A stretch of DNA of 64,000 bases from positions 1 to 64,000 of the forward strand of contig JALOTD010000010.1 of assembly GCA_025458105.1 (NCBI GenBank), in the 5' to 3' direction. The DNA is from Tabrizicola sp. (GTDB lineage: Bacteria > Pseudomonadota > Alphaproteobacteria > Rhodobacterales > Rhodobacteraceae). How positions within the stretch are numbered: the stretch's first letter is position 1; every line of letters starts with the position of its first letter. The notes below the pieces were generated by a model that made no database searches, was not told the origin of the DNA, and saw only the letters and a list, made by a program, of their open reading frames with translations. Of this stretch, positions 1 through 64,000 are shown one piece after another. Made by a program: the position numbers and the translations under genes.

Positions 1-431
1 CGCCAGCCGATGGTGGTGTCGTGCATCTCGGCCTGCCGGGCAAAAGCGGTCTCGGCCTTGCCCAGCACGAAGGGCGCGCGGGTCATGCTTTCGACGCCGC
101 CTGAGATCACCACATCCGCCCCATCGCGGATGGCGCGCGCGCCCGCAACCACCGCGTCCAGCCCACTGGCACAAAGCCGGTTGACGGTCAGCCCCGGCAC
201 GGTTTCCGGCAGGCGAGACAGCAGAACGGCCATCCGCGCCACGTTGCGGTTGTCCTCGCCCGCCTGATTGGCGCAGCCGAAGATCACCTCGTCGACAGCA
301 AGGCCGGGGTGGAGGTCCAGAAGCCCATCGATCACATGGGCGGCCATGTCGTCGGGACGCACCTTGGCAAGGGATCCGCCGTGCCGCCCGATGGGCGTGC
401 GGCGTTGGGCGCAAAGGAAGACCTCGGTCAT
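1..431 (-). CDS. Acetyl-CoA acyltransferase (thiolase), partial at window edge
   Basis: N-terminal 143 residues of a thiolase, which would cleave a 3-oxoacyl-CoA with CoA to give acetyl-CoA or succinyl-CoA plus a shortened acyl-CoA. The start (MTEVFLCAQRRTPIG), the GCANQAGEDNRN segment and the nucleophile region NRLCASGLDAV (Cys near residue 90) followed by GGVESMTRAP are typical of the PcaF/PaaJ/acetyl-CoA acetyltransferase group. The ATG overlaps the stop of the upstream dehydrogenase by 4 nt (ATGA), so they are co-translated. It is probably the last beta-oxidation step of the 2-aminobenzoyl-CoA route. The C-terminal catalytic Cys and His lie outside the window. Confidence 0.9.
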   Translation of the reverse strand, partial: MTEVFLCAQRRTPIGRHGGSLAKVRPDDMAAHVIDGLLDLHPGLAVDEVIFGCANQAGEDNRNVARMAVLLSRLPETVPGLTVNRLCASGLDAVVAGARAIRDGADVVISGGVESMTRAPFVLGKAETAFARQAEMHDTTIGW

Positions 432-1510
432 GGGCGTGCCTCGGGTGCGGGAAGATAGCGCGTTTTCAGATGTTTGGGCGCGGCGGCCTCCAGCGCAGCA
501 AGGGTCGCGCGGACCCGTTCGTCGCCATGCCGGGCCCGCGCCTCGAAAGGTCCACGGGGGAAGTTGAGACCCAGCTTCATCGCCATGTCGATCCCTTCCG
601 CCGTCACCCCGCCTTCGGACAGAAGCCATGCGGCCTCGTTCGCCAAGGCCGCCTCGATCCTGAGCGCGATGCCCTCGCTATCGGAGGGTGGGGGTACGGA
701 GTCTACGGGATGGACGAAGCCCCGGCCCGTCTTGCGACCAAGGTCGCCCTTCGCCACCTGCGCCTTGAGCGCGGCAAAGACGTGAAAGCGGGGGTGTCCG
801 CCCATGGCCGCCGACAGGCTTTCCGTCGCGGCAAGGTTGATGTCGGCCCCGATCAGGTCGATCAGCGCGAAGGGCCCAAGGCGATAGCCCGCTGCGACCA
901 TCGCTGCGTCGATCTCGGCCGCCGAGCGGCCTTCCTCCAGCAGCGCCAGCGCCTCGCCATAATAGGGCCGGGCGCAGCGGTTGACGATGAAGCCGGGACG
1001 GTCCGGGCAGCCGATGACCGTCTTTCCCGCGCCTTCCGCCAGAGTACGGGCCAGCGCCAGCGCGGCGGGGGAGGTGCCGGGATGAGCCACCAGTTCCACC
1101 AGCTTCATCACCGGGGCCGGGTTGAAGAAATGCAGGCCCACCACCTGACCGGGCCGCGCCAGCCCCTTGGCAATCGCGGCGACAGAGAGGGCGGAGGTGT
1201 TCGTCGCCAGCACCGCATCGGGGGGCAGGAGAGGCTCCAACGCCCGGAACACCGCCTGCTTGACCTCCAGCCGTTCGGCCACGGCCTCGATCACCAGATG
1301 GGCGGGGGCGATGTCTTCCACCCGGTCCACGACTGTCAGCCGGGTAAGGGTGGCGTCGCGGTCGGCAGACGTCATCGCGCCCTTGGCGAGCCGTAGCTCC
1401 AGCGCGGCGGCCATGCGGTCCCGGGCGTTGGCGCGCGCGCCCTGGGCGGTGTCGGTCGCCCGGACGGGATGCCCGGCCTGCGCAAAGACCTGCGCGATCC
1501 CCAGGCCCAT
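428..1510 (-). pseudogene. 3-hydroxyacyl-CoA dehydrogenase, 5' end missing
   Basis: NAD-dependent oxidation of 3-hydroxyacyl-CoA. Family features are clear: MGLGIAQVFAQAGH at the start, TNTSALSV, LHFFNPAPVMKLVE, GKTVIGCPDRPGFIVNR and a C-terminal 3HCDH domain (PaaH-like). The family normally starts about 12-15 residues earlier with a beta strand and GAGTMG. Here the dinucleotide-binding loop is cut, and the sequence just upstream (1511 onward) is the tail of the enoyl-CoA hydratase in another frame, not a Rossmann strand. The gene therefore lacks its true start and the hydratase lacks its stop. As written, the product would bind NAD poorly. An assembly error is possible. It overlaps the thiolase by 4 nt. 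Confidence 0.8.
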
Positions 1511-1511
1511 C

Positions 1512-2207
1512 GCCCTTGAACCTTGGCGTGCGGCGGTCGCGGAAGGCGGAGATCCCCTCGGTCTTGTCGGCGGTGTCCAGAAGCGCCTCGAAGGCGGCGC
1601 GTTCCTCGGCCAGCGCCAGCGCCCGCTCTTCGCCCGCGATAAGCGCCCGCTTGGCGGCCATCAGGGCCAGGGGCGCGCGGGTTGCCAGACGCGCGGCCAA
1701 GGGCTCAGCAACTTCCGCCGCCGGGCCTTCGGACAGATAGGCGGCGATCCCCCAGTCCTGCGCTGTGGCGGCGTCGATGATCTCGCCGGTCAGGACCATG
1801 CGCATGGCCCGGGCGCGACCGGCCAAAGCCATCAGCCGCTGCCCGCCACCTGCGCCGGGGATCAGGCCAAGGTTCGTCTCTGGCAGCCCAAGCCGGGCCT
1901 CCACCGCCGCGATCATCGGCTTGGGGAAGGCGCGGATCCCGGCCCAATGTGCCTTGCGGGGGTCCACCGCGCCCTCGGCGCTGGTCTTCCCCGCGATCTC
2001 GCCGATATCCGCCCCAGCGGCAAAGTTGCCGTCGGCCCCGGTCAGCACGACTGCGCGGCAGGCCGGGTCATCGGCCAGGTTCCCAAGCGCACTGGCCAAA
2101 GCCCCCAAAAGCGCCGTGTTCAGCGCGTTCTTCTGCGCCGGGCGGTTCAGCACCAGCCGCGCCCAGCCATCCATCTGTTCGACCAAAAGCTCCATGCCCA
2201 TCATCAT
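1512..2207 (-). pseudogene. Enoyl-CoA hydratase with active-site deletion and no stop
   Basis: Crotonase-family protein, recognisable from MELLVEQMDGWARLVLNRP to a terminal RTPRFKG. The first oxyanion-hole segment is present (NFAAGADIGEIAG). After FPKPMIAAVEA (near 1896) the sequence jumps directly to RLGLPETNLGLIPGAGG. The conserved glycine-rich helix (usually GYALGGGCEL plus about 12 residues) is absent, an in-frame loss of about 65-70 bp that removes the second oxyanion-hole residue. At 1512 the frame runs without a stop out of frame into the dehydrogenase. ATG at 2207 follows a purine-rich AGGGGCG site; 2195 is an alternative start. It is divergent from the monooxygenase/reductase gene. 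Function as encoded is unlikely. Confidence 0.8.
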
Positions 2208-2236
2208 CGCCCCTGCGGCATTTTTTTCAAGTCTGA

Positions 2237-2254
2237 AATTTCAAGCTTGAAATT
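2237..2254. promoter_or_regulatory. 18-bp palindrome, probable MarR operator in divergent promoter
   Basis: AATTTCAAGCTTGAAATT is a perfect 18-bp palindrome in the 115-bp gap between the divergently transcribed hydratase (start 2207) and monooxygenase/reductase (start 2323) genes. The surrounding 40 bp is strikingly AT-rich for this genome. A MarR-family gene lies in the same operon, and MarR dimers bind palindromes of this size. A related sequence recurs at 8511-8529. Ligand-released repression, perhaps by an aryl-CoA, is inferred. Confidence 0.65.
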
Positions 2255-2322
2255 GTTTCGACCTGATGCAAGCTTTCCGGCAAGGGCGCGGCATCCCCTG
2301 CGCCTGCACAGGAATGCGACCC

Positions 2323-4608
2323 ATGAAGATTCTCTGCCTTGGCGGCGGTCCGGCCGGTCTTTACTTCGCAATCTCGATGAAGCTGCGCGATCCGTCGCAC
2401 CAGATCACGGTGCTGGAACGGAACCGGGCCAACGACACCTTTGGCTGGGGCGTGGTCCTGTCGGACGACGCGCTGGGGCGGATGACGAAGAACGACCCCG
2501 TCTCGGCCCAAGCCATCCGCGACCATTTCGCCTACTGGGACGATATCGCCGTGGTCCACAACGGCGTGCGCAACGTGTCGGGTGGGCATGGCTTCGCCGG
2601 CATCGGGCGCAAGCAGATGCTGATCCTGCTGCAGGCCCGCGCGCGGGAGCTGGGCGTCGATCTGCAATTCGAGACCGAGTTCAAGTCGGCCGAGGACTAC
2701 CGGCGCGACTATGATCTGGTCGTGGCAAGCGACGGCATCAACTCGGCCGTGCGCCGCGAATATGCCGACGTCTTTCAGCCCGACATCGACATGCGCCTGT
2801 GCAAGTTCGTCTGGCTGGGCACGCATCAGAAGTTCGACGACGCCTTTACCTTCATCTTCGAAAAGACCCCGCAGGGCTGGGTCTGGGCCCATGCCTACCA
2901 GTTCGACGACAATACCGCGACCTTCATCGTCGAGATGACGCAGGAAACCTGGGACAACTGGGGCTTTGCCGACCTGTCGAAAGAGGAAACGGTCGAAACC
3001 TGCCGCAAGATCTTTGAGGCGCACCTTGGCGGGCATGAGCTGATCTCCAACGCCGCCCACCTGCGCGGATCGGCGGTCTGGATGAACTTCCCCCGGGTGA
3101 TCTGCGGGCGCTGGTATCACCAGAACGTCGTCCTGATGGGCGATGCGGCGGCGACCGGGCATTTCTCCATCGGGTCGGGCACGCGGTTGGCGATGGACAG
3201 CGCGATTGCGCTGGCGGAATACCTGCACAGCGAGCCCAGTATGGAGGCCGCCTTCCAGCGCTATCAGGACGAACGGCGGGTGGAGGTGCTGCGCCTGCAA
3301 TCCGCCGCGCGCAATTCCTTGGAGTGGTTCGAGCAGGTGGAACGCTACCTGGACCTGCCGCCCGAACAGTTCGCCTATTCGCTTCTGACCCGTAGCCAGC
3401 GGATTTCCCATGAAAATCTGCGCCTGCGCGACCCGGAGTGGCTTGGCCGCGCCGAGGACTGGTTTCAGGAACAGGCTGGCGGGCAGAAGGGCCGCAAGCC
3501 GATGTTCGCCCCCTTCCGCCTGCGGAACATGACGCTGAAGAACCGTGTCGTGGTGTCCCCCATGGCGCAGTACAAGGCGGTCGATGGCTGCCCGACCGAC
3601 TGGCATCTGGTCCATTACGGCGAACGCGCCAAGGGTGGCGCGGGGCTGGTCTATACGGAAATGACCTGCACTTCGGCGCAAGGCCGCATCACCCCCGGCT
3701 GCCCCGGCCTTTACGCGCCGGAACACGAGGTCGCGTGGAAGCGGATCGTCGATTTCGTCCATGCCGAGACGACCGCGAAGATCTGCTGCCAGATCGGCCA
3801 TGCGGGGCGGAAGGCCAGCACTCAGCTGGGCTGGGAGGAGGGCGATGCCCCCCTGCCAACCGGCAACTGGGACATCATCGCCCCATCGCCCCTGCCGTGG
3901 TCGCCCCGAAACGCCGTCCCGCGCGAGATGACGCGGGCGGACATGGACGCCGTGACGGCGGAATTCGTCGCCGCCACGGAAATGGCGAAACGCGCCGGCT
4001 TCGACATGATCGAACTGCATGCCGCGCACGGCTATCTGGTGTCGTCCTTCATCAGCCCGAAGTCGAACCACCGGACCGATGCCTATGGCGGGTCTTTGGA
4101 AAACCGCATGCGCTGGCCCTTGGAAGTCCTGCGGGCCATGCGCGCGGCCTGGGGAGAGGAAAGGCCGCTGTCGGTCCGCATCAGTGCGACCGACTGGGTG
4201 GGCGACGCGGGCGTGACCCCCGATGAAGCGGTGGAGATCGCGAAGATGTTCGCCGCGGCGGGCGCGGATATCATCGACGTTTCGGCTGGTCAGACCTCGA
4301 CCGACGCCAAGCCCGTCTATGGCCGGATGTTCCAGACCCCCTTCAGCGACCGCATCCGGAACGAGGCGGGTCTGGCCACCATGGCCGTGGGCAACATCAC
4401 CGAGACGGACCACGTGAACTCGATCCTGCTGGCGGGCCGGGCCGATCTTGTCTGCCTTGCACGGCCCCATCTGGCCGATCCCTACTGGACGCTGCATGCA
4501 GCCGTTGCCATGCAGGATGCGGCCACCGACTGGCCGCTCCCGTATCTGGCGGGGCGTGACCAGATGCGGCGGCTGGCGCAGAAGGGGGCCGAGGTGATCC
4601 GGGCATGA
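2323..4608 (+). CDS. 2-aminobenzoyl-CoA monooxygenase/reductase (bifunctional FAD monooxygenase-OYE fusion)
   Basis: 761-residue fusion. Residues 1 to about 390 form a class A flavin monooxygenase ([10 protein letters not shown] nucleotide-binding loop, second FAD motif [13 protein letters not shown]). Residues about 395-760 form an old-yellow-enzyme-type FMN reductase ([52 protein letters not shown]). This architecture is that of salicylyl-CoA 5-hydroxylase and, with a 2-aminobenzoate-CoA ligase in the cluster, of 2-aminobenzoyl-CoA monooxygenase/reductase, which hydroxylates and reduces the ring to feed beta-oxidation-like steps. It is the first gene of the plus-strand operon, behind the palindromic operator. 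Start ATG 2323 begins the FAD motif. Its stop overlaps the next gene (ATGA). Intact. Confidence 0.9.
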
Positions 4609-5348
4609 CGATCGCGGGGCGCAGGGTTCTGGTGACGGGGGGCGGGTCCGGGGCCGGGGCCGACCTTGCGTTGGGCTTCGCCCGCGCGGGCGCGGCCGAG
4701 GTGGTGATCTGTGGCCGCCGCGTTTCCGCCCTGGAGGCGACAGCCGCCCTGCACCCCGCCATCCGCGCGCTTGCCTGCGACGTGACGGATGAGGCTTCGG
4801 TGCAGGCGCTGTTCCAGCAGGCGGGGCGGGTGGACATCGTCATCGCCAATGCGGGCCAGGCCGACAGCGCCCCGTTCGCCAGGACCTCGCTGGACCAGTG
4901 GAACCGCATGCTGGCCGTAAACCTGACCGGGGTCTTCCTGACCTTCCGGGAAGGGCTGCGGCAGATGGGTGGCTGGGGGCGGCTGGTGGCCGTCGCCTCG
5001 ACCGCGGGCCTCAAGGGCTATGCCAAGGTTGCGCCCTATGCGGCGGCGAAGCATGGGGTGATGGGCCTGGTCCGGTCCCTGGCGCTGGAGGTGGCAAAGG
5101 GCCCGGTCACGGTGAACGCGATCTGCCCGGGGTTTCTGGACACCGAGATGACCGACCAGTCGATCCGCGTCATCGCCGAAAAGACCGGCCGCAGCCTGAC
5201 CGAGGCGCGCGCCGCATTGGAAGCGCTCAGCCCGCAGAACCGCCTGTACCGCCCCGACGAGGTAACCGCGGCCGCGCTTTACCTGTGCGGTCCCGGCAGC
5301 GACGGGATCAACGGCCAGTCCATCACCATCGCGGGGGGCGAGCTTTGA
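4605..5348 (+). CDS. Short-chain dehydrogenase/reductase
   Basis: 247-residue classical SDR with a TGGGSGAG cofactor loop, NAG motif (IANAGQ), catalytic Ser region VASTAG and YxxxK (YAAAKHG), plus a C-terminal ITIAGGEL typical of 3-hydroxyacyl or cyclic alcohol dehydrogenases. Within this cluster it likely oxidises or reduces a hydroxy/oxo group on the alicyclic CoA ester formed by the monooxygenase/reductase; the exact substrate is inferred. Translationally coupled on both sides: its start overlaps the upstream stop (ATGA) and its stop overlaps the MarR start (TTGA). Confidence 0.85.
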
Positions 5349-5779
5349 GCGACCCCCTGTCCAAGCGCCGCCTCAAGATGTGGATCCGCCTTCTGGGCGT
5401 GACCCGCACCGCCGAGGGGGCTTTGCGCGAATTCCTGCGGGTTCGCCATGACACGACCCTGCCGCGCTTTGACGTGCTGGCCGCGCTCTACCGCCGTCGC
5501 GACGGGGTGACGATGAGCGAGTTGTCCCGCATGCTTCTGGTGTCGAACGGCAATGCGACCACGGTCGTGGACCGGCTGGAGGCCGACGGGCTGGTCCGCC
5601 GTACGCCGTCTGAAACCGACCGCCGCACCGTGTTTGTTGCGCTTACGCCGGAAGGGCTGGCGCAATTCGAAGGTCTGGCGGCAGAGCATGAGGCCGAGGT
5701 CTCTCGCCTGTTCGCGGGGCTGTCCGAGGCCGATCTGGACGTGCTGACCGATATCCTCAAGCGCATGAGGGGGACGTGA
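5345..5779 (+). CDS. MarR-family transcriptional regulator
   Basis: 144-residue winged-helix protein. [44 protein letters not shown] is the MarR recognition helix and [13 protein letters not shown] the wing. TTG at 5345 is preferred because it overlaps the SDR stop and reads [11 protein letters not shown]; an internal ATG at 5378 is the alternative. It is the only regulator gene in the catabolic cluster and is probably the repressor acting at 2237-2254 and 8511-8529, released by an aromatic acid or its CoA ester. The family's dimerisation helices are present and the length is normal. Confidence 0.88.
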
Positions 5780-6591
5780 TGACGGAACTTGCCGGGCTGA
5801 AACCGCAGCACTTCCTGTGGGAGGTCGAGGGGCGTATCGCCACGATCCGCCTGAACCGGCCGGACCGGAAGAACCCCCTGACCTTCGACAGCTACGCCGA
5901 ACTGCGCGACACCTTTCGGGCCTTGGTCTATGCGACCGATGTGGATGTGGTGATCCTGGGGTCGAACGGGGGAAACTTCTGCTCGGGTGGCGATGTGCAT
6001 GACATCATTGGTCCGCTGGTGGGGATGGAGATGAAGGAGCTTTTGGCCTTCACCCGGATGACCGGCGATCTGGTCAAGGCGATGATCGGGTGCGGCAAGC
6101 CCATCATCGCGGCGGTGGATGGCGTCTGTGTGGGGGCCGGGGCGATCATGGCGATGGCCTCTGACCTGCGGCTGGCAACGCCCGGGGCGAAATGCGCGTT
6201 CCTGTTCACTCGGGTTGGCCTTGCGGGCTGCGACATGGGGGCCTGCGCGATGCTGCCCCGGATCATCGGGCAGGGGCGGGCGGCGGAACTTTTGTACACT
6301 GGGCGCGTGATGCGGGCCGAGGAGGGCGCCGCTTGGGGCTTCTGGAATGCGCTGCATGAGCCGCAGGCGCTGGACGCGGCCGCATTGACGCTCGCCCGCG
6401 CGTTGGCCTCAGGGCCGACCTTTGCGCATGGGATCACCAAGACCCAGCTGAACCAGGAATGGAACATGGGGCTGGAGCAGGCGATCGAGGCCGAGGCGCA
6501 GGCGCAGGCGATCTGCATGCAGACCAGGGACTTTGAGCGGGCCTATCGGGCCTTTGTTGCCAAGGAACAGCCGGTGTTTCAGGGTGACTGA
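5779..6591 (+). CDS. Enoyl-CoA hydratase family protein
   Basis: 270-residue crotonase homologue with both oxyanion-hole segments intact: [13 protein letters not shown] and [21 protein letters not shown]. The tail ends [18 protein letters not shown]. This form occurs in 2-aminobenzoyl-CoA and benzoyl-CoA-type gene sets and may hydrate or hydrolyse the ring intermediate; the substrate is inferred. ATG 5779 overlaps the MarR stop (TGATG) and has GAGGGGGA upstream; GTG 5776 is an alternative. Unlike the minus-strand hydratase, it carries no deletion. Confidence 0.85.
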
Positions 6592-6636
6592 CCCCCGGGG
6601 CGCCGCCCCGGACCCCAGGATATTTGTGGACATAGA

Positions 6637-7703
6637 ATGAGCGATCTTAGTTTCCTTGACTGGCCCTTCTTCGAGCCCCGGCATCGGGATCTCGCGGCAC
6701 GGCTGGACGATTGGTGCGCGGCTCATCTGCCGGTGGACCACAGCGATGTCGATGCCGCCTGCCGGTCGCTGGTGGCGATGCTGGGGCAGGGCGGCTGGTT
6801 GCAGCATTCCGGCGCGGGGGAGGGAGAGCGGCTGGACGTCCGTACCCTGTGCCTGATCCGCGAGACCCTGGCCCGGCACGATGGGCTGGCGGATTTTGCC
6901 TTTGCCATGCAGGGGCTTGGCATGGGGCCGGTCAGCCTGTTTGGCTCGCCTGCGCAGAGGGCATGGCTGGACCGGACACGCGCAGGCACCGCGATTGCCG
7001 CCTTTGCGCTGACCGAACCCGGCTCGGGGTCTGATGTCGCCGCCACGACCACGACCGCGACACGGGTGCAAGGCGGCTGGCTGATCGAGGGTGAAAAGAC
7101 CTGGATTTCCAACGGCGGGATCGCCGATGTCTATGTGCTTTTCGCCCGGACGGGCGAGGCCCCGGGCGCGCGGGGGTTGTCGGCCTTCCTGATGCCTGCC
7201 GATACACCCGGGCTAGAGGTTGCCGAACGGCTGGAGGTCATCGCGCCCCATCCGCTGGCAACGCTGCGCATGAAGGGGCTGGTCCTGCCCGAGGACGCCC
7301 TGATCGGACGCCCCGGCGAGGGGTTCAAGCTGGCCATGTCGGTGCTGGATGTCTTCCGGTCCACCGTGGGCGCGGCGGCGCTGGGCTTTGCCCGCCGCGC
7401 GCTGGACGAGGCGTTGGCGCGCGTGAAGGCGCGGCGGATCCAGGGGCAGGCGCTGGCCGAGTTGCAGATGGTGCAGGGTCACCTGGCCGACATGGCGCTG
7501 AAGATTGATGCGGCAGCACTCCTCGTGTACCGGGCCGCCTGGACCAAGGACAACGGCGCCCCCCCGTCCAGCTGCATGGCGGCGACGGGGTGCGCCATGG
7601 CTCGGTCGTCGAAAGCCTGTACCGCGAAATCCGGGCCTTGCGGATTTACGAGGGCGCAAGCGACGTCCAGCGTGTCGTCATCGCGCGGAGCATCCTGTCG
7701 TGA
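6637..7703 (+). pseudogene. Acyl-CoA dehydrogenase, frameshifted by an internal deletion
   Basis: FAD-dependent acyl-CoA dehydrogenase. The N-terminal and middle domains are normal ([54 protein letters not shown]). The frame is sound to AAWTKDNGA at about 7558, then switches. The true C-terminus resumes in another frame from VQLHGGDGV (7566) to ARSILS and TGA at 7701-7703. About 25 residues of the helix normally between these points (RVTREAAMAKL-like) are missing, roughly 75-80 bp, with the junction in a run of seven C (7559-7565). Read straight through, the frame ends at 7743 in nonsense. The downstream thioesterase GTG overlaps the genuine stop, so the ancestral operon was coupled here. Confidence 0.85.
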
Positions 7704-8107
7704 CCTACCGCCGCCAAATCCGGATCGAGTTCAACCATTGTGACCCGGCAGGGATCGTCTTCTATCCGCGCTATTTCGAAATGACCAACTCGGTCGTCGA
7801 GAACTTCTTCCGCGACGTCGTAGGCTACCCCTTCGACGCGATGATGGCCGACGGGACAGGCGTGCCCACAGCCCGGGTCGAGACGGATTTCAAGGCCCCG
7901 TCGCGACTTGGCGACCTGCTGGATTGGGACCTGGTGGTGGAACGGCTGGGCGGATCGTCCGCGACGTTCCGATTGACCGCGACATGGAAGGGCCAGCACA
8001 GGCTGACCGCGCGGCTGACGCTGGTCCGGCTTGGGACCGACAAGCGCCCCACCCGCTGGCCTGATGCAATCCGCGCGACGCTTGCCGCGCATCTGGAGGA
8101 CGCATGA
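7700..8107 (+). CDS. Acyl-CoA thioesterase, 4-hydroxybenzoyl-CoA thioesterase (hotdog) family
   Basis: 135-residue single hotdog domain with the 4HBT signature [18 protein letters not shown] (catalytic Asp in CDPAG). It hydrolyses acyl or aryl-CoA thioesters and in this operon may release dead-end CoA esters. GTG 7700 is used because it overlaps the acyl-CoA dehydrogenase stop (GTGA) and gives the family N-terminus [11 protein letters not shown]. Its stop overlaps the RidA start (ATGA). Length and motifs are normal. Confidence 0.88.
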
Positions 8108-8508
8108 CCGACAGCCCCCACCAATTCCTCCACCCGTCGCACTGGAAGCCCGCCATCGGCTATTCCAACGGCGTTGCCGCCACAGGACGGATGGTCTTTA
8201 CCGGCGGCATCATCGGCTGGAACGCAGAGCAGAAGTTCGAAACCGACGATTTCGTGGGCCAGGTCGAACAGGCGCTGAAAAGCATCGTCGAGGTCCTGGC
8301 CTGCGCCGGTGCGCGCCCCGAACATCTGGTGCGGCTGACCTGGTATGTCACGGACAAGCGGGAATACCTCGGCAGTCTGAAAGACCTTGGCCGCGTCTAC
8401 AAGGCGGTGATCGGGCGGCACTATCCGGCCATGGCGCTGGTGCAGGTGGTGGCCCTGGTCGAGGACCGCGCCAAGGTGGAGATCGAAGCGACCGCGGTCA
8501 TCCCGTGA
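8104..8508 (+). CDS. RidA family protein (enamine/imine deaminase-like)
   Basis: 134-residue Rid-family protein: [51 protein letters not shown], and a C-terminal [18 protein letters not shown]. Rid proteins hydrolyse reactive enamines and imines. That fits an anthranilate route in which the reduced ring carries an amino group that must leave as ammonia, so a role in 2-amino-5-oxocyclohexenecarboxyl-CoA deamination is plausible but inferred. The canonical RidA catalytic Arg (near IRSR/GQ) is not obvious, suggesting a Rid subfamily rather than RidA itself. Four-base overlap with the thioesterase. Confidence 0.85.
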
Positions 8509-8510
8509 GT

Positions 8511-8529
8511 ATTTTGAACTTGAAATTTA
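8511..8529. promoter_or_regulatory. Second MarR-like operator
   Basis: ATTTTGAACTTGAAATTTA lies 3 bp after the RidA stop. Its complement contains AATTTCAAG, identical to half of the palindrome at 2237-2254, and the whole is an imperfect inverted repeat. It is placed to control a second transcription unit starting before tryptophan 2,3-dioxygenase. Confidence 0.5.
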
Positions 8530-8573
8530 TCGGGCGAAGCGTAGCCTCTCCGGAACACAAGCCAAGGGAACCC

Positions 8574-8708
8574 ATGCCCGAACCGATGACAGCGCTCATG
8601 ACGAGCCGGGGCATGCCCTCGGTCTGCCGCCCGGCAGGCTGGATTGCGGTCTGGCGCAAGATCGGCACCCTTTCGGTTCTCAGTCGGCGGGGGCGGCCTT
8701 TTTTCTGA
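8574..8708 (+). other. Possible 44-codon leader ORF with two Trp codons
   Basis: The 226-bp gap before the dioxygenase holds a short frame, [13 protein letters not shown]... through [11 protein letters not shown], ending at TGA 8706-8708. It has two Trp codons four residues apart and is followed by a GC stretch and T6 (8698-8704). A Trp-sensing leader would suit a tryptophan-catabolic gene (compare tnaC), but the ribosome binding site is poor and the frame could be a gene remnant. Confidence 0.25.
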
Positions 8709-8721
8709 AAACCGTTTTCAG
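8705..8721. promoter_or_regulatory. 17-bp palindrome before the dioxygenase start
   Basis: CTGAAAACCGTTTTCAG is a perfect 8-bp-arm palindrome around one C, ending 13 bp before ATG 8735 and adjoining the GAAAGGGG ribosome binding site. It could be a protein operator or an RNA hairpin occluding translation. The sequence differs from the MarR-like sites, so a second regulator is possible. Confidence 0.45.
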
Positions 8722-8734
8722 TGAAAGGGGCCCC

Positions 8735-9503
8735 ATGACCTATGATCCTTCCAACCACGGCGCGGAAACCGATTTCCAGCGACGCATGTCCTATGGCGAT
8801 TATCTGGGGATCGACCAGATCCTATCGGCGCAGACGCCGCTGTCGCAGGCCCATGACGAGATGCTGTTCATCATCCAGCACCAGACATCCGAGCTATGGA
8901 TGAAGCTGGCGCTCTACGAACTCGACGCCGCCCGCCGCGCGATTGCCGGGGACCGCACGGCCGAGGCGTCGAAGATGCTGGCCCGCATCGCCCGGATCTT
9001 CGAGCAGCTGAATTCCGCCTGGGATGTGCTGCGCACCATGACGCCGTCGGAATACACCCGGTTTCGCGATGATCTGGGGCAAAGCTCGGGCTTTCAGTCC
9101 TGGCAATATCGGCTGATCGAATGAGAAGCTGGAGGCGGAACTCGCCCGGCCGACGCTCTATGATGAGGCGCTGCGGCGGCTGGCGCGGCTTGGGCTGCCG
9201 GTTCCGGCCCATGTCCTGACCCGCGACGTCCGCCAGCCTTGGCTGGCCGATGCTGAGGTGACTGCCGTCTGGGAAGTGGTCTACCGCGACCCCTCGGCCC
9301 ACTGGGAGGCCTATGAGATGGCCGAAAAGCTGGTGGACTTCGAGGATTACTTCCGCCGCTGGCGGTTCAACCACGTCACCACCGTCGAACGCGTCATCGG
9401 CTTCAAGCGCGGGACCGGGGGAACGGCCGGGATCAGCTATCTGCGCCGGATGCTGGAGGTGGAGCTTTTCCCCGAGCTTTGGCGCGTGCGGACGGCACTT
9501 TAG
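8735..9503 (+). pseudogene. kynA: Tryptophan 2,3-dioxygenase, disrupted by an internal deletion
   Basis: Haem enzyme converting L-tryptophan to N-formylkynurenine. The N-terminal part is unmistakable: [34 protein letters not shown] (haem-proximal region) and [10 protein letters not shown], then TGA at 9122-9124. The remainder resumes in another frame from about 9123 ([19 protein letters not shown]) and runs to the normal C-terminus [27 protein letters not shown], stop 9501-9503. The segment usually between (GNRN...RPH) is gone, about 60-70 bp. Ribosome binding site GAAAGGGG precedes ATG 8735. The enzyme would connect tryptophan, via kynurenine, to the anthranilate pathway encoded around it. 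No formamidase or kynureninase is in view. Confidence 0.88.
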
Positions 9504-9506
9504 GGG

Positions 9507-11135
9507 ATGGCCATGCTGGGATCTTCAGGACATCACGACACCTTCACCCGCGACCGGCTGCCCCCGGCTGACCAGTGGCCGGACCTCATGCTTGACGGGT
9601 TCCACTATCCCGACTGGCTGAACGCTGCCGTGGAACTGACCGACCGGATGGTAGAGCGGGGCTTTGGCGACCATGTGGCGCTGATCGGCAACGGCCGCCA
9701 GCGCACCTATAAGGAGCTGTCGGACTGGACCAACCGCATCGCCCATGCGCTGGTCAGCGACTACGGGGTGAAGCCCGGCAACCGTGTGCTGATCCGGTCG
9801 GCCAACAATCCGGCGATGGTGGCGGCTTGGCTGGCGGCGACCAAGGCCGGGGCGGTGGTCGTCAACACCATGCCGATGCTGCGGGCGGGCGAGTTGACCG
9901 CGATCGTGGACAAGGCCGAGATCGGGCTTGCGCTGTGCGACACCCGGCTGATGGAGGAACTGGTCACCTGCGCCAAAACCTCGCGCTTCCTGAAAACCGT
10001 CGTCGGCTTTGACGGCACCGCGAACCACGACGCGGAACTGGACCGCGCCGCCCTGTCGAAACCCGTCCGCTTCACCCCGCCACCCACGGGGCGGGACGAT
10101 GTGGCGCTTCTGGGCTTCACCAGTGGCACGACCGGGGAACCCAAGGCCACGATGCATTTCCACCGCGACCTCCTCATCATCGCCGACGGGTATGCCCGCG
10201 AGGTACTGGGGGTCACCCCGTCCGATGTCTTTGTGGGCTCCCCGCCGCTGGCTTTTACCTTTGGCCTCGGCGGCCTCGCGATCTTCCCCCTGCGCTTCGG
10301 CGCGGCGGCGGCCCTTCTGGAACAGGCCAGCCCCGCAAACATGGTCGAGATCATCCAGACCCACCGCGCCACCATCTGCTTTACCGCCCCCACCGCCTAT
10401 CGCGCGATGCTGAAGGCGATGGAGGATGGGGCGGACCTCTCCTCCCTCCGCGCCGCCGTCAGCGCGGGGGAAACCCTGCCCGCCCCGGTCTACGAGGAAT
10501 GGATGGCGAAAACTGGCAAGCCCATGCTCGACGGCATCGGCGCGACCGAGATGCTGCATATCTTCATCACCAACCGCTTCGACGACCACCGCCCCGCCTG
10601 TACCGGACGTCCCGTCACGGGGTATGAGGCGCGGATCGTGGGGCACGACATGGCGGAATTGCCGCGCGGCGAGGTCGGGCGTCTGGCCGTGCGCGGGCCC
10701 ACCGGCTGCCGCTACATGACCGACGCGCGGCAGGCAAAATACGTGCAGAACGGCTGGAACCTGACCGGCGACAGTTTCTGGCAGGACGAGGACGGCCGCT
10801 TCCACTTTGCCGCCAGGTCCGACGACATGATCGTCAGCGCCGGCTACAACATCGCCGGGCCCGAGGTGGAGGCCGCGCTCCTTATGCACCCGCAGGTGGC
10901 CGAATGCGCCGTGGTCGGCGCCCCGGACGAAGAGCGCGGCATGATCGTCGAGGCGCATGTGGTGCTGGTGTCGGGGGCCGTGGGCGATGCGCTGATGGTC
11001 AAGCTGCTGCAGGACCACGTGAAGCAGGTGATCGCACCCTACAAGTACCCGCGCCGGGTGGTCTTTGCCGACAACCTGCCCAAGACGCAGACCGGAAAGA
11101 TCCAGCGCTTCCGCCTGCGCGGCCCGCAGGGCTGA
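9507..11135 (+). CDS. 2-aminobenzoate-CoA (benzoate-CoA family) ligase
   Basis: 542-residue ANL-superfamily ligase that activates an aromatic acid with ATP and CoA. The P-loop-like LLGFTSGTTGEPKAT, aromatic-pocket FTFGLGGLAIFPLRFGA, the GIGATEMLHIF segment, hinge SDDMIVSAGYNIAGPEVEAAL and C-terminal Lys motif PKTQTGKIQR are all present. With the 2-aminobenzoyl-CoA monooxygenase/reductase in the operon, anthranilate is the most likely substrate (AbmG-like); benzoate is the alternative. It starts 3 bp after the dioxygenase stop; ATG 9513 is an alternative start. The last gene of the catabolic run is intact. Confidence 0.87.
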   Translation: MAMLGSSGHHDTFTRDRLPPADQWPDLMLDGFHYPDWLNAAVELTDRMVERGFGDHVALIGNGRQRTYKELSDWTNRIAHALVSDYGVKPGNRVLIRSANNPAMVAAWLAATKAGAVVVNTMPMLRAGELTAIVDKAEIGLALCDTRLMEELVTCAKTSRFLKTVVGFDGTANHDAELDRAALSKPVRFTPPPTGRDDVALLGFTSGTTGEPKATMHFHRDLLIIADGYAREVLGVTPSDVFVGSPPLAFTFGLGGLAIFPLRFGAAAALLEQASPANMVEIIQTHRATICFTAPTAYRAMLKAMEDGADLSSLRAAVSAGETLPAPVYEEWMAKTGKPMLDGIGATEMLHIFITNRFDDHRPACTGRPVTGYEARIVGHDMAELPRGEVGRLAVRGPTGCRYMTDARQAKYVQNGWNLTGDSFWQDEDGRFHFAARSDDMIVSAGYNIAGPEVEAALLMHPQVAECAVVGAPDEERGMIVEAHVVLVSGAVGDALMVKLLQDHVKQVIAPYKYPRRVVFADNLPKTQTGKIQRFRLRGPQG

Positions 11136-11175
11136 GGTCTGTCTTCAGCGAAGATCCGCTGCGCATGATGAGGGA

Positions 11176-11252
11176 TGGTACCGCCTCCCCGGCTCGAACG
11201 GGGGACCCCCAGATCCACAATCTGGTGCTCTAACCAACTGAGCTAAGGCGGC
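11176..11252 (-). tRNA. tRNA-His (GTG)
   Basis: 77-nt cloverleaf on the minus strand with CCA encoded (11176-11178). Acceptor GCCGCCT/AGGCGGT, D-arm GCTC...GAGC, anticodon stem CCAGA/TCTGG with loop TTGTGGA (anticodon GTG, His), T-arm CCCCG-TTCGAGC-CGGGG. The first acceptor pair is G-U and the discriminator is A. There is no encoded G-1:C73 pair, a known peculiarity of alphaproteobacterial tRNA-His, which supports the taxonomic placement. Confidence 0.93.
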
Positions 11253-11380
11253 ACTCCGGCGCGATTTAGCCCCGTCCCCCCCGGAATGCAAGCGCCTTTG
11301 GGCCCCCGTCGCAGCGGTTTTTCCTTGCGCCGCGACGCGTCGCCCGTTACCCCGCCCCGCAAGAGCCAGGGGCCAGGAAC

Positions 11381-11599
11381 ATGGGTATCAACTCTCCAAG
11401 CGACATCGCGGCGAACCTGCAGATCGGGCCGACCGACGCAGGTATGGTGCGTATCTACATCGAGGCAGAGGGCGGGATCGACCTTCCGCTCGACTTCGAC
11501 CCGGAAGAAGCCGAAGAGATCGCCGAGGAATTGCGCGCGGCGGCAGAGGCTGCCCGGGCCATGGCTGATAAACCTTCCGGAAAGCCGAAGAACCGGTGA
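11381..11599 (+). CDS. Small conserved acidic protein (DUF6324-like)
   Basis: 72-residue acidic protein (MGINSPSDIAANLQIGPTD...FDPEEAEEIAEELRAAAEAA) with a beta-rich first half and a charged helix at the C-terminus. It resembles the small Rhodobacterales family annotated DUF6324; the number is from memory. Function is unknown, it has no signal or membrane segment, and it is presumably cytoplasmic. ATG 11381 has CCAGGAAC just upstream. It stands alone between tRNA-His and the convergent MmcB gene. Confidence 0.75.
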   Translation: MGINSPSDIAANLQIGPTDAGMVRIYIEAEGGIDLPLDFDPEEAEEIAEELRAAAEAARAMADKPSGKPKNR

Positions 11600-11657
11600 A
11601 CCGGGACGCCCAAATTCCTTCAAGGGAACTTGCAGATCTTTTCGAAAAGATTTGCCC

Positions 11658-12131
11658 CTATCCCGAAAAGCCGGGATCCCGCAGCATTTGCAGCCGACCC
11701 GCCGCCGCACGGGCAAAGGTCCGCAAGACCACCTTGCGACGCGCCCCGGACAGGGGCACTTCCGGTGCCATGCGCGCCACTTCGGCATCGTAGGCATCGG
11801 CCAGGATCAGCCCGGTTCCTTCCGGCAACAGCTCTACCGGGAAATCTGCATCCACCGCCCAGAAAAAGCGGTCGCACCAGTCCAGGTAGCCCTGCCACTT
11901 GCGGTCGGACTGAAAGTCTGCCCGGCCAGACTTGCATTCAACGACCCAGATCTCACCCCTTGGCCCAAGCGCCATTACATCGACCCGCAGTCCGGGGCAG
12001 GGGATCAGTTCTTCGACACAGACGAAGTCCAGCGCGCGCAAGCCCCTGCAGACCCCGCGCTGAAGGCGTTGGCCCGGCTGGGGCGGAAGAAGTTCGAGGG
12101 GGCTCAGGGTCTGATCCATCATGAAAAGCAT
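11658..12131 (-). CDS. mmcB: MmcB family DNA-repair nuclease-fold protein
   Basis: 157-residue protein with a PD-(D/E)XK-like core: RVDVMALGPRGEIWVVECKSGRADFQSD supplies the Asp and E-x-K residues, and KWQGYLDWCDRFFWAVDADFP is the conserved family block. In Caulobacter MmcB is an SOS-linked protein acting in translesion repair of mitomycin lesions; a similar role is assumed here. ATGs at 12122 and 12119 are alternative starts. It converges with the DUF6324-like gene. No LexA box is evident in the 237 bp upstream. Length is normal. Confidence 0.85.
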   Translation of the reverse strand: MLFMMDQTLSPLELLPPQPGQRLQRGVCRGLRALDFVCVEELIPCPGLRVDVMALGPRGEIWVVECKSGRADFQSDRKWQGYLDWCDRFFWAVDADFPVELLPEGTGLILADAYDAEVARMAPEVPLSGARRKVVLRTFARAAAGRLQMLRDPGFSG

Positions 12132-12368
12132 GAACTAAAGGTGAACAAATGTCCAGCCTTGCGGTGAACCCGACCGCAGCCTATCTTCCCGGGTGGCGGG
12201 TGCTGCTCCTCGCGTGTGGGGCCAATTTTCCAGTGGCCGATAAGCAAGCGAACGGGGGCTGGCTCTGCCTGGATCCTGGTCCAGGTATCTGGCGCCCACC
12301 TGAGACCTCTGGCTCTAAAGGGGCAGGTTGCCCCGCCCCGTTCCCCACCGATCATGGGCCAAGGGAAA
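12132..12368. other. Intergenic, no gene recognised
   Basis: This 237-bp gap between mmcB and the DUF481 remnant, both on the minus strand, presumably contains the mmcB promoter. No credible frame, RNA gene or repeat is visible. Confidence 0.5.
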
Positions 12369-12857
12369 TCAGAAGCCCAAGACCAGTGAAATGCCCAGCC
12401 GGGTGTCCGTCTTAATCGCGCGGGTATCATTTTGTTCGATCAGGTAGCTCACGCGCGTCGACAGGCTGTCGGTCACCCCGCAGTTCACCCCCAGGTCATT
12501 GTTCGCCCGTTGGGACGTGTCCGAAGACAGGATGTCGGTGTCGTTGGTCAGAAAGACCGCATCTGAGATCTGGTAGAAGAACCGTGATGAGGCGAGATAG
12601 CCCTCTTCCGTCTCGGACTGGCCGAGGCCGTTCTTCAGACAGCTGACGCCGACGCCCGCCTGCAGACGCCAGGCCATGTCGGGCGTGTTGATCACCCGGT
12701 AGCCCGGACCGAAGCCGATGAAAGCGTCGCGCCCGATCTGATCTGCGGCCACAGCAAGCCCGGCGCGTTTGACGCGGGCCAGACCGAACAGGGAGAAGCG
12801 GTCGTTCAGATTGTAGTTCGCGCCATAGACCGCGAAGATGTCTTCCTTGCTCGTCAT
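12369..12857 (-). pseudogene. DUF481 outer-membrane beta-barrel protein, N-terminus missing
   Basis: 162 residues matching the C-terminal two thirds of DUF481 (YdiY-like) outer-membrane proteins: alternating strands YNLNDRFSLFGLARV, FIGFGPGYRVINTPDMAWRLQAGVG, YLASSRFFYQISDAVFLTNDTDIL, and a terminal TRLGISLVLGF ending in Phe as barrel proteins do. The signal peptide and the first strands are absent. Immediately upstream lies a LysR fragment, joined at 12857-12860. As it stands it cannot be exported, so it is a remnant or an assembly join. Confidence 0.75.
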
Positions 12858-13086
12858 GTCCTGCGGCTGTCAGCACGCCGCCGCCGTTTGTACGGTCAAA
12901 AAGCGGACGGCCCAAACGGTCTTTCAGCCGTTGTATCCGCAGGGAAACAGCAGTTTGCCTGACGTACAGCCGCCCCACTGCTGCGCCGAACGATCCGCTT
13001 GCGGCACCTTCCAGAAAGGTTTGATAGGGTACAGGTCCACGCTTGCAAGTCCAGATACACCGTCTGGAAACGTGCAGCGCGCCCAC
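12858..13086 (-). pseudogene. LysR-type regulator, N-terminal fragment only
   Basis: On the minus strand, YQTFLEGAASGSFGAAVGRLYVRQTAVSLRIQRLKDRLGRPLFDRT...VLTAAG is the winged-helix DNA-binding part of a LysR-family regulator (about 60 residues). No good start codon is in frame, and the frame shifts upstream. The whole effector domain is missing, because the sequence passes directly into the DUF481 frame at about 12857. The two genes were probably neighbours that lost the DNA between them. Confidence 0.7.
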
Positions 13087-13133
13087 TTGTTGCCAAGGTC
13101 AGATCACGAAAAGGCAGCTTTCCGCCAGGGGGT

Positions 13134-13442
13134 TTAGCGGCGGCGTTTTGGCCGGGCCTCGACGCGTACTGGTACCGGAATGGCAGCATGCTGGCGCAGG
13201 CCACCCTGGGAGCCGTCCGCATCTTCGGCCATTCCCATGACGCGAAATGCGAACTGGACCGCCGAGAAGACAATGCCATTGAAGACGACGAGCATGGCCG
13301 CCGCAACAAGACCGATGTCGGACCCCAGGATCAGATGGCCGATCCCGGCCACATCCCACCAGATCAGGCTTCCGGTAAAGACACCGGCAATGCCAAAGCC
13401 GATGGCAACACTGCGAACATAAAGGCTGACAAGCTCGGGCAT
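13134..13442 (-). CDS. Small two-helix membrane protein of unknown function
   Basis: 102-residue protein starting MPELVSLYVRSV at 13442, with two hydrophobic segments (about residues 9-30, VAIGFGIAGVFTGSLIWW, and 42-64, GLVAAAMLVVFNGIVFSAVQF) and a basic C-terminal tail rich in Arg and Pro. It resembles short Rhodobacteraceae inner-membrane proteins without assigned function. A start at 13493 would add 17 residues without membrane character and is less likely. It lies 53 bp downstream of the Anbu gene on the same strand and may be in its transcript. Confidence 0.65.
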   Translation of the reverse strand: MPELVSLYVRSVAIGFGIAGVFTGSLIWWDVAGIGHLILGSDIGLVAAAMLVVFNGIVFSAVQFAFRVMGMAEDADGSQGGLRQHAAIPVPVRVEARPKRRR

Positions 13443-13495
13443 CGGAATCTCCTTCTGCACACAGAAGCTAGGGCTCGATTGCGGCGATTCCAAGA

Positions 13496-14218
13496 TCAGA
13501 TCGTGATCCGCGCGAATCCGTCACGGAGTGCGTTCGACCAAGCCTCGCTCATCGCGCGAAATGCCGGATCCCCTGCCTCGATCCGCCGTTTCGAACTGAC
13601 GCGCAGTGCATCCCTCTCGATTACCGAAAGGTCAAGCGGCATGCCGACCGAAAGGTTGGATCGAAGCGTCGAATCCATCGACAGAAGCACCGCCTTCTGC
13701 GCATCCGCGAGGCTTGTGGAGGGTTTTACCACCCGGTCCAGGATCGGTTTGCCGTATTTGTGCTCGCCGATCTGGAGGAACGGCGTGTCTTCCGTCGCCT
13801 CGATGAAGTTGCCTTCGGGGTAGATCAGGAACATCCGCATTCCCCCGCCCCGGCGCTGGCCCGCGACGATCATGCTGGCGCTTGCCCCTTGCGCCGCGGA
13901 TAGCTTGTGATCCACTTCTGCCCGCACCTCTGCCAGTTTGCCGCCAACGATCTCGGCCACCTTCAACATCGTCGGTGCCAGCATGATGCTGGTATCGGGC
14001 GTGGCGTCCGGGTCATCAATCGCATCGTGCAGCTGGGCGATCGTCGTCTGAGTGACCGACAGGCTACCCGCAGTCATGATGACAATCACCCGCTCGCCCG
14101 GGTCCTCGAACGTGAACATCTTGCGATAGGTGGAAATGTTGTCGAGCCCCGCATTGGTGCGCGTGTCCGACAAAAGCACCATGCCCTCGTTCAGCAAGAG
14201 CCCCACGCAATAAGTCAT
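13496..14218 (-). CDS. Anbu-type proteasome-related peptidase
   Basis: 240-residue Ntn-hydrolase of the 20S-proteasome/HslV superfamily. MTYCVGLLLNEGMVLLSDTRTNAG is the Anbu N-terminus. The TYC start suggests Thr2 as nucleophile after Met removal, with the DTRTNAG lysine-equivalent region and ITMTAGSL-like IMTAGSLSVTQ next. In known genomes Anbu sits with alpha-E, transglutaminase-like and circularly permuted ATP-grasp proteins, and the same set follows here on the same strand. The cluster is thought to make and process a peptide modification, but its substrate is unknown. Full length. Confidence 0.88.
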   Translation of the reverse strand: MTYCVGLLLNEGMVLLSDTRTNAGLDNISTYRKMFTFEDPGERVIVIMTAGSLSVTQTTIAQLHDAIDDPDATPDTSIMLAPTMLKVAEIVGGKLAEVRAEVDHKLSAAQGASASMIVAGQRRGGGMRMFLIYPEGNFIEATEDTPFLQIGEHKYGKPILDRVVKPSTSLADAQKAVLLSMDSTLRSNLSVGMPLDLSVIERDALRVSSKRRIEAGDPAFRAMSEAWSNALRDGFARITI

Positions 14219-14969
14219 TCAAGCCCTCGGATCAGCAGGGTTGCCAGCCTTGTTTTGCTAGCGCCCCGACGCGATCTTGAAAAGGCGAAAACCTGACCCG
14301 ACCGGGCTTCTGTGCAGAAAGATGAACTAGAGCAAACCGCCAAGCCCCGCCACAAGCACTTAGGATTGCATGGTCTTCTGCAGCGCACTCCGTTTCCCCA
14401 CGCATCTCGCGCGCAAGGTCGAAGGGCAGGAAGGGTATGTCGCCTGCACTGCCCGAGGAAGCTGTAGGCAGGGGGTGCTCCGCACCCACGATCCTCGGCT
14501 TGGCCATCCTGACCGCCATGACGCAGTCGGCCACTTTGTGGTCACCGGAATCGGTGCCCGCCTTCGGCAGATCAAAATCGGTCAAGGTCTCGCTTAGGCG
14601 CTGCGTAAGCCGCAGGTTGTGCTTCTCATGCCGTGCCCGATTGTAGCCAGACGGGGCATCGGAAGAGCAGACGTGCAACCGGACAGCCGCCCCCTGAAGT
14701 CAGCGGTGCACGGGTTCGGCTACCTTGCGCACAGCCTTGCAGTGGCCGGATCCCGCAACGGAGCAGTGACGGTCCCCGCCGCATCGGGCGTAGGAGCCGA
14801 TGTCGCCCATCGGCTTTGGCGGCGCGGGATCGGCAAAGGCCGGATCAGGCACAACCGCGAAGACATCGAGATCGCTCTTCAGCCTTGCCGCGTCCGCAGG
14901 TCAAAGAAGACGCCTAGCCTTTCAAGCCCTTGCGCAACGGTCGTCCTACGGCAAACCAGTGGACAACGC
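14219..14969. other. 751-bp stretch without recognisable gene, inside the Anbu cluster
   Basis: The Anbu and transglutaminase-like genes are usually close, but here 751 bp separates them. Reading frames on both strands are short and none resembles a family I know. The longest minus-strand frame (14232-14678) has a Cys-rich, low-conservation look. The lower GC and frequent stops suggest inserted or decayed DNA. It may also hold a promoter for Anbu. Confidence 0.5.
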
Positions 14970-15776
14970 CTATTGCTGGGCTGCCAGAACTGCAACGGTC
15001 ACATCCATCTCTTCCTTCGCGCCGCCCCGGGCAATCCCCCGGATCGGCGCTGCATCCTGCGCATCAAAGCCTGACCCCAGACGAATATAGCGTTCGTCCG
15101 GGCAGGACCGGTTCGCCGGGTCAAAGCCCACCCAGCCCAGCGTCGGAACGAAAAGCTCGGCCCAGGCGTGGGCGGCCTCATGCGCGTTCCCGTCCGCATC
15201 GGCAAACAGATAGCCCGAGACATAGCGCGCCGGAATGTTCCGCACCCGCGCCACCGCGATCAGCGCATGGGCATGGTCCTGGCAGACCCCCTCGGCCAGC
15301 GCCAGCGCCTCGGCGGCGGTGGTGTGGGCATGCGTGACACCAGGCCGGTACGCAATAGCGTCCGACACTGCAGCCGACAGGGCATGGGCTAGAGCAAGCA
15401 CATCCGGCGCCTCGACTGACCGGGCCAGCGTCTCCAGTGCCACATCGGCCCGCGTGGGCGTCGTGTCCCGCAGATAGACCTCGGGCGCCACGGTTTCGCG
15501 ATGGCCACGCAGGACTCCGGCCAAGTCGGTCGTCTCAACCGTGCCACGTACCCGAACCTCGACCGAGGTTACCGGCCCGGCGATGGTCCAACCCTGCACC
15601 TGATCCCCCGCCCCGTCGCGATGGGTCGCGCCGCGCAGGCCACCGCTGACCGTCACCTCCCAGTCCACCACCTTCTGCCCGGCAAAGGCCGACGGGGTCA
15701 GCCGGTGGCTTTGCACCACCGACCGAACGGGGCGGTCGTAGAGGTAGCGCGTCATATGATCGACCGTCAGCCGCAT
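14970..15776 (-). CDS. Transglutaminase-like cysteine protease family protein
   Basis: 268-residue protein with an N-terminal bacterial transglutaminase-like domain (MRLTVDHMTRYLYDRPVRSVVQSHRLTP) and a papain-fold core holding the triad: EGVCQDHAHALIAVAR (Cys), NAHEAAHAWAELFVP (His) and GWVGFDPANR (Asp). It probably forms or breaks amide bonds on a peptide made by the ATP-grasp protein. Its ATG overlaps the alpha-E stop by one base (TGATG). Cytoplasmic, with no signal peptide. Length and triad are complete. Confidence 0.9.
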   Translation of the reverse strand: MRLTVDHMTRYLYDRPVRSVVQSHRLTPSAFAGQKVVDWEVTVSGGLRGATHRDGAGDQVQGWTIAGPVTSVEVRVRGTVETTDLAGVLRGHRETVAPEVYLRDTTPTRADVALETLARSVEAPDVLALAHALSAAVSDAIAYRPGVTHAHTTAAEALALAEGVCQDHAHALIAVARVRNIPARYVSGYLFADADGNAHEAAHAWAELFVPTLGWVGFDPANRSCPDERYIRLGSGFDAQDAAPIRGIARGGAKEEMDVTVAVLAAQQ

Positions 15777-16726
15777 CAGCGCATTTCCCCACTGAGATAG
15801 GCCTCATTGATCGCCAGCGCGAGGTCGGCCGCATCGCGGATATAACGCGTCAGATATTCGTGCAGGCCTTCGTCGAAGATTGCGTCCACGGTCGTCCCTT
15901 CCACTTCCGCCAAAAGCGCCCGCGCCTTCGCTTGCGCCTCGGTCTCGCGGCCATAGGCCTTTGCAACCCGGCCCAGATGGTTGACGAGCCCGGCCGAACA
16001 GGTCGCCAGCGACCGCGGCGATTGCGGGTTCAGGATCAGGAAATCCGCGATCTTGGCCGCCGTCACCTCGCCGCCATAAGCCCAGTGAAATGCGCGCTGC
16101 GCCCCCATAGCGCGCAGAAGTGTGGACCACTGGTAGTTGTCCAGGCCCGACCCCACGAACTCCAGTCGCGGCAGCAAGACATAGTACTTCACATCCATCA
16201 AGCGTGCCGTGCTGTCGCCACGCTCCAGGTAATAGCCGATGTTCAGGAAGTTGAATCCATCGTCCCGCAAGAGGGTTGCATCGATTGCCCCCCGCACCAT
16301 CGCCGCATGGCGCGTGACCCAGTCGGTCAGTCGACCCAGGTCAACACGCGAGCGTTCTTCGCGTTCCAGGGCCTTCAATTCCTGAAAGGCGGTGTTCAGC
16401 GCATCCCAGACCTGAGACGTCAGCGCCGTCCGCACGATCCGCCCGTTTTCGCGCGCCGCCGTGATGCAGCTGGCAACGGAGGACGGGTTGTCGCGATCGA
16501 AAAACAGGAAGCTTTCGATGTTGCGTTGCACCGGATCGCCATATTTCTGCGCAAAGGCGGCAGCCATCCCTGTGGCCTGCAACAGACTGTCCCATTCGCT
16601 GCGATAGCCATGCGCGGATGGAAGCAGGCTAATCCGGCTGCCCACTTCCAGAAGCCGCGCCACGGTATCGGCGCGCTCCATGTATCGGGCGATCCAGTAG
16701 AGATTGTCGGCAGTCCGGCTCAGCAA
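15776..16726 (-). CDS. Alpha-E domain protein
   Basis: 316-residue all-helical alpha-E protein (LLSRTADNLYWIARYMERADTVARLLEVG at the start; NIGYYLERGDSTARLMDVKYYVLLP in the middle). Biochemical role is unknown; it always accompanies the ATP-grasp/transglutaminase pair. The start is taken as TTG 16726 because it gives the family N-terminus (M)LSRTADN. The frame stays open upstream to an ATG at 16957, but those 77 codons encode a translated inverted repeat and part of the preceding gene. The repeat at 16731-16883 abuts the start and leaves no ordinary ribosome binding site, so expression may be altered. Confidence 0.85.
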   Translation of the reverse strand: MLSRTADNLYWIARYMERADTVARLLEVGSRISLLPSAHGYRSEWDSLLQATGMAAAFAQKYGDPVQRNIESFLFFDRDNPSSVASCITAARENGRIVRTALTSQVWDALNTAFQELKALEREERSRVDLGRLTDWVTRHAAMVRGAIDATLLRDDGFNFLNIGYYLERGDSTARLMDVKYYVLLPRLEFVGSGLDNYQWSTLLRAMGAQRAFHWAYGGEVTAAKIADFLILNPQSPRSLATCSAGLVNHLGRVAKAYGRETEAQAKARALLAEVEGTTVDAIFDEGLHEYLTRYIRDAADLALAINEAYLSGEMR

Positions 16727-16730
16727 GGCG

Positions 16731-16883
16731 GCCTCCCCCTCACCCCGACCCTCTCCCCCAGGGGGAGAGGGGGCGCAAGTTGCCACCGGCGGGTCCCGGC
16801 CTGCGACGCGACAGGTGCGCACGGGTTGGCCGAGGAGCCCCTCCCTCTCCCCCTGGGGGAGAGGGTCGGGGTGAGGGGGAGGC
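16731..16883. repeat. Perfect 41-bp inverted repeat around a 71-bp spacer (REP-like)
   Basis: The left arm, 16731-16771, begins GCCTCCCCCTCACCCCGACC. The right arm, 16843-16883, is its exact reverse complement. Each arm also contains its own CCCTCTCCCCC/GGGGGAGAGGG hairpin. The element fills the gap between the ATP-grasp stop and the alpha-E start. A related single arm is at 26209-26274. This is the widespread CCTCACCCC...CCCTCTCCCC intergenic repeat type. Confidence 0.85.
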
Positions 16884-16919
16884 CAGCCACAGCGTGACCC
16901 GCTAACTTGGCACTCTGCA

Positions 16920-18329
16920 TCATTCTGCCAGCACCCACGTGTCCTTGACGCCGCCACCCTGGCTTGAGTTCACCACCAGTGACCCCTCCTTGAGTGCGAC
17001 CCGCGTCAGGCCCCCCGGCACCAGTTCGATACGGTCCCCGACCAGGCAGTAGGGCCGCAGGTCGACGTGCCGGGGGGCCACGCCTTCCTCGACAAAGGTC
17101 GGCACGGTCGAAAGCGCCAGCGTCGGCTGCGCGATGTAGTTTCCCGGATCCTCGACAATCTTGGCCCGGAACCGCTCCACTTCCTCGCGGCTCGATTTCG
17201 GGCCGACCAGCATCCCGTAACCGCCCGAGCCATGCACTTCCTTCACCACCAGCTCGGGCAGTTTTTCCAGCACATAGGCAAGGTCTTCCGTCTTGCCGCA
17301 TTGCCAGGTGGGCACGTTCTGCAGGATCGGCTCCTCCCCCAAATAGAACCGCACCATGTCGGGCACATAGGTATAGATCGCCTTGTCGTCCGCCACTCCG
17401 GCCCCCGGGGCCGAACAGATGGTCACACCGCCCGAGCGGTAGACGTCCATCAGCCCGGGTATCCCCAGCATGCTGTCGGGTCGGAAGCACAGGGGATCCA
17501 GATAGGCATCGTCAATCCGCCGGTAGATCACATCCACCCGGCGCGGGCCCTCGGTCGTCCGCATGTAGCAGTATTCGCCGTCGACGAAGAGGTCCTGGCC
17601 CTCCACCAGCTCGACGCCCATCAGATCGGCCAAGAGGCTGTGCTCGTAATAGGCGCTGTTGAAATGCCCCGGCGTCAGGATCACCACTGTGGGCTCGCCC
17701 TTGCACTTCTTCGGCGCGACACTGGCCAGCGTGCGGCGCAGCTTTTCCGAATAGCCGTCCACCGGCTCGATCCGGTTTTCGCGGAAGAGCACCGGGAACA
17801 TCCGCATCATGATCTCGCGGCTTTCAAGCATGTAGCTGACGCCCGACGGCGTGCGGCAATTGTCCTCCAGCACATAGAACTGGTCGGGACCCGTGCGCAC
17901 GATGTCAATGCCGACGATGTGGCTGTAGACGCCCTTGGGCGGCACGAACCCCACCACCGCCTTCTCGTAGGCCTCGTTCTGATAGACCAGACGTCCCGGG
18001 ATGCGCCCGGCGCGGATGATCTCGCCCCGCCCGTAGACATCGACCAGAAAAGCATTCAGCGCCCGCGCCCGCTGCTTGATGCCCTTTTCCAGCCTGGCCC
18101 ATTCGGCAGCGGCAAAGACGCGGGGGAACATGTCGAAGGGGATCAGCCGGTCGGGATCGCCGCCCTCGCCATAGACGGCGAAGGTGATGCCGATGCGGCG
18201 GAAGAGCGCCTCGGCCTCGGCCTGCTTCAGGCTGCGCAGTTCCTGCGGCATGGCGGCAACCCAGTCCTGGAGGCGGCCATAGGGCGCGCGGACTTCGGTC
18301 CCCTGATACATCTCATTGAACTGCGCCAC
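16920..18329 (-). CDS. Circularly permuted ATP-grasp protein
   Basis: 469-residue protein of the circularly permuted type 2 ATP-grasp family, predicted peptide or amide ligases. Conserved blocks include FNEMYQGTEVRAPYG at the N-terminus, VVGFVPPKGVYSHIVGIDIVRTGPDQFYVLEDNCRTPSGVSYM (metal and ATP ligands) and VVKEVHGSGGYGMLVGP near the C-terminus. GTG 18329 (VAQFNEMYQG) with a GGCGGGGG site is preferred; the internal ATG at 18311 is possible. It is first of the operon ATP-grasp, alpha-E, transglutaminase and, distantly, Anbu. Upstream lies apt on the same strand, 125 bp away. Confidence 0.87.
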   Translation of the reverse strand: MAQFNEMYQGTEVRAPYGRLQDWVAAMPQELRSLKQAEAEALFRRIGITFAVYGEGGDPDRLIPFDMFPRVFAAAEWARLEKGIKQRARALNAFLVDVYGRGEIIRAGRIPGRLVYQNEAYEKAVVGFVPPKGVYSHIVGIDIVRTGPDQFYVLEDNCRTPSGVSYMLESREIMMRMFPVLFRENRIEPVDGYSEKLRRTLASVAPKKCKGEPTVVILTPGHFNSAYYEHSLLADLMGVELVEGQDLFVDGEYCYMRTTEGPRRVDVIYRRIDDAYLDPLCFRPDSMLGIPGLMDVYRSGGVTICSAPGAGVADDKAIYTYVPDMVRFYLGEEPILQNVPTWQCGKTEDLAYVLEKLPELVVKEVHGSGGYGMLVGPKSSREEVERFRAKIVEDPGNYIAQPTLALSTVPTFVEEGVAPRHVDLRPYCLVGDRIELVPGGLTRVALKEGSLVVNSSQGGGVKDTWVLAE

Positions 18330-18454
18330 CCGAACCCCCGCCTGCCTTTTCTGTACTAGAACAGCGGGCGCTCGGCGCGAAAAGCCCCCAAAGACGAATA
18401 ATCGCCCTCTCTGTGACCAACTGCCCAAGAAACGGGCAAACGTCCGTCGCTCGA

Positions 18455-18994
18455 CTATAACCCTTCGAAGGCGCACAGCGCGTGGACGTCCATCCCCATC
18501 GCCTGAAGCTTCGCGCGTCCACCCAGATCGGGCAGGTCGACCACGAAGGCGCAGCCCACGACCTCGGCACCCAGACGTTCGATCAGGCGGATCCCGGCCT
18601 CGGCGGTGCCGCCGGTGGCAAGAAGGTCATCGACCAAAAGGACCTTCTCCCCCGGCTGCATGGCGTCGTCATGCACTTCGACCACCGCCTCGCCGTATTC
18701 CAGCTTGTAGGCTTGCGAAATCGTCTGGCCTGGCAGCTTGCCCTTCTTGCGGATCGGTACAAAGCCCGTGGAGAGCTGGTGTGCCACCGCCCCACCCAGG
18801 ATGAAGCCTCGTGCCTCCAGGCCTGCAACCTTGTCGATCCGCATCCCGGCATAGGGGGCCAAGAGTTGATCGACGCACATCCGGAAGCCGCGGGGATCCG
18901 CAAACAGCGTTGTCACATCACGGAAGAGGATCCCCTCATGCGGGAAATCCACGATCGTGCGGATATAGTCCTGAACGGCCTTCTTCGGGGTCAT
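18455..18994 (-). CDS. apt: Adenine phosphoribosyltransferase
   Basis: 179-residue purine-salvage enzyme converting adenine and PRPP to [48 protein letters not shown] and the PRPP loop [17 protein letters not shown] are diagnostic. It fits with the MTA phosphorylase two genes upstream, which releases adenine from methylthioadenosine; the two together recycle adenine. ATG 18994 gives the usual N-terminus; a longer frame to 19123 would run into the upstream gene. Full length. Confidence 0.95.
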
Positions 18995-19013
18995 GGCATG
19001 GTCCTGTATTGAC

Positions 19014-19673
19014 TTACGGCGGGTAGTGCAGGCGTAGAAGCTCGGCGTCCTGTCCGACCAGCCGTGTGGTGCTGTTCGACGTCTGGGACAGGATCGAGCC
19101 CTGATACACCGGCCCCTCCACATCGAACAGAAAGCCCAGCGACTGGGTGACCTCCTCCAGCATGACCGAGGTCAGATCCGCCTCGCTGATCGAGGTCGAG
19201 ATCAGAATAACGGCCTCGGTGATCCTGTTCGACTCGTCCGACCAGACGGTCATGTAGCCCACCCCCATCGTTCCGGCCCCCGAGAACCCTTCGACCTCCT
19301 GAAGGCGCGTGCCCTCGGTCAGTGCGGTGGGGAGGATGGTGATATCGGCAGGCCCTTCCTCGACCAGATCAATCGCAATGCCCGCACCCGTGCCGTTGAC
19401 TTCGGCAACCGCATTGCGTGCTGCCCGGTCCAGGCTTTCCAGGAACGCGCCCGAAACCGCATCACCACCTGGCTTCACCGTCAGGGTCAGGCGCTGCTTG
19501 TTCCAGCGCAGCGCCGAGGTCATGCAGTCGCTTTCTGGCAGCGCTCCACATGTCGCGAGGCGATAGAAATCTGCGTCGCTCAAGAGAGTGGAGGCAAAGA
19601 TCCCATCACTATCGGGCGCTTCCGCGCTGGCGGTCCCGGCCAAAAAGCAAAGAAAGATAAGGTATTTCCGCAT
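19014..19673 (-). CDS. DUF2927 secreted protein
   Basis: 219 residues with an N-terminal signal peptide ([17 protein letters not shown], cleavage probably after ASA). The body matches DUF2927: [57 protein letters not shown]. The conserved EEVTQSLG resembles the HExxH-like position of metalloprotease-related folds but lacks the second His, so no activity is claimed. Two Cys (CGALPESDC) may form a disulfide in the periplasm. It lies between MTA phosphorylase and apt on the same strand with gaps of 9 and 19 bp, suggesting one operon. Confidence 0.8.
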
Positions 19674-19682
19674 GCTAAGCCC

Positions 19683-20549
19683 TTACACCACCCGGCCAGC
19701 GATTGCATCCAGCTTCGCCAGCAAGTCCGGGTCGCGCTTGTCGGGGGCGGTCATCACCGCATGCGACAATGCCCTGTCACAGCCATGCGGGCAGGGCGAG
19801 CGGTCCTGGGGCAGAAGGTCCGGCAGCCGGGCCACCAACCCACGCGCTGCATCGGCATTCGCCTGAACCACAGCGATGACCTGTGCCACGTCCACGGCCC
19901 CATGGCCCTCGTGCCAGCAATCATAGTCGGTGACCATCGCCACCGAGGCATAGCAAAGCTCAGCCTCCCGGGCGAGCCGCGCTTCGGACAGGCCGGTCAT
20001 CCCAATCACATCCGCGCCCCAACTGCGGTACATGCGGCTTTCGGCGCGGGTGGAAAACTGCGGACCTTCCATCGACAGATAGGTCGCGCCCGTGTGGATC
20101 GTCAGCCCCCCAGCCCGGCCGGCCTCGGCCGCAAGGTCTGACAGACGGGGACAGGTCGGGTCGGCCAGGCTGACATGGGCCACGCAACCGGGGCCGAAAA
20201 AACTCATCGGGCGGCTGCGGGTCCGGTCGATGAACTGCTCGACGATCACGAAATCGCCGGGGCGAAACTCTTCTCGCAGCGATCCTACCGCCGAGACGGC
20301 AAGCAGGTCGGTGCAGCCCAGCCGCTTCAGCACGTCGATGTTGGCGCGGTAGGGCACGGTTGCGGGGTCATGCACATGCCCGCGCCCGTGACGCGGCAAA
20401 AAGGCAACCGGCAGGCCCCCAAGGCGGCCAACCAGCACTTCGTCCGACGGCCTGCCCCAGGGGGATTTGACCTTTACCCAGCTGGCGCCCTCCAGCCCGT
20501 CAATCTGGTAGACCCCCGATCCGCCAATGACGCCAAGCATGGTCTGCAT
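19683..20549 (-). CDS. mtnP: S-methyl-5'-thioadenosine phosphorylase
   Basis: 288-residue type of trimeric purine nucleoside phosphorylase that splits methylthioadenosine to adenine and methylthioribose-1-phosphate. Motifs: GVIGGSGVYQIDGL, LPRHGRGH (phosphate site), TGATYLSMEGPQFSTRAESRMY and GMTGLSEARLAREAELCYASVAMVTDYDCW (base-binding Asp pair). It feeds adenine to apt in the same operon. ATG 20549 opens the family N-terminus MQTMLGVIGGSG and has GGGGCCCC upstream; the longer open frame to 20840 is spurious. Complete. Confidence 0.92.
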   Translation of the reverse strand: MQTMLGVIGGSGVYQIDGLEGASWVKVKSPWGRPSDEVLVGRLGGLPVAFLPRHGRGHVHDPATVPYRANIDVLKRLGCTDLLAVSAVGSLREEFRPGDFVIVEQFIDRTRSRPMSFFGPGCVAHVSLADPTCPRLSDLAAEAGRAGGLTIHTGATYLSMEGPQFSTRAESRMYRSWGADVIGMTGLSEARLAREAELCYASVAMVTDYDCWHEGHGAVDVAQVIAVVQANADAARGLVARLPDLLPQDRSPCPHGCDRALSHAVMTAPDKRDPDLLAKLDAIAGRVV

Positions 20550-20700
20550 GGGGGCCCCTTTCGATCCGACGCGGGCAGGATAGACCGCCCCGCAGCGCCA
20601 GAAAAGGGCGTTGTCCGTTGGGATTCCCGGCCTGTCTCTCCCCACAGCCTTGCGCGGGGCAGGGGCCTTGGCCATGCTGAAGGAAAGGGACGGAGGACAC

Positions 20701-21342
20701 ATGCCGGGAGAGGAGATCAGGCTGCAAAGCCTTGCCGACTTGGTCGAGGCGCGCGCAGCGAATGGGGGCCGGGTGATCGTTGCCATGGCCGGGGCGCCAG
20801 GGTCGGGCAAGTCGACGCTGGCGGAAAAGCTGGTGGGCAAGTTGAACGGGCGCCAGCCGGGCCTTGCCGTTGTCCTGCCAATGGACGGCTATCACTACGA
20901 CGACCTTTATCTGGTCCCGGCGGGCCTCAGACCCCGAAAGGGCGCGCCGCAGACCTTCGACGTGAGCGGCCTCTATCATACGCTGAAGCGGCTCCGCGCC
21001 CAGGACGAGGCCGAGGTTGCCGTCCCGGTCTTCGACCGCCAGATCGAAATCGCACGGGCGGGGGCGCGGCTGATCCCGGCCTCGGTCGCCACTATCGTCT
21101 GTGAGGGGAACTGGCTCCTTCTGGACCAGACCCCCTGGGATCGGCTGCGACCGATGTTCGACATCACGGTCATGGTCGACGTGCCCGAACACATCCTCCG
21201 CGCCCGCCTGCGTGGCCGGTGGGAGCGGCTGGGCCTGTCGGAGCCAGAGATCATGGCGAAACTGGAAGAGAACGATTTGCCGAACGGGCGGCTGGTCCGC
21301 GACGGGTCGGTGGCCGCCGACTGGCGGATCGGCAACGGCTGA
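20701..21342 (+). CDS. Nucleoside/sugar kinase of the phosphoribulokinase-uridine kinase family
   Basis: 213 residues. Walker A GAPGSGKSTLAEKL, followed by VLPMDGYHYDD (base/Mg region), GLYHTLKRLRAQDE, VPVFDRQIEIARAGARL, VCEGNWLLLD and a LID-like RLRGRWERLGLSEPE. It resembles FrcK/YggC-type kinases of this superfamily; in alphaproteobacteria such genes are often linked to sugar transport, but the substrate cannot be assigned here. ATG 20701 has GGACGGAGGACAC just before it. Divergent from mtnP and followed 11 bp later by an amidohydrolase, likely its operon partner. Confidence 0.82.
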   Translation: MPGEEIRLQSLADLVEARAANGGRVIVAMAGAPGSGKSTLAEKLVGKLNGRQPGLAVVLPMDGYHYDDLYLVPAGLRPRKGAPQTFDVSGLYHTLKRLRAQDEAEVAVPVFDRQIEIARAGARLIPASVATIVCEGNWLLLDQTPWDRLRPMFDITVMVDVPEHILRARLRGRWERLGLSEPEIMAKLEENDLPNGRLVRDGSVAADWRIGNG

Positions 21343-21353
21343 GGGGGGAGAGT

Positions 21354-22202
21354 ATGGACCTGATCGACACGCACCAGCATCTGATCCTGCGGGATCGTAT
21401 CGGCTATGCCTGGACGGGTGAGTTCCCGATCCTCGGCGGAGACTTCACGCGCGAGGATTACGCGGGCCTGGTCGCAGGCAAGGGGGTGGGTGCCACGATC
21501 TTCATGGAAACCGGGGTCGACGATGCCGACTACCAGGCCGAGGCGCGGCTGGTCGCGGGCATGATCGGGACAAGCGTGGGCGGGGTGCCAATGCTGGGGC
21601 AGATCGCCAGCGTCCGGCCCGAGTGGGCCGAAGGGTTCGACGCCTGGCTGGAGGAGGCGCAGGGTTTGCGGGTCGTGGGCTTCCGGCGCATCCTGCATGT
21701 GGTTCCGGACGAGGTGTCGCTCACCGACACCTTCCGGGCGAACCTGCGCAAGATCGGGCGGGCGGGTTATCCGTTCGATCTGAACTTCCTGTCGCGCCAG
21801 CTGATCCCGATCGGAGTTCCCCTGCTGCGGGCCTGCCCGGATCAGGCCTACATCCTGGACCACTGTGGGGTTCCGGATGTGGCGGGGGGGGATTGGGAGG
21901 TCTGGAAAGCGGGGATCGACGCGGTCGCGGCTTTTCCGAATGTGGTCGTCAAGCTGTCCGGGATCACCACCTACTGCGCGCCGGGGACCGGGTCGACCAC
22001 GGTGGTCAGGCCCTACTTCGAGCACCTCTTGGAGGCGTTCGGGCCGCAGAGGATGCTCTGGGGCGGGGACTGGCCGGTCGTCAACCTGGGCGCGGGCCTG
22101 CTGGGCTGGATCGACATCACGCGGGACCTGCTGGCGGGCCTGTCAGAGGCCGAACAGGCGGCCATCGCGCAAGGGACGGCGAAGCGGGTCTATGGGGTCT
22201 AG
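21354..22202 (+). CDS. Amidohydrolase family protein (sugar-lactonase-like)
   Basis: 282-residue TIM-barrel metal hydrolase of the amidohydrolase_2 group: metal ligands DTHQHL (residues 5-9), the Lys/His equivalents in FRRILHVVPDE, LDHCGVPD and the terminal Asp in WGGDWPVVNLG. Members hydrolyse lactones of sugar acids or related compounds. The kinase neighbour suggests carbohydrate use, but the substrate is open. Start ATG 21354 follows GAGGGGGGAGAGT. The stop at 22200-22202 is 3 bp before the twin operator element. Confidence 0.85.
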   Translation: MDLIDTHQHLILRDRIGYAWTGEFPILGGDFTREDYAGLVAGKGVGATIFMETGVDDADYQAEARLVAGMIGTSVGGVPMLGQIASVRPEWAEGFDAWLEEAQGLRVVGFRRILHVVPDEVSLTDTFRANLRKIGRAGYPFDLNFLSRQLIPIGVPLLRACPDQAYILDHCGVPDVAGGDWEVWKAGIDAVAAFPNVVVKLSGITTYCAPGTGSTTVVRPYFEHLLEAFGPQRMLWGGDWPVVNLGAGLLGWIDITRDLLAGLSEAEQAAIAQGTAKRVYGV

Positions 22203-22205
22203 GGG

Positions 22206-22280
22206 TGTCCACGCGTGGACAGGATGATGAGACCCAAAGGATTCAAACACTTGGCTGTGGACATTTACCAAAACTTAACC
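22206..22280 (+). promoter_or_regulatory. Three-part palindrome/promoter element, copy 1
   Basis: TGTCCACGCGTGGACA (22206-22221, perfect palindrome), G, 28 bp, TTGGCTGTGGACATT (22251-22265), 9 bp, TTAACC (22275-22280). The same parts with the same spacing recur at 47314-47388, while the spacers are unrelated. TTGGCT and TTAACC are 18 bp apart, like -35/-10 boxes. The element ends 35 bp before the ATG of the MmeI-like gene, so it is probably that gene's regulated promoter, with the palindrome as an upstream activator or repressor site. Confidence 0.6.
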
Positions 22281-22315
22281 GATGGCCAGCATGAACCCGC
22301 AAAGGGGGGCCGCAC

Positions 22316-22390
22316 ATGACTCCGGATGAGTTCATCGCCAAATGGCGCCAGGTCGAGCTGAAGGAACGCACGGCCAGCCAGTCGCATTTC
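22316..22390 (+). pseudogene. MmeI-like restriction-modification enzyme, N-terminal 25 residues only
   Basis: MTPDEFIAKWRQVELKERTA... through SQSHF is the highly conserved start of class I SAM-dependent DNA methyltransferases of the MmeI/type IIL group (single-chain restriction-modification proteins). At 22390 it stops matching, and the frame passes into an IS1595 transposase remnant. The C-terminus of the same protein family reappears at 24262-24879. Nuclease, methyltransferase and most of the target-recognition parts, well over 600 residues, are missing. ATG 22316 follows AAAGGGGGGCC. Confidence 0.8.
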
Positions 22391-22393
22391 CGT

Positions 22394-22656
22394 TGTTGGC
22401 CATGCTTCTGTCGACCATGGCGCAGAGGAATACGTGCGCGGCGACGTGACCACGTACATCGTGGGGGATACTTCTCCATTGTCAGGCGCGGCATGAAGGG
22501 CGTCTACCAACATGCCAGCAAGAAACACCTGCACCACTACGCGGCGGAACTCGCATCCGCTTCAGAACCCGTGCGGCGAACGGTTTGAATGACATAGTTA
22601 GGGCGGATTTCGCGCTTAAGGGTGTTGGCGGGAAGCGAGTGCTTTACCGGGATTAG
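22394..22656 (+). pseudogene. IS1595-family transposase, C-terminal fragment with frameshifts
   Basis: Three frames together give the end of an ISXO2-like DDE transposase: HGAEEYVRGDVTT, then YFSIVRRGMKGVYQHASKKHLHHYAAEL, then GLNDIVRADFALKGVGGKRVLYRD and TAG 22654-22656. The last catalytic region is present but split by at least two small indels, and the N-terminal part is missing. It cannot produce transposase. Confidence 0.8.
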
Positions 22657-22691
22657 TTCGGCGTGTAGAATCTGCGCCGGAGGCGCAGAAG

Positions 22692-23552
22692 TTGCTGAAA
22701 CCAATCAGAATCACGGTTAAGGGAAGCGACGTTGGCGGCGAAGATGCGCCAACGGTTGAAGACCTCATGGCCCAAATTCTGGACTTTGTAGGCATCCTGA
22801 AGGGCGTAGAGGATGCGCTTGCCGAGGACGGCAAGAGAGAGATCGTGTGGCGAATCACTGACGTCACGCGAAATTCTCCATTGTCCTTCGAGATCACGCC
22901 ATTCCCAAAGACCTATGGGATGAATGTTGATCGGCGCGCCGCGCAGGTTGTCGCCTCTGCGGCTCAAGGCATTCAGGCATTGACCGCAGGTGAAAGCCGC
23001 CCTGCATTCTTCTCCGACACTTTGGTCGAGAAGGTCGAACACCTGCATGAACGTGTCACCAACGGTTTGGCGACCACGACAGTTGACTTTTCCGACTACC
23101 CGGAAGCACCAGCCGTCGAGATTTCCAAACCGAATGCTGCAAGGCAGGTTTCCGTCATCAAGGCCTACAGGGCACCGCGCGCTGTTCCACACAAAGAACT
23201 GGGGTCTGTTGAGGGGACGATCAGCCGTGTTGAACTAGACGCCCGCGAGCGGCCCGTGATATGGCTTAAGACCCGGCTAGATGGCCAAAGTGTCAAGTGC
23301 GTTGCGAACGACGACGCGCTTGATCGGATTGGGCACTATGAAGTCGGAGAAGTCCTAAAGGGACTGCGGATCATGGTTTTCGGGCTTATCACATACAAGG
23401 ACTTGGAAGAAATCGCGTCCGTTGATGTCGAAGGTGTCCATGTCTTCGCGGATGATTCCGAACTGCCTGACCTCGACAAAATTGTAGACCCGGGCTTCAC
23501 GAAGGGCGTCGAATCCTCGGCATTCTTGGAGGCCTTAAGACAGAATGGTTAA
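22692..23552 (+). CDS. Unknown protein co-translated with a PIN-domain protein
   Basis: 286-residue protein with no family I recognise. The N-terminal third is helical (VEDLMAQILDFVGILKGVEDALAEDG). Residues about 170-260 (GSVEGTISRVELDARERPVIWLKTRLDGQSVKCVANDDA...GLITYKDLEEIASVDVEGVHVF) alternate short strands and could be an OB-like barrel. TTG 22692 is chosen because it follows GGAGGCGCAGAAG; CTG 22695 would be equivalent. Its stop overlaps the PIN gene start by 8 bp (ATGGTTAA), so the pair is coupled. It is a transposon passenger with lower GC than its surroundings. A partner or antitoxin of the PIN protein is an inference from the coupling. Confidence 0.7.
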   Translation: MLKPIRITVKGSDVGGEDAPTVEDLMAQILDFVGILKGVEDALAEDGKREIVWRITDVTRNSPLSFEITPFPKTYGMNVDRRAAQVVASAAQGIQALTAGESRPAFFSDTLVEKVEHLHERVTNGLATTTVDFSDYPEAPAVEISKPNAARQVSVIKAYRAPRAVPHKELGSVEGTISRVELDARERPVIWLKTRLDGQSVKCVANDDALDRIGHYEVGEVLKGLRIMVFGLITYKDLEEIASVDVEGVHVFADDSELPDLDKIVDPGFTKGVESSAFLEALRQNG

Positions 23553-24078
23553 GCCTCTGAGGATCTACTGGGATGCATGCGCCTGGATCGCGTTTATAGC
23601 CGAAGAGAAGGCAATCCCTACGAAAACTGCCAGCCCTGAGAACCGCTATGCAATGTGCCTTAACGTTTTGGAGGCGGCGCGAAAGGGGAAGTATGAGATT
23701 GTCACCTCGGCATTTACGCTCGCTGAGGTGTGCAAGAGTCCTGAAGTGGTAAGCAGTCCGATAGACAATTTGGCAGCGTTCTTCGAGCGCAGCTACATTC
23801 TCGTCGTGCCGGTGGACCTATCTATCGGTCGCCGCGCGCAGGCAATGCAGGCTTCTGGCTTGGTGACCTTGAAGCCAGCAGACACAGTGCATTTGGCGTC
23901 TGCGCAAAGAGCTAGGGTCGCGGAACTTCACACCTTTGACGATAAAATTCTGGCACTCGACGGGAAGGTTCTAGGTGCGGATGGGACTGCGATAAAGGTG
24001 TGTCGTCCTACCCAAGGAGTGCCATTGGGCCCGTTATTTGAGGAACCCAGCAATGAACCTAAACCAACAGCAGAGTGA
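23545..24078 (+). CDS. PIN-domain protein (putative RNase)
   Basis: 177-residue single PIN domain with a full acidic set: IYWDACAWIAF (first Asp), TLAEV (Glu), KPADTVHLASAQ (Asp) and HTFDDKIL (last Asp), the Mg-binding quartet of PIN ribonucleases such as VapC. The hydrophobic FIAEEKAI loop and C-terminal tail are longer than in VapC. It overlaps the upstream unknown gene by 8 bp and is carried on the IS1595-type remnant, so it may be a toxin, an addiction module or a defence effector. No classical short VapB-type antitoxin is next to it. Confidence 0.85.
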   Translation: MVKPLRIYWDACAWIAFIAEEKAIPTKTASPENRYAMCLNVLEAARKGKYEIVTSAFTLAEVCKSPEVVSSPIDNLAAFFERSYILVVPVDLSIGRRAQAMQASGLVTLKPADTVHLASAQRARVAELHTFDDKILALDGKVLGADGTAIKVCRPTQGVPLGPLFEEPSNEPKPTAE

Positions 24079-24183
24079 CCGTTTCAAGAAGCTGCCCGTC
24101 AGCTAGAGTGCGATGACGACGAAACGCGCTTCGATGCGAAGCTAATGAAGATCGTGAAGGCTCCAAGGCCAAAGGACGACTAA
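24053..24183 (+). pseudogene. Small transposon-associated ORF, one-base frameshift
   Basis: From ATG 24053 the frame reads MNLNQQQSDRFK, then needs one extra base to continue EAARQLECDDDETRFDAKLMKIVKAPRPKDD, TAA 24181-24183. This about 43-residue acidic/basic protein type is common at the 3' end of ISXO2-like elements. Without correction it terminates at 24105. It overlaps the PIN gene end. Function unknown. Confidence 0.55.
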
Positions 24184-24261
24184 ATCAAGACGTGATCCGG
24201 CCTATACCGCCGGGGTTGGATCGCGCTTGGCGGCTGGCTTGTCAAATTTATTACTGCCCAA

Positions 24262-24879
24262 TCTAGGGTGATTGTGACCCCTAGGCTTGGAAAACATCGC
24301 GTGTTTGTTTGGTTGGAGACCTCCGCACTTCCAGATAGCGCCGCTTTTGCCATCGCCCGCGACGATGACACGACCTTCGGCATCCTGCACTCGCGGTTTC
24401 ATGAGCTTTGGGCCTTGCGGATGGAGACCTCTCTGGAGGACCGGCCGCGCTATACCCCCTCGACCACCTTCGAGACCTTCCCCTTCCCGGAAGGCCTGAC
24501 CCCGGACATCCCCGCAAGGGACTATGCGGATGACCCCCGGGCCGTGGCGATTGCGGCGGCGGCGGCGCGGTTGAATGAGTTGCGGGAGAACTGGTTGAAC
24601 CCCTCGGACCTGATCCAGCGGGTGCCGGAGGTGGTGCCGGGGTATCCCGACCGCATCCTCCCGGTGGACGACAAGGCGGCGGCGGTCCTGAAGACGCGGA
24701 CGCTGACCAACCTTTACAACCAGCGCCCGGCCTGGCTGGACCAAGCTCACAAGGCGCTCGACCAGGCGGTGGCAGAGGCTTATGGCTGGGGCGAGGACTG
24801 GCGCGCGGGGATGGGCGAGGACGAGATCCTCGCGCGGCTTTTCCGGCTGAACCAGGCGCGGGCAGCGGCGCAGGGGTAG
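24262..24879 (+). pseudogene. MmeI-like restriction-modification enzyme, C-terminal fragment
   Basis: About 205 residues of the target-recognition and C-terminal helical part of a class I DNA methyltransferase: VIVTPRLGKHRVFVWL, DDDTTFGILHSRFHELWALRM, SLEDRPRYTPSTTFETFPFPEGLTPDIPA, NLYNQRPAWLDQAHKALDQAVAEAYGW. It belongs with the N-terminal piece at 22316; the catalytic middle was displaced by the transposon remnant. GTG 24268 could initiate, but no DNA-binding plus catalytic unit remains. GC returns to the genomic level here. Confidence 0.85.
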
Positions 24880-24982
24880 CGCATTCCCGCTGGCCATGTG
24901 ACGGATTTGCCGCTACTCTGATCCGAAGACCCGGGGAACACATCCGGGCTTGAGGCAGAACAGGCGTATCAGGCGGTATCCC

Positions 24983-26146
24983 ATGACTGAGATGGTCTAT
25001 GGCTCCAACCCCGTGCGGGTGACGGAGCCGGTCCTTCCCCGCTGGTGGCGGACAATCGACAAGTGGACGCTGACGAGCGTCTTTGTGCTGTTCGGGATCG
25101 GGCTGCTTCTGGGGCTGGCGGCAAGTGTGCCGCTGGCCACGCGCAACGGGCTGGAGCCGTTCTTCTACGTGCAACGGCAGGCCTTCTTCGGCGGCGTGGC
25201 GCTGGCGGTGATGATCGGCATCTCGATGATGTCGCCGGACATGGTGCGCAGGCTTGGGGTCCTGGGGTTTGCGGTGTCGCTGGTGGCCTTGATGCTGCTG
25301 CCGCTTCTGGGGACGGATTTCGGCAAGGGGGCGGTGCGGTGGTTCAGTCTGGGGTTTGCCAGCGTCCAGCCGTCCGAGTTCCTGAAGCCTGGCTTCGTGA
25401 TCGTGACGGCCTGGCTGATCGCCGCGGCGCAGGATCTGAACGGGCCGCCGGGGCGGACGGTGAGTTTCGCGCTGATGCTGCTGGTGGTGGGGTTCCTGGC
25501 GATGCAGCCGGACTTTGGCCAGTCGGCGCTGATCATCTTCGCCTGGGGGGTGATCTATTTCGTGGGCGGTGCGCCGATGACGCTGATCGTGGTGATCGGG
25601 GGCATCGTGGGCGTGGCGGGGCTGGTGTTCTACGAAAGCTCCGAACACTTCGCGCGGCGGATCGACGGGTTCCTGAGCCCGGACGTGGACCCGCGCACGC
25701 AGCTGGGGTACGCGGCGAACGCGATCCAGGAGGGCGGGTTCTTCGGAGTGGGCGTGGGCGAGGGGCAGGTCAAGTGGTCGCTGCCGGACGCGCATACCGA
25801 TTTCATCATCGCGGTCGCGGCCGAGGAATACGGGCTGATCCTGGTGCTGGTGATCCTGGCTTTGTACGGGGTGATCGTGGTCCGGTCGCTGGCGCGCCTG
25901 TTGCCCGAGCGCGACCCGTTCGCGCGGCTGGCGGGCGCGGGGCTTGCGTGCATCTTCGGCGTGCAGGCGATGATCAACATGGGTGTTGCGGTGCGGCTTC
26001 TGCCGGCGAAGGGCATGACGCTGCCCTTCGTGAGCTATGGCGGGTCATCGGTCATCGCGGCGGGGATCACGATGGGGATGCTTCTGGCGCTGACACGCCA
26101 CCGTCCGCGCGGACAGATGAGCGACGTCTTCCGGCGGGGGCGGTGA
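24983..26146 (+). CDS. ftsW: Peptidoglycan polymerase FtsW
   Basis: 387-residue SEDS-family glycosyltransferase with about ten membrane helices that polymerises lipid II at the division septum. VQPSEFLKPGFVI, QPDFGQSALI, AHTDFIIAVAAEEYGLI (extracytoplasmic catalytic Asp region) and LPFVSYGGSSVIAAGITMGMLL are diagnostic. ATG 24983 (MTEMVYGS) is preferred over an ATG at 24950. First gene of the division cluster here, followed by a REP-like repeat and murG. MraY/MurD genes that usually precede ftsW are not in this window's order; the broken restriction-modification locus sits there instead. Confidence 0.95.
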   Translation: MTEMVYGSNPVRVTEPVLPRWWRTIDKWTLTSVFVLFGIGLLLGLAASVPLATRNGLEPFFYVQRQAFFGGVALAVMIGISMMSPDMVRRLGVLGFAVSLVALMLLPLLGTDFGKGAVRWFSLGFASVQPSEFLKPGFVIVTAWLIAAAQDLNGPPGRTVSFALMLLVVGFLAMQPDFGQSALIIFAWGVIYFVGGAPMTLIVVIGGIVGVAGLVFYESSEHFARRIDGFLSPDVDPRTQLGYAANAIQEGGFFGVGVGEGQVKWSLPDAHTDFIIAVAAEEYGLILVLVILALYGVIVVRSLARLLPERDPFARLAGAGLACIFGVQAMINMGVAVRLLPAKGMTLPFVSYGGSSVIAAGITMGMLLALTRHRPRGQMSDVFRRGR

Positions 26147-26208
26147 TGGCTGTGCGTGGCCCTTGTGATCTTCCTCTTTACGGTGATCTTCCCCTTCACT
26201 GTGGTCTT

Positions 26209-26274
26209 CCCCCTCACCCCGGCCCTCTCCCCCGGGGGGAGAGGGAGGCGCGGGTTGCCGAGGGAGGTCCCGGA
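26209..26274. repeat. REP-like repeat overlapping the murG ribosome binding site
   Basis: CCCCCTCACCCCGGCCCTCT... through GGGGAGAGGG (26209-26245) matches the arm at 16731-16771. The similarity continues into the spacer (GGCGC-GTTGCC...GGTCCCGG). The GGGAGGTCCCGGACA before ATG 26277 is therefore repeat-derived and serves as the murG ribosome binding site. A hairpin in this repeat could modulate murG translation. Confidence 0.75.
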
Positions 26275-26276
26275 CA

Positions 26277-27371
26277 ATGAGCGGCAAGCTTCTGTTGATC
26301 GCGGCGGGGGGCACCGGCGGGCACATGTTCCCCGCGCAAGCCCTGGCCGAGGCGATGCTGGCGCGGGGCTGGCGGGTGAAGCTCTCGACCGATGACCGCG
26401 GTGCGCGCTATGCGGGCGGGTTTCCCGAAATGGTGAAGGTCGAGAAAGTGGCCAGCGCCACCTTTGCGCGAGGGGCGGCGGCGGCGAAAGTTCTGGTGCC
26501 CTTCCGCATTCTGGGCGGCATTCTCGACGCCATCGTCTCGCAACTGCGGGACAGGCCTGCGGTGGTGGTGGGCTTCGGCGGCTATCCGTCGATTCCGGCC
26601 CTGTCGGCGGCCTGGCTGTTGCGGCGGCCAAGGATGATCCATGAACAGAACGGCGTCCTGGGGCGGGTGAACCAGGTGTTCGCGCGCCGGGTCGGCAAGG
26701 TGGCTTGCGGCACCTGGCCCACGACCTTGCCCTCGGGGGTAGACGGCGTGCCCACGGGCAACCCCGTGCGCGGGGCGGTGCTGGAGCGCGCGGCCGCCCC
26801 CTACATCCCGCCCGGCGATTATCCGATGTCTTTGGTGGTGATCGGCGGCAGTCAGGGGGCGAGAGTGCTGTCGGACCTAGTGCCGGCGGCGGTGGCCCTG
26901 CTGCCCGAGGGTCTGCGGGCGAACCTGCGGGTGGCGCATCAGGCACGGGACGAAGATGCAGCCCGCGCTGCGGCGGCCTATGAGGCGGCGGGGGTGCGCG
27001 CCGAGATTGCCTCCTTCTTCAGCGACATCCCGCGCAGGCTTTCCGAGGCGCAGCTGGTGATCAGCCGGTCGGGGGCTTCGTCCGTGGCGGATATCAGCGT
27101 GATCGGGCGTCCTGCGATCCTGATCCCCTTTGCGGCAGCGACGGGCGATCATCAGACGGCGAATGCCAAGGGGTTGGTTGACGCTGGGGGAGCGGTAGTG
27201 GTGCAGGAGAAGGCGCTTGACGCAAGCGCGCTTGCAGGCCACATCGCCGCGATCCTGGAAGACCCGCACAAGGCCGAGACGATGGCGCGGGCGGCCCTGG
27301 GCGAGGGCAAGCCGGACGCGACCGCGCGACTGGTGGCCCTGGTAGAAGAGTTGGGCGGAGAGACGCAATGA
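26277..27371 (+). CDS. murG: UDP-GlcNAc:lipid I N-acetylglucosaminyltransferase MurG
   Basis: 364-residue GT-B enzyme that makes lipid II on the inner membrane face. [15 protein letters not shown] (first Gly-rich loop), [48 protein letters not shown] and [37 protein letters not shown] (UDP-GlcNAc site) are all in order. The stop overlaps the murC start (ATGA), so the two are coupled. Complete. Confidence 0.96.
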
Positions 27372-28777
27372 ACGCAGCAACCAAGCTTCCGCTTGAACTG
27401 GGACCGATCCATTTCGTCGGCATCGGCGGGATCGGGATGTCGGGCATCGCCGAGGTCCTGATGACGCTGGGCTATGCGGTGCAGGGGTCGGACGCAAAGG
27501 CGTCGAAGATCACCGACCGGCTGGTCAAGCTCGGGGCCACGTTCTTCGAGGGGCAGCGGGCCGAAAACATCGGCGACGGCGTGTCGGTCGTGGTGATCTC
27601 GAGCGCCATCAAGAAGGGCAACCCGGAACTGGAAGAGGCACGGCGGCGGAAGTTGCCGGTGGTGCGCCGGGCGGAGATGCTGGCGGAACTGATGCGGCTC
27701 AGGTCGAACATCGCGATTGCCGGGACGCATGGCAAGACGACCACCACGACGATGGTGGCGACGCTTCTGGACAAGGGCGGGTTCGATCCGACCGTCATCA
27801 ACGGGGGCGTGATCCATGCCTATGGCTCGAACGCTCGGGCCGGGGCGGGGGAGTGGATGGTGGTGGAGGCGGACGAATCCGACGGGTCCTTCAACCGGCT
27901 GCCAGCGACCATTGCCATCGTGACCAACATCGACCCCGAGCATATGGAACATTGGGGGACCTTCGACAATCTGCGCAAGGGATTCCTGGATTTCGTGTCG
28001 AACATCCCGTTCTATGGGCTGGCCGTGTGCTGCACGGACCACCCGGAGGTGCAGGCGCTGGTGGGCCGGGTGACGGATCGCCGGGTGGTGACCTTCGGCT
28101 TCAACGCTCAGGCCGACGTGCGGGCGGTGAACCTGCGGTACGAGGCTGGCGTCGCGCATTTCGACATCGCCTTGCAGGGCGAGGATCAGGTGATCGAAGG
28201 GTGTACTCTGCCGATGCCAGGCGACCACAACGTGTCGAACGCGCTGGCAGCGGTGGCCGTGGCGCGGCATCTGGGGATGAAGCGCGAAGAGATCCGCGAG
28301 GCTTTGGCGGGGTTTGCGGGCGTGAACCGGCGTTTCACCAAGGTGGCCGAGGTCGGGGGCGTCACGATCATCGACGATTACGGCCACCATCCGGTGGAGA
28401 TCGCGGCGGTGCTGAAAGCCGCGCGGCAGGCGACGAAAGGGCGGATCATCGCGGTGCACCAGCCGCACCGCTATACGCGGCTCTCAAGCCTCTTCGAGGA
28501 GTTCTGCACCTGTTTCAATGAGGCGGATGTGGTGGCCATCGCCGATGTCTATGCGGCGGGCGAGGAGCCGATCGCCGGGGCATCCCGTGACGACCTTGTC
28601 GCGGGCCTGATCGCGCATGGCCATCGTCATGCCCGCGCGATGCTGGATGAGGCCGATCTGGCGCGGCTGGTCCGTGAACAGGCCCGGCCGGGGGATATGG
28701 TGGTCTGCCTGGGGGCCGGGACAATCAGCGCCTGGGCCAATGCATTGCCCGCCCGGCTGATGGGCCAGGCGGCATGA
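27368..28777 (+). CDS. murC: UDP-N-acetylmuramate--L-alanine ligase
   Basis: 469-residue Mur ligase adding the first amino acid of the peptidoglycan stem. [18 protein letters not shown]-loop [36 protein letters not shown] (Mg ligands) and [18 protein letters not shown] are all present. Overlaps murG by 4 bp. After its stop come small membrane-protein genes rather than murB directly. Confidence 0.96.
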
Positions 28778-28817
28778 TTGGGACGGATTCTCGGCGTAAA
28801 TCCATAGGTGTGGCTGC

Positions 28818-29084
28818 ATGAGCACCCCGCTGATCCTGGGTGCCTTGTGGGTTGTGGCCTCGGCCATCGTGGCGATGCTGCCGATGCGGCGGCAAATGGT
28901 GCCGGGGATTGCGCTGCTGATTGCGGCCCCGGTTCTTCTGGTCTGGATCGGTTATGCCCATGGCTGGCTTTGGCTGGCAATCGGCCTTTTTGCCTTTGTC
29001 TCGATGTTCCGCAACCCGCTGCGCTATTTCCTGCGCCGGGCGCTGGGCCGTCCTGCTCCGCTGCCGAAAGAGCTGGAGAAGTGA
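28818..29084 (+). CDS. DUF2484 family membrane protein (first copy)
   Basis: 88-residue protein with three hydrophobic helices (LILGALWVVASAIVAMLP; GIALLIAAPVLLVWIGY; WLAIGLFAFVSMF) and the FRNPLRYFLRRALGRP tail typical of DUF2484. This family sits between murC and murB in Rhodobacterales, so a minor envelope role is suspected but unproven. The stop overlaps the next gene's start (TGATG). Confidence 0.8.
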   Translation: MSTPLILGALWVVASAIVAMLPMRRQMVPGIALLIAAPVLLVWIGYAHGWLWLAIGLFAFVSMFRNPLRYFLRRALGRPAPLPKELEK

Positions 29085-29326
29085 TGGTTCCCCTGGGCCT
29101 CTGCATGGTCTGGCTGATCGTGGCGAATGTGATCGCCATGTTCCCCTCGCGCGATTATCATTGGCGCGCGGCCTATGTGCTGATTGCCATCGGCGTGCCG
29201 CTTCTGGGCTGGGTGACCTGGGAACTGGGGCCGATCGTCGGCATGGTGGTGCTGGCGGCGGGGGCCTCGATCCTGCGCTGGCCGGTGATCTTCTTCTGGC
29301 GCTGGCTGCGTCGGCGATTGGGGTAG
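29084..29326 (+). CDS. DUF2484 family membrane protein (second copy)
   Basis: 80-residue paralogue-like protein with the DUF2484 pattern: MVWLIVANVIAMFPSRDYHWRAAYVLIAIGVPLLGWV, GMVVLAAGASILRWPVIFFWRWLRRRLG. Three short helices, basic end. ATG 29084 overlaps the stop of the first copy, so the pair is coupled. Function unknown. Confidence 0.75.
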   Translation: MVPLGLCMVWLIVANVIAMFPSRDYHWRAAYVLIAIGVPLLGWVTWELGPIVGMVVLAAGASILRWPVIFFWRWLRRRLG

Positions 29327-29329
29327 GGG

Positions 29330-29611
29330 ATGTTCGGGCGCGAGAACGAGTTGCTGACCACTTTGCTTGCCATGGGGCTGGCCACGGCGGCGCTGACCGC
29401 GCTCATCACCTGGCTTGCGGGCTGGCGCTATGGCCGTCGCCGCGCGATCGTGGTGCCGATCCTGGCGCTGGTGGCTCTGGGCATCCTTATGGTGCGGGTC
29501 GCGGGCGAGGGCGGGGACCCGGCGCTGGACTTTGGCGCCTTCGGGATGATCTATGCCGGGCCGGTGATCGCCGGCGGGATGATCGGCCTGGTCCTGTCGC
29601 GGCGGGGCTGA
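29330..29611 (+). CDS. Small membrane protein of unknown function
   Basis: 93 residues with three hydrophobic segments (LLTTLLAMGLATAALTALITWLAG; AIVVPILALVALGILMV; GMIYAGPVIAGGMIGLVL) and an Arg-rich cytoplasmic loop GWRYGRRRA. It starts 3 bp after the second DUF2484 gene and is likely in the same transcript. No family recognised. Confidence 0.6.
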   Translation: MFGRENELLTTLLAMGLATAALTALITWLAGWRYGRRRAIVVPILALVALGILMVRVAGEGGDPALDFGAFGMIYAGPVIAGGMIGLVLSRRG

Positions 29612-29745
29612 GGGCCTGCGGAGCCCCGATGTCCCGAGAAGGCGCGGCGGGTAAGGGAAAGCCGACCGCCGGGCCTGTTGCGCGGGGCTATGGCCCGCCG
29701 TTAGGCTTGGCGCGGGGCAATTCAGATCCCGGGAGCAAGCAGATC

Positions 29746-30036
29746 ATGGAACCCATGCTGATCGTTGCCGCCATCGGAATTGGCGCTGTCGCCGCCACGA
29801 TCTCGGGTGCCCTTGCCAGGCGGACGGGGTTTCTGGCGGGCGCGATCCTGCCCGCCCTGATGATCGGGTTCACTGTCTACTCGAATGGAATGACCGTGCA
29901 CCCTGAAGGCCGGATGGGCCAGGGTATGCTGGTCGTCTTCATCCTGATCCCGCTGTCGGTCGTCATCACTCTAGGTTGGGCCGTGGGCCTTTGGCTGCGG
30001 ACGGCAGACAAGCGGCGACAGACCGACGACCGGTGA
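29746..30036 (+). CDS. Small membrane protein of unknown function
   Basis: 96 residues with three hydrophobic segments (PMLIVAAIGIGAVAATISGAL; FLAGAILPALMIGFTVYSNG; MLVVFILIPLSVVITLGWAVGLWL) and a charged tail. Same general design as the preceding gene but no clear homology. ATG 29746 is chosen; ATG 29755 is equally possible. The 134 bp before it contains no other gene. Confidence 0.55.
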   Translation: MEPMLIVAAIGIGAVAATISGALARRTGFLAGAILPALMIGFTVYSNGMTVHPEGRMGQGMLVVFILIPLSVVITLGWAVGLWLRTADKRRQTDDR

Positions 30037-30162
30037 TTGTCCCTTGCGCGGGGCGGGACGGCGGGATGCGCGTCTGCCTTGGGTGATTGACGGGATGTGA
30101 CGCAACGCGCATCAAGCTCGCAGGGTCTGGCAAGTGGCGCGGTGCCAAGAGACGAGGCGCGG

Positions 30163-31722
30163 ATGAAGGTTGACGACATCAAGGACGAGAAGTCGTTGCA
30201 AGCCTGGCTGGAGGCCCGGCCAGAGGCCAGCCGTCGGGCCGATGCAATAAGCCTTGCCCAACGTTCCGCGCTGCGGGTTCTGCCGGTGTTTGCCGGGGCC
30301 ATGGGTACAGACTGGGCACGAAAGGCTGATTTGACAGTGCTGCCGATCTTGAGGGCAAATCTGACCTCGGGGGTTGCGCGTAAAACTACAGAAACGGAGC
30401 TTCGACAAGCAAATAACTGTGCAAATGGCGATGCAGGCGACGTCGCACTTTCGGCTTTGGCAGTTGATTATGCGTTTGGCGCAGGCGAAGCCGCTGAGGC
30501 AGCCCAATATGCCGGAAGAGCAGCCGCATATACCTCCGAAGGCCACAAGGCCGCTGTCGCATACTCCAGCGAGTCTACTGAAGCCGCACATAGGGCTACG
30601 CATTCCGCTGTTGCAAACGGCACCTCTGAAGGAGCCTATCGCGGCATCGCCGCTTATCTTACGAGGGCGTTTTGGTCAGAGATACGGGCTGATGCGCTTG
30701 AGATTGAAGATGGCAACGAACCGGCCGTCTTTCCACTATGGTCTGCCGCTACCCCAGAATGGTTCAAGACTAACGACGCAACCGCCCGGAAAATCTGGGC
30801 GAAAGATCCCGACATTTGGTCATTCTGGCTGCGTTGGTGGGATGGCATTCTGGCGGGCCGTCCATTGCCGGATGAACTGCAGCTAAAGGTGGCGCTGATA
30901 TCCGAAGACACATGGAAGGCCGGTCCTGCAGCTGTCGCTGACGCAATCCGCCGAATTGAGACGGACCTGGCCCTGGATGCAACGGACAACGGCGAGCGGG
31001 TGGAGCCGAATCCGGAGACTGGTCTTCTTCGGCTTGTTCCGGGCTCGGCATTGCCGGAGGACATTGCGGTCTACGCGCGGCGCAAGATTGAAAAGGCCAT
31101 CGCGCTGGTCGATGCCCAGTCCTTCCAGCAATACGGCAGCCTTTCGGCTGACCTTGCCATGCTGATGTCAGCTGTTGACGACGCGTCGAACCTGCCGATG
31201 GAGTTGTTCGACAGCTGTGTCAGCGCCTCGCGCCGCCTGGCTACCAGGGTGGCCAACGGGGAATGTCCCCCCGTGGAAAAGGATGCCGTGCTGAACGACT
31301 ACCGTTCCCGTCTGCGGGAAGTTGCGGCAGACATCCTGGCCCATGATCCGCAAACGCAAGCGGTGCTGGAGCGCCGTAACCGGATCGTCGGAAACGACGC
31401 ACTTATCGTTGCAGCGGATGTCGTCACAGGTGCAGCGGCACAGGTCGTTCCGATCACGGAAGGTGCCCTCGCAACCGCGCTGCCGCGCGATGCTGCGCTT
31501 TCCACAAACCCGCAGGCTGATGCGGAGGATCGCAAGGATGCGACTTATCGCCTGGCTGGCCGCCTTCTAAGGATCGGTAAATGGGTTACCTTGGGCGTTG
31601 GAGGGACCGGGGCTGCCATCATCGGGTCGAAAGAGGTCCTGGAAGCCATTCCTGCAATCCAGGCTTCTCCCCTCTTCCAGCAAGCGCTAAGCGCCATTCT
31701 TCGTTGGCTGGGCTTGGGCTGA
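30163..31722 (+). CDS. Unknown 519-residue protein inserted in the cell-wall cluster
   Basis: The start MKVDDIKDEKSLQAWLEARPEASRRADAIS and RSALRVLPVFAG match a recurrent N-terminal domain of uncharacterised alphaproteobacterial proteins. Residues about 90-180 are Ala-rich with repeated A-A-Y/E patterns (probable helices). The middle (SEIRADALEIEDGNEP...WFKTNDATARKIWAKDPDIWSFWLRWWDGIL) is Trp-rich. The end carries one hydrophobic stretch (WVTLGVGGTGAAIIGSKEVLEAIPAI) that may insert in a membrane. Codon use is more AT-rich than its neighbours, suggesting transfer. It separates the DUF2484 block from murB, which is unusual. ATG 30163 has GACGAGGCGCGG upstream. Confidence 0.7.
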   Translation: MKVDDIKDEKSLQAWLEARPEASRRADAISLAQRSALRVLPVFAGAMGTDWARKADLTVLPILRANLTSGVARKTTETELRQANNCANGDAGDVALSALAVDYAFGAGEAAEAAQYAGRAAAYTSEGHKAAVAYSSESTEAAHRATHSAVANGTSEGAYRGIAAYLTRAFWSEIRADALEIEDGNEPAVFPLWSAATPEWFKTNDATARKIWAKDPDIWSFWLRWWDGILAGRPLPDELQLKVALISEDTWKAGPAAVADAIRRIETDLALDATDNGERVEPNPETGLLRLVPGSALPEDIAVYARRKIEKAIALVDAQSFQQYGSLSADLAMLMSAVDDASNLPMELFDSCVSASRRLATRVANGECPPVEKDAVLNDYRSRLREVAADILAHDPQTQAVLERRNRIVGNDALIVAADVVTGAAAQVVPITEGALATALPRDAALSTNPQADAEDRKDATYRLAGRLLRIGKWVTLGVGGTGAAIIGSKEVLEAIPAIQASPLFQQALSAILRWLGLG

Positions 31723-31837
31723 TCTTCGGGGGCAAGGCTCTCGGAAATCTCTGCCCTATTCCAGAATGCCGCTTCCAGTCGGGACCGTTCTAGATAACAC
31801 CTTGCGTCTGCCCCTCAGCCCCGGCTACCACCCGCAT

Positions 31838-32705
31838 ATGACCACTCTTCCCCCTGTCCGCGGCGTGCTGACGCCGGACCGTCCCTTGGCTGACCTGACC
31901 TGGCGCGTTTCTGAGGGGGCTTGATCCATCGGTTGACGTGTTTCCGATGGGGGTCGGGTCGAACCTGATCGTCCGCGACGGCGGCATCCGGGCAGTGGTG
32001 ATCCGGCTGGGACGTGGGTTCAACGGGATTTCGGTCGACGGCGAGCGGGTCACCGCCGGGGCCGCCGCGCTGGACGCCCATGTGGCGAAGCGGGCGGCAG
32101 AGGCGGGGCTGGACCTGACCTTTCTGCGCACGATCCCCGGGTCGATCGGCGGGGCGGTACGGATGAATGCGGGGTGCTATGGCAGCTATGTCGCTGATGT
32201 GCTGGAGGAAATCCGGATCGTTACTCGGTCGGGTGAGGCGGTGACGCTGCCTGCGCGCGCGCTGAAACTGCGGTACCGGCAAAGTGACCTGCCCGAGGGC
32301 GCGGTGATCGTACAGGCTACGTTCCGCAGCGCGACAGCTGATCCACAGGCGCTGGAAGCGCGGATGGAGGACCAGATCGCCAAGCGCGATGCGTCGCAGC
32401 CGACCAAGGAGCGCAGCGCGGGCTCCACCTTCCGCAACCCCGTGGGCTATAGCTCCACGGGCCGGGCCGATGACAGCCATGAACTGAAGGCCTGGAAGGT
32501 GATCGACGACGCGGGTATGCGCGGCGCGCGGCTGGGCGGGGCGCAGATGTCGGTCATGCATTCCAACTTCCTGATCAACGCCGGTGGCGCCACTGCCGCC
32601 GATCTGGAAAATCTGGGCGAGGACGTGCGAAAAAAGGTTTTCCAATCAAGCGGTATCACGTTAGAGTGGGAAATCATGCGGGTCGGAGAACACTCGCGCG
32701 AATAA
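31838..32705 (+). pseudogene. murB: UDP-N-acetylenolpyruvoylglucosamine reductase with internal deletion
   Basis: FAD/NADPH enzyme making UDP-MurNAc. The N-terminus [22 protein letters not shown] is in one frame, and the remainder [36 protein letters not shown] to the normal end is in another. The junction is at about 31900-31915. The conserved RVGGPAD segment and about 20 residues after it (FAD-binding) are missing, roughly 60-65 bp. Later motifs are intact ([43 protein letters not shown] with the catalytic Ser, [16 protein letters not shown]). An ATG at 31938 could start a shortened protein, but without the FAD loop. murB is essential and no second copy is visible, so an assembly error is likely. 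Confidence 0.88.
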
Positions 32706-32732
32706 CAAATCACGGGTCGGCAACAGACCCGG

Positions 32733-33665
32733 ATGAGGCAGAAGATGGCGGGCGCATCGAGCAGGATGGCCCCCAGAGTGGCGGTGTTGATGGGTGGGCT
32801 TTCCGCTGAGCGGGAGGTTTCGCTTGTCTCTGGGCGCGAATGCGCTGCGGCACTTCGGGAGGCCGGTTATCAGGTGACGGAGGTCGATTGCGGCCCCGAT
32901 TTGCCTGCGCGCCTTGTCGATCTGAAACCCGACGTCTGTTTCAACGCGCTGCACGGTCGCTGGGGCGAGGACGGCTGCGTTCAGGGCATCCTGGAATGGC
33001 TGAAGATCCCCTATACCCATTCGGGCGTGCTGGCCTCGGCGCTGGCGATGGACAAGGAAAAGACCAAGGACGTCTACCGCGCCGTCGGTCTGCCGGTCGT
33101 GGAAAGCGTGCTGGCGGCCCGCGAAGAGGTTGAGGCGCGGCATGTCATGCCCGCGCCCTATGTGGTGAAGCCGTACAACGAAGGCTCATCCGTCGGGGTC
33201 TACATCGTGCGCGAGGGGTCGAATGCGCCCCGGCTGGCGGCAAGCATGCCCGCGCAGGTCATGGTCGAGGCCTATGTGCCGGGCCGCGAGCTGACGACGA
33301 CGGTGATGGGCGACCGGGCCTTGGGGGTGACGGATATCATCACTGACGGCTGGTATGACTACGACGCCAAGTACAAGCCGGGTGGCAGCCGACATGAGTG
33401 CCCGGCGCAGGTGCCAGCCGAGATTGAGGCGGCCTGCCTTGACTATGCCTTGCGCGCCCACCAGGCGCTGGGATGCCGGGGTGTCAGCCGGACGGATTTC
33501 CGCTGGGACGAGGCGCGGGGTCTGGCCGGGTTGATCCTTCTGGAGACCAACACACAACCGGGAATGACACCCACATCGCTGGCCCCGGAACAGGCGGCGA
33601 TGCAGGGCATCGGTTTTCCGGAGTTCTGCGCCTGGATGGTGAGGGACGCGTCATGCGACCGCTGA
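32733..33665 (+). CDS. ddl: D-alanine--D-alanine ligase
   Basis: 310-residue ATP-grasp ligase. [75 protein letters not shown] and [21 protein letters not shown] cover the substrate and Mg sites. Start codons at 32733, 32745 or 32768 are possible; the conserved part begins at VAVLMGG. The stop overlaps the ftsQ start, indicating coupling. Complete. Confidence 0.95.
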
Positions 33666-34487
33666 TCGCCCGCCGCGCAACGCCGACGCAACGGCGCGAC
33701 CCGGCGCCGTCGAAATGGGCGTACCGGGCGCAGCGCTGGATGCTTACGCCCTATGTGCGGCTGTTCCTGCGCACTGGCCTGCCGACGCTGGTGCTTTTGG
33801 GCGGGGTCGGGATCTGGTTCAGCCATGAGCCGAACCGCGTGGCGCTGGTCGCCCAGCTGACGCATCTGCGCGAGGAATTCGAGGCCCGTCCCGAGTTCCG
33901 CGTGTCCTTGGCCCGGGTCGAGGGGGCCTCGCCCGAACTGGCCGAGGCGGTGCGGGCGCGGCTGGAGTTGCCCTTGCCCATGTCGTCCTTCGACATCGAC
34001 CTTGACGCTGCCCGCGAACGGATCGAGGCGCTGGACGCTGTCCTGCGCGCCGATCTGCGGGTGCGGTCGGGCGGGGTGCTGCAGGTCATGGTCACCGAAC
34101 GTGTGCCGGTTGCGGTCTGGCGCACCGAGGACGGCCTGACGCTGGTCGATGAGACAGGGCACCGTGTGGCCGGATTGCTGGCGCGGTCCGACCGGCCCGA
34201 CCTGCCGCTGATCGCCGGCGAAGGGGCAGACCTCGCCACGCCCGAAGCGCTGGCGCTGATTGATGCCGCCGGTCCCCTTGGCCCGCGCATCCGCGGTCTG
34301 GTCCGGGTGGGCGAGCGGCGCTGGGACATCGTGCTGGACCGCGACCAGCGCGTGATGTTGGATGAGCCGCGACATTCTGACTGTAGACCTCCGGTCGGAC
34401 CACCGCCCGACCCTTCGACTTTCCCCCAACGCCCTTGCCGAGTTGCGCCGCGCACAAGGCATCGAAATCGTGGAGAACGAACTGTGA
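33653..34487 (+). pseudogene. ftsQ: Cell division protein FtsQ with deletion near the C-terminus
   Basis: Bitopic division protein: cytoplasmic Arg-rich tail, TM helix (RTGLPTLVLLGGVGIWF), POTRA domain (EFRVSLARVEGASPELAEAVRARL...) and beta domain (VLQVMVTERVPVAVWRTEDGLTLVDETGHRV, GERRWDIVLDRDQRVML). After about 34365 the frame changes. The true end resumes at 34371 as DILTVDLRSDHRPTLRLSP...AQGIEIVENEL, TGA 34485-34487. About 25 residues of the helix normally linking these parts are missing, roughly 70-80 bp. Uncorrected, the frame fuses with ftsA, whose GTG overlaps the true stop. The gene is essential and the region contacts FtsB/FtsL, so either the sequence is wrong or the protein is altered. 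Confidence 0.87.
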
Positions 34488-35818
34488 CCGATCTCTATAC
34501 CTCTCAGCGTGCCATGCGAAACATGCGCCGGGCTGCCATGCAGCGCGGGGTCATCGCCATTCTGGATGTGGGCACGTCGAAGATTGCCTGTCTGATCCTG
34601 CGCTTTGACGGGCCCGACCGCCTGCGCGAACAGGACGGGGTGGGCCCCATGGCCGGGCAAAGCCAGTTTCGCGTGATCGGCGCGGCGACAACCCGGTCGC
34701 GCGGTGTGCGTTTTGGCGAGATCGCGGTGATGAACGAGACCGAGCGCGCCATTCGGACGGCAGTTCAGGCCGCGCAAAAGATGGCGAATGTGCGGGTCGA
34801 TCATGTGATCGCCTGCTTTTCGGGGGCGGAACCGCGGAGTTACGGGCTGGCGGGCGAGTTGGACCTGAACGACAGCGTGGTCAGCGAACAGGACGTAAGC
34901 CGCGTGCTGGCGGCCTGCGACGTGCCAGACCTCGGGGCTGGGCGCGAGGTGCTGCACGCCCAGCCGGTGAACTTTGCGCTGGACCACCGCAGCGGCTTGG
35001 GCGACCCGCGCGGACAGATTGGGCATCGGCTGGCGGTCGACATGCACCTTCTGTCGGTCGAGGGCGATGTGGTGCAGAACCTCCTCTACTGCATAAAGCG
35101 CTGCGACCTGGAGCTGGCTGGCATCGCGTCCTCGGCCTATGTCAGCGGCATCTCGGCGCTGGTCGAGGATGAGCAGGAATTGGGTGCCGCCTGCATCGAC
35201 ATGGGCGGGGGCGCGACCGGCCTGTCGATCTTCATCAAGAAGCACATGATCTATGCCGACAGCGTGCGCATGGGCGGCGACCATGTGACAAGCGACATCT
35301 CCAAGGGTCTGCAGATCCCGGTCGCGGTGGCCGAGCGGATCAAGACGCGGCACGGCGGACTTTACGCGACCGGCATGGACGACCGCGAGATGATCGACAT
35401 CGGTGGCGACAGCGGCGACTGGGAAAAGGACCGCCGCCAGATCAGCCGGACCGAACTGATCGGCATCATGCGGCCCCGGGTCGAGGAAATCCTGGAGGAA
35501 GTGCGCGCCACGCTGGACGCGGCCGGGTTCGACAGCTTGCCCAGCCAGCAGATCGTGCTGACCGGGGGCGGTAGTCAGATCCCCGGGCTGGATGGCCTTG
35601 CGACCCGCATCCTTGGGCAGCGCGTGCGCCTTGGTCGGCCCCTGCGCGTGCAGGGACTGCCGCAGGCGGCGACGGGGGCGGCTTTTGCCAGCGCAGTGGG
35701 CCTTTGCCTTTTTGCGGCGCACCCGCAGGACGAATGGTGGGACTTCGAAATCCCCGCCGAACGCTATCCGGCACGGTCGCTGCGGCGGGCCGTCAAATGG
35801 TTCAAGGACAACTGGTGA
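34484..35818 (+). CDS. ftsA: Cell division protein FtsA
   Basis: 444-residue actin-like ATPase that tethers FtsZ to the membrane. IAILDVGTSKIACLI (phosphate 1), CIDMGGGATGLSIF (phosphate 2), IVLTGGGSQIPGLDGL (adenosine) and the C-terminal amphipathic helix RSLRRAVKWFKDNW (membrane-targeting) are present. GTG 34484 overlaps the restored ftsQ stop (GTGA) and gives MTDLYTSQRAMRNM. In frame with the broken ftsQ, so a literal reading predicts an FtsQ-FtsA fusion. Complete. Confidence 0.95.
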   Translation: MTDLYTSQRAMRNMRRAAMQRGVIAILDVGTSKIACLILRFDGPDRLREQDGVGPMAGQSQFRVIGAATTRSRGVRFGEIAVMNETERAIRTAVQAAQKMANVRVDHVIACFSGAEPRSYGLAGELDLNDSVVSEQDVSRVLAACDVPDLGAGREVLHAQPVNFALDHRSGLGDPRGQIGHRLAVDMHLLSVEGDVVQNLLYCIKRCDLELAGIASSAYVSGISALVEDEQELGAACIDMGGGATGLSIFIKKHMIYADSVRMGGDHVTSDISKGLQIPVAVAERIKTRHGGLYATGMDDREMIDIGGDSGDWEKDRRQISRTELIGIMRPRVEEILEEVRATLDAAGFDSLPSQQIVLTGGGSQIPGLDGLATRILGQRVRLGRPLRVQGLPQAATGAAFASAVGLCLFAAHPQDEWWDFEIPAERYPARSLRRAVKWFKDNW

Positions 35819-36023
35819 CCCCAATATCCTGCATCCCCAGCGAAATGCCGCTGAAATCGGGGAAAATCGCCCCAGATTTTGCGGTCACGCCATGTTTTTT
35901 GCGTGACGTTTTTCCGGGTTGTGGATAGAATCGGGGATAAGTCGGTGATTTTGCACACGGGACAGTTGCGCAGGACACCGGAATAAAAACAGGCGGCGGA
36001 CAAGAAACGGAACGGGCAAACCC
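35819..36023 (+). promoter_or_regulatory. ftsA-ftsZ intergenic region, probable ftsZ promoter
   Basis: 205 bp, AT-richer than its surroundings, with TTTTTTGCGTGACGTTTTTC and TTGTGGATA (35920-35928), which resembles a DnaA-box core (TTATCCACA reversed). ftsZ is often separately and cell-cycle controlled in alphaproteobacteria. Which sites are real cannot be judged by eye. Confidence 0.4.
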
Positions 36024-37670
36024 ATGGCACTCAATCTGACGATGACTTCCGAGCGTGAAGAGCTGAAGCCTCGCATCACCGTCTTCGGTGTGGGCGGGGC
36101 AGGCGGGAACGCGGTGAACAACATGATCGACAAGGCGCTGGAAGGCGTCGAGTTCGTCGTGGCGAACACGGACGCGCAGGCCCTGCAACAGAGCCGGGCC
36201 CATGCCCGCATCCAGATGGGTGTGAAGGCGACGGAAGGTCTGGGCGCAGGTGCGCGGCCTTCGGTCGGCGCGGCGGCGGCAGAGGAGACGATCGAAGAAA
36301 TCGTCGATCACCTGGCGGGCGCGCACATGTGCTTCATCACTGCGGGCATGGGCGGTGGAACCGGCACCGGGGCGGCCCCGATCATCGCGCAAGCAGCGCG
36401 GGAGCTGGGCGTGCTGACGGTGGGCGTGGTCACGAAGCCCTTCCAGTTCGAAGGCGGCAAGCGCATGCGCCAAGCCGAGGAAGGGATCGAGGCGCTGCAG
36501 AAGGTGGTTGACACCCTTATCATCATCCCGAACCAGAACCTCTTCCGGCTGGCGAACGAACGCACCACCTTTACCGAAGCCTTCGCGATGGCTGATGATG
36601 TCCTGTATCAGGGCGTCAAGGGCGTGACCGACCTGATGGTGCGGCCTGGCCTGATCAACCTCGACTTCGCCGACGTCCGCGCGGTGATGGACGAGATGGG
36701 CAAGGCGATGATGGGCACGGGCGAAGCCACCGGCGACGACCGCGCGATCCAGGCCGCCGAAAAGGCGATTGCCAACCCGCTTTTGGACGAGATCAGTCTG
36801 CACGGCGCCAAGGGCGTTCTCATCAACATCACCGGCGGGCATGACCTGACGCTCTTCGAACTGGACGAAGCCGCGAACATCATCCGCGAGAAGGTGGACC
36901 CGGACGCGAATATCATCGTCGGCTCGACGCTGGATACCGGGATGGAAGGCCGCATCCGCGTGTCGGTCGTAGCGACCGGCATCGATGCTTCGGCGGCCAA
37001 CAAGGCCGAGGTTCCGGTGGCGCGCCGCTCGATGGCCGCTCCGCTGACGCTGACGCCCTCGCATCAGAGTGAAGCACACCGTCCAGCACCTCAGCCGATG
37101 TTTGAGGCCCCCTCGGTTGCACCGGTGATGCCGGAACCGGAAGAGGCGCTGGAAAGCGAGCTGTTCGATGCAGCCGCCTCGCAGGCGGAAATCGCGCAGG
37201 ATGCCGACGACCTGGTCGATGACCTGCCGCCGCCCGCCTATCGTCCGGCGGCCCCAGCGCCCCAGCCCTCGCTGGTTCGCTCGGCCCCCGCCGCGATCGA
37301 AGCGGATGCCGGTGACTTCGTGGCCCCGCGTCCGCGCATGGCCGGTCAGCCCACTCCGGAAGCGCTGGCGCGTCTGCAGGCCGCTGTCAGCCGCCCGGCC
37401 CCTGGCGTGGGCAAGTTCCAGCGTCCAACCCCGGTGAGCACCCCGGCAGCGGCTGCTCCGGCCCCGCAGCCGACCGCCGCCGCCAAGCCTCGCTTTGGCA
37501 TCGGTTCGCTGATCAACCGCATGGCAGGGCACCTGGAAAGCCAGGGTCCGGCCACCGCCCCGGTCGCCCGCACTCAACCGCCGGTGACCGCCTATGACGA
37601 CGCGCATGACCCGGACAGCGACCAGGACCGGATCGAGATTCCCGCCTTCCTGCGCCGTCAGGCCAACTGA
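36024..37670 (+). CDS. ftsZ: Cell division protein FtsZ
   Basis: 548-residue tubulin-like GTPase. [14 protein letters not shown], tubulin signature [12 protein letters not shown] and synergy loop [11 protein letters not shown] lie in the globular domain (1 to about 320). A Pro/Ala-rich linker of about 200 residues follows ([14 protein letters not shown]..., [12 protein letters not shown]), then the C-terminal peptide EIPAFLRRQ that binds FtsA. The long linker is usual for alphaproteobacteria. Followed by a strong terminator at 37698, so the division operon ends here. Confidence 0.97.
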
Positions 37671-37697
37671 GCCGCGCTGACACATGTCCAGCAAGAG

Positions 37698-37725
37698 GGC
37701 CCGAGAAATCGGGCCTTTTTCTTTT
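37698..37725 (+). terminator. Rho-independent terminator after ftsZ
   Basis: GGCCCGA-GAAA-TCGGGCC stem-loop (37698-37715) followed by T5CT4. A tight 7-bp stem with a GNRA loop and a T tract, 28 bp after the ftsZ stop. It separates ftsZ from lpxC. Confidence 0.9.
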
Positions 37726-37813
37726 GAAACAATGTGTTGGCGTTTGTTTCAGGGCTGTCACATACCGTCACAAAGAGTGAGTTGAGATCGCCCCCTCGCC
37801 CGAATACCTAAGA

Positions 37814-38782
37814 ATGCAATCAGAGGGCGGCCCGATCCGCCCCCGCATGAGGTTGAGCTTCGTCTTGCAGAACACGCTGTCATCCGCTGTTACGTTCACT
37901 GGCCTGGGCCTGCATTCGGGCCAGATGGCGCGGATGACCGTGCGCCCGGCCCCTGCTGATCACGGCATCTGGTTCCGCCGCACCGATCTTGGCGGCGCGC
38001 TGGTTCCGGCCCACTGGGACGCCGTCACGCCGTCGCGGCTCTGCACTGTGATCGAGAACGCGGACGGTGTCTCGGTCTCGACCATCGAACATGTGATGGC
38101 GGCGCTAGCGGGCTCGGGCGTCCATAATGCTCTGATCGACATTGACGGGCCGGAGGTGCCGATCCTGGACGGGTCCGCCGTGCCTTTCGTCGCGGGATTT
38201 CTGGACGCCGGAATCGAGGGACTGGAGTCGCCGGTCCGTGCGATCCGGGTCCTGAAGCCGGTCGAAGTGCGCGAAGGTGACGCCGTCGCGCGGCTTGAGC
38301 CTGCCGAAATGCTGGAGATCGACTTCCGGATCGACTTTGCCGATGCCGCGATCGGGCAGCAGGCGCATCGCCTGAACATGGCCAACGGGGCCTTCGTGCG
38401 CGAACTTAGCGACAGCCGCACCTTCTGCCGTCAGGCCGACGTCGATGCCATGCGCGAAAAGGGCCTTGCTTTGGGTGGTACGCTGGAAAACGCGGTTGTC
38501 TTCGACGGTGACCGGGTGCTGTCGCCCGGCGGTTTGCGCCATGCCGATGAACCTGTCCGGCACAAGATGTTGGACGCGGTGGGGGATCTGGCGCTTGCGG
38601 GCGGTCCGATCCTGGGCCGCTACACCGGGGTGCGGGCTGGACATGCGCTGACCAACCGCCTCTTGCGGGCGCTGTTTGCCGATCCTGATGCCTGGTGCGC
38701 GGTCGCTTGCGGCCCGCAGACCTTTGGCAAGCTTCCGGGCGTCGGCGTGCATCCTGGCGACCTTCCGGTCGCCCGCGCCTGA
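37814..38782 (+). CDS. lpxC: UDP-3-O-acyl-N-acetylglucosamine deacetylase
   Basis: Zinc amidase committing to lipid A synthesis; 322 residues from ATG 37814, or 311 from 37847 (MRLSFVLQNT). FTGLGLHSGQM, STIEHVMAALAGSGVHNA (Zn His), ILDGSAVPFV, SDSRTFCRQADVDAM and RHKMLDAVGDLALAG (HKxxDxxGD) with HALTNRLLRAL complete the active site. It follows the ftsZ terminator and has its own promoter region (37726-37813). Complete. Confidence 0.95.
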   Translation: MQSEGGPIRPRMRLSFVLQNTLSSAVTFTGLGLHSGQMARMTVRPAPADHGIWFRRTDLGGALVPAHWDAVTPSRLCTVIENADGVSVSTIEHVMAALAGSGVHNALIDIDGPEVPILDGSAVPFVAGFLDAGIEGLESPVRAIRVLKPVEVREGDAVARLEPAEMLEIDFRIDFADAAIGQQAHRLNMANGAFVRELSDSRTFCRQADVDAMREKGLALGGTLENAVVFDGDRVLSPGGLRHADEPVRHKMLDAVGDLALAGGPILGRYTGVRAGHALTNRLLRALFADPDAWCAVACGPQTFGKLPGVGVHPGDLPVARA

Positions 38783-38935
38783 AGCGCCACAGCTTCGCAC
38801 GCGAAAGTCACGAAAGGCGTTTTGCGCCCCGGATTTTTCTGTGCTAGGACAAACCAAATCGCCCGGTCGGCAGGTCTTTCCGGCCTACCGAGGCGCGGCA
38901 GCAGCGCTGGGGCAGCAGGGTTGAACAGGCGGGTT

Positions 38936-39778
38936 ATGGCAGGCGGACGTCCCGGCGCAAGGGTTCTGACGGTGGTGATTCTGGCGGCGGCCCTGTCGGG
39001 CTGCGGTGCCTTTTCGTCACAGGAACGCGCGCTCGACAGCTACACGGCGGAAGAGATCTACAAGAAGGGCGAGCTGGAACTTGAAACCAGCCGCCGCCCC
39101 GAAGATGCGCTGATCTACTTCCAGGAAGTCGAACGGCTGTATCCCTACACGGAATTCGCCAAGCGCGCCCTGATCATGCAGGCCTTCACCCTGCACAAGT
39201 CCAAGAAATACCCAGAGGCGCGCGACGCGGCCCAAAGGTTCCTGGATTTCTACCCGGGCGATGAGGATGCGCCCTATGCGCTCTACCTCATGGCGCTTAG
39301 CTATTACGACCAGATCGACGATGTCGGCCGTGACCAGGGGATCACTTTCCAGGCGCTCCGTGGCATGCGCGACGTGATCGAGACCTATCCCGACAGCGAA
39401 TATGCCCGGTCCGCGATCCTGAAGTTCGACCTCGCCTTCGACCAGTTGGCCGCAAAGGAAATGGAGGTCGGCCGCTACTATCTGAAGCGCCGGCACTATG
39501 CCGCGGCGATCAACCGGTTCCGCACTGTGGTGCAGGATTTCCAGACCACCACCCACACGGCCGAGGCGCTGCACCGTCTGGTGGAATGCTATGTCGCCTT
39601 GGGCCTGAATGACGAGGCGCAGACGGCGGGCGCGATCCTGGGCTACAACTACCAGGCCTCGCCCTTCTACGACGACACCTTCCGCCTGTTGAAGGGCAAG
39701 GGCCTGTCGCCGGAAGCCAAGGGCGAAAGCTGGCTGCGCACGGTCTACCGCCAGATGGTCCGGGGCGAGTGGCTGTGA
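38936..39778 (+). CDS. bamD: Outer membrane assembly lipoprotein BamD
   Basis: 280-residue TPR lipoprotein of the BAM complex. Signal peptide VLTVVILAAALSGCGAF has the lipobox LSGC, so Cys is lipidated. TPR-like repeats follow (AEEIYKKGELELETSRRPEDALIYFQEVERLYPYTEFAKRAL, YPEARDAAQRFLDFYPGDEDAPYALYLMALSYYDQ). ATG 38936 lacks a strong ribosome binding site; TTG 38921 is the alternative. Position after lpxC is conserved in Rhodobacterales. Confidence 0.93.
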   Translation: MAGGRPGARVLTVVILAAALSGCGAFSSQERALDSYTAEEIYKKGELELETSRRPEDALIYFQEVERLYPYTEFAKRALIMQAFTLHKSKKYPEARDAAQRFLDFYPGDEDAPYALYLMALSYYDQIDDVGRDQGITFQALRGMRDVIETYPDSEYARSAILKFDLAFDQLAAKEMEVGRYYLKRRHYAAAINRFRTVVQDFQTTTHTAEALHRLVECYVALGLNDEAQTAGAILGYNYQASPFYDDTFRLLKGKGLSPEAKGESWLRTVYRQMVRGEWL

Positions 39779-39782
39779 GGAT

Positions 39783-39800
39783 GGTGCGCAGTCGCGCACC
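39783..39800. repeat. Short hairpin repeat between bamD and recN
   Basis: GGTGCGC-AGTC-GCGCACC followed by CTACGCC. This 7-bp perfect hairpin with its GCGCACCCTACGC flank is a frequent short intergenic repeat in Rhodobacteraceae. It occupies the 34-bp gap and could affect recN expression. Confidence 0.55.
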
Positions 39801-39812
39801 CTACGCCTGACC

Positions 39813-41456
39813 ATGCTGCGTAGCCTGGATATCCGCGATGTCCTGATCATCGACCGGCTGAGCCTGGAGCTGCAGCCGGGCCTGAACGTGCTGACCGGAG
39901 AGACGGGGGCCGGCAAGTCGATCCTGCTGGATGCCCTGGGCTTTGTCCTTGGCTGGCGGGGCCGGGCCGATCTGGTCCGCCAGGGCGCCGCGCAGGGCGA
40001 GGTGACGGCCGCCTTCGACCTGCCCCCCACCCATGCCGCCCGCACGGTTCTGGAAGAGGCCGGGATCGAGGCAGAGGACGAGCTGATCCTGCGCCGGGTC
40101 AACGCTGCCGACGGTCGCAAGACCGCCTTCATAAACGACCGCCGCGTGTCGGGCGAGGTTCTGCGCGACCTGTCTGACCATCTGGTCGAACTGCATGGCC
40201 AGCACGACGACCGGGGTCTTCTGAACCCGCGCGGGCACCGGGCCTTGCTGGATGCCTTCGCGGGCCTTGACCTTGCCGCCTTGCGCAGCGCCTGGGCCGC
40301 GCAGCGTCAGGCCCGCGCTGCCCTGGCCGAAGCCGAAGGTGCGCTGGCCCGTGCGGCTGCGGAAGAGGATTTCCTGCGCCATGCCGTGGCGGAACTGGAC
40401 AAGCTGAACCCTGAGGCCGGAGAGGACGAGGCGCTGGATGCCCGCCGCCGCCTGATGCAGGGCGGCGCGCGGATCCGCGAGGATGTGGCCAAGGCGCTGG
40501 CTGCCTTGTCAGAAGACGGGGCCGAGGGGCGGATGCGCGATGCCCTGCGTTGGCTGGAAGGTGCCTCGGACCGCGCCGAGGGGCGGCTTGACGGGGCGCT
40601 CGATGCGCTGTCGCGTGCGCTCATCGAACTCGGCGAGGCGCAGGCAGGGGTGGAAGGGGCGCTGGAGGCGCTGGATTTTGACCCCGGTGAGCTTGAGCGG
40701 GTCGAGGAGCGCCTGTTCGCGATCCGGGCGCTGGCGCGCAAGCATGGTGTTTTGCCGGACGATCTGGGCGGCTTTGCCGAAGGGCTGCGGGTGCGGCTGG
40801 CGGCGATCGACGGTGGGGCGGCGGGGATTGCGAAGCTTGCCAAGGCAGTGGCCGAGGCTGAGGCCGCTTATGCGACCGAGGCGGCCCGGGTGACCAAGGC
40901 TCGGGTGGCGGCGGCAAAGCGGCTGGATGCGGCGATGGCGGCTGAACTGGCGCCGCTGAAAATGGAACGCGCGGTCTTTGCGACCGAGATTTCGGCAGGC
41001 GAGGCCGGGCCAGAGGGCGTGGATGCGGTGACCTTCACAGTGGCGACCAACCCTGGTGCGCCCTCGGGCCCGCTGAACCGCATTGCCTCGGGCGGGGAGT
41101 TGTCGCGGTTTCTGCTGGCGCTGAAGGTTTGCCTCACGGGCGACAGCCCCGGCCTGACGCTGATCTTCGACGAAATCGACCGGGGCGTCGGCGGGGCGAC
41201 AGCGGATGCCGTGGGGCGGCGACTGAAGGCGCTGGCGCAGGGGGCCCAGGTGCTGGTGGTGACGCATTCGCCCCAGGTCGCTGCCTTTGGCGCGCGGCAC
41301 TGGCGGGTGGAAAAGCGCGTGGCCGGGGGACAGACGCTGTCGACCGTGACCGCGCTGCCGCCCGAGGAGCGGGTGGAGGAAATCGCCCGCATGCTGGCCG
41401 GTGACACGGTGACCGAGGCCGCGCGGGCGGCGGCTCGGGCGCTTCTGGCGGGGTAG
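39813..41456 (+). CDS. recN: DNA repair protein RecN
   Basis: 547-residue SMC-like ATPase for double-strand-break repair. Walker A TGETGAGKSILLDAL, a central coiled-coil region (about 150-350, Ala/Glu/Arg-rich), signature ASGGELSRFLLALK and Walker B LTLIFDEIDRGVGG. Full length. It follows bamD in the usual order; a hairpin repeat separates them. Confidence 0.95.
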   Translation: MLRSLDIRDVLIIDRLSLELQPGLNVLTGETGAGKSILLDALGFVLGWRGRADLVRQGAAQGEVTAAFDLPPTHAARTVLEEAGIEAEDELILRRVNAADGRKTAFINDRRVSGEVLRDLSDHLVELHGQHDDRGLLNPRGHRALLDAFAGLDLAALRSAWAAQRQARAALAEAEGALARAAAEEDFLRHAVAELDKLNPEAGEDEALDARRRLMQGGARIREDVAKALAALSEDGAEGRMRDALRWLEGASDRAEGRLDGALDALSRALIELGEAQAGVEGALEALDFDPGELERVEERLFAIRALARKHGVLPDDLGGFAEGLRVRLAAIDGGAAGIAKLAKAVAEAEAAYATEAARVTKARVAAAKRLDAAMAAELAPLKMERAVFATEISAGEAGPEGVDAVTFTVATNPGAPSGPLNRIASGGELSRFLLALKVCLTGDSPGLTLIFDEIDRGVGGATADAVGRRLKALAQGAQVLVVTHSPQVAAFGARHWRVEKRVAGGQTLSTVTALPPEERVEEIARMLAGDTVTEAARAAARALLAG

Positions 41457-41858
41457 GGGTTGGACCTCTTCAGCGCGGGCGTGATTGCGTCGGCGCGCGG
41501 GCCGAAAGGCGTGGCGTCGCGCGCCCGGCGTGAGTCGTGGCACAGGGTTAACGTCACCTTTCCACTCCGAGCGTAGAGACGGAAGGAAGACAGAAGGAAG
41601 ACCGATCCAAGACGTAGGCCTATCCCCTTCGGTTCCAGATTAAGCCAACGCCCGCAAAGCCCTATGTCCGGAGGTTGATGTCCGGTCGAACCAGCGCCTT
41701 CCGTTGCATGCGTCATCGGCACTCCACCCGTCCGCTGCTGAACGCTGCGGCGGAAATGAAAGACCTTTGCGCTCTATGCATGGCGGGGCTTCCCCTTCGG
41801 CGCTACAATGCTGCACTGCGGCGTCCTATGTTTCGGGCAAGACGAAAGGACTAAACTC
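41457..41858. other. 402-bp intergenic region
   Basis: Between recN and the DUF3563 gene. No frame with coding character; short inverted repeats only. The large gap suggests an untranslated leader or small RNA upstream of the DUF3563 gene, but no conserved structure is recognised. Confidence 0.4.
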
Positions 41859-42020
41859 ATGCTGACCCTTCTCAAGACGCTCATCCCCTCGGCCCGCGAA
41901 AAGGCTATCTCGGAACGCGAACGGGCCTATCTCGAGGCCTCGGTCTCGCGCTATGATCTGGAACGCCGCGAGCGGGAAATCGACAGCGGCCTCTTTCGCC
42001 AGCCGCACCCCTATTTCTGA
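41859..42020 (+). CDS. DUF3563 small protein
   Basis: 53 residues: MLTLLKTLIPSAREKAISERERAYLEASVSRYDLERREREIDSGLFRQ. A short hydrophobic start then a highly charged helix, matching DUF3563. Function unknown. ATG 41859 preceded by GAAAGGAC. Its last 10 bp overlap the end of the convergent FAD oxidoreductase gene. Confidence 0.75.
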   Translation: MLTLLKTLIPSAREKAISERERAYLEASVSRYDLERREREIDSGLFRQPHPYF

Positions 42021-43396
42021 TCCAAGGGCCCCGGTACGATCTTGCCGGGGTTCATCAGGCCCAAGGGGTCGAGCGCGGCCTTCACCGCACCCATGACTTG
42101 CCAGGCTGCTCCGTGTTCGGCCGCCATGTAGGGCCGCTTGCCGAAGCCCACGCCATGTTCGCCAGTGATCGTGCCACCCAGGCGCAAGGCGCGCTCGGCC
42201 ATGCGTCCGGCCAGCGCCTTGGCGGCTGCCACTTCGCTGGCGTAGTCCGGGTAAACCATCAGAATCGCGTGAAAATTCCCGTCGCCGACATGACCAAGGA
42301 TCGGCCCCGGGATGCCCGATCCGGCGATGTCGGCGCGCGTTTCTTCGACCGCCTCGGCCAGCCGCGAGATCGGGACGCAGACATCTGTCACCACCGCCTT
42401 GGCCCCGGGGCGCGAGGCCAGGATGGCTCGGTAGGCCGCATGCCGCGCGGCCCAGAGGCGCGTCCGATCCTCTTGCGCGGAGGCCCAGTCCAGCCCTTCG
42501 GCGCCGAACTCTGCCGCCAGCTCGCGAAAGCGGCGCACATCCTCGGCCAGACCCTCCGGGTGGCCGTGGAACTCGACCAGAAGCTGCGGCTGGATCGGCA
42601 ACGACAGCCCGGAATAGGCATTGCAAGCGGCCACAGTCTCGGCATCCAGGAATTCGATCCGCGCGGGCGTGAGGTCCATCTGCATAGTGGCCATCACGCA
42701 ATCGACCGCCGCTGCAACCGAGGGGAATGCGGCCACCGCCGTCATCACCGCCTCAGGCTGACCGTGCAACCGCAGCGTCAATTCGGTCATCAGGCCCAGC
42801 GTCCCTTCCGAGCCGACGAAAAGCGCCGTCAGGTCATAGCCCGCGGCCGATTTCGGCGCGCCCGATCCGGTGCGGATCACTTGCCCACCGCTCAGCACGA
42901 CCTCTAACCCCTTGATATTGTCGCGCATTGTGCCGTAGCGCACTGCCGTCGTGCCACTGGCGCGCGTCGCGGCCATCCCCCCGATCGAAGCATCGGCCCC
43001 CGGATCGACCGGGAACATCAGCCCCGTGGTCCTGAGTTCGCGGTTCAGCGCCTCACGCGTAATCCCGGGCTGAACGCGGACCAGCCGGTCCTCGGGCCGA
43101 ACCTCCAGCACGGCGGCCATCTCGCGGAAGTTCACCACGACCCCGCCCGCCAAAGCCAGCGCATGACCCTCGAGCGAGGTCCCGGCCCCCCAGCCGATCA
43201 GTGGCATGCGGTGGTCATGCGACCATCGGGCGAGGGCTGCGACCTCGGCGGTTTGTTTTGGAAAGACAACGGCATCCGGCAGACCTGCTGCCACCAGGCT
43301 TTCGCTTTGGGCGTGTTCGGACAAGACCGGGGCGGCGGTTGACAGACGGTCGCCAAACAGCGCGCGCAGGTCGGAGAGGGCAGGATCGGTCAGCAT
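42011..43396 (-). CDS. FAD-binding oxidoreductase (D-lactate dehydrogenase/GlcD-like)
   Basis: 461-residue flavoprotein with a FAD_binding_4 domain (VVFPKQTAEVAALARWSHDHRMPLIGWGAGTSLEGHALA; DPGADASIGGMAATRASGTTAVRYGTMRDNIKGLEVVL) and a FAD-oxidase C domain ending GFGKRPYMAAEHG...LMNPGKIVP. It oxidises a 2-hydroxyacid such as D-lactate, with electrons passing to quinone or cytochrome; the exact substrate is unknown. Stand-alone gene divergent from purQ and convergent (10-bp overlap) with DUF3563. Complete. Confidence 0.87.
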   Translation of the reverse strand: MLTDPALSDLRALFGDRLSTAAPVLSEHAQSESLVAAGLPDAVVFPKQTAEVAALARWSHDHRMPLIGWGAGTSLEGHALALAGGVVVNFREMAAVLEVRPEDRLVRVQPGITREALNRELRTTGLMFPVDPGADASIGGMAATRASGTTAVRYGTMRDNIKGLEVVLSGGQVIRTGSGAPKSAAGYDLTALFVGSEGTLGLMTELTLRLHGQPEAVMTAVAAFPSVAAAVDCVMATMQMDLTPARIEFLDAETVAACNAYSGLSLPIQPQLLVEFHGHPEGLAEDVRRFRELAAEFGAEGLDWASAQEDRTRLWAARHAAYRAILASRPGAKAVVTDVCVPISRLAEAVEETRADIAGSGIPGPILGHVGDGNFHAILMVYPDYASEVAAAKALAGRMAERALRLGGTITGEHGVGFGKRPYMAAEHGAAWQVMGAVKAALDPLGLMNPGKIVPGPLDQK

Positions 43397-43492
43397 GGGG
43401 TCAGCCTATCCCTTTATTGGCAGGGCGCAAGCTCTGGCTCCACCTTGCGCTTTGGGCTATAGGCGGGGTCAGTGAAACAAGGGGAGTCGCCC

Positions 43493-44161
43493 ATGAAAGC
43501 TGCCGTCATCACCTTCCCGGGGTCGAACTGCGACCGCGACCTTGCGGTGGCCTTCGAGGCCGCAGGGTTCGATGTGGCGCGGGTCTGGCACAAGGACACC
43601 GAACTGCCAAAAGGCGTGGACGTGGTGGGTATTCCTGGCGGCTTCAGCTTTGGCGACTACTTGCGCTGCGGAGCCATCGCGGCACAGTCGCCGATTGCGC
43701 AGGCGGTCCGGTCCCATGCCGAACGGGGCGGGTTTGTCCTGGGCATCTGCAATGGCTTTCAGGTCGTCACGGAAATGGGCCTGTTGCCGGGCGTCCTGAT
43801 GCGGAACGCCACGCTGAAGTTTGTCTGTCGCACCGTGACCTTGCGGGTCGCGACAACGGACAGCGCCTACACTTCGGGGTATGTCCTTGGCCAGAAGATT
43901 CGCATTCCGGTCGCCCACCACGACGGCAACTACACCATTGATGCCGATGGGCTGGCGCGGTTGCAGGGCGACGACAGGATCGCCTTTACCTACTGCGACA
44001 ACCCGAATGGCAGCATGGCCGACATTGCGGGCGTTCTGTCGGAAAACCGCCGGGTCCTGGGGATGATGCCACACCCGGAACGCGCGACGGAGGCCGCTTT
44101 GGGCAGCGAAGACGGGCGGGCGCTCTTTGCTGCGATCATGGGCGGGATGGCGCTGGCCTGA
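43493..44161 (+). CDS. purQ: Phosphoribosylformylglycinamidine synthase glutaminase subunit
   Basis: 222-residue class I glutamine amidotransferase of FGAM synthase. [35 protein letters not shown], nucleophile [11 protein letters not shown] and C-terminal [11 protein letters not shown] (His/Glu of the triad). It works with PurS (55113-55352) and PurL (outside). ATG 43493 has AAGGGGAGTCGCCC upstream. Complete. Confidence 0.96.
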
Positions 44162-44207
44162 CGGCCTTCGGCTTGAGGGGGGGGCGAAGCCGCCCTAGTC
44201 TTGCCGC

Positions 44208-45965
44208 ATGACGGAAATCTCTGCCTCTACAGCCGCAAACGATCCGGGAATGTCCTGGCGCGCAAAGCTTGCCGTTGGGCTCTTGGTGCTTGTGGCGATT
44301 GCCGTCGTGCTGGTGTCGAACCGGCTTCTGACCGACCGCTACACGGCGGATACCCGCAGCCGGGCTGAAGTGCGGCTGGCGCTTTACACCGGGAACCTGA
44401 TGTCCGAACTGCAGCGGACGTCAGTCGTGCCTTTGCTGCTGTCGCGCGACCCCGAGCTGGTGCGGGCCCTGCGGGAGGGGAATTTCTCCTCTACTTCGGC
44501 CAAACTGATGGCGCTGCAATCGCAGATCGGCGTGGCGTCGATCCGGCTTCTGGACCGCGACGGCCGGGTGGTCGGCGCCACCAATCGCAACATCCTTGGC
44601 ACCAATAACCGCAACGAACTGTACTTCGTCGACGCGCAGCGGACCAAGGAAACGATCTTTACCTCGGTCAAGCGGGATGCCGGGGGCTATGATTTTGTTT
44701 ATTCGCGGGCGGTCATGGACGATGCCCGGGTGGTCGGGGCCATTGTGGTTTCGGTCGATCTGATGAAATACGAACGGGCCTGGGCCGGGTTGCAGGACGC
44801 GGTGCTGGTGACCGACAGCGAGGGAACCGTGATTCTGGCGACCGAAGCGCTGTGGCGCGGTCAGCCCGTCAGCGAAGCCTTGGCGTTGCGGGATCCGCCC
44901 TCGGCCATTTCGCGCGCGCTCCGGGCGACCGCAGACTGGGCGCAAGAGCCGCCCGATGCCTACGTCCGTGGCGAAGCGGTGATGAAAACCGAGGCGCGGG
45001 TGCCGTTCCGAGGCTGGAAGATCCAGACATTTACCGCCTATGGCTCGGTCCGTGAGCAGGTGAACGGAATCCTTGCGCTGGAGATCATGGGTTTTGCCAT
45101 CCTTATGGCGTTCACCTTCTACGTCCTGTCGCGCCGTGCCTGGTCGCGATCACTGACCTTCCAGCGGGAATCGGCGGAACTGCGGGCGCTGAACGCACGT
45201 TTGCAGCGCGCGATTGCGGAACGCGAGAAGGTGCAGAAAGACCTGGAAGTCGCGGAACTCACGCTGGCGCAGTCGTCAAAGCTCGCGGCCCTGGGCGAGA
45301 TGTCAGCGGCCGTGAGCCACGAGTTGAACCAGCCGCTGGCCGCGATGAAGACCTATCTTGCCGGGGCGCGCCTGCTGTTGCAGCGCAGGCGCCCGGACGA
45401 GGCCTTGTCGTCCTTCCAGCGGATTGACGACCTGATCGAACGGATGGGCGCGATCACGCGGCAGTTGAAGTCTTACGCGAGGAAGGGCGGAGAAGCCTTT
45501 GAAGAGGTTGATCTTCGGGCTTGCGTCTCTTCGGCGCTGGCGATGATGGAGCCGCAGCTTAAAGCACGCGTTGTCAAGATCAGCCGGGGCCTGCCGCGTC
45601 AGCCGGTGATGGTGATGGCAGACCGCATTCGGCTGGAGCAGGTCATCATCAACCTTCTGCGCAACGCGCTGGATGCAACGAAAGACACCAAGGACCCGCA
45701 GATCGACATTCTCTTGTCGGCGGGGGAAACCGCGACCCTGACGGTGCGCGACAACGGCCACGGGATTGCCGATCTCGAAAACCTGTTCGAACCCTTCTAC
45801 ACGACGAAAAAGCCGGGTGAGGGCGTGGGGCTTGGCCTTGCGATCTCAAGCGGCATCGTCACCGATCTGGGCGGCCGTCTGACCGCGCGGAACGGGGACG
45901 GGGGTGGTGCGGTATTCGAGGTGCAGTTGCCAATCCTAGGTAACAAACAGGAAGCAGCAGAATGA
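44208..45965 (+). CDS. DctB-like sensor histidine kinase
   Basis: 585 residues: TM1 (about 22-44, LAVGLLVLVAIAVVLVSNRLL), a periplasmic double-Cache-type sensor (about 50-290), TM2 (about 290-312, ILALEIMGFAILMAFTFYVLS), a coiled coil, HisKA with phospho-His in SAAVSHELNQPLAAMKTY, N-box INLLRNALDATKD, G1 VRDNGHGI and G2 GEGVGLGLAIS. This is the DctB architecture for C4-dicarboxylate sensing; the ligand is not certain. The downstream response regulator starts 10 bp later and is its partner. No dct transporter lies in the window. Confidence 0.87.
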   Translation: MTEISASTAANDPGMSWRAKLAVGLLVLVAIAVVLVSNRLLTDRYTADTRSRAEVRLALYTGNLMSELQRTSVVPLLLSRDPELVRALREGNFSSTSAKLMALQSQIGVASIRLLDRDGRVVGATNRNILGTNNRNELYFVDAQRTKETIFTSVKRDAGGYDFVYSRAVMDDARVVGAIVVSVDLMKYERAWAGLQDAVLVTDSEGTVILATEALWRGQPVSEALALRDPPSAISRALRATADWAQEPPDAYVRGEAVMKTEARVPFRGWKIQTFTAYGSVREQVNGILALEIMGFAILMAFTFYVLSRRAWSRSLTFQRESAELRALNARLQRAIAEREKVQKDLEVAELTLAQSSKLAALGEMSAAVSHELNQPLAAMKTYLAGARLLLQRRRPDEALSSFQRIDDLIERMGAITRQLKSYARKGGEAFEEVDLRACVSSALAMMEPQLKARVVKISRGLPRQPVMVMADRIRLEQVIINLLRNALDATKDTKDPQIDILLSAGETATLTVRDNGHGIADLENLFEPFYTTKKPGEGVGLGLAISSGIVTDLGGRLTARNGDGGGAVFEVQLPILGNKQEAAE

Positions 45966-45975
45966 AGAGGTCCCC

Positions 45976-47304
45976 ATGGCCCGCGCAATGAAAGTGGCGA
46001 TCGTCGACGACGAGGCCGACATGCGGCAGTCGATCAGCCAGTGGCTGGCATTGTCGGGGTTCGACACGGAAACCTATGCCAGTGCCGAGGACGCGCTGAA
46101 GGTGATCGGGCCGGATTTTCAAGGCGTTGTGGTCAGCGACATCAAGATGCCGGGAATGGACGGGATGGCGTTCCTCAAGCGCCTGATGGGGCAAGACAGC
46201 GGCTTGCCGGTCATCATGATCACCGGCCACGGCGATGTACCGATGGCGGTCGAGGCGATGCGGGTGGGGGCTTTCGATTTCCTGGAAAAGCCGTTCAATC
46301 CGGACCGGATGACGGAACTGGCGAAGAAGGCAACTCAGGCACGGCGGATGACGCTGGACAACCGTGCCCTGCGGAAGGAGCTGTCCGACGGCTCGACCAT
46401 CATCAAGAAGTTGATCGGAACCTCTCCGGCGATGGATCGGCTGAGGGAGGATATCCTCGATCTGGGTCAGGCGGACAGCCATGTGCTGATTGACGGCGAG
46501 ACAGGGACCGGCAAGACGTTGGTTGCGCATGCCCTGCATGCAGTCGGGCCCAGGGCTTCCAAGAAGTTCGTTGCGATCTCATGTGCGGCCTGGTCCGAGG
46601 ACCAGCTGGCCGCGCGGCTGTTCGGGCCGGCAGAAGATGGGACGCTGCCCTTGGTCGAGGAAGCCCGCGGCGGGACCTTGTGCCTGGAGGACATCGAGGC
46701 GCTGCCGAATGCGTTGCAAGCGCGGCTTTTGACCTTTATCAACGACCAGGGTCTGCCGCCCGAGACGCGGATCATCGCGATCTGCAATCAGCACGCGCCC
46801 GATACGACGTTGGAGCAGGTTCTGCGGCCGGATCTCTTCTACCGGCTGGGGGCGATGACGATCCTTCTTCCGCCGCTTCGGATGCGCGGAGAAGATATTC
46901 TGACGCTGTTCACCCGCCTGTCGGAACAGTTCGCCGAGGAGTATGGCTGCGACGCTCCGCAGGTGACCGCGCAGGAAGCCGCGCAGCTGTTGCAGGCGCC
47001 TTGGCCGGGCAACGTGCGGCAATTGGTCAACATCGCCGAGCGGGCGGTGTTGCAGAACCGGCGCGGCTCGGGGTCGATCGCAAGCCTTCTGATGGCCGAC
47101 AATGAGGCGGCGGGGCCTGCGCTGACGACGGAGGGCAAGCCGCTGAAGGACTATGTCGAGGCCTTCGAAAGGATGCTGATCGACAACACGATGCGGCGGC
47201 ACAAAGGGTCGATCGTGGCGGTGATGGAAGAGCTGTGCCTGCCCCGCCGGACCCTGAACGAGAAGATGGCCAAGTATGGGCTGACCCGGGGTGACTATGT
47301 CTGA
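45976..47304 (+). CDS. DctD-like response regulator lacking the sigma-54 GAFTGA loop
   Basis: 442 residues: receiver (acidic DDE near 11, phospho-Asp in VVVSDIKMPGMDG, Lys in FLEKPFNPDRM), AAA+ domain with Walker A DGETGTGKTLVAHAL, and a Fis-type HTH at the end (HKGSIVAVMEELCLPRRTLNEKMAKYGL). Between Walker A and B, where enhancer-binding proteins carry GAFTGA, the sequence is shorter: ARLFGPAEDGTLPLVEEARGGTLCLEDIEAL. The Walker B is LCLEDIE instead of LFLDEI. It therefore probably does not open sigma-54 complexes, as is known for Rhodobacter capsulatus NtrC, and may act with sigma-70. Confidence 0.85.
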   Translation: MARAMKVAIVDDEADMRQSISQWLALSGFDTETYASAEDALKVIGPDFQGVVVSDIKMPGMDGMAFLKRLMGQDSGLPVIMITGHGDVPMAVEAMRVGAFDFLEKPFNPDRMTELAKKATQARRMTLDNRALRKELSDGSTIIKKLIGTSPAMDRLREDILDLGQADSHVLIDGETGTGKTLVAHALHAVGPRASKKFVAISCAAWSEDQLAARLFGPAEDGTLPLVEEARGGTLCLEDIEALPNALQARLLTFINDQGLPPETRIIAICNQHAPDTTLEQVLRPDLFYRLGAMTILLPPLRMRGEDILTLFTRLSEQFAEEYGCDAPQVTAQEAAQLLQAPWPGNVRQLVNIAERAVLQNRRGSGSIASLLMADNEAAGPALTTEGKPLKDYVEAFERMLIDNTMRRHKGSIVAVMEELCLPRRTLNEKMAKYGLTRGDYV

Positions 47305-47313
47305 CCCTTTGCC

Positions 47314-47388
47314 TGTCCACGCGTGGACAGGCAGTTTGTCTTTCGTGAAATCAATGGTTTGGCTGTGGACATTCAGGTTTCGTTAACC
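47314..47388 (+). promoter_or_regulatory. Three-part palindrome/promoter element, copy 2
   Basis: TGTCCACGCGTGGACA (47314-47329; extending to a 22-bp perfect palindrome with GCC/GGC flanks, 47311-47332), G, 28 bp, TTGGCTGTGGACATT (47359-47373), 9 bp, TTAACC (47383-47388). Parts and spacing are identical to 22206-22280. It starts 9 bp after the response-regulator stop and ends 103 bp before the unknown membrane protein gene. The hairpin could also act as a terminator, but there is no T tract. Confidence 0.6.
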
Positions 47389-47491
47389 TGCTTGCTGCTT
47401 ACGGTCATAACGGCCGCACCGTTCGGACTTGCCAGCCACGATCTTTCGTGACCCAGCTTCCGCCAAGGAATTTTGGCGGAGCCGTCTACCC

Positions 47492-48394
47492 ATGTCTCGA
47501 TTTCTGCGTTCTGGACTGTCAATTGCGGCAGTGGGCTTGCCCCTGTCGGCCCAGGCCGAATGCCTTGGGGGAGGCTGCTATGATGGGGTTGTCCTGGTCC
47601 TGGGGCTTGTCGCCCTTGGCTGCCTCGCCGTCGTTGTCCTTGTCCTTTGGCTGCTGCCAAGGTGGTGGCGTCGGCTTGCGCTGTGGGGCATCGGGATCAT
47701 CGTGGCCGCAAATCTGATCGTTCCAGTGGTGAGCGCACAGCTTCAGGCCCGGCACATGCGGGCGATGGAGGCGCGGGAGATTGTCGGACAGCTGCCAGTT
47801 CTGGCGACCCGCACGCCGTTGATCATCGCCTACGCGGGCAGCTGCGAGATGACGACCTGTGGTGCAGTCCTGTTGAGCATGGGTGCAGCTGGCGCCTACG
47901 TGCTTCCCATGGACATTGCCGAAACGCGAGTCCTGAGCGGGCCGTTGGTCCTGTCAGAACTGCCGCTGGAGCACTGGACGCGGGACTCACAATATGGCGG
48001 GCAGCCAAGAGTTCGGGTTCTGGACGCCGCAGAACGGAAGGTGGCTGCCGATGCGATTGATTACGTCATCTTCACACGCGCCTATCACCTGACCGAGCCT
48101 GGACCATTTGACGAGCTGCTGCGCAGAAATCCGACATGGCAGGACCTGGGCGAGGACGTGACCCTGCGCCTTGCGATGGCTCCGCTGCCGAAGGGGGTGG
48201 GCCGTGTTGTCTTTGCGGAATTGGCGTTTGACCTGGTCGATCTGTGGTCCTTGCGGAAAAGATACGCCGCGCCGCTGTTCACGGGCCGGTGGATCGAGCC
48301 GAGCAATTCTCTTGCCGGAACGGAGACGGTCGCTGCCGCAGTCTGCCCGCAGGATCTGGACGACTGGGACTGTCGCCGCTGGTTGTACTACTGA
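47492..48394 (+). CDS. Unknown membrane protein downstream of the palindrome element
   Basis: 300 residues. N-terminal signal-like helix (FLRSGLSIAAVGLPLSAQA), a short Cys-containing loop ECLGGGC, then two membrane helices (VVLVLGLVALGCLAVVVLVLWLLP; LALWGIGIIVAANLIVPVVSA) and a soluble domain of about 210 residues with Cys in AGSCEMTTCGAV and VCPQDLDDWDCRRWLYY. No family recognised. It is likely exported or membrane-anchored with a periplasmic domain and disulfides. The 103-bp leader after the promoter-like element and the absence of operon partners suggest independent control. Confidence 0.65.
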   Translation: MSRFLRSGLSIAAVGLPLSAQAECLGGGCYDGVVLVLGLVALGCLAVVVLVLWLLPRWWRRLALWGIGIIVAANLIVPVVSAQLQARHMRAMEAREIVGQLPVLATRTPLIIAYAGSCEMTTCGAVLLSMGAAGAYVLPMDIAETRVLSGPLVLSELPLEHWTRDSQYGGQPRVRVLDAAERKVAADAIDYVIFTRAYHLTEPGPFDELLRRNPTWQDLGEDVTLRLAMAPLPKGVGRVVFAELAFDLVDLWSLRKRYAAPLFTGRWIEPSNSLAGTETVAAAVCPQDLDDWDCRRWLYY

Positions 48395-48792
48395 CCCCGG
48401 TCAGGAGGGGCGGTAAAATTCGCCATTGCCCTTGGCAGCGCTTTGCCGATAGGGTCACGGCAAGGCGGTCTGACCGCCCGAAGAATTCTCTCCCCCAATT
48501 GCCGGATGCAGGGCCTGCGTCCCGTGCGGGGAGCCGGATCGGTCGCAAGGCCGTGCACATTGTCTGTAAGTCTCTGGATTTGCAGACTTAATTAGGTGAG
48601 GGGCCCGAAAGGCCCTTCAATTGTAACCGCGATGAGGCGTGTAGGTACATTGCGCACCGGACTGCTCTGCCCCTTGGGCCGGAGAGCCGTGCTTTCGCCT
48701 GACGCCCGCGCCCAGACAAGCCGCCCCGTTCGTATCGCTTCCCTGTCTGGTCCGCCAGACAACCCGTTGCGCCCGGGGCGCAGTGGACCAAA
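48395..48792 (+). promoter_or_regulatory. Long leader of rne
   Basis: 398 bp without a gene, ending directly at the RNase E start. It contains short hairpins (for example GGGCC-CGAAA-GGCCC at about 48602-48616). Long autoregulatory 5' UTRs cleaved by RNase E are known for rne in other proteobacteria; the same role here is inferred from position and length only. Confidence 0.5.
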
Positions 48793-51384
48793 ATGTCAAA
48801 GAAAATGCTTATCGATGCCACCCATACCGAAGAAACGCGGGTGGTTGTGGTCGATGGAAACAAGGTCGAAGAATTCGATTTCGAGACCGTAAACAAGCGT
48901 CAGCTAGCCGGGAATATCTATCTGGCCAAGGTGACGCGGGTCGAACCTTCGTTGCAGGCGGCTTTTGTGGAATACGGTGGGAACCGCCACGGCTTCCTGG
49001 CCTTTGCCGAGATCCATCCGGATTACTATCAGATCCCAGTCGCCGACCGTAAGGCGCTGATCGAGGAAGAGCGGGCGATGGCCCGCGCGGAGGAGGAAGA
49101 GGACAACCGTCGCTCGCGCCGCCGTCCGTCGCGGCCTTCTGCAAAAGCCGAAGCGGTGAAGACCGAAGAGGTCGTTGCCGATGGGCCGGCTGGAATGGAT
49201 GTGGTCGATCTTGGCGAGGATGAAGCCGAAGGCGCGGTCCTGGTGGGCGCAGAGACGCCTGAGGGCGAACATGACCATTCGCATGACCATGCCCCTGCTG
49301 AACCGGCGGCGGAGGCTGGTGACGCCTACCACGCGGTCGATCATGCGAGCGAAACCGATGATGAGATTGAGTCGGTCGCCGAAGAGGATGTAGCCGAGGA
49401 AATCGCCCAACCGCGCCGTCCGCGCGCCCGGCGCTACAAGATTCAGGAAGTCGTCAAGGTCCGGCAGATCATGCTGGTCCAGGTCGTCAAGGAAGAGCGT
49501 GGCAACAAGGGCGCGGCGCTGACCACCTATCTGTCGCTGGCAGGCCGCTATTGCGTGTTGATGCCGAATACAGCACGAGGCGGCGGCATCTCTCGGAAAA
49601 TCACCAATGCGGTGGACCGCAAGAAGCTGAAAGAGATTGCGGGTGAAATCGAGGTGCCGGAAGGCGCGGGCCTCATCATCCGCACGGCGGGTGCCAAGCG
49701 GACCAAGCCCGAGATCAAGCGCGACTACGAATATCTGATGCGGCTGTGGGAGCAGATTCGCGAGCTGACGCTGAAATCCATCGCTCCGGCAAAGATTTAT
49801 GAGGAAGGCGATCTGATCAAGCGGTCGATCCGGGATTTGTATTCCCGCGAGATCGACGAGGTGCTTGTCGAGGGAGAGGCCGGGTACCGGACCGCAAAGG
49901 ACTTTATGCGGATGATCATGCCGAGCCACGCGAAGCAGGTGATCCGTTACAATGACCCGACGCCCTTGTTCGCGAAGTATCAGGTCGAAGGCTATCTGGC
50001 CGGCATGTTCAATCCGGTCGTGCAGCTGAAATCGGGCGGCTACATCGTGATCGGCGTGACCGAGGCGCTGGTGGCGATCGACGTCAACTCGGGCCGGGCG
50101 ACGAAAGAGGGCTCGATCGAGGAGACGGCGCTGAAGACGAACCTGGAGGCAGCGGATGAAGTGGCGCGCCAGTTGCGTCTGCGCGACCTGGCGGGTCTGA
50201 TCGTCATCGACTTCATCGACATGGAAGAGCGGCGGAACAACGCGGCGGTCGAGAAGCGGCTGAAGGACAAGCTGAAGACCGACCGTGCGCGCATTCAGGT
50301 GGGCCGGATCAGCGGGTTCGGCCTGCTGGAGATGAGCCGCCAGCGGCTGCGGCCGGGCATGTTGGAATCGACGACCCAGCCCTGCCCGCATTGCCATGGC
50401 ACGGGCCTGATCCGGTCCGATGACAGCATGGCGCTGCAGGTCCTGCGCGCGCTGGAGGAAGAGGGCACGCGCAAGCGGTCGCGCGAGGTGCTGCTGAAGG
50501 CGCCGGTCGGGATCGTGAACTATCTGTTCAACCAGAAGCGCGAACATATCGCGCTGATCGAGGCGCGCTATGGGATGAGCGTGCGGATCGAGGCCGACCC
50601 AATGCTGGTCAGCCCGGACTACACGATGGAGAAGCTGAAAACCGCGACGCGGGTGGTGCCGGATGCTCCGGTGATCTCGGGTCATGCCGGGCTAATGGGC
50701 GCTCCAGTGGACGAGGACGAGGACGACATCGTCGAGGACATCGCCGAGGAGGAGGAAGCCGAAGTTGCGGAGGCTGTGGCGACCACGGCCGAGGGAGACG
50801 GGCAACCTGGCAAGAAAAAGCGCCGTCGCCGTCGCCGGCGGCGTGGCGGGCAGCGTGAGGGCGGTGCAGCCGAGGCGGGCGCCGGGGGTGCTGCCGGTGA
50901 AGACGACGACGAGGACGAGGCAGAGACCACTGAGGCAGCAGAACTGCCGCCCGTAAGCGAAGCGCCAGCCGTTGAAGCGGAGGCCGCGCCAGAAAAGCCG
51001 AAGCGCACCCGCAAGCCGCGCGGTGCCAAGGCCGAGGCAGCGCCGGAAGTGGTGGTTTCCGAAGCGCCAGCGGTCGAAGCCGAGGTGGAGGCGGAGGCCG
51101 CGCCTGCGCCGAAGAAGCGGGCCAGCCGGTCCAAGGCGGCCAAGCCCGAGGCCGAAGTCGCCGCGGAACCCGCACCGGCACCGGCAAAACCAACCCGCAG
51201 CCGGTCGGCCAAGGCAAAGGCTGCAGCCGAACCGGTGACCGCGGAGCCGCCGGCGCTTGCAGTGGACCCAGGTCTTGTCCCGGTTGCCGAGACCGTGGTG
51301 CCAGACCCGGCGGAAGCCGAGGTTCCCGCGGCCGATGCCGAGGACAAGCCAAAGCGCAAGGGCTGGTGGTCACTGGGTCGCTAG
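48793..51384 (+). CDS. rne: Ribonuclease E
   Basis: 863 residues. S1 domain split by an acidic insert of about 115 residues (about 95-210: EEEEDNRRSRRRPSRPSAKAE...EDVAEEIAQP), then the RNase H-like/5' sensor core (GGGISRKITNAVDRKKL, VAIDVNSGRATKEGSIEETALKTNLEAADEVARQLRLRDLAGLIVIDFIDM with Mg Asp residues), Zn-link CPHCHGTG, and a disordered C-terminal tail of acidic and K/R-rich repeats that scaffolds the degradosome. ATG 48793 follows a long leader. Complete; insert-split S1 is usual in alphaproteobacteria. Confidence 0.95.
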   Translation: MSKKMLIDATHTEETRVVVVDGNKVEEFDFETVNKRQLAGNIYLAKVTRVEPSLQAAFVEYGGNRHGFLAFAEIHPDYYQIPVADRKALIEEERAMARAEEEEDNRRSRRRPSRPSAKAEAVKTEEVVADGPAGMDVVDLGEDEAEGAVLVGAETPEGEHDHSHDHAPAEPAAEAGDAYHAVDHASETDDEIESVAEEDVAEEIAQPRRPRARRYKIQEVVKVRQIMLVQVVKEERGNKGAALTTYLSLAGRYCVLMPNTARGGGISRKITNAVDRKKLKEIAGEIEVPEGAGLIIRTAGAKRTKPEIKRDYEYLMRLWEQIRELTLKSIAPAKIYEEGDLIKRSIRDLYSREIDEVLVEGEAGYRTAKDFMRMIMPSHAKQVIRYNDPTPLFAKYQVEGYLAGMFNPVVQLKSGGYIVIGVTEALVAIDVNSGRATKEGSIEETALKTNLEAADEVARQLRLRDLAGLIVIDFIDMEERRNNAAVEKRLKDKLKTDRARIQVGRISGFGLLEMSRQRLRPGMLESTTQPCPHCHGTGLIRSDDSMALQVLRALEEEGTRKRSREVLLKAPVGIVNYLFNQKREHIALIEARYGMSVRIEADPMLVSPDYTMEKLKTATRVVPDAPVISGHAGLMGAPVDEDEDDIVEDIAEEEEAEVAEAVATTAEGDGQPGKKKRRRRRRRRGGQREGGAAEAGAGGAAGEDDDEDEAETTEAAELPPVSEAPAVEAEAAPEKPKRTRKPRGAKAEAAPEVVVSEAPAVEAEVEAEAAPAPKKRASRSKAAKPEAEVAAEPAPAPAKPTRSRSAKAKAAAEPVTAEPPALAVDPGLVPVAETVVPDPAEAEVPAADAEDKPKRKGWWSLGR

Positions 51385-51394
51385 ACTGGGCCGC

Positions 51395-51631
51395 CTAGTC
51401 TGGGCCGCGCCGGATCAGATGGAGGGTGACTGCGCCCTCAGCTTTTGCGCCGAGGTAGGCATGGCCAGCCTCGGCGCAGAAATGCGGCAGGTCGATCAAG
51501 GCCATGGCATCGGTCGTGCGGACGCACAGAACGGTGTCAGGTGCTAACGCGAACAACCGCTTGCGCGCCCGCAGGACGGGCAGGGGGCACAGAAGCCCCT
51601 CGCAATCCAGCATATCGGTCCAGGCTGTCAT
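51395..51631 (-). CDS. TusA family sulfurtransferase
   Basis: 78-residue protein with the signature DCEGLLCPLPVLRARKRL; the CPxP cysteine carries persulfide sulfur. DTVLCVRTTDAMALIDLPHFCAEAGH supplies the rest of the fold. It may support tRNA thiolation or redox-cofactor sulfur supply. ATG 51631; the longer frame upstream is not conserved. Convergent with rne (10 bp) and divergent from ccdA, suggesting a shared promoter region at 51632-51744. Confidence 0.87.
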   Translation of the reverse strand: MTAWTDMLDCEGLLCPLPVLRARKRLFALAPDTVLCVRTTDAMALIDLPHFCAEAGHAYLGAKAEGAVTLHLIRRGPD

Positions 51632-51744
51632 TCGGGCGGTGTATCGGGGCTTGGGCGGCACTACAAGGTTACAGCCGTACCACGGTGATGTGACGGACTG
51701 TCTGGGTGACGCGGGCGCTGAAAGCGGATATCTGCCAAAAGACA

Positions 51745-52503
51745 ATGTTCGGATTCGAGATCATAGACGCCGCCCTTTTGCCCGCGATGCTGGTCGCGCT
51801 GGCGGCAGGCGTCCTATCGTTCCTGAGCCCCTGCGTGCTGCCAATTGTACCACCCTATCTTGCCTACATGGGCGGGATCAGCATGTCTGAAATGAAGGCC
51901 GAGGGCGCGGCCAGGCGCCGGGTAATCCTTCCTGCGCTGTTCTTCGTTCTGGGCCTGTCGACGATCTTCCTGCTTTTGGGATTTACTGCATCGGCCTTCG
52001 GCAGTTTCGTGTTGCAGAACCAAGTGTTGCTGGCCCGGATATCCGGTGTGGTCATCATCATCTTCGGCCTGCATTTTCTGGGGCTGTTCCGGATTGGCAT
52101 CCTGGACCGCGAGATGCGCATGGATGCGGGCGACCGGGGCGGTTCGGCCTTTGGGGCCTATCTTCTGGGACTTGCCTTCGCCTTTGGCTGGACGCCTTGC
52201 ATCGGGCCGCAACTGGGGGCGATCCTGTCCCTGGCTGCGCAGGAAGGCAGCATGGAGCGCGGCACGCTGCTGTTGGGTGTCTACGCGCTGGGCCTTGGAC
52301 TTCCCTTCCTTCTTGCGGCGATTTTCATCGAGCGATCAATGGCTTTGATGGCAAGGCTCAAGCGGCACATGAAGCTGATCGAGCGTTTGATGGGCGGCCT
52401 TCTGGTCGTCGTTGGTCTGGCCCTGGTCACCGGAGCCTTCACGGATTTCAGCTACTGGATGCTGGAAACCTATGAGGTGTTGGGCTTGCCCCTGCCTGGC
52501 TGA
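51745..52503 (+). CDS. ccdA: Cytochrome c biogenesis protein CcdA
   Basis: 252-residue membrane protein with six helices that carries reducing power across the membrane for cytochrome c maturation. FLSPCVLPIVPPYLAYMGG (Cys 1) and GLAFAFGWTPCIGPQLGAILSLA (Cys 2) form the redox pair. ATG 51745; the longer frame from 51706 is not conserved. Complete. Confidence 0.93.
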   Translation: MFGFEIIDAALLPAMLVALAAGVLSFLSPCVLPIVPPYLAYMGGISMSEMKAEGAARRRVILPALFFVLGLSTIFLLLGFTASAFGSFVLQNQVLLARISGVVIIIFGLHFLGLFRIGILDREMRMDAGDRGGSAFGAYLLGLAFAFGWTPCIGPQLGAILSLAAQEGSMERGTLLLGVYALGLGLPFLLAAIFIERSMALMARLKRHMKLIERLMGGLLVVVGLALVTGAFTDFSYWMLETYEVLGLPLPG

Positions 52504-52554
52504 GGCTTCCATCCCGCAAAGCCTTGGTTAAGGTGGCGGTGCTAAGGGGGCCTG

Positions 52555-53757
52555 ATGACAGTGCAGATGGACAGCGCGGGAAAAGACGGCGTGTTCCGGC
52601 GTCATGTCCTTTACATTCCCGGCTACGACCCCTTTCCGCCGCGCCGCTATCGTGAACTCTACCGCAAGGAAGGGGCCGCTCAGGCGGCGATCTCAGGCTA
52701 TACGCTTGCCATCGAACCGCGACAGGGCGAGACCTACGGGTGGCGCGTACGGTCGGAGATGGAGGCCAAGGCCGAGACAGAGATCGAGGTGCTGGTCTGG
52801 TCGGACCTGGTCAAGACCAGTATGGAGCGCGGGGTGCTGGGGACCTATTGGCTGCTTCTGCGCTCCATCTGGGTGTTCGGCGGGTCGGGGGCATTGTGGC
52901 GGCTTGTGCGGTTGCGGAAAGGGCCGATGATTGCCTCGCTGTACCCGGCCGTCCTGTTGATTGCACAGGCGTTGGTCGCGTTGGCGGTGGCATGGACGGT
53001 GGCTAGGCTGGTGCCTTGGGATTGGGTAGGCCTGGGTCTGGGGCTCGTGGCGGGATTTGCGGTGCTGGAAGGGTTCCGGCGCATGGACCGGCGGCTGTTC
53101 GTCTATTACCTGATGCAGGACTATGCCTTTACGTGCGTCGAACGTGGCGCCTATCCGGCGGCGCTGCTGGACCGGCTGGCCGTCTTCCGGGGGCGGGTCC
53201 GCGCGGCGCTGGACAGGGGGGTGGATGAGGTGCTGGTCGTCGGCCATTCCAGTGGCGTGCATCTGGCGGTGACGGTGCTGGCCGATCTGATCCGGGAGGG
53301 CGTGCCGAAAGGTCCAGCGCTGGGGTTCCTGTCGCTGGGCCAGGCGGTGCCGATGATGTCTTTCCTTCCGCAAGCGGGGAAGCTGCGCGGAGATTTGCAG
53401 TATCTGTCGCGGCGCGAGGAGGTGACCTGGGTCGATGTGTCAGCCCCGGGGGATGGCTGTTCCTTTGCGCTGTGCGATCCGGTGGCGGTGTCGGGCGTGG
53501 CGACCGAGGGGCAACGCTGGCCGCTGGTGATCTCGGCCGCGTTTTCGCAGACGCTGAGCCCGGAGCGGTGGCAGGAATTGCGGCGGCGCTACTTCCGTCT
53601 GCATTTCCAGTACCTCTGCGCCTTCGACCGGCCCGGTACTTATGACTACTTTCGGATTACGGCAGGACCGATCACTCTGGCCCAGCGGTTTGCGGGGCGC
53701 TCGCATTCGAAGAGCCGGATCGCACGGGTCTTCACTAAGTACCGGAGCGTCGAATGA
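52555..53757 (+). CDS. Alpha/beta-hydrolase-like membrane protein paired with a P450
   Basis: 400 residues of unknown function. N-terminal LYIPGYDPFPPRRYRELYRKEG, two membrane helices at about 125-150 and 155-175, then VLVVGHSSGVHLAVTVLADLI, whose GHSSG matches a serine-hydrolase nucleophile elbow (GxSxG). A following FLSLGQAVPMMSFLP and late His/Asp candidates suggest a lipase-like fold. The stop overlaps the P450 start (ATGA), so the two act together, possibly on a lipid or sterol-like substrate. That pairing is the main functional clue. Confidence 0.65.
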   Translation: MTVQMDSAGKDGVFRRHVLYIPGYDPFPPRRYRELYRKEGAAQAAISGYTLAIEPRQGETYGWRVRSEMEAKAETEIEVLVWSDLVKTSMERGVLGTYWLLLRSIWVFGGSGALWRLVRLRKGPMIASLYPAVLLIAQALVALAVAWTVARLVPWDWVGLGLGLVAGFAVLEGFRRMDRRLFVYYLMQDYAFTCVERGAYPAALLDRLAVFRGRVRAALDRGVDEVLVVGHSSGVHLAVTVLADLIREGVPKGPALGFLSLGQAVPMMSFLPQAGKLRGDLQYLSRREEVTWVDVSAPGDGCSFALCDPVAVSGVATEGQRWPLVISAAFSQTLSPERWQELRRRYFRLHFQYLCAFDRPGTYDYFRITAGPITLAQRFAGRSHSKSRIARVFTKYRSVE

Positions 53758-55088
53758 CCCCGCCGAAGCCCACGCCGCGGGCGGACCGGGTGTCGCTCTT
53801 CACCCATCTGCGGCTGTTCCGGCGCGATATCCTGTCTGCGCAACCCCAGCGGCTGTACCGGGCCTGGATGGCCGAGTTTCGGACCCCCTTCTTCCGCAGC
53901 TACCTGTGCAATGACCCCACGCTGGTGCGCCGCGTGCTGGACGAGCGGCCGGTGGATTTCCCGAAGTCGGGACGGGTGACCGAGGGGTTGTTGCCGCTGC
54001 TGGGCCGGTCTGTCTTTGTGACCAATGGCGAGGAATGGCTGCACCAGCGGCGGATCATCGACCCGGCTTTTGAAGGCGGGCGGCTGAAGGACAGCTTTCC
54101 CGCGGTCTGGGCGGCCTGTGAGGCAGCGGTGGCGCGGATGCAGCCAGGGGAGATGGAGGTCGAACTTGCCGCCAGTCATGCGGCGGCGGATGTGATCTTC
54201 CGCACGCTTTTCTCGATCCCGATCGAGGACCGCGTGGCGCAAGCGGTCTTCCAAGAGTTCCGCGCCTATCAGCGCAGTGCGCCGATCCTGAACCTTGCTG
54301 CTTTCCTGCCCTTGCCGCGCTGGTTCCCCAGGTTGCATAGGGGGGCCACGAAACGCTCGGCCCGGGTGATCCGGGGGTTGATCCAGGGGCTGACGGCAGA
54401 GCGCGCGGCGGCGATTGCGGCGGGAACTGCGCCGACGGATCTGGCCACCAAGATCATGTCGACACCCGACCCGGTGACGGGCGCGCCCTTCGGGACGGCG
54501 GAGATGGTCGACCAAGTGGCGATCTTTTTCCTGGCGGGGCATGAGACCAGCGCCAGCGCCCTGGGCTGGGCGCTCTATCTTTTGGCCACGCATCCCGAAG
54601 CGCAGGAGCGGGTGGCGGCAGAGGCGGAAGCGTTGCGGCCGGAGTTCGGGGTGGTGGGACGCCTGCGGTTCACGCGCGATGTCTTCCGCGAGACGCTGCG
54701 GCTTTATCCCCCAGTGCCGATGATGGTGCGGGAAACCACTGTGGCTGAAGATTTCCGGGGCAGGGCGGTCAAGCCCGGCGCGCAAGTGGTCATCAGCCCC
54801 TGGCATCTGCACCGGCACGAACGGATCTGGGACCGGCCTGACGAGTTCGACCCCGATCGCTGGGTTGGCGAGGGGCGGGAGGCCGCGCGGGAAGGCTATC
54901 TGCCTTTCTCACGCGGGCCGAGGGTGTGCCCCGGAGCAGGGTTCGCCATGCTGGAGGGGACGCTCCTGCTTGCGCACCTGGTCCGCGCATTCCGCTTCGA
55001 GGCAGTGACAGACCGCGTGCCGGTGCCGGTCGCGCATCTGACGGTGCGGGCGAAGGAGGGGATCTGGTTGCGGGTCTTCAGACGGTAG
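53754..55088 (+). CDS. Cytochrome P450
   Basis: 444-residue soluble bacterial P450. I-helix FFLAGHETSASAL (oxygen-activation AGHET), ExxR in FRETLRLYPP, meander ERIWDRPDEFDPDRWVGEG, and haem loop FSRGPRVCPGAGFAMLEG with the axial Cys. Monooxygenase with unknown substrate; no ferredoxin partner in the window. Coupled to the upstream hydrolase-like gene. Length is normal. Confidence 0.92.
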   Translation: MTPPKPTPRADRVSLFTHLRLFRRDILSAQPQRLYRAWMAEFRTPFFRSYLCNDPTLVRRVLDERPVDFPKSGRVTEGLLPLLGRSVFVTNGEEWLHQRRIIDPAFEGGRLKDSFPAVWAACEAAVARMQPGEMEVELAASHAAADVIFRTLFSIPIEDRVAQAVFQEFRAYQRSAPILNLAAFLPLPRWFPRLHRGATKRSARVIRGLIQGLTAERAAAIAAGTAPTDLATKIMSTPDPVTGAPFGTAEMVDQVAIFFLAGHETSASALGWALYLLATHPEAQERVAAEAEALRPEFGVVGRLRFTRDVFRETLRLYPPVPMMVRETTVAEDFRGRAVKPGAQVVISPWHLHRHERIWDRPDEFDPDRWVGEGREAAREGYLPFSRGPRVCPGAGFAMLEGTLLLAHLVRAFRFEAVTDRVPVPVAHLTVRAKEGIWLRVFRR

Positions 55089-55112
55089 GTGGGCGATCCG
55101 CCCACCGTCCGA

Positions 55113-55352
55113 TCAGAGGATCTCGACCCGGTAGCTTTCGATGACGGTATTGGCGAGGAGCTTTTCGCACATCGTCCTGACCTCGGCCTCGGCCTTTGCA
55201 CGGTCGGTCTCGGTCAGGTCAAGCTCGATCACCTTGCCCTGGCGGACGCCCTCCACCCCCTGGAACCCCAGCGAGCCAAGCGCGTGGCGTACGGCCTCGC
55301 CCTGTGGATCAAGGACGCCGTTCTTCAGCATGACGGTGACGCGGGCTTTCAT
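55113..55352 (-). CDS. purS: Phosphoribosylformylglycinamidine synthase subunit PurS
   Basis: 79 residues: MKARVTVMLKNGVLDPQGEAVRHALGSLGF, GVRQGKVIELDL, and VRTMCEKLLANTVIESYRVEIL. Small dimeric subunit that bridges PurQ and PurL in purine synthesis. ATG 55352. Co-directional with purC (55975-56727), separated by DUF5680; purQ is far away at 43493. Confidence 0.94.
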   Translation of the reverse strand: MKARVTVMLKNGVLDPQGEAVRHALGSLGFQGVEGVRQGKVIELDLTETDRAKAEAEVRTMCEKLLANTVIESYRVEIL

Positions 55353-55499
55353 CGGGGCCTCCGGTTTGACGTATGCCCGGTCCTTAGCGAAGCGCCGGGG
55401 CACGGGCAAGGCCTGTGGCCACCGTAGGGCGTGGCATCGTGCTGTTGTCCGGCGTTAGGGCGCTGTCAGCTACGGTCAGGCACTGCGCGGCGGCGCGGC

Positions 55500-55964
55500 T
55501 TACGGCTTCACCAGCCCACCGTGATAGTCGAGTTCGTAGGCCAGCACACCCCCGCAATGGATCGTTTCGTGGCCCTGGAACCCGGCGATGTCGCCCGCCG
55601 ACCGGATGGAGTAGTGTCCGTGTGGACCGGTCCAATCGAGGGTGTCGAGAAGCCGGCCTTCCGACCCGTCCAAAGCAAGTGCGGCGCGAAGGGTTTCGGC
55701 GGCGCGCGTGCTGTCGATGAGGTCGGCGCGCAGGATACGGCCGTAATAATTCATCGCCCAGACCGGCTGTCCGTGAAACCAGATCACTTCCTGGCCGAGG
55801 AAATCCGTGCCGCCGACGTAGGAATCAAGATAGCTGAACGCGCCTGACGCGAAAACCAGATCGTGGGCACCGGGACGGCTGGCCGCCTGTCTGTTGCCGT
55901 TGCCGACGTAGGTCGCCTTCTTGGCCGCGATTGCAAACCCATGCAGTTCTGCAAGGTCAAGCAC
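55500..55964 (-). CDS. DUF5680 domain protein
   Basis: 154 residues. ATYVGNGNRQAASRPGAHDLVFASGAFSYLDSYVGGTDFLGQEVIWFHGQPVWAMNYYGRIL is the DUF5680 core (PGxHDL...YLDSYxGG...WxMNYYG), ending VLAYELDYHGGLVKP. Function unknown; cytoplasmic. GTG 55964 follows GACGAGGGTGTC. It sits 10 bp after the purC stop, in the purC-purS transcript direction. Confidence 0.78.
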   Translation of the reverse strand: MLDLAELHGFAIAAKKATYVGNGNRQAASRPGAHDLVFASGAFSYLDSYVGGTDFLGQEVIWFHGQPVWAMNYYGRILRADLIDSTRAAETLRAALALDGSEGRLLDTLDWTGPHGHYSIRSAGDIAGFQGHETIHCGGVLAYELDYHGGLVKP

Positions 55965-55974
55965 GACACCCTCG

Positions 55975-56727
55975 TCAATTGATCAGAGTGGGCTTCGTCG
56001 TATGGGTGATGTTCGTCGGCAGGACGCCCAGGCGCCGCGCGAGTTCAGTGTACACATCGGCCAGTGGCTGAGGATCAGGGACCGTGCCGTCGGGGCGTTC
56101 GGGCAGGCGCAGGTCCCACAACCGGCAGCTGTCGGGGCTGATCTCGTCGGCCACAATCAGACGCATGAAATCGCCTTCCCAGATCCGGCCGACCTCGATC
56201 TTGAAGTCGGCAAGCCGGATGCCCACGCCCATCATCACACCGGACAGGAAGTCGTTGACCCGGAGCGCCAGCGCCACGATGTCGTCAAGGTCCTGCTGGT
56301 TGGCCCAGCCAAAGGCGACGATGTGTTCTTCGGCCACCAGCGGCGAGTTCAGGCGCGGGTCCTTGTAGTAGTACTCGACGATGGGCCGAGGCAGTTGCGT
56401 GCCCTCGGGGATCCCAAGCCGCGCGGTCATCGGGCCGGCGGCAAAGTTGCGGACCACGACCTCAAGCGGAATGATCTCGGCCATCCGGACCAATTGTTCG
56501 CGCATGTTGATGCGTCGAATGAAATGCGTCGGCACGCCAATCTGGTTGAGGCCAGCCATGAAGAATTCGGACAAGCGGTTGTTCAGGACACCCTTGCCTT
56601 CCAGCGTTGCAGGGGCCGCTACGGTGGGGGCGCTGTCGTCTTTGAAATACTGGATCAACGTGCCGGGCTCAGGTCCTTCGTAAAGGATTTTGGCCTTGCC
56701 TTCGTAGACCTTCTTGCGCCGTGCCAT
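55975..56727 (-). CDS. purC: Phosphoribosylaminoimidazole-succinocarboxamide synthase
   Basis: 250-residue SAICAR synthetase of de novo purine synthesis. [87 protein letters not shown] 56727 has CCGGAGAGCCC before it. Followed by DUF5680 and purS on the same strand. Complete. Confidence 0.96.
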
Positions 56728-56952
56728 GGGCTCTCCGGATGAGGGGGCCCGCATGCCCCTATGTTTCATTGGCCTATACGGCAAGGGCGATTGGGTCGCA
56801 AGGTTCGCGACCATGATGAAGGGGGCGCGACCGACCGCGCGGGCGGTCAGCGGTTGACCCTCCATCGACGCGGCAGGCTGCAGAGCGGGCTTGAAGCGCG
56901 GGGTGTTGAGGGGCATATGGGAACCACACGTCCAACGACATGAGGCCCCGAG

Positions 56953-57267
56953 ATGACCACCTTCGACGACCGCGAAAACGCCTTCGAGGCCAAATTCGCG
57001 CACGACAGCGAAATGCAGTTCCGGGCTGAGGCACGGCGGAACAAGCTGGTCGGCCTTTGGGCGGCAGAGCTTCTGGGCAAGACCGGCGACGAAGCGGCGG
57101 CCTATGCGATTGACGTCGTCAGTGCCGACTTCGAGGAAGCGGGAGACGAGGATGTCGTGCGCAAGGTCGTGGCTGATCTCGCGGGTAAGGCCAGCGCTGA
57201 CGAGGTGCGTGCCAAACTGCGCGAGATGCTGCCTGTCGCCAAGGCGCAGCTTCTGAGCGAGATCTGA
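56953..57267 (+). CDS. DUF1476 protein (possible ATP synthase zeta-type inhibitor)
   Basis: 104-residue helical protein: [61 protein letters not shown]1476 in alphaproteobacteria includes the zeta subunit of F1-ATPase, an inhibitor characterised in Paracoccus denitrificans, so that role is likely. Divergent from purC. Ends at a strong terminator (57338). Complete. Confidence 0.88.
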
Positions 57268-57337
57268 TCTCGGATCCCGGTTGGGCCGGACAAAGGCCTG
57301 CGCGTTGATGGCATTGACGCCGATGCGAAGAATTTCT

Positions 57338-57375
57338 CTGGGCGCCGGGAATAACCCCGGCGCCCAGTCGTTTTT
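57338..57375 (+). terminator. Rho-independent terminator after DUF1476
   Basis: CTGGGCGCCGGG and CCCGGCGCCCAG (57338-57349, 57356-57367) form a 12-bp GC stem with a 6-nt loop, followed by TCGTTTTT. 71 bp after the stop codon. Confidence 0.85.
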
Positions 57376-57500
57376 CAGGTGGTCGGGCCCGGAACGCAGC
57401 CGGCTTGGTCCGGGAGCCTTGGCAGGAAGCCATCCCCGCTGGCCAACTGTTGTGCCCGGTTCTCGCATGCCGCGGCGGGGCATCGCCACGCGAAAGGAAG

Positions 57501-57821
57501 ATGACCATGTCTGTTGCGTCCGTCCTGGCCGCTGCCGCCATCGAACCGCCACCAACCTTCATGGTCGAAACCTTGCGTTTTGCCGAGGCGACGGGTGCGG
57601 CAGTCGACATGTCCGGGGTTGATCTGGTGATTGCTCCGCTGATCGGACCTGATTTTGACGCGGCCGAACTGATTGGCTGGCTGGGGCGTGCATCCTTTCG
57701 GGGCCGAATGCGGGTTGTGACGCGGCCCTTGGCGGACCGGTCGGTTGTCCTGTGGGAACTTCGCAGCCTGGCCGCACCATTCGGGATTGCGCTTGACCTC
57801 TTCGAGACAGGCCGCTCTTAG
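57501..57821 (+). CDS. Small protein of unknown function
   Basis: 106 residues ([39 protein letters not shown]...). [63 protein letters not shown] has an alternating strand/helix pattern similar to the end of a receiver or EAL-associated fold, but no phospho-acceptor is visible. Cytoplasmic. ATG 57501 or 57507 follows GAAAGGAAG. Confidence 0.6.
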
Positions 57822-57862
57822 CTTGGGGCGGCATTGGCCCACCCCAAGGCAGGCACCCCAAG
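57822..57862 (+). promoter_or_regulatory. Alternative-pairing RNA leader before homocysteine methyltransferase
   Basis: CTTGGGG (57822-57828) can pair with either of two identical CCCCAAG segments (57842-57848 and 57856-57862), giving mutually exclusive hairpins. It lies 102 bp before the methyltransferase start in an unusually structured 142-bp leader. A riboswitch- or attenuator-like role is a guess; I do not recognise a known SAM or SAH riboswitch core. Confidence 0.35.
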
Positions 57863-57963
57863 TTGAGGCCAACCACAAGACAGTATGCCGAATATCAATT
57901 TGCCAGTTGCGCTCGCCCATGGCAGAGGGAAGCCGAAATGCTGGGCCGGAAGGATATTTGATC

Positions 57964-58977
57964 ATGACTGATGCGCTGACGCGCCTTTTGGCCGCGCGTG
58001 ACTGGCTGATGGCCGATGGGGCGACGGGGACGAACCTGTTCAACATGGGTCTGTCGTCAGGCGAGCCGCCGGAGTTGTGGAATACCGACCAGCCGGAGAA
58101 CATCCGCACGCTCTATCGTGGCACGGTCGAGGCGGGGTCTGACCTGTTTTTGACCAACACTTTCGGCGGCAACGCGGCGCGCTTGAAGCTGCACAACGCG
58201 CAAGGCCGGGTGCGTGAGCTGAACCGGGTGGGCGCGGAACTGGGACGCGAGATCGCCGACAAGGCGGGTCGGCCGGTCGTGGTCGCGGGCTCGGTCGGGC
58301 CGACGGGCGAGATTTTCGAGCCGATGGGCACGCTGACCCATGCGGCGGCAGTCGAAATCTTTCACGAACAGGCCGAGGGTCTGAAGGAAGGCGGGGCGGA
58401 TGTCCTTTGGATCGAGACGATCAGCGCGCCCGAGGAATACCGCGCAGCTGCCGAGGCGGCGGCGCTGGCGGGAATGCCCTGGTGCGGCACGATGAGCTTT
58501 GACACGGCAGGGCGGACGATGATGGGTGTCACCTCCTCGGCGATGGCCGAGATGGTGGAAAAGCTGCCGAACCCGCCGATTGCCTTTGGCGCGAATTGCG
58601 GCGTGGGCGCCAGTGACCTGATGCGGACGGTCCTGGGCTTCGCCTCGACCGGGACAAAACGCCCGATCATCGCCAAGGGCAATGCGGGAATTCCGAAGTA
58701 TCACGACGGGCATATCCACTATGACGGCACGCCGGAGCTGATGGCGGAATATGCCGTGCTGGCACGGGATGCGGGCGTGCGGATCATCGGTGGCTGCTGC
58801 GGCACGATGCCCGAGCATCTGCGGGCGATGCGCGCGGCGCTGGAGACCCGGCCGAAGGGGCCGCGCCCGACGCTTGAGGACATTGCGGCCCTGCTGGGTG
58901 GGTTCTCTTCGGCTTCTGACGGGACGGGCGATACCTCGGGTGAACCCCGGCGGGAACGGCGCGGACGGCGGGGGTAG
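57964..58977 (+). CDS. Betaine/cobalamin-type homocysteine S-methyltransferase
   Basis: 337-residue Zn methyltransferase that makes methionine from homocysteine; the homocysteine-binding part of a split methionine synthase or a BHMT-type enzyme. MADGATGTNLFNMGL, NTFGGNAARLKLH, ANCGVGASDLMRTV (Zn Cys) and IIGGCCGTMPEH (Zn Cys pair) are diagnostic. A corrinoid protein gene lies 1.3 kb downstream, supporting the split methionine-synthase role known in Rhodobacterales. ATG 57964 follows GGAAGGATATTTGATC. The Arg/Gly-rich tail (EPRRERRGRRG) is distinctive. Complete. Confidence 0.88.
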   Translation: MTDALTRLLAARDWLMADGATGTNLFNMGLSSGEPPELWNTDQPENIRTLYRGTVEAGSDLFLTNTFGGNAARLKLHNAQGRVRELNRVGAELGREIADKAGRPVVVAGSVGPTGEIFEPMGTLTHAAAVEIFHEQAEGLKEGGADVLWIETISAPEEYRAAAEAAALAGMPWCGTMSFDTAGRTMMGVTSSAMAEMVEKLPNPPIAFGANCGVGASDLMRTVLGFASTGTKRPIIAKGNAGIPKYHDGHIHYDGTPELMAEYAVLARDAGVRIIGGCCGTMPEHLRAMRAALETRPKGPRPTLEDIAALLGGFSSASDGTGDTSGEPRRERRGRRG

Positions 58978-58980
58978 GCA

Positions 58981-59048
58981 CCGGAATTTTCGAAAATTCC
59001 GGTTCGGAGCCTTTGAAGGCTCCGTTGCGATTTCTTTGAAGAAATCGC
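58981..59048. repeat. Triple-hairpin intergenic repeat, copy 1
   Basis: Three consecutive palindromes: CCGGAATTTT-CG-AAAATTCCGG arms (58981-59002), GGAGCCTTTGAAGGCTCC (59006-59023) and GCGATTTCTT-TG-AAGAAATCGC arms (59027-59048), with 3-nt gaps. It sits between convergent genes and may end transcription in both directions. Second copy at 62125-62192 with covarying middle stem. Confidence 0.85.
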
Positions 59049-59059
59049 GTCCCGACCGG

Positions 59060-60139
59060 TCAGAACAGGGCCAGCTGATCGCCCGCCTTCGGGGGTAAGG
59101 CAAAGAGATCGGTGCGCAACGGCGGCAGACCTTCGCCGAGCCCAAGGCGCTTGCGGGCCAGATCGGCGCGGCGGTGGATCAGGTCTGCCCAGAGCCCCTG
59201 GCCACGCATGCGGGTGCCGAATTCGGCGTCGTAAGTCTTGCCGCCGTGCAATTCTCGCACCCGGCCCATGACGCGGGCGGCGCGGTCGGGCAGGGTGGCC
59301 TGCAACCAGTCCTGAAAAATCTGCGACACTTCCAGTGGCAGGCGCAGGGGGATGGAATTGGCATACCGCGCCCCGGCATCGCGCCCGGCCGCCATCACCG
59401 ATTCCAGTTCATGATCGGTAAGCGCCGGGATCAGCGGCGAGACCTGAATGCGCACCGGAATGCCCGCCCGTGCCAGCCGTTCGATCATCTGCAGCCGCCG
59501 TTTCGGCGCAGGCGCGCGGGGCTCCATCTTGCGGGCAAGGGTGTCGTCAAGCGTGGTGACAGAAATCGACACGGCGGCAAGGCCCTGTGCGGCCAGGGGC
59601 GCGATCAGGTCGATGTCACGCTCAACGGTGGTGCCGCGGGTGGTGATCCAGACTGGGTGGCGGAAAGCCGCCAGCACGCCGAGCACCTGGCGCATGATCC
59701 CATAGGTCTGCTCGACCGGCTGATAGGGGTCGGTGTTGGTACCGATGGCAATGGGCTGGACGCGATAGGCGGCCTTGCGCAGTTCGGAGTCCAGGACGGA
59801 GGCGATCCCGGGGCGGGCAACAAGGCGGGTCTCGAAATCGAGGCCCGGGGACAGGTTCAGATAGGAATGCGTTGGGCGGGCGTAGCAGTAGACACAGCCA
59901 TGTTCGCACCCCCGGTAGGGGTTGATCGAGCGGTCGAAGGGCAGGTCGGGCGAGCGGTTGTAGTTTATGGCCGAGCGGGGGCGTTCCTCGCGCACCTCGG
60001 TGCGGACGGTCCTGTCCTCCTCGGCGATGTCCCAGCCGTCGTCATAGGCCTCACGCGACGTGGCCTCGAACCGGCCGGCGCGGTTGGTGTCCGCGCCGCG
60101 ACCGCGCAGGCGTTGGCCGGGAAGGATGCTGTCGCTCAT
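59060..60139 (-). CDS. PA0069-family radical SAM protein
   Basis: 359 residues with the radical SAM cluster motif CEHGCVYCYARP (CxxxCxxC) following NPYRG. GLDFETRLVARPGIASVLDSEL, VWITTRGTTVERDIDLIAPL and VSISVTTLDDTLARKMEPRAPAPKRRL complete the TIM-barrel. Its reaction is unknown; distant relatives repair spore photoproducts. ATG 60139 gives MSDSILPGQRLRGRGA. Divergent from the corrinoid protein gene, convergent with the methyltransferase gene. Confidence 0.88.
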   Translation of the reverse strand: MSDSILPGQRLRGRGADTNRAGRFEATSREAYDDGWDIAEEDRTVRTEVREERPRSAINYNRSPDLPFDRSINPYRGCEHGCVYCYARPTHSYLNLSPGLDFETRLVARPGIASVLDSELRKAAYRVQPIAIGTNTDPYQPVEQTYGIMRQVLGVLAAFRHPVWITTRGTTVERDIDLIAPLAAQGLAAVSISVTTLDDTLARKMEPRAPAPKRRLQMIERLARAGIPVRIQVSPLIPALTDHELESVMAAGRDAGARYANSIPLRLPLEVSQIFQDWLQATLPDRAARVMGRVRELHGGKTYDAEFGTRMRGQGLWADLIHRRADLARKRLGLGEGLPPLRTDLFALPPKAGDQLALF

Positions 60140-60298
60140 GCGGCAAAGATAGAACGGATGCGGAACATGCGCCACAACTTTCCTGCCCGCGACGGCTTTC
60201 TGTCGGCTTTCATCCGGTGTATGTCGTTTGCCGAATAGTGGCGGGGTCGCTTTGCGACCATGCAACGTCCAAGACCCTTTCGCATTGGAGCGCCCCCG

Positions 60299-60994
60299 AT
60301 GGCCGACGACGAGATCATCCTGTCAGAACTTTCGGATGACGAGCTTGTGCTGCAGATGCATGACGACCTCTACGACGGTCTCAAGGAAGAGATCGAGGAG
60401 GGCGTGAACATCCTGATTGAGCGCGGCTGGACGCCCTATGACGTGCTGACCAAGGCCTTGGTTGCCGGGATGACCATTGTCGGCGCCGATTTCCGCGACG
60501 GGATTCTGTTCGTGCCCGAGGTGCTGTTGGCGGCCAATGCGATGAAGGCGGGGATGGCGATCCTGAAGCCGCTTCTGGTGGAAACCGGCGCGCCGCGCAT
60601 GGGCAAGATGGTCATCGGCACGGTCAAGGGCGATATCCACGACATCGGCAAGAACCTTGTCGCGATGATGATGGAAGGCGCGGGCTTCGAGGTGATCGAC
60701 CTTGGCATCAACAACGCGGTCGAGAAGTATCTGGACGCGCTGGAGAAAGAGCAGCCCGATATCCTGGGGATGTCGGCGCTTTTGACCACGACGATGCCCT
60801 ACATGAAGGTCGTGATCGACACGATGAAGGAAAAGGGCCTGCGTGAGGACTATATCGTGCTGGTTGGCGGTGCGCCCTTGAACGAAGAGTTCGGCAAGGC
60901 CATCGGCGCGGACGCCTATTGCCGCGATGCCGCCGTGGCGGTGGAAACCGCCAAGCAGTTCGTCGCCCGCAAGCACAATCAGCTGTCTGCGTGA
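60299..60994 (+). CDS. Corrinoid (B12-binding) methyltransferase protein of split methionine synthase
   Basis: 231 residues. An N-terminal helical cap (LYDGLKEEIEEGVNILIERGWTPYDVLTKALVAGMTIVGADFRDGILFVPEVLLAANAMKAGM) precedes a B12 Rossmann domain with the cobalt-ligand motif GDIHDIGKNLVAMMM (DxHxxG), LGMSALLTTTM and VLVGGAPLNEEFGKAIGADAY. It carries methyl groups between a folate-dependent methylase and the homocysteine methyltransferase (57964). ATG 60299; a start at 60260 is possible. Followed by a 52-aa membrane protein and DUF1638. Confidence 0.92.
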   Translation: MADDEIILSELSDDELVLQMHDDLYDGLKEEIEEGVNILIERGWTPYDVLTKALVAGMTIVGADFRDGILFVPEVLLAANAMKAGMAILKPLLVETGAPRMGKMVIGTVKGDIHDIGKNLVAMMMEGAGFEVIDLGINNAVEKYLDALEKEQPDILGMSALLTTTMPYMKVVIDTMKEKGLREDYIVLVGGAPLNEEFGKAIGADAYCRDAAVAVETAKQFVARKHNQLSA

Positions 60995-61068
60995 CACGGG
61001 CCTGTGACGCGGCTGGGACTTGCCATTCGCACCAAGCAAGCGCAAATTAAGCGTCAGGGGGACCGCTC

Positions 61069-61227
61069 ATGCCGCTGACGCATTTTCTGGGACTGATCGC
61101 ACTGGTAATTGTTGCTGCCGGTCTGACCCTTTGGCTTGCCTTCTACACTGGCTTGCCCATGGTGGCGCTGATGTTCGCGGCCCTTGCGGCCAGTCTGATC
61201 CTGACCTGGACCCGCGTCAGCCGGTGA
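61069..61227 (+). CDS. 52-residue membrane peptide
   Basis: MPLTHFLGLIALVIVAAGLTLWLAFYTGLPMVALMFAALAASLILTWTRVSR: two hydrophobic helices joined by TGLP. ATG 61069 follows CAGGGGGACCGCTC, a strong site. Its stop overlaps a GTG (61224) in the DUF1638 frame. Function unknown; position between corrinoid protein and DUF1638 suggests co-expression. Confidence 0.65.
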   Translation: MPLTHFLGLIALVIVAAGLTLWLAFYTGLPMVALMFAALAASLILTWTRVSR

Positions 61228-61253
61228 CCCGGGGCCGCCACGCGGCGGAGAGC

Positions 61254-61889
61254 ATGGACGACACGCTTCTTTCAGAGCAAGGATTGCCAGCACAGGGCGC
61301 TGGTCGCATCCTTCTGATCGCTTGCGGAGCGCTGGCGCATGAGATCCTAGGGCTGAAGGCCGCGAATGGCTGGGGTCACATGGACCTGCAATGCTTGCCA
61401 GCGAAGCTGCATCTCTGGCCCGAGAAGATCATTCCGGCGGTGGAGGCGGCCGTGGCGGAAGGGCGCGGGCGCTACGAGACGATCTTCGTGGTCTATGCCG
61501 ATTGCGGGACGGGCGGACTTTTGCAGGCTGCCTGCGTCCGCTTGGGAGTCGAGATGGTGGAAGGCCCGCATTGCTATGCCTTCTTCGAGGGCAATGCGGC
61601 CTTTGCGGCGCGGGCCGAGGACGAGTTCGATGCCTTCTACCTGACCGACTTTCTGGTTCGGCAGTTCGATGCCTTTGTCTGGAAGCCGATGGGTTTGGAC
61701 CGTCATCCCGAACTGCGGGACATGTACTTCGGCAATTACCGCAAGCTCGTCTACCAGGCGCAGACCAATGATCCTGGGCTGGACGCAAGGGCCGAGGACT
61801 GCGCCCGGCGGCTGGGTCTGGAGTACGAACGGCGGTTCACAGGCTATGGTGACCTTGCCATCACACTTCAGCGGGTCGCGGCGCGATAG
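61254..61889 (+). CDS. DUF1638 protein
   Basis: 211 residues. ILLIACGALAHEILGLKAANGW, LQCLPAKLHLWPEKIIPAVEAAVAE, VVYADCGTGGLLQAACVRLGVEMVEGPHCYAFFEG and DAFYLTDFLVRQFDAFVWKPMGLD match DUF1638, which has conserved Cys and His residues and is often near methyltransferase corrinoid genes. A role in corrinoid methyl transfer is inferred. ATG 61254; GTG 61224 would extend it by ten residues. Its end overlaps the convergent ribbon-helix-helix gene by about 22 bp. Confidence 0.83.
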   Translation: MDDTLLSEQGLPAQGAGRILLIACGALAHEILGLKAANGWGHMDLQCLPAKLHLWPEKIIPAVEAAVAEGRGRYETIFVVYADCGTGGLLQAACVRLGVEMVEGPHCYAFFEGNAAFAARAEDEFDAFYLTDFLVRQFDAFVWKPMGLDRHPELRDMYFGNYRKLVYQAQTNDPGLDARAEDCARRLGLEYERRFTGYGDLAITLQRVAAR

Positions 61890-62092
61890 TGGTTCAGGAC
61901 ATAGATGCGGATCGCAGAAGCAAGGCCCGCGTCACCCCGGCGTGCATCGTCAATTTCGGCGGCAAGCTGATTCAGGGCCAAACCCCGCTCGTCTGCGATC
62001 TGACGGAAGGCATCCCAGAATTCCGGCTCCAGCGAGATGCTGGTCCGGTGGCCGTGGAGCGTGAGGGAGTGTTTGGCAGGGCGGCTGGGCAT
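61868..62092 (-). CDS. Ribbon-helix-helix DNA-binding protein
   Basis: 74 residues: MPSRPAKHSLTLHGHRTSISLEPEFWDAFRQIADERGLALNQLAAEIDDARRGDAGLASAIRIYVLNHY. The TSISLEPEFW ribbon and following helices are of the RHH_4 type often adjacent to fumC in Rhodobacterales. Likely a small repressor; targets unknown. ATG 62092 preferred over 62137. Convergent overlap with DUF1638. Confidence 0.82.
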   Translation of the reverse strand: MPSRPAKHSLTLHGHRTSISLEPEFWDAFRQIADERGLALNQLAAEIDDARRGDAGLASAIRIYVLNHYRAATR

Positions 62093-62124
62093 GAGGATGT
62101 GTAGCGCACCGGACGGGCCTGTCA

Positions 62125-62192
62125 CCGGAATTTTCAAAAATTCCGGTTCGGACCCTTCAAAGGGTCCGGTGCGATTTCTTCGAAGAAATCGC
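62125..62192. repeat. Triple-hairpin intergenic repeat, copy 2
   Basis: Arms CCGGAATTTT/AAAATTCCGG (62125-62146), GGACCCTTCAAAGGGTCC (62150-62167) and GCGATTTCTT/AAGAAATCGC (62171-62192), with the same 3-nt gaps as copy 1. The middle stem differs from copy 1 by a compensating G-C to C-G exchange, so pairing is conserved. It directly follows the stop of the 76-codon gene at 62194. Confidence 0.85.
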
Positions 62193-62193
62193 C

Positions 62194-62424
62194 TCAGGCA
62201 ACCCGGCGAATCGGCTCTTGATTGCAGAAGATGACGAACTGCCCGGCATTCTCTACCACGGGAAAACCGCGTCTACGCATTTCGGCCAGGAAGATTTCGC
62301 GGCCGACGAACCTCTCCACATCCCGGATCTTGCGGCGGATGACTCCGCCCTCGCGAGCGGCCTGGGACGCAAACAGATGGGAAATCCACTGATCTGACGA
62401 CAGATTTCGCGGCATTGCGGTCAT
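62194..62424 (-). CDS. Small conserved protein of unknown function
   Basis: 76 residues, or 73 from ATG 62415 (MPRNLSSDQWISHLFASQAAREGGVIRRKIRDVERFVGREIFLAEMRRRGFPVVENAGQFVIFCNQEPIRRV). It resembles short Rhodobacteraceae proteins sometimes labelled phosphoribosylanthranilate isomerase, which cannot be right at this length. Charged, cytoplasmic. In the fumC-DUF4169 neighbourhood on the same strand; followed by the triple hairpin. Confidence 0.7.
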   Translation of the reverse strand: MTAMPRNLSSDQWISHLFASQAAREGGVIRRKIRDVERFVGREIFLAEMRRRGFPVVENAGQFVIFCNQEPIRRVA

Positions 62425-62471
62425 GGGCGCACCTCCTGCCGCAACTCTTCCAAAGCAGGGTTAACGTCTGG

Positions 62472-62651
62472 TTATTTTGTATCGCGCTTGTGCCCGTCCA
62501 ACTCTCGTACAGCCTTCTTGGCCCGGGCCTTTTCCAGCTCACGCTCAGCCTTCGTCCGACCATGCTTCGCGGCACTTGCGTCTGCCACCGAGCGGGCGGC
62601 CTTGCGAGCCGCCTGCTTCTTGGCTTGGCGCAGGTTGACGACCTCGCCCAT
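62472..62651 (-). CDS. DUF4169 protein
   Basis: 59 residues: [20 protein letters not shown], then ADASAAKHGRTKAERELEKARAKKAVRELDGHKRD. Very basic helical protein matching DUF4169, found behind fumC in Rhodobacterales. Its ATG overlaps the fumC stop (TGATG), so it is coupled. Possibly nucleic-acid binding, inferred from charge. Confidence 0.85.
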   Translation of the reverse strand: MGEVVNLRQAKKQAARKAARSVADASAAKHGRTKAERELEKARAKKAVRELDGHKRDTK

Positions 62652-64000
62652 CAGCCTTTCGGGCCGACCATGTCCTCGGGGCGGACGATGCGGTCGAAGG
62701 TCTCGCCGTCGACGAAGCCCAGAGCAATCGCTTCTTCCCGAAGGGTCGTGCCGTTCTTGTGCGCGGTCTTCGCCACCTTGGTCGCGTTGTCGTAGCCGAT
62801 GGTCGGCGCCAGCGCGGTGACCAGCATCAGCGATTCCTTCATCAGCTTTTCGATGCGCGGGATATTCGCTTGCGTCCCCACAACCATGTTGTCGGTGAAG
62901 CTGGACGCTGCATCGCCGAGAAGCTGGACCGACTGCAACACGTTGTAGGACATCATCGGGTTGTAGACGTTCAGCTCGAAATGGCCCTGCGACCCAGCGA
63001 AGCCGACGGCCGCATCGTTGCCCATCACATGCGCGCAGACCATCGTCAGCGCCTCGGCTTGGGTCGGGTTCACCTTGCCCGGCATGATCGAGGAGCCGGG
63101 TTCGTTCTCCGGCAGGATCAGCTCACCCAGGCCCGAGCGGGGGCCGGAGCCGAGGAGGCGGAGGTCGTTGGCGATCTTGAAGAGCGACCCGGCGACCGTC
63201 TTCAACGCGCCCGAGAACATGACCATCGCGTCATGTGCGGCCAAGGCCTCGAACTTGTTCGGCGCGGTGACAAAGGGGAGGCCGGTGATCTTCGCGATCT
63301 CGGCGGCCACGCGGACATCAAAGCCCACACGGGTGTTGAGGCCGGTGCCGACAGCGGTGCCGCCCTGGGCGAGTTCGTAGATGTGGGGCAGGCACATCTT
63401 CACCCGTTCGATCCCGCGGTCGACTTGCGTCGCGTAGCCGGAGAATTCCTGGCCCAGCGTCAGCGGCGTCGCGTCCTGGGTGTGGGTGCGGCCGATCTTG
63501 ATGATGTCCTTGAATTCATTGGACTTCGCCCAGAGCGCCCGAGACAGCTTTTCAAGGCCGGGGATTAGCACGTCGCGGGTGTGCATGCCGATCGCGACAT
63601 GCATCGCTGTGGGGAAGGTGTCGTTCGAGGACTGGCCCATGTTCACATGGTCGTTCGGATGCACGGGCTTCTTGGAGCCCATCACGCCCCCCAGCATCTC
63701 GATCGCGCGGTTCGAGATCACCTCGTTCGCGTTCATGTTCGACTGGGTACCCGATCCCGTCTGCCAGACCACCAGCGGGAAGTTGTCGTCGAACTTGCCC
63801 TCGATCACTTCCTGAGCGGCGGCGACGATGGCATTGCCGAGGTCTGCGGACAGGTCGCCTTGCGCCATGTTCACCACCGCGCAGGCGCGCTTGATGACGC
63901 CAAGCGCGCGGATGATCGGGACCGGCTGGCGTTCCCAGCCGATCGGGAAGTTGATGATCGACCGCTGGGTCTGCGCGCCCCAGTACTTGTCGGAAGGAAC
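62651..64000 (-). CDS. fumC: Fumarate hydratase class II, 5' end outside window
   Basis: 449 residues visible, from [14 protein letters not shown] at the edge to the stop. Class II fumarase of the TCA cycle, reversibly hydrating fumarate to malate. [67 protein letters not shown] and the signature [16 protein letters not shown] (catalytic Ser) are all present. Only about 15 N-terminal residues and the start are missing. Followed immediately by DUF4169. Confidence 0.96.

Follow-up and report, generated by a model that had tools for sequence, protein, structure and literature searches.

Two places in the 64,000-nucleotide stretch of Tabrizicola sp. DNA under study (the window) carry the same three-part element, in which a perfect palindrome, a 15-bp box and TTAACC follow one another with equal spacers, and this raises the question of what such an element does and to which of its neighbouring genes it belongs. 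The first-pass annotation had described both copies in these terms, and a re-reading of the window letters agrees with it (Table 1). Indeed, with up to three mismatches allowed, the palindrome occurs at three places in the window, two of them exact, compared with 0.31 expected. The annotation had also taken the genes to the right as the controlled partners of the element; however, the nearest gene is in both cases the one on the left, whose stop codon precedes the palindrome by 3 nt at copy A (TAG, 22200-22202) and by 9 nt at copy B (TGA, 47302-47304). The frames found on the right side, 22692-23552 and 47429-48394, gave no Pfam match. The terminator call made for the extended hairpin of copy B is weak when taken alone, as shuffles of the region average 0.8 such sites. 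By eye, a short G+C-rich sequence resembling GGGGGCCGCAAAGG is seen near the element at 22296-22316 of the window and at L019, L030, L053 and L056; it adjoins, or lies within, the filler of several copies and is sometimes part of a second hairpin.

Table 1. Coordinates of the two copies of the element, and of the genes that end into them, in the window
Feature	Position	Strand	Basis or remark
Gene ending into copy A: Amidohydro_2 (PF04909), amidohydrolase	21219-22202	+	
Copy A palindrome/hairpin TGTCCACGCGTGGACA	22206-22221	+	terminator scan: not terminator-like
Copy A IHF-type core ATTCAAACACTTG	22241-22253	+	12/13 match to WATCAANNNNTTR, the consensus as we assume it
Box TTGGCTGTGGACATT	22251-22265 (copy A), 47359-47373 (copy B)	+	window letters
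Conserved box GTGGACATT	22257-22265 (copy A), 47365-47373 (copy B)	+	column count
Copy A TTTA-N7-TTAACC, 11-bp repeat, CtrA-like spacing	22264-22280	+	
TTAACC	22275-22280 (copy A), 47383-47388 (copy B)	+	window letters
Gene ending into copy B: NtrC-type response regulator, sigma-54 activator, Fis-type HTH	45976-47304	+	
Copy B extended 11-pair hairpin around TGTCCACGCGTGGACA, then TTTGTCTTTC	47309-47334	+	terminator-like by scan
Copy B palindrome TGTCCACGCGTGGACA	47314-47329	+	window letters
Copy B IHF-type core AATCAATGGTTTG	47349-47361	+	13/13 match to WATCAANNNNTTR, the consensus as we assume it
Copy B TTCA-N7-TTAACC	47372-47388	+	

The two-copy observation is real but much too small, as scanning this genome and its relatives for the pattern yields a genome-wide family of which the window copies are members. 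In the whole genome (G000; 4.11 Mb in 165 contigs) the exact palindrome is present at 67 places, against none for a reversed control; with up to two mismatches these figures become 87 and 1, and the palindrome followed by N30 and the box, with up to three mismatches, is found at 53 places (31 and 22 by strand) against none in the control. The same combined pattern gave no match in 60 relatives, 31 of them from the same genus. From G000 we fetched and oriented 62 exact copies, 61 of which score at least 12/22 against the box region (58 of these in the same register) and one of which scores 10; columns were then counted on 53 of the 62, nine being left out for a weaker score or a different register. 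The resulting element has about 75 bases and comprises, in this order, the stop codon, the hairpin, some 14-16 free bases, an IHF-type site WATCAANNNNTTR, GTGGRCRTT and TTHR-N7-TTAA. In terms of columns, the palindrome occupies positions 1-16 and the free bases approximately 17-30, with W-W-T-C-A-A-N4-T-T-R at 36-48, GTGGAC-R-TT at 52-60, TTHR at 59-62, seven free bases and TTAA at 70-73. TTAACC itself drifts among the copies, as it is also found as TTAAGG, GTAACC and CTAACC. The element is not a longer homologous repeat. The idea that its left arm pairs with the GTGGAC box was rejected, since by eye such pairing is not kept in species with GCGCC arms.

Across the 62 aligned copies the parts are alike and the filler is different, which bears out the earlier claim of conserved parts and spacing; the filler varies freely for the most part. 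That the spacers are entirely unrelated is a statement which stands for most of the filler but fails at element positions 36-48, where there is a core that fits what we take to be the IHF consensus, WATCAANNNNTTR. With a shift of one position allowed, 19 of the 62 palindrome-defined copies have no mismatch to this consensus, 32 have one, nine have two and two have six, so that 51/62 have at most one; by chance, such matches are seen in about 0.2% of windows taken at random from the fetched loci. The corresponding figures of 56/67 for the copies of this genome and 167/199 for those of other genomes come from sets gathered with the right-part matrix, in which conservation of the core is partly built in. 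The element contains a predicted IHF site, placed at a nearly fixed distance behind the hairpin.

For the most part, the element goes with the left-hand gene. Of 167 copies, 116 have the end of a coding frame no more than 30 nt from the hairpin (39/61 in G000 and 77/106 in other genomes), 84 of them at 0-4 nt (±1), compared with 12/158 in a mirror control on the right side; in the other 51 of the 167 no gene end lies within this distance. The 167 copies are those, out of 266 collected, that have 170 nt or more of upstream sequence and a hairpin scoring 4/5 or better, and the counts are not independent, because copies share ancestry and gene position. A simple gene caller, by which 11 of the 62 G000 copies also overlapped a called frame, places the left neighbour towards the element in 45 copies (35 of these genes ending 0-9 nt before it) and away from it in 12, with none called in five, and the right neighbour rightward in 22, leftward in 28 and uncalled in 12. 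By eye, the element stands behind ychF in 18 of 27 genus loci including that of this genome (17 of 26 others), with differing palindromes; it was not seen, again by eye, in 29 ychF loci fetched from other genera, although a copy of genome G301 lies behind an apparent ychF. At one ychF locus of another genus (L130, genome G067) a perfect palindrome TAACACGCGTGTTA is found right behind the stop codon without the usual right part, and perhaps represents another family. A regulon of one function was rejected: 28 of the 37 extracted left genes were scanned and 26 matched a family, without a theme. The families include EF-P, a class II synthetase (perhaps, as we presume, EpmA), RecR, MtaB, a GAPDH-like enzyme, CrtC, FliP, YchF, MoaE, BtuR and ZnuA.

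The letters of the hairpin differ between species. Within the genus, exact TGTCCACGCGTGGACA occurs 67 times in G000, seven times in G004, five in G015, once or twice in three more genomes and in none of 26, and exact GCGCCGCGCGCGGCGC occurs 36 times in G020, 28 in G001, 11 in G012, one to three times in six more and in none of 23 including G000; these are occurrences of the palindrome, not all of which were confirmed within elements. Among the fetched copies, 22/29 of those from G011 have TGTCCACGGTGGACA and 5/7 of those from G013 have TGTCCACAGTGGACA, and hairpin types are mixed in G023, G012 and G010. That one type is dominant in each of several species and differs between species implies that something reads or copies the sequence. 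By eye, extra GTCCACAGTGG units are present directly before the hairpin at L032 and L044, as if other hairpin types had been left there.

The right-hand part of the element was used to follow its spread. A sequence-only model built from 51 copies (R1) matches in 31 of the 32 Tabrizicola genus genomes, from at least 2 to at least 96 times per genome, the genome without a match being 80% complete. Pattern matches were obtained in 45 stretches, from Tabrizicola, Rhodobacter calidifons, Rhodobacter sp. SY28-1, MAGs of Rhodobacteraceae/Rhodobacterales, a 'Pseudomonadota' MAG and one Desulfamplus, the last of which the element matrix did not confirm. A second model (R2), made from 26 genus copies, five of G437 and one of G301, was applied with strict filters to 295 genomes of the family and matches 21 of them; among the 293 that were sampled outside the genus, 10 have at least 7 sites. 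Besides G000 and G001, there are 10 genera with at least 7 to at least 21 matches (including that of G301) and, among the matches listed, nine with one or two. As R2 holds the right-hand part only, the hairpin is an independent test in other genera, and a five-pair hairpin was found at the expected place in 19 of 26 loci fetched from 19 other genera, compared with 2.4 expected; of the remaining loci, three have 4/5 pairs (two with the usual theme) and four have 3/5. Five loci are without the theme hairpin, four of them from genomes with a single match, and for one of the five (L405) the match was not recovered in the hairpin check. The commonest form in other genera being GTCCCAC-N-GTGGGAC, the arms have, at the level of their letters, a family-wide theme, and genome G190 differs in having CCTGTGTTACAGG. 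At two G190 loci (L397 and L417) the right part is present and the hairpin place is occupied by CTGTGTTACA(A/G), not by the GTCC..GGAC theme. G437, from another genus, has exact TGTCCACGCGTGGACA at 49 places, the same palindrome as G000, and all five of its inspected copies have the IHF-type site. Such likeness of the arms across genera is more than a plain terminator needs.

We considered whether the hairpin acts as RNA or as a DNA site. In 199 copies from other genus genomes the outer pairs are complete (5/5) in 154, 4/5 in 40 and 3/5 in five, and in an earlier set (n=138), gathered with a similar finder, 5/5 pairs were present in 75%, compared with 5% in shuffled sequence. The median MFE of the 24-nt hairpin region is -7.8 kcal/mol for the 67 own copies and -9.4 kcal/mol for the 199 others, compared with -4.5 and -4.9 kcal/mol when shuffled. 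For 59 hairpins of the same length (three from G000), 96 cells changed on both sides compared with 41.3 in shuffles, and the covariation score was 0.539 compared with 0.184; none of 500 shuffles was as high in either measure, and sliding the arms lowers both. The pairs with double change (139/500 shuffles as high) and the further pair types (37/500) are unremarkable, and the 96.4% of paired cells is inflated by selection, as the set was limited to hairpins with 6 or more of the 8 possible pairs. RNAalifold found no structure in a 38-sequence alignment of mixed loop lengths, in which the arms are out of register, and an Rfam scan of nine loci gave no match with E up to 1. The non-Watson-Crick pairs of 198 copies from other genomes comprise 41 G-T, 15 A-C and 39 others (p 0.0007 for G-T against A-C if all are independent), T-G outnumbering its mirror image C-A by 23 to 7 and G-T outnumbering A-C by 18 to 8. 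Since a symmetric DNA site predicts equality, this excess suggests RNA on the strand of the left gene; by genome, G-T exceeds A-C in 11, the reverse holds in four and both are equal in six. The weak excess by genome and the empty RNAalifold result on mixed lengths mean that action of the hairpin as RNA rather than as a DNA site is favoured only moderately.

Put together, these results lead us to regard it as an even chance, or slightly better, that each copy is a mostly one-directional 3'-end element of the left gene, in which a terminator-like RNA hairpin is coupled to IHF-bent DNA. What can be read directly in the letters is the position, the pairing with species-specific letters, the conserved IHF-type site and the dozens of repeats per genome. 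The hairpin would act in the transcript, where it would end transcription or else protect or pace the 3' end, and IHF would bend the DNA some 20 bp downstream, which, given the size of the polymerase footprint, roughly matches the expected leading edge of an enzyme that has paused behind the hairpin. The IHF complex may then help to stop the polymerase and insulate the next, often convergent, gene, and some factor or process may read or copy the hairpin sequence. At odds with this explanation are the near loss of the T-run in G000, the 51 of 167 copies with no gene end close to the left, the 12 of 62 G000 copies whose left neighbour reads away and the fact that copy A is not terminator-like and copy B scores no better than shuffles. 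A fuller version, which we put forward only tentatively, would be a gene-end system of Rhodobacteraceae in which RNA hairpin and IHF-bent DNA stop RNA polymerase and a factor with drifting specificity reads the hairpin; the hairpins at dozens of gene ends would then change together, giving each species its own dialect.

The strongest competitor of the 3'-end element is a DNA operator, in which a dimeric protein with a specificity that changes between species binds the palindrome and forms, with IHF, a looped nucleoprotein complex that would organise the chromosome, act as an insulator or control supercoiling; the hairpin in the RNA would then be incidental. The theme shared by the arms across genera agrees with such an operator, as do the 67 exact palindromes in one genome and the 36 and 28 of another palindrome in two others, the near-fixed distance to the IHF-type site and the GTGGAC box, whose distance from the right arm in G000 is 42 bp, or roughly four turns of the helix; moreover, the mismatch counts by genome (11, 4, 6) do not settle RNA against DNA. 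Indeed, the preselection of the 59 hairpins for pairing and the weakness of the excess by genome slightly weaken the terminator-type reading and raise this one. However, the common loops have 5-6 nt, so the spacing of the arms varies, by 1-2 bp even within one genome, which sets them apart from a rigid operator. Also, the 23 T-G against 7 mirror-image C-A is not predicted by a symmetric DNA site, and the element is tied to the strand of the upstream gene. In view of this balance we consider the operator rather unlikely.

It is improbable, in turn, that the element is an interspersed repeat of mobile or selfish nature (REP/BIME or MITE) which has invaded gene ends and owes its uniformity to a copying enzyme of its own. 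The high copy number, the mostly intergenic location, the species-specific hairpin and the proximity to stop codons are as described for REPs in PMC12306157, PMC2817692 and PMC3733652. However, the RAYT/IS200 transposase family PF01797 was above the cut-off in none of the 32 genus genomes (two matches fell below it, none in G000), whereas 5 of the 14 control genomes, E. coli among them, gave a match, and the copies are not recent, because their filler differs while their parts are shared. The same gene-end position is, in addition, found in different species, one exact pattern had no match in viral contigs, and blastn with copy B found nothing in plasmid and phage collections.

The closest known thing to the element is the RIB/BIME-1 of E. 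coli, which also has an IHF-type site inside a repeat and stands at the 3' ends of transcription units; IHF-binding RIB repeats at such ends were reportedly described by Boccard and Prentki in 1993. The element appears to work like one, yet it is not classed as one, because its hairpin is single, a REP tag was not seen and no RAYT exceeds the cut-off. RIB/BIME-1 has two inverted REP palindromes around the IHF site, whereas here one hairpin is present, on the left only, accompanied by the extra GTGGRCRTT and TTHR-N7-TTAA boxes; by eye, none of the inspected copies has at the hairpin foot GTAG, CGTC or GGAG, which we take to be the REP tags (GTAG/GGAG or CGTC). According to PMC2817692, IHF interacts with the portion of BIME-1 between the REPs, and PMC12306157 reports for E. 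coli that ribosomes stall and translation falls when a REP is less than 16 nt away from the stop codon. The hairpin close behind the stop codon is a likeness to the REPs lying within 15 nt of stop codons, from which the element differs in being composite, with near-fixed spacing to an IHF-type site, and in having no recognised REP consensus; by analogy, lowered translation would be a second possible effect here. Intrinsic terminators share with the element the hairpin behind the stop codon; as to a T-run, TTT lies within 9 nt behind the hairpin in 98/194 copies of other species compared with 25.9 expected, but in G000 it is nearly gone (10/67 compared with 5.3 expected). The element further differs from them in that one hairpin dominates several genomes and an IHF-type site follows. 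The spacing of TTHR-N7-TTAA resembles the CtrA consensus TTAA(N7)TTAA (PMC6180460), but its first half is degenerate and it is placed at the 3' ends of unrelated genes, so that a putative CtrA-like site is a lead only. As the first-pass annotation had supposed, the element seems undescribed: no description was found in the literature searched, which extends to few subscription journals, and the matches listed by an exact-string search look unrelated to it.

The original proposal of a promoter/operator with TTGGCT and TTAACC as -35/-10 boxes for the genes to the right is very improbable. The 18-bp spacing and the resemblance of TTAACC to a CtrA half site speak for it; against it are a simple consensus scan for sigma-70-type promoters that has no match at the boxes of copies A and B (one match lies elsewhere, at 22643-22671), right neighbours that point both ways and the drift of TTAACC itself.

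If the 3'-end element is what we propose, a composite signal that terminator finders based on T-runs miss would mark many genes' ends in some of the Rhodobacteraceae, and IHF would gain a role at the ends of genes throughout the genome. With dozens of hairpins changing in step between sister species, it would also offer a clear natural example of regulatory sites evolving in concert, pointing to a reader or to a copying process that can now be searched for.

Two further observations were made along the genus genomes. The loci L324 and L325, from G018 and G023, hold sub-threshold matches to a Y1 transposase, of nearly equal score. One 5-kb stretch carries two elements, L068:3178-3254 (+) and L068:1403-1480 (-), one behind a class II synthetase gene, perhaps that of EpmA, and the other, on the opposite strand, behind elongation factor P.
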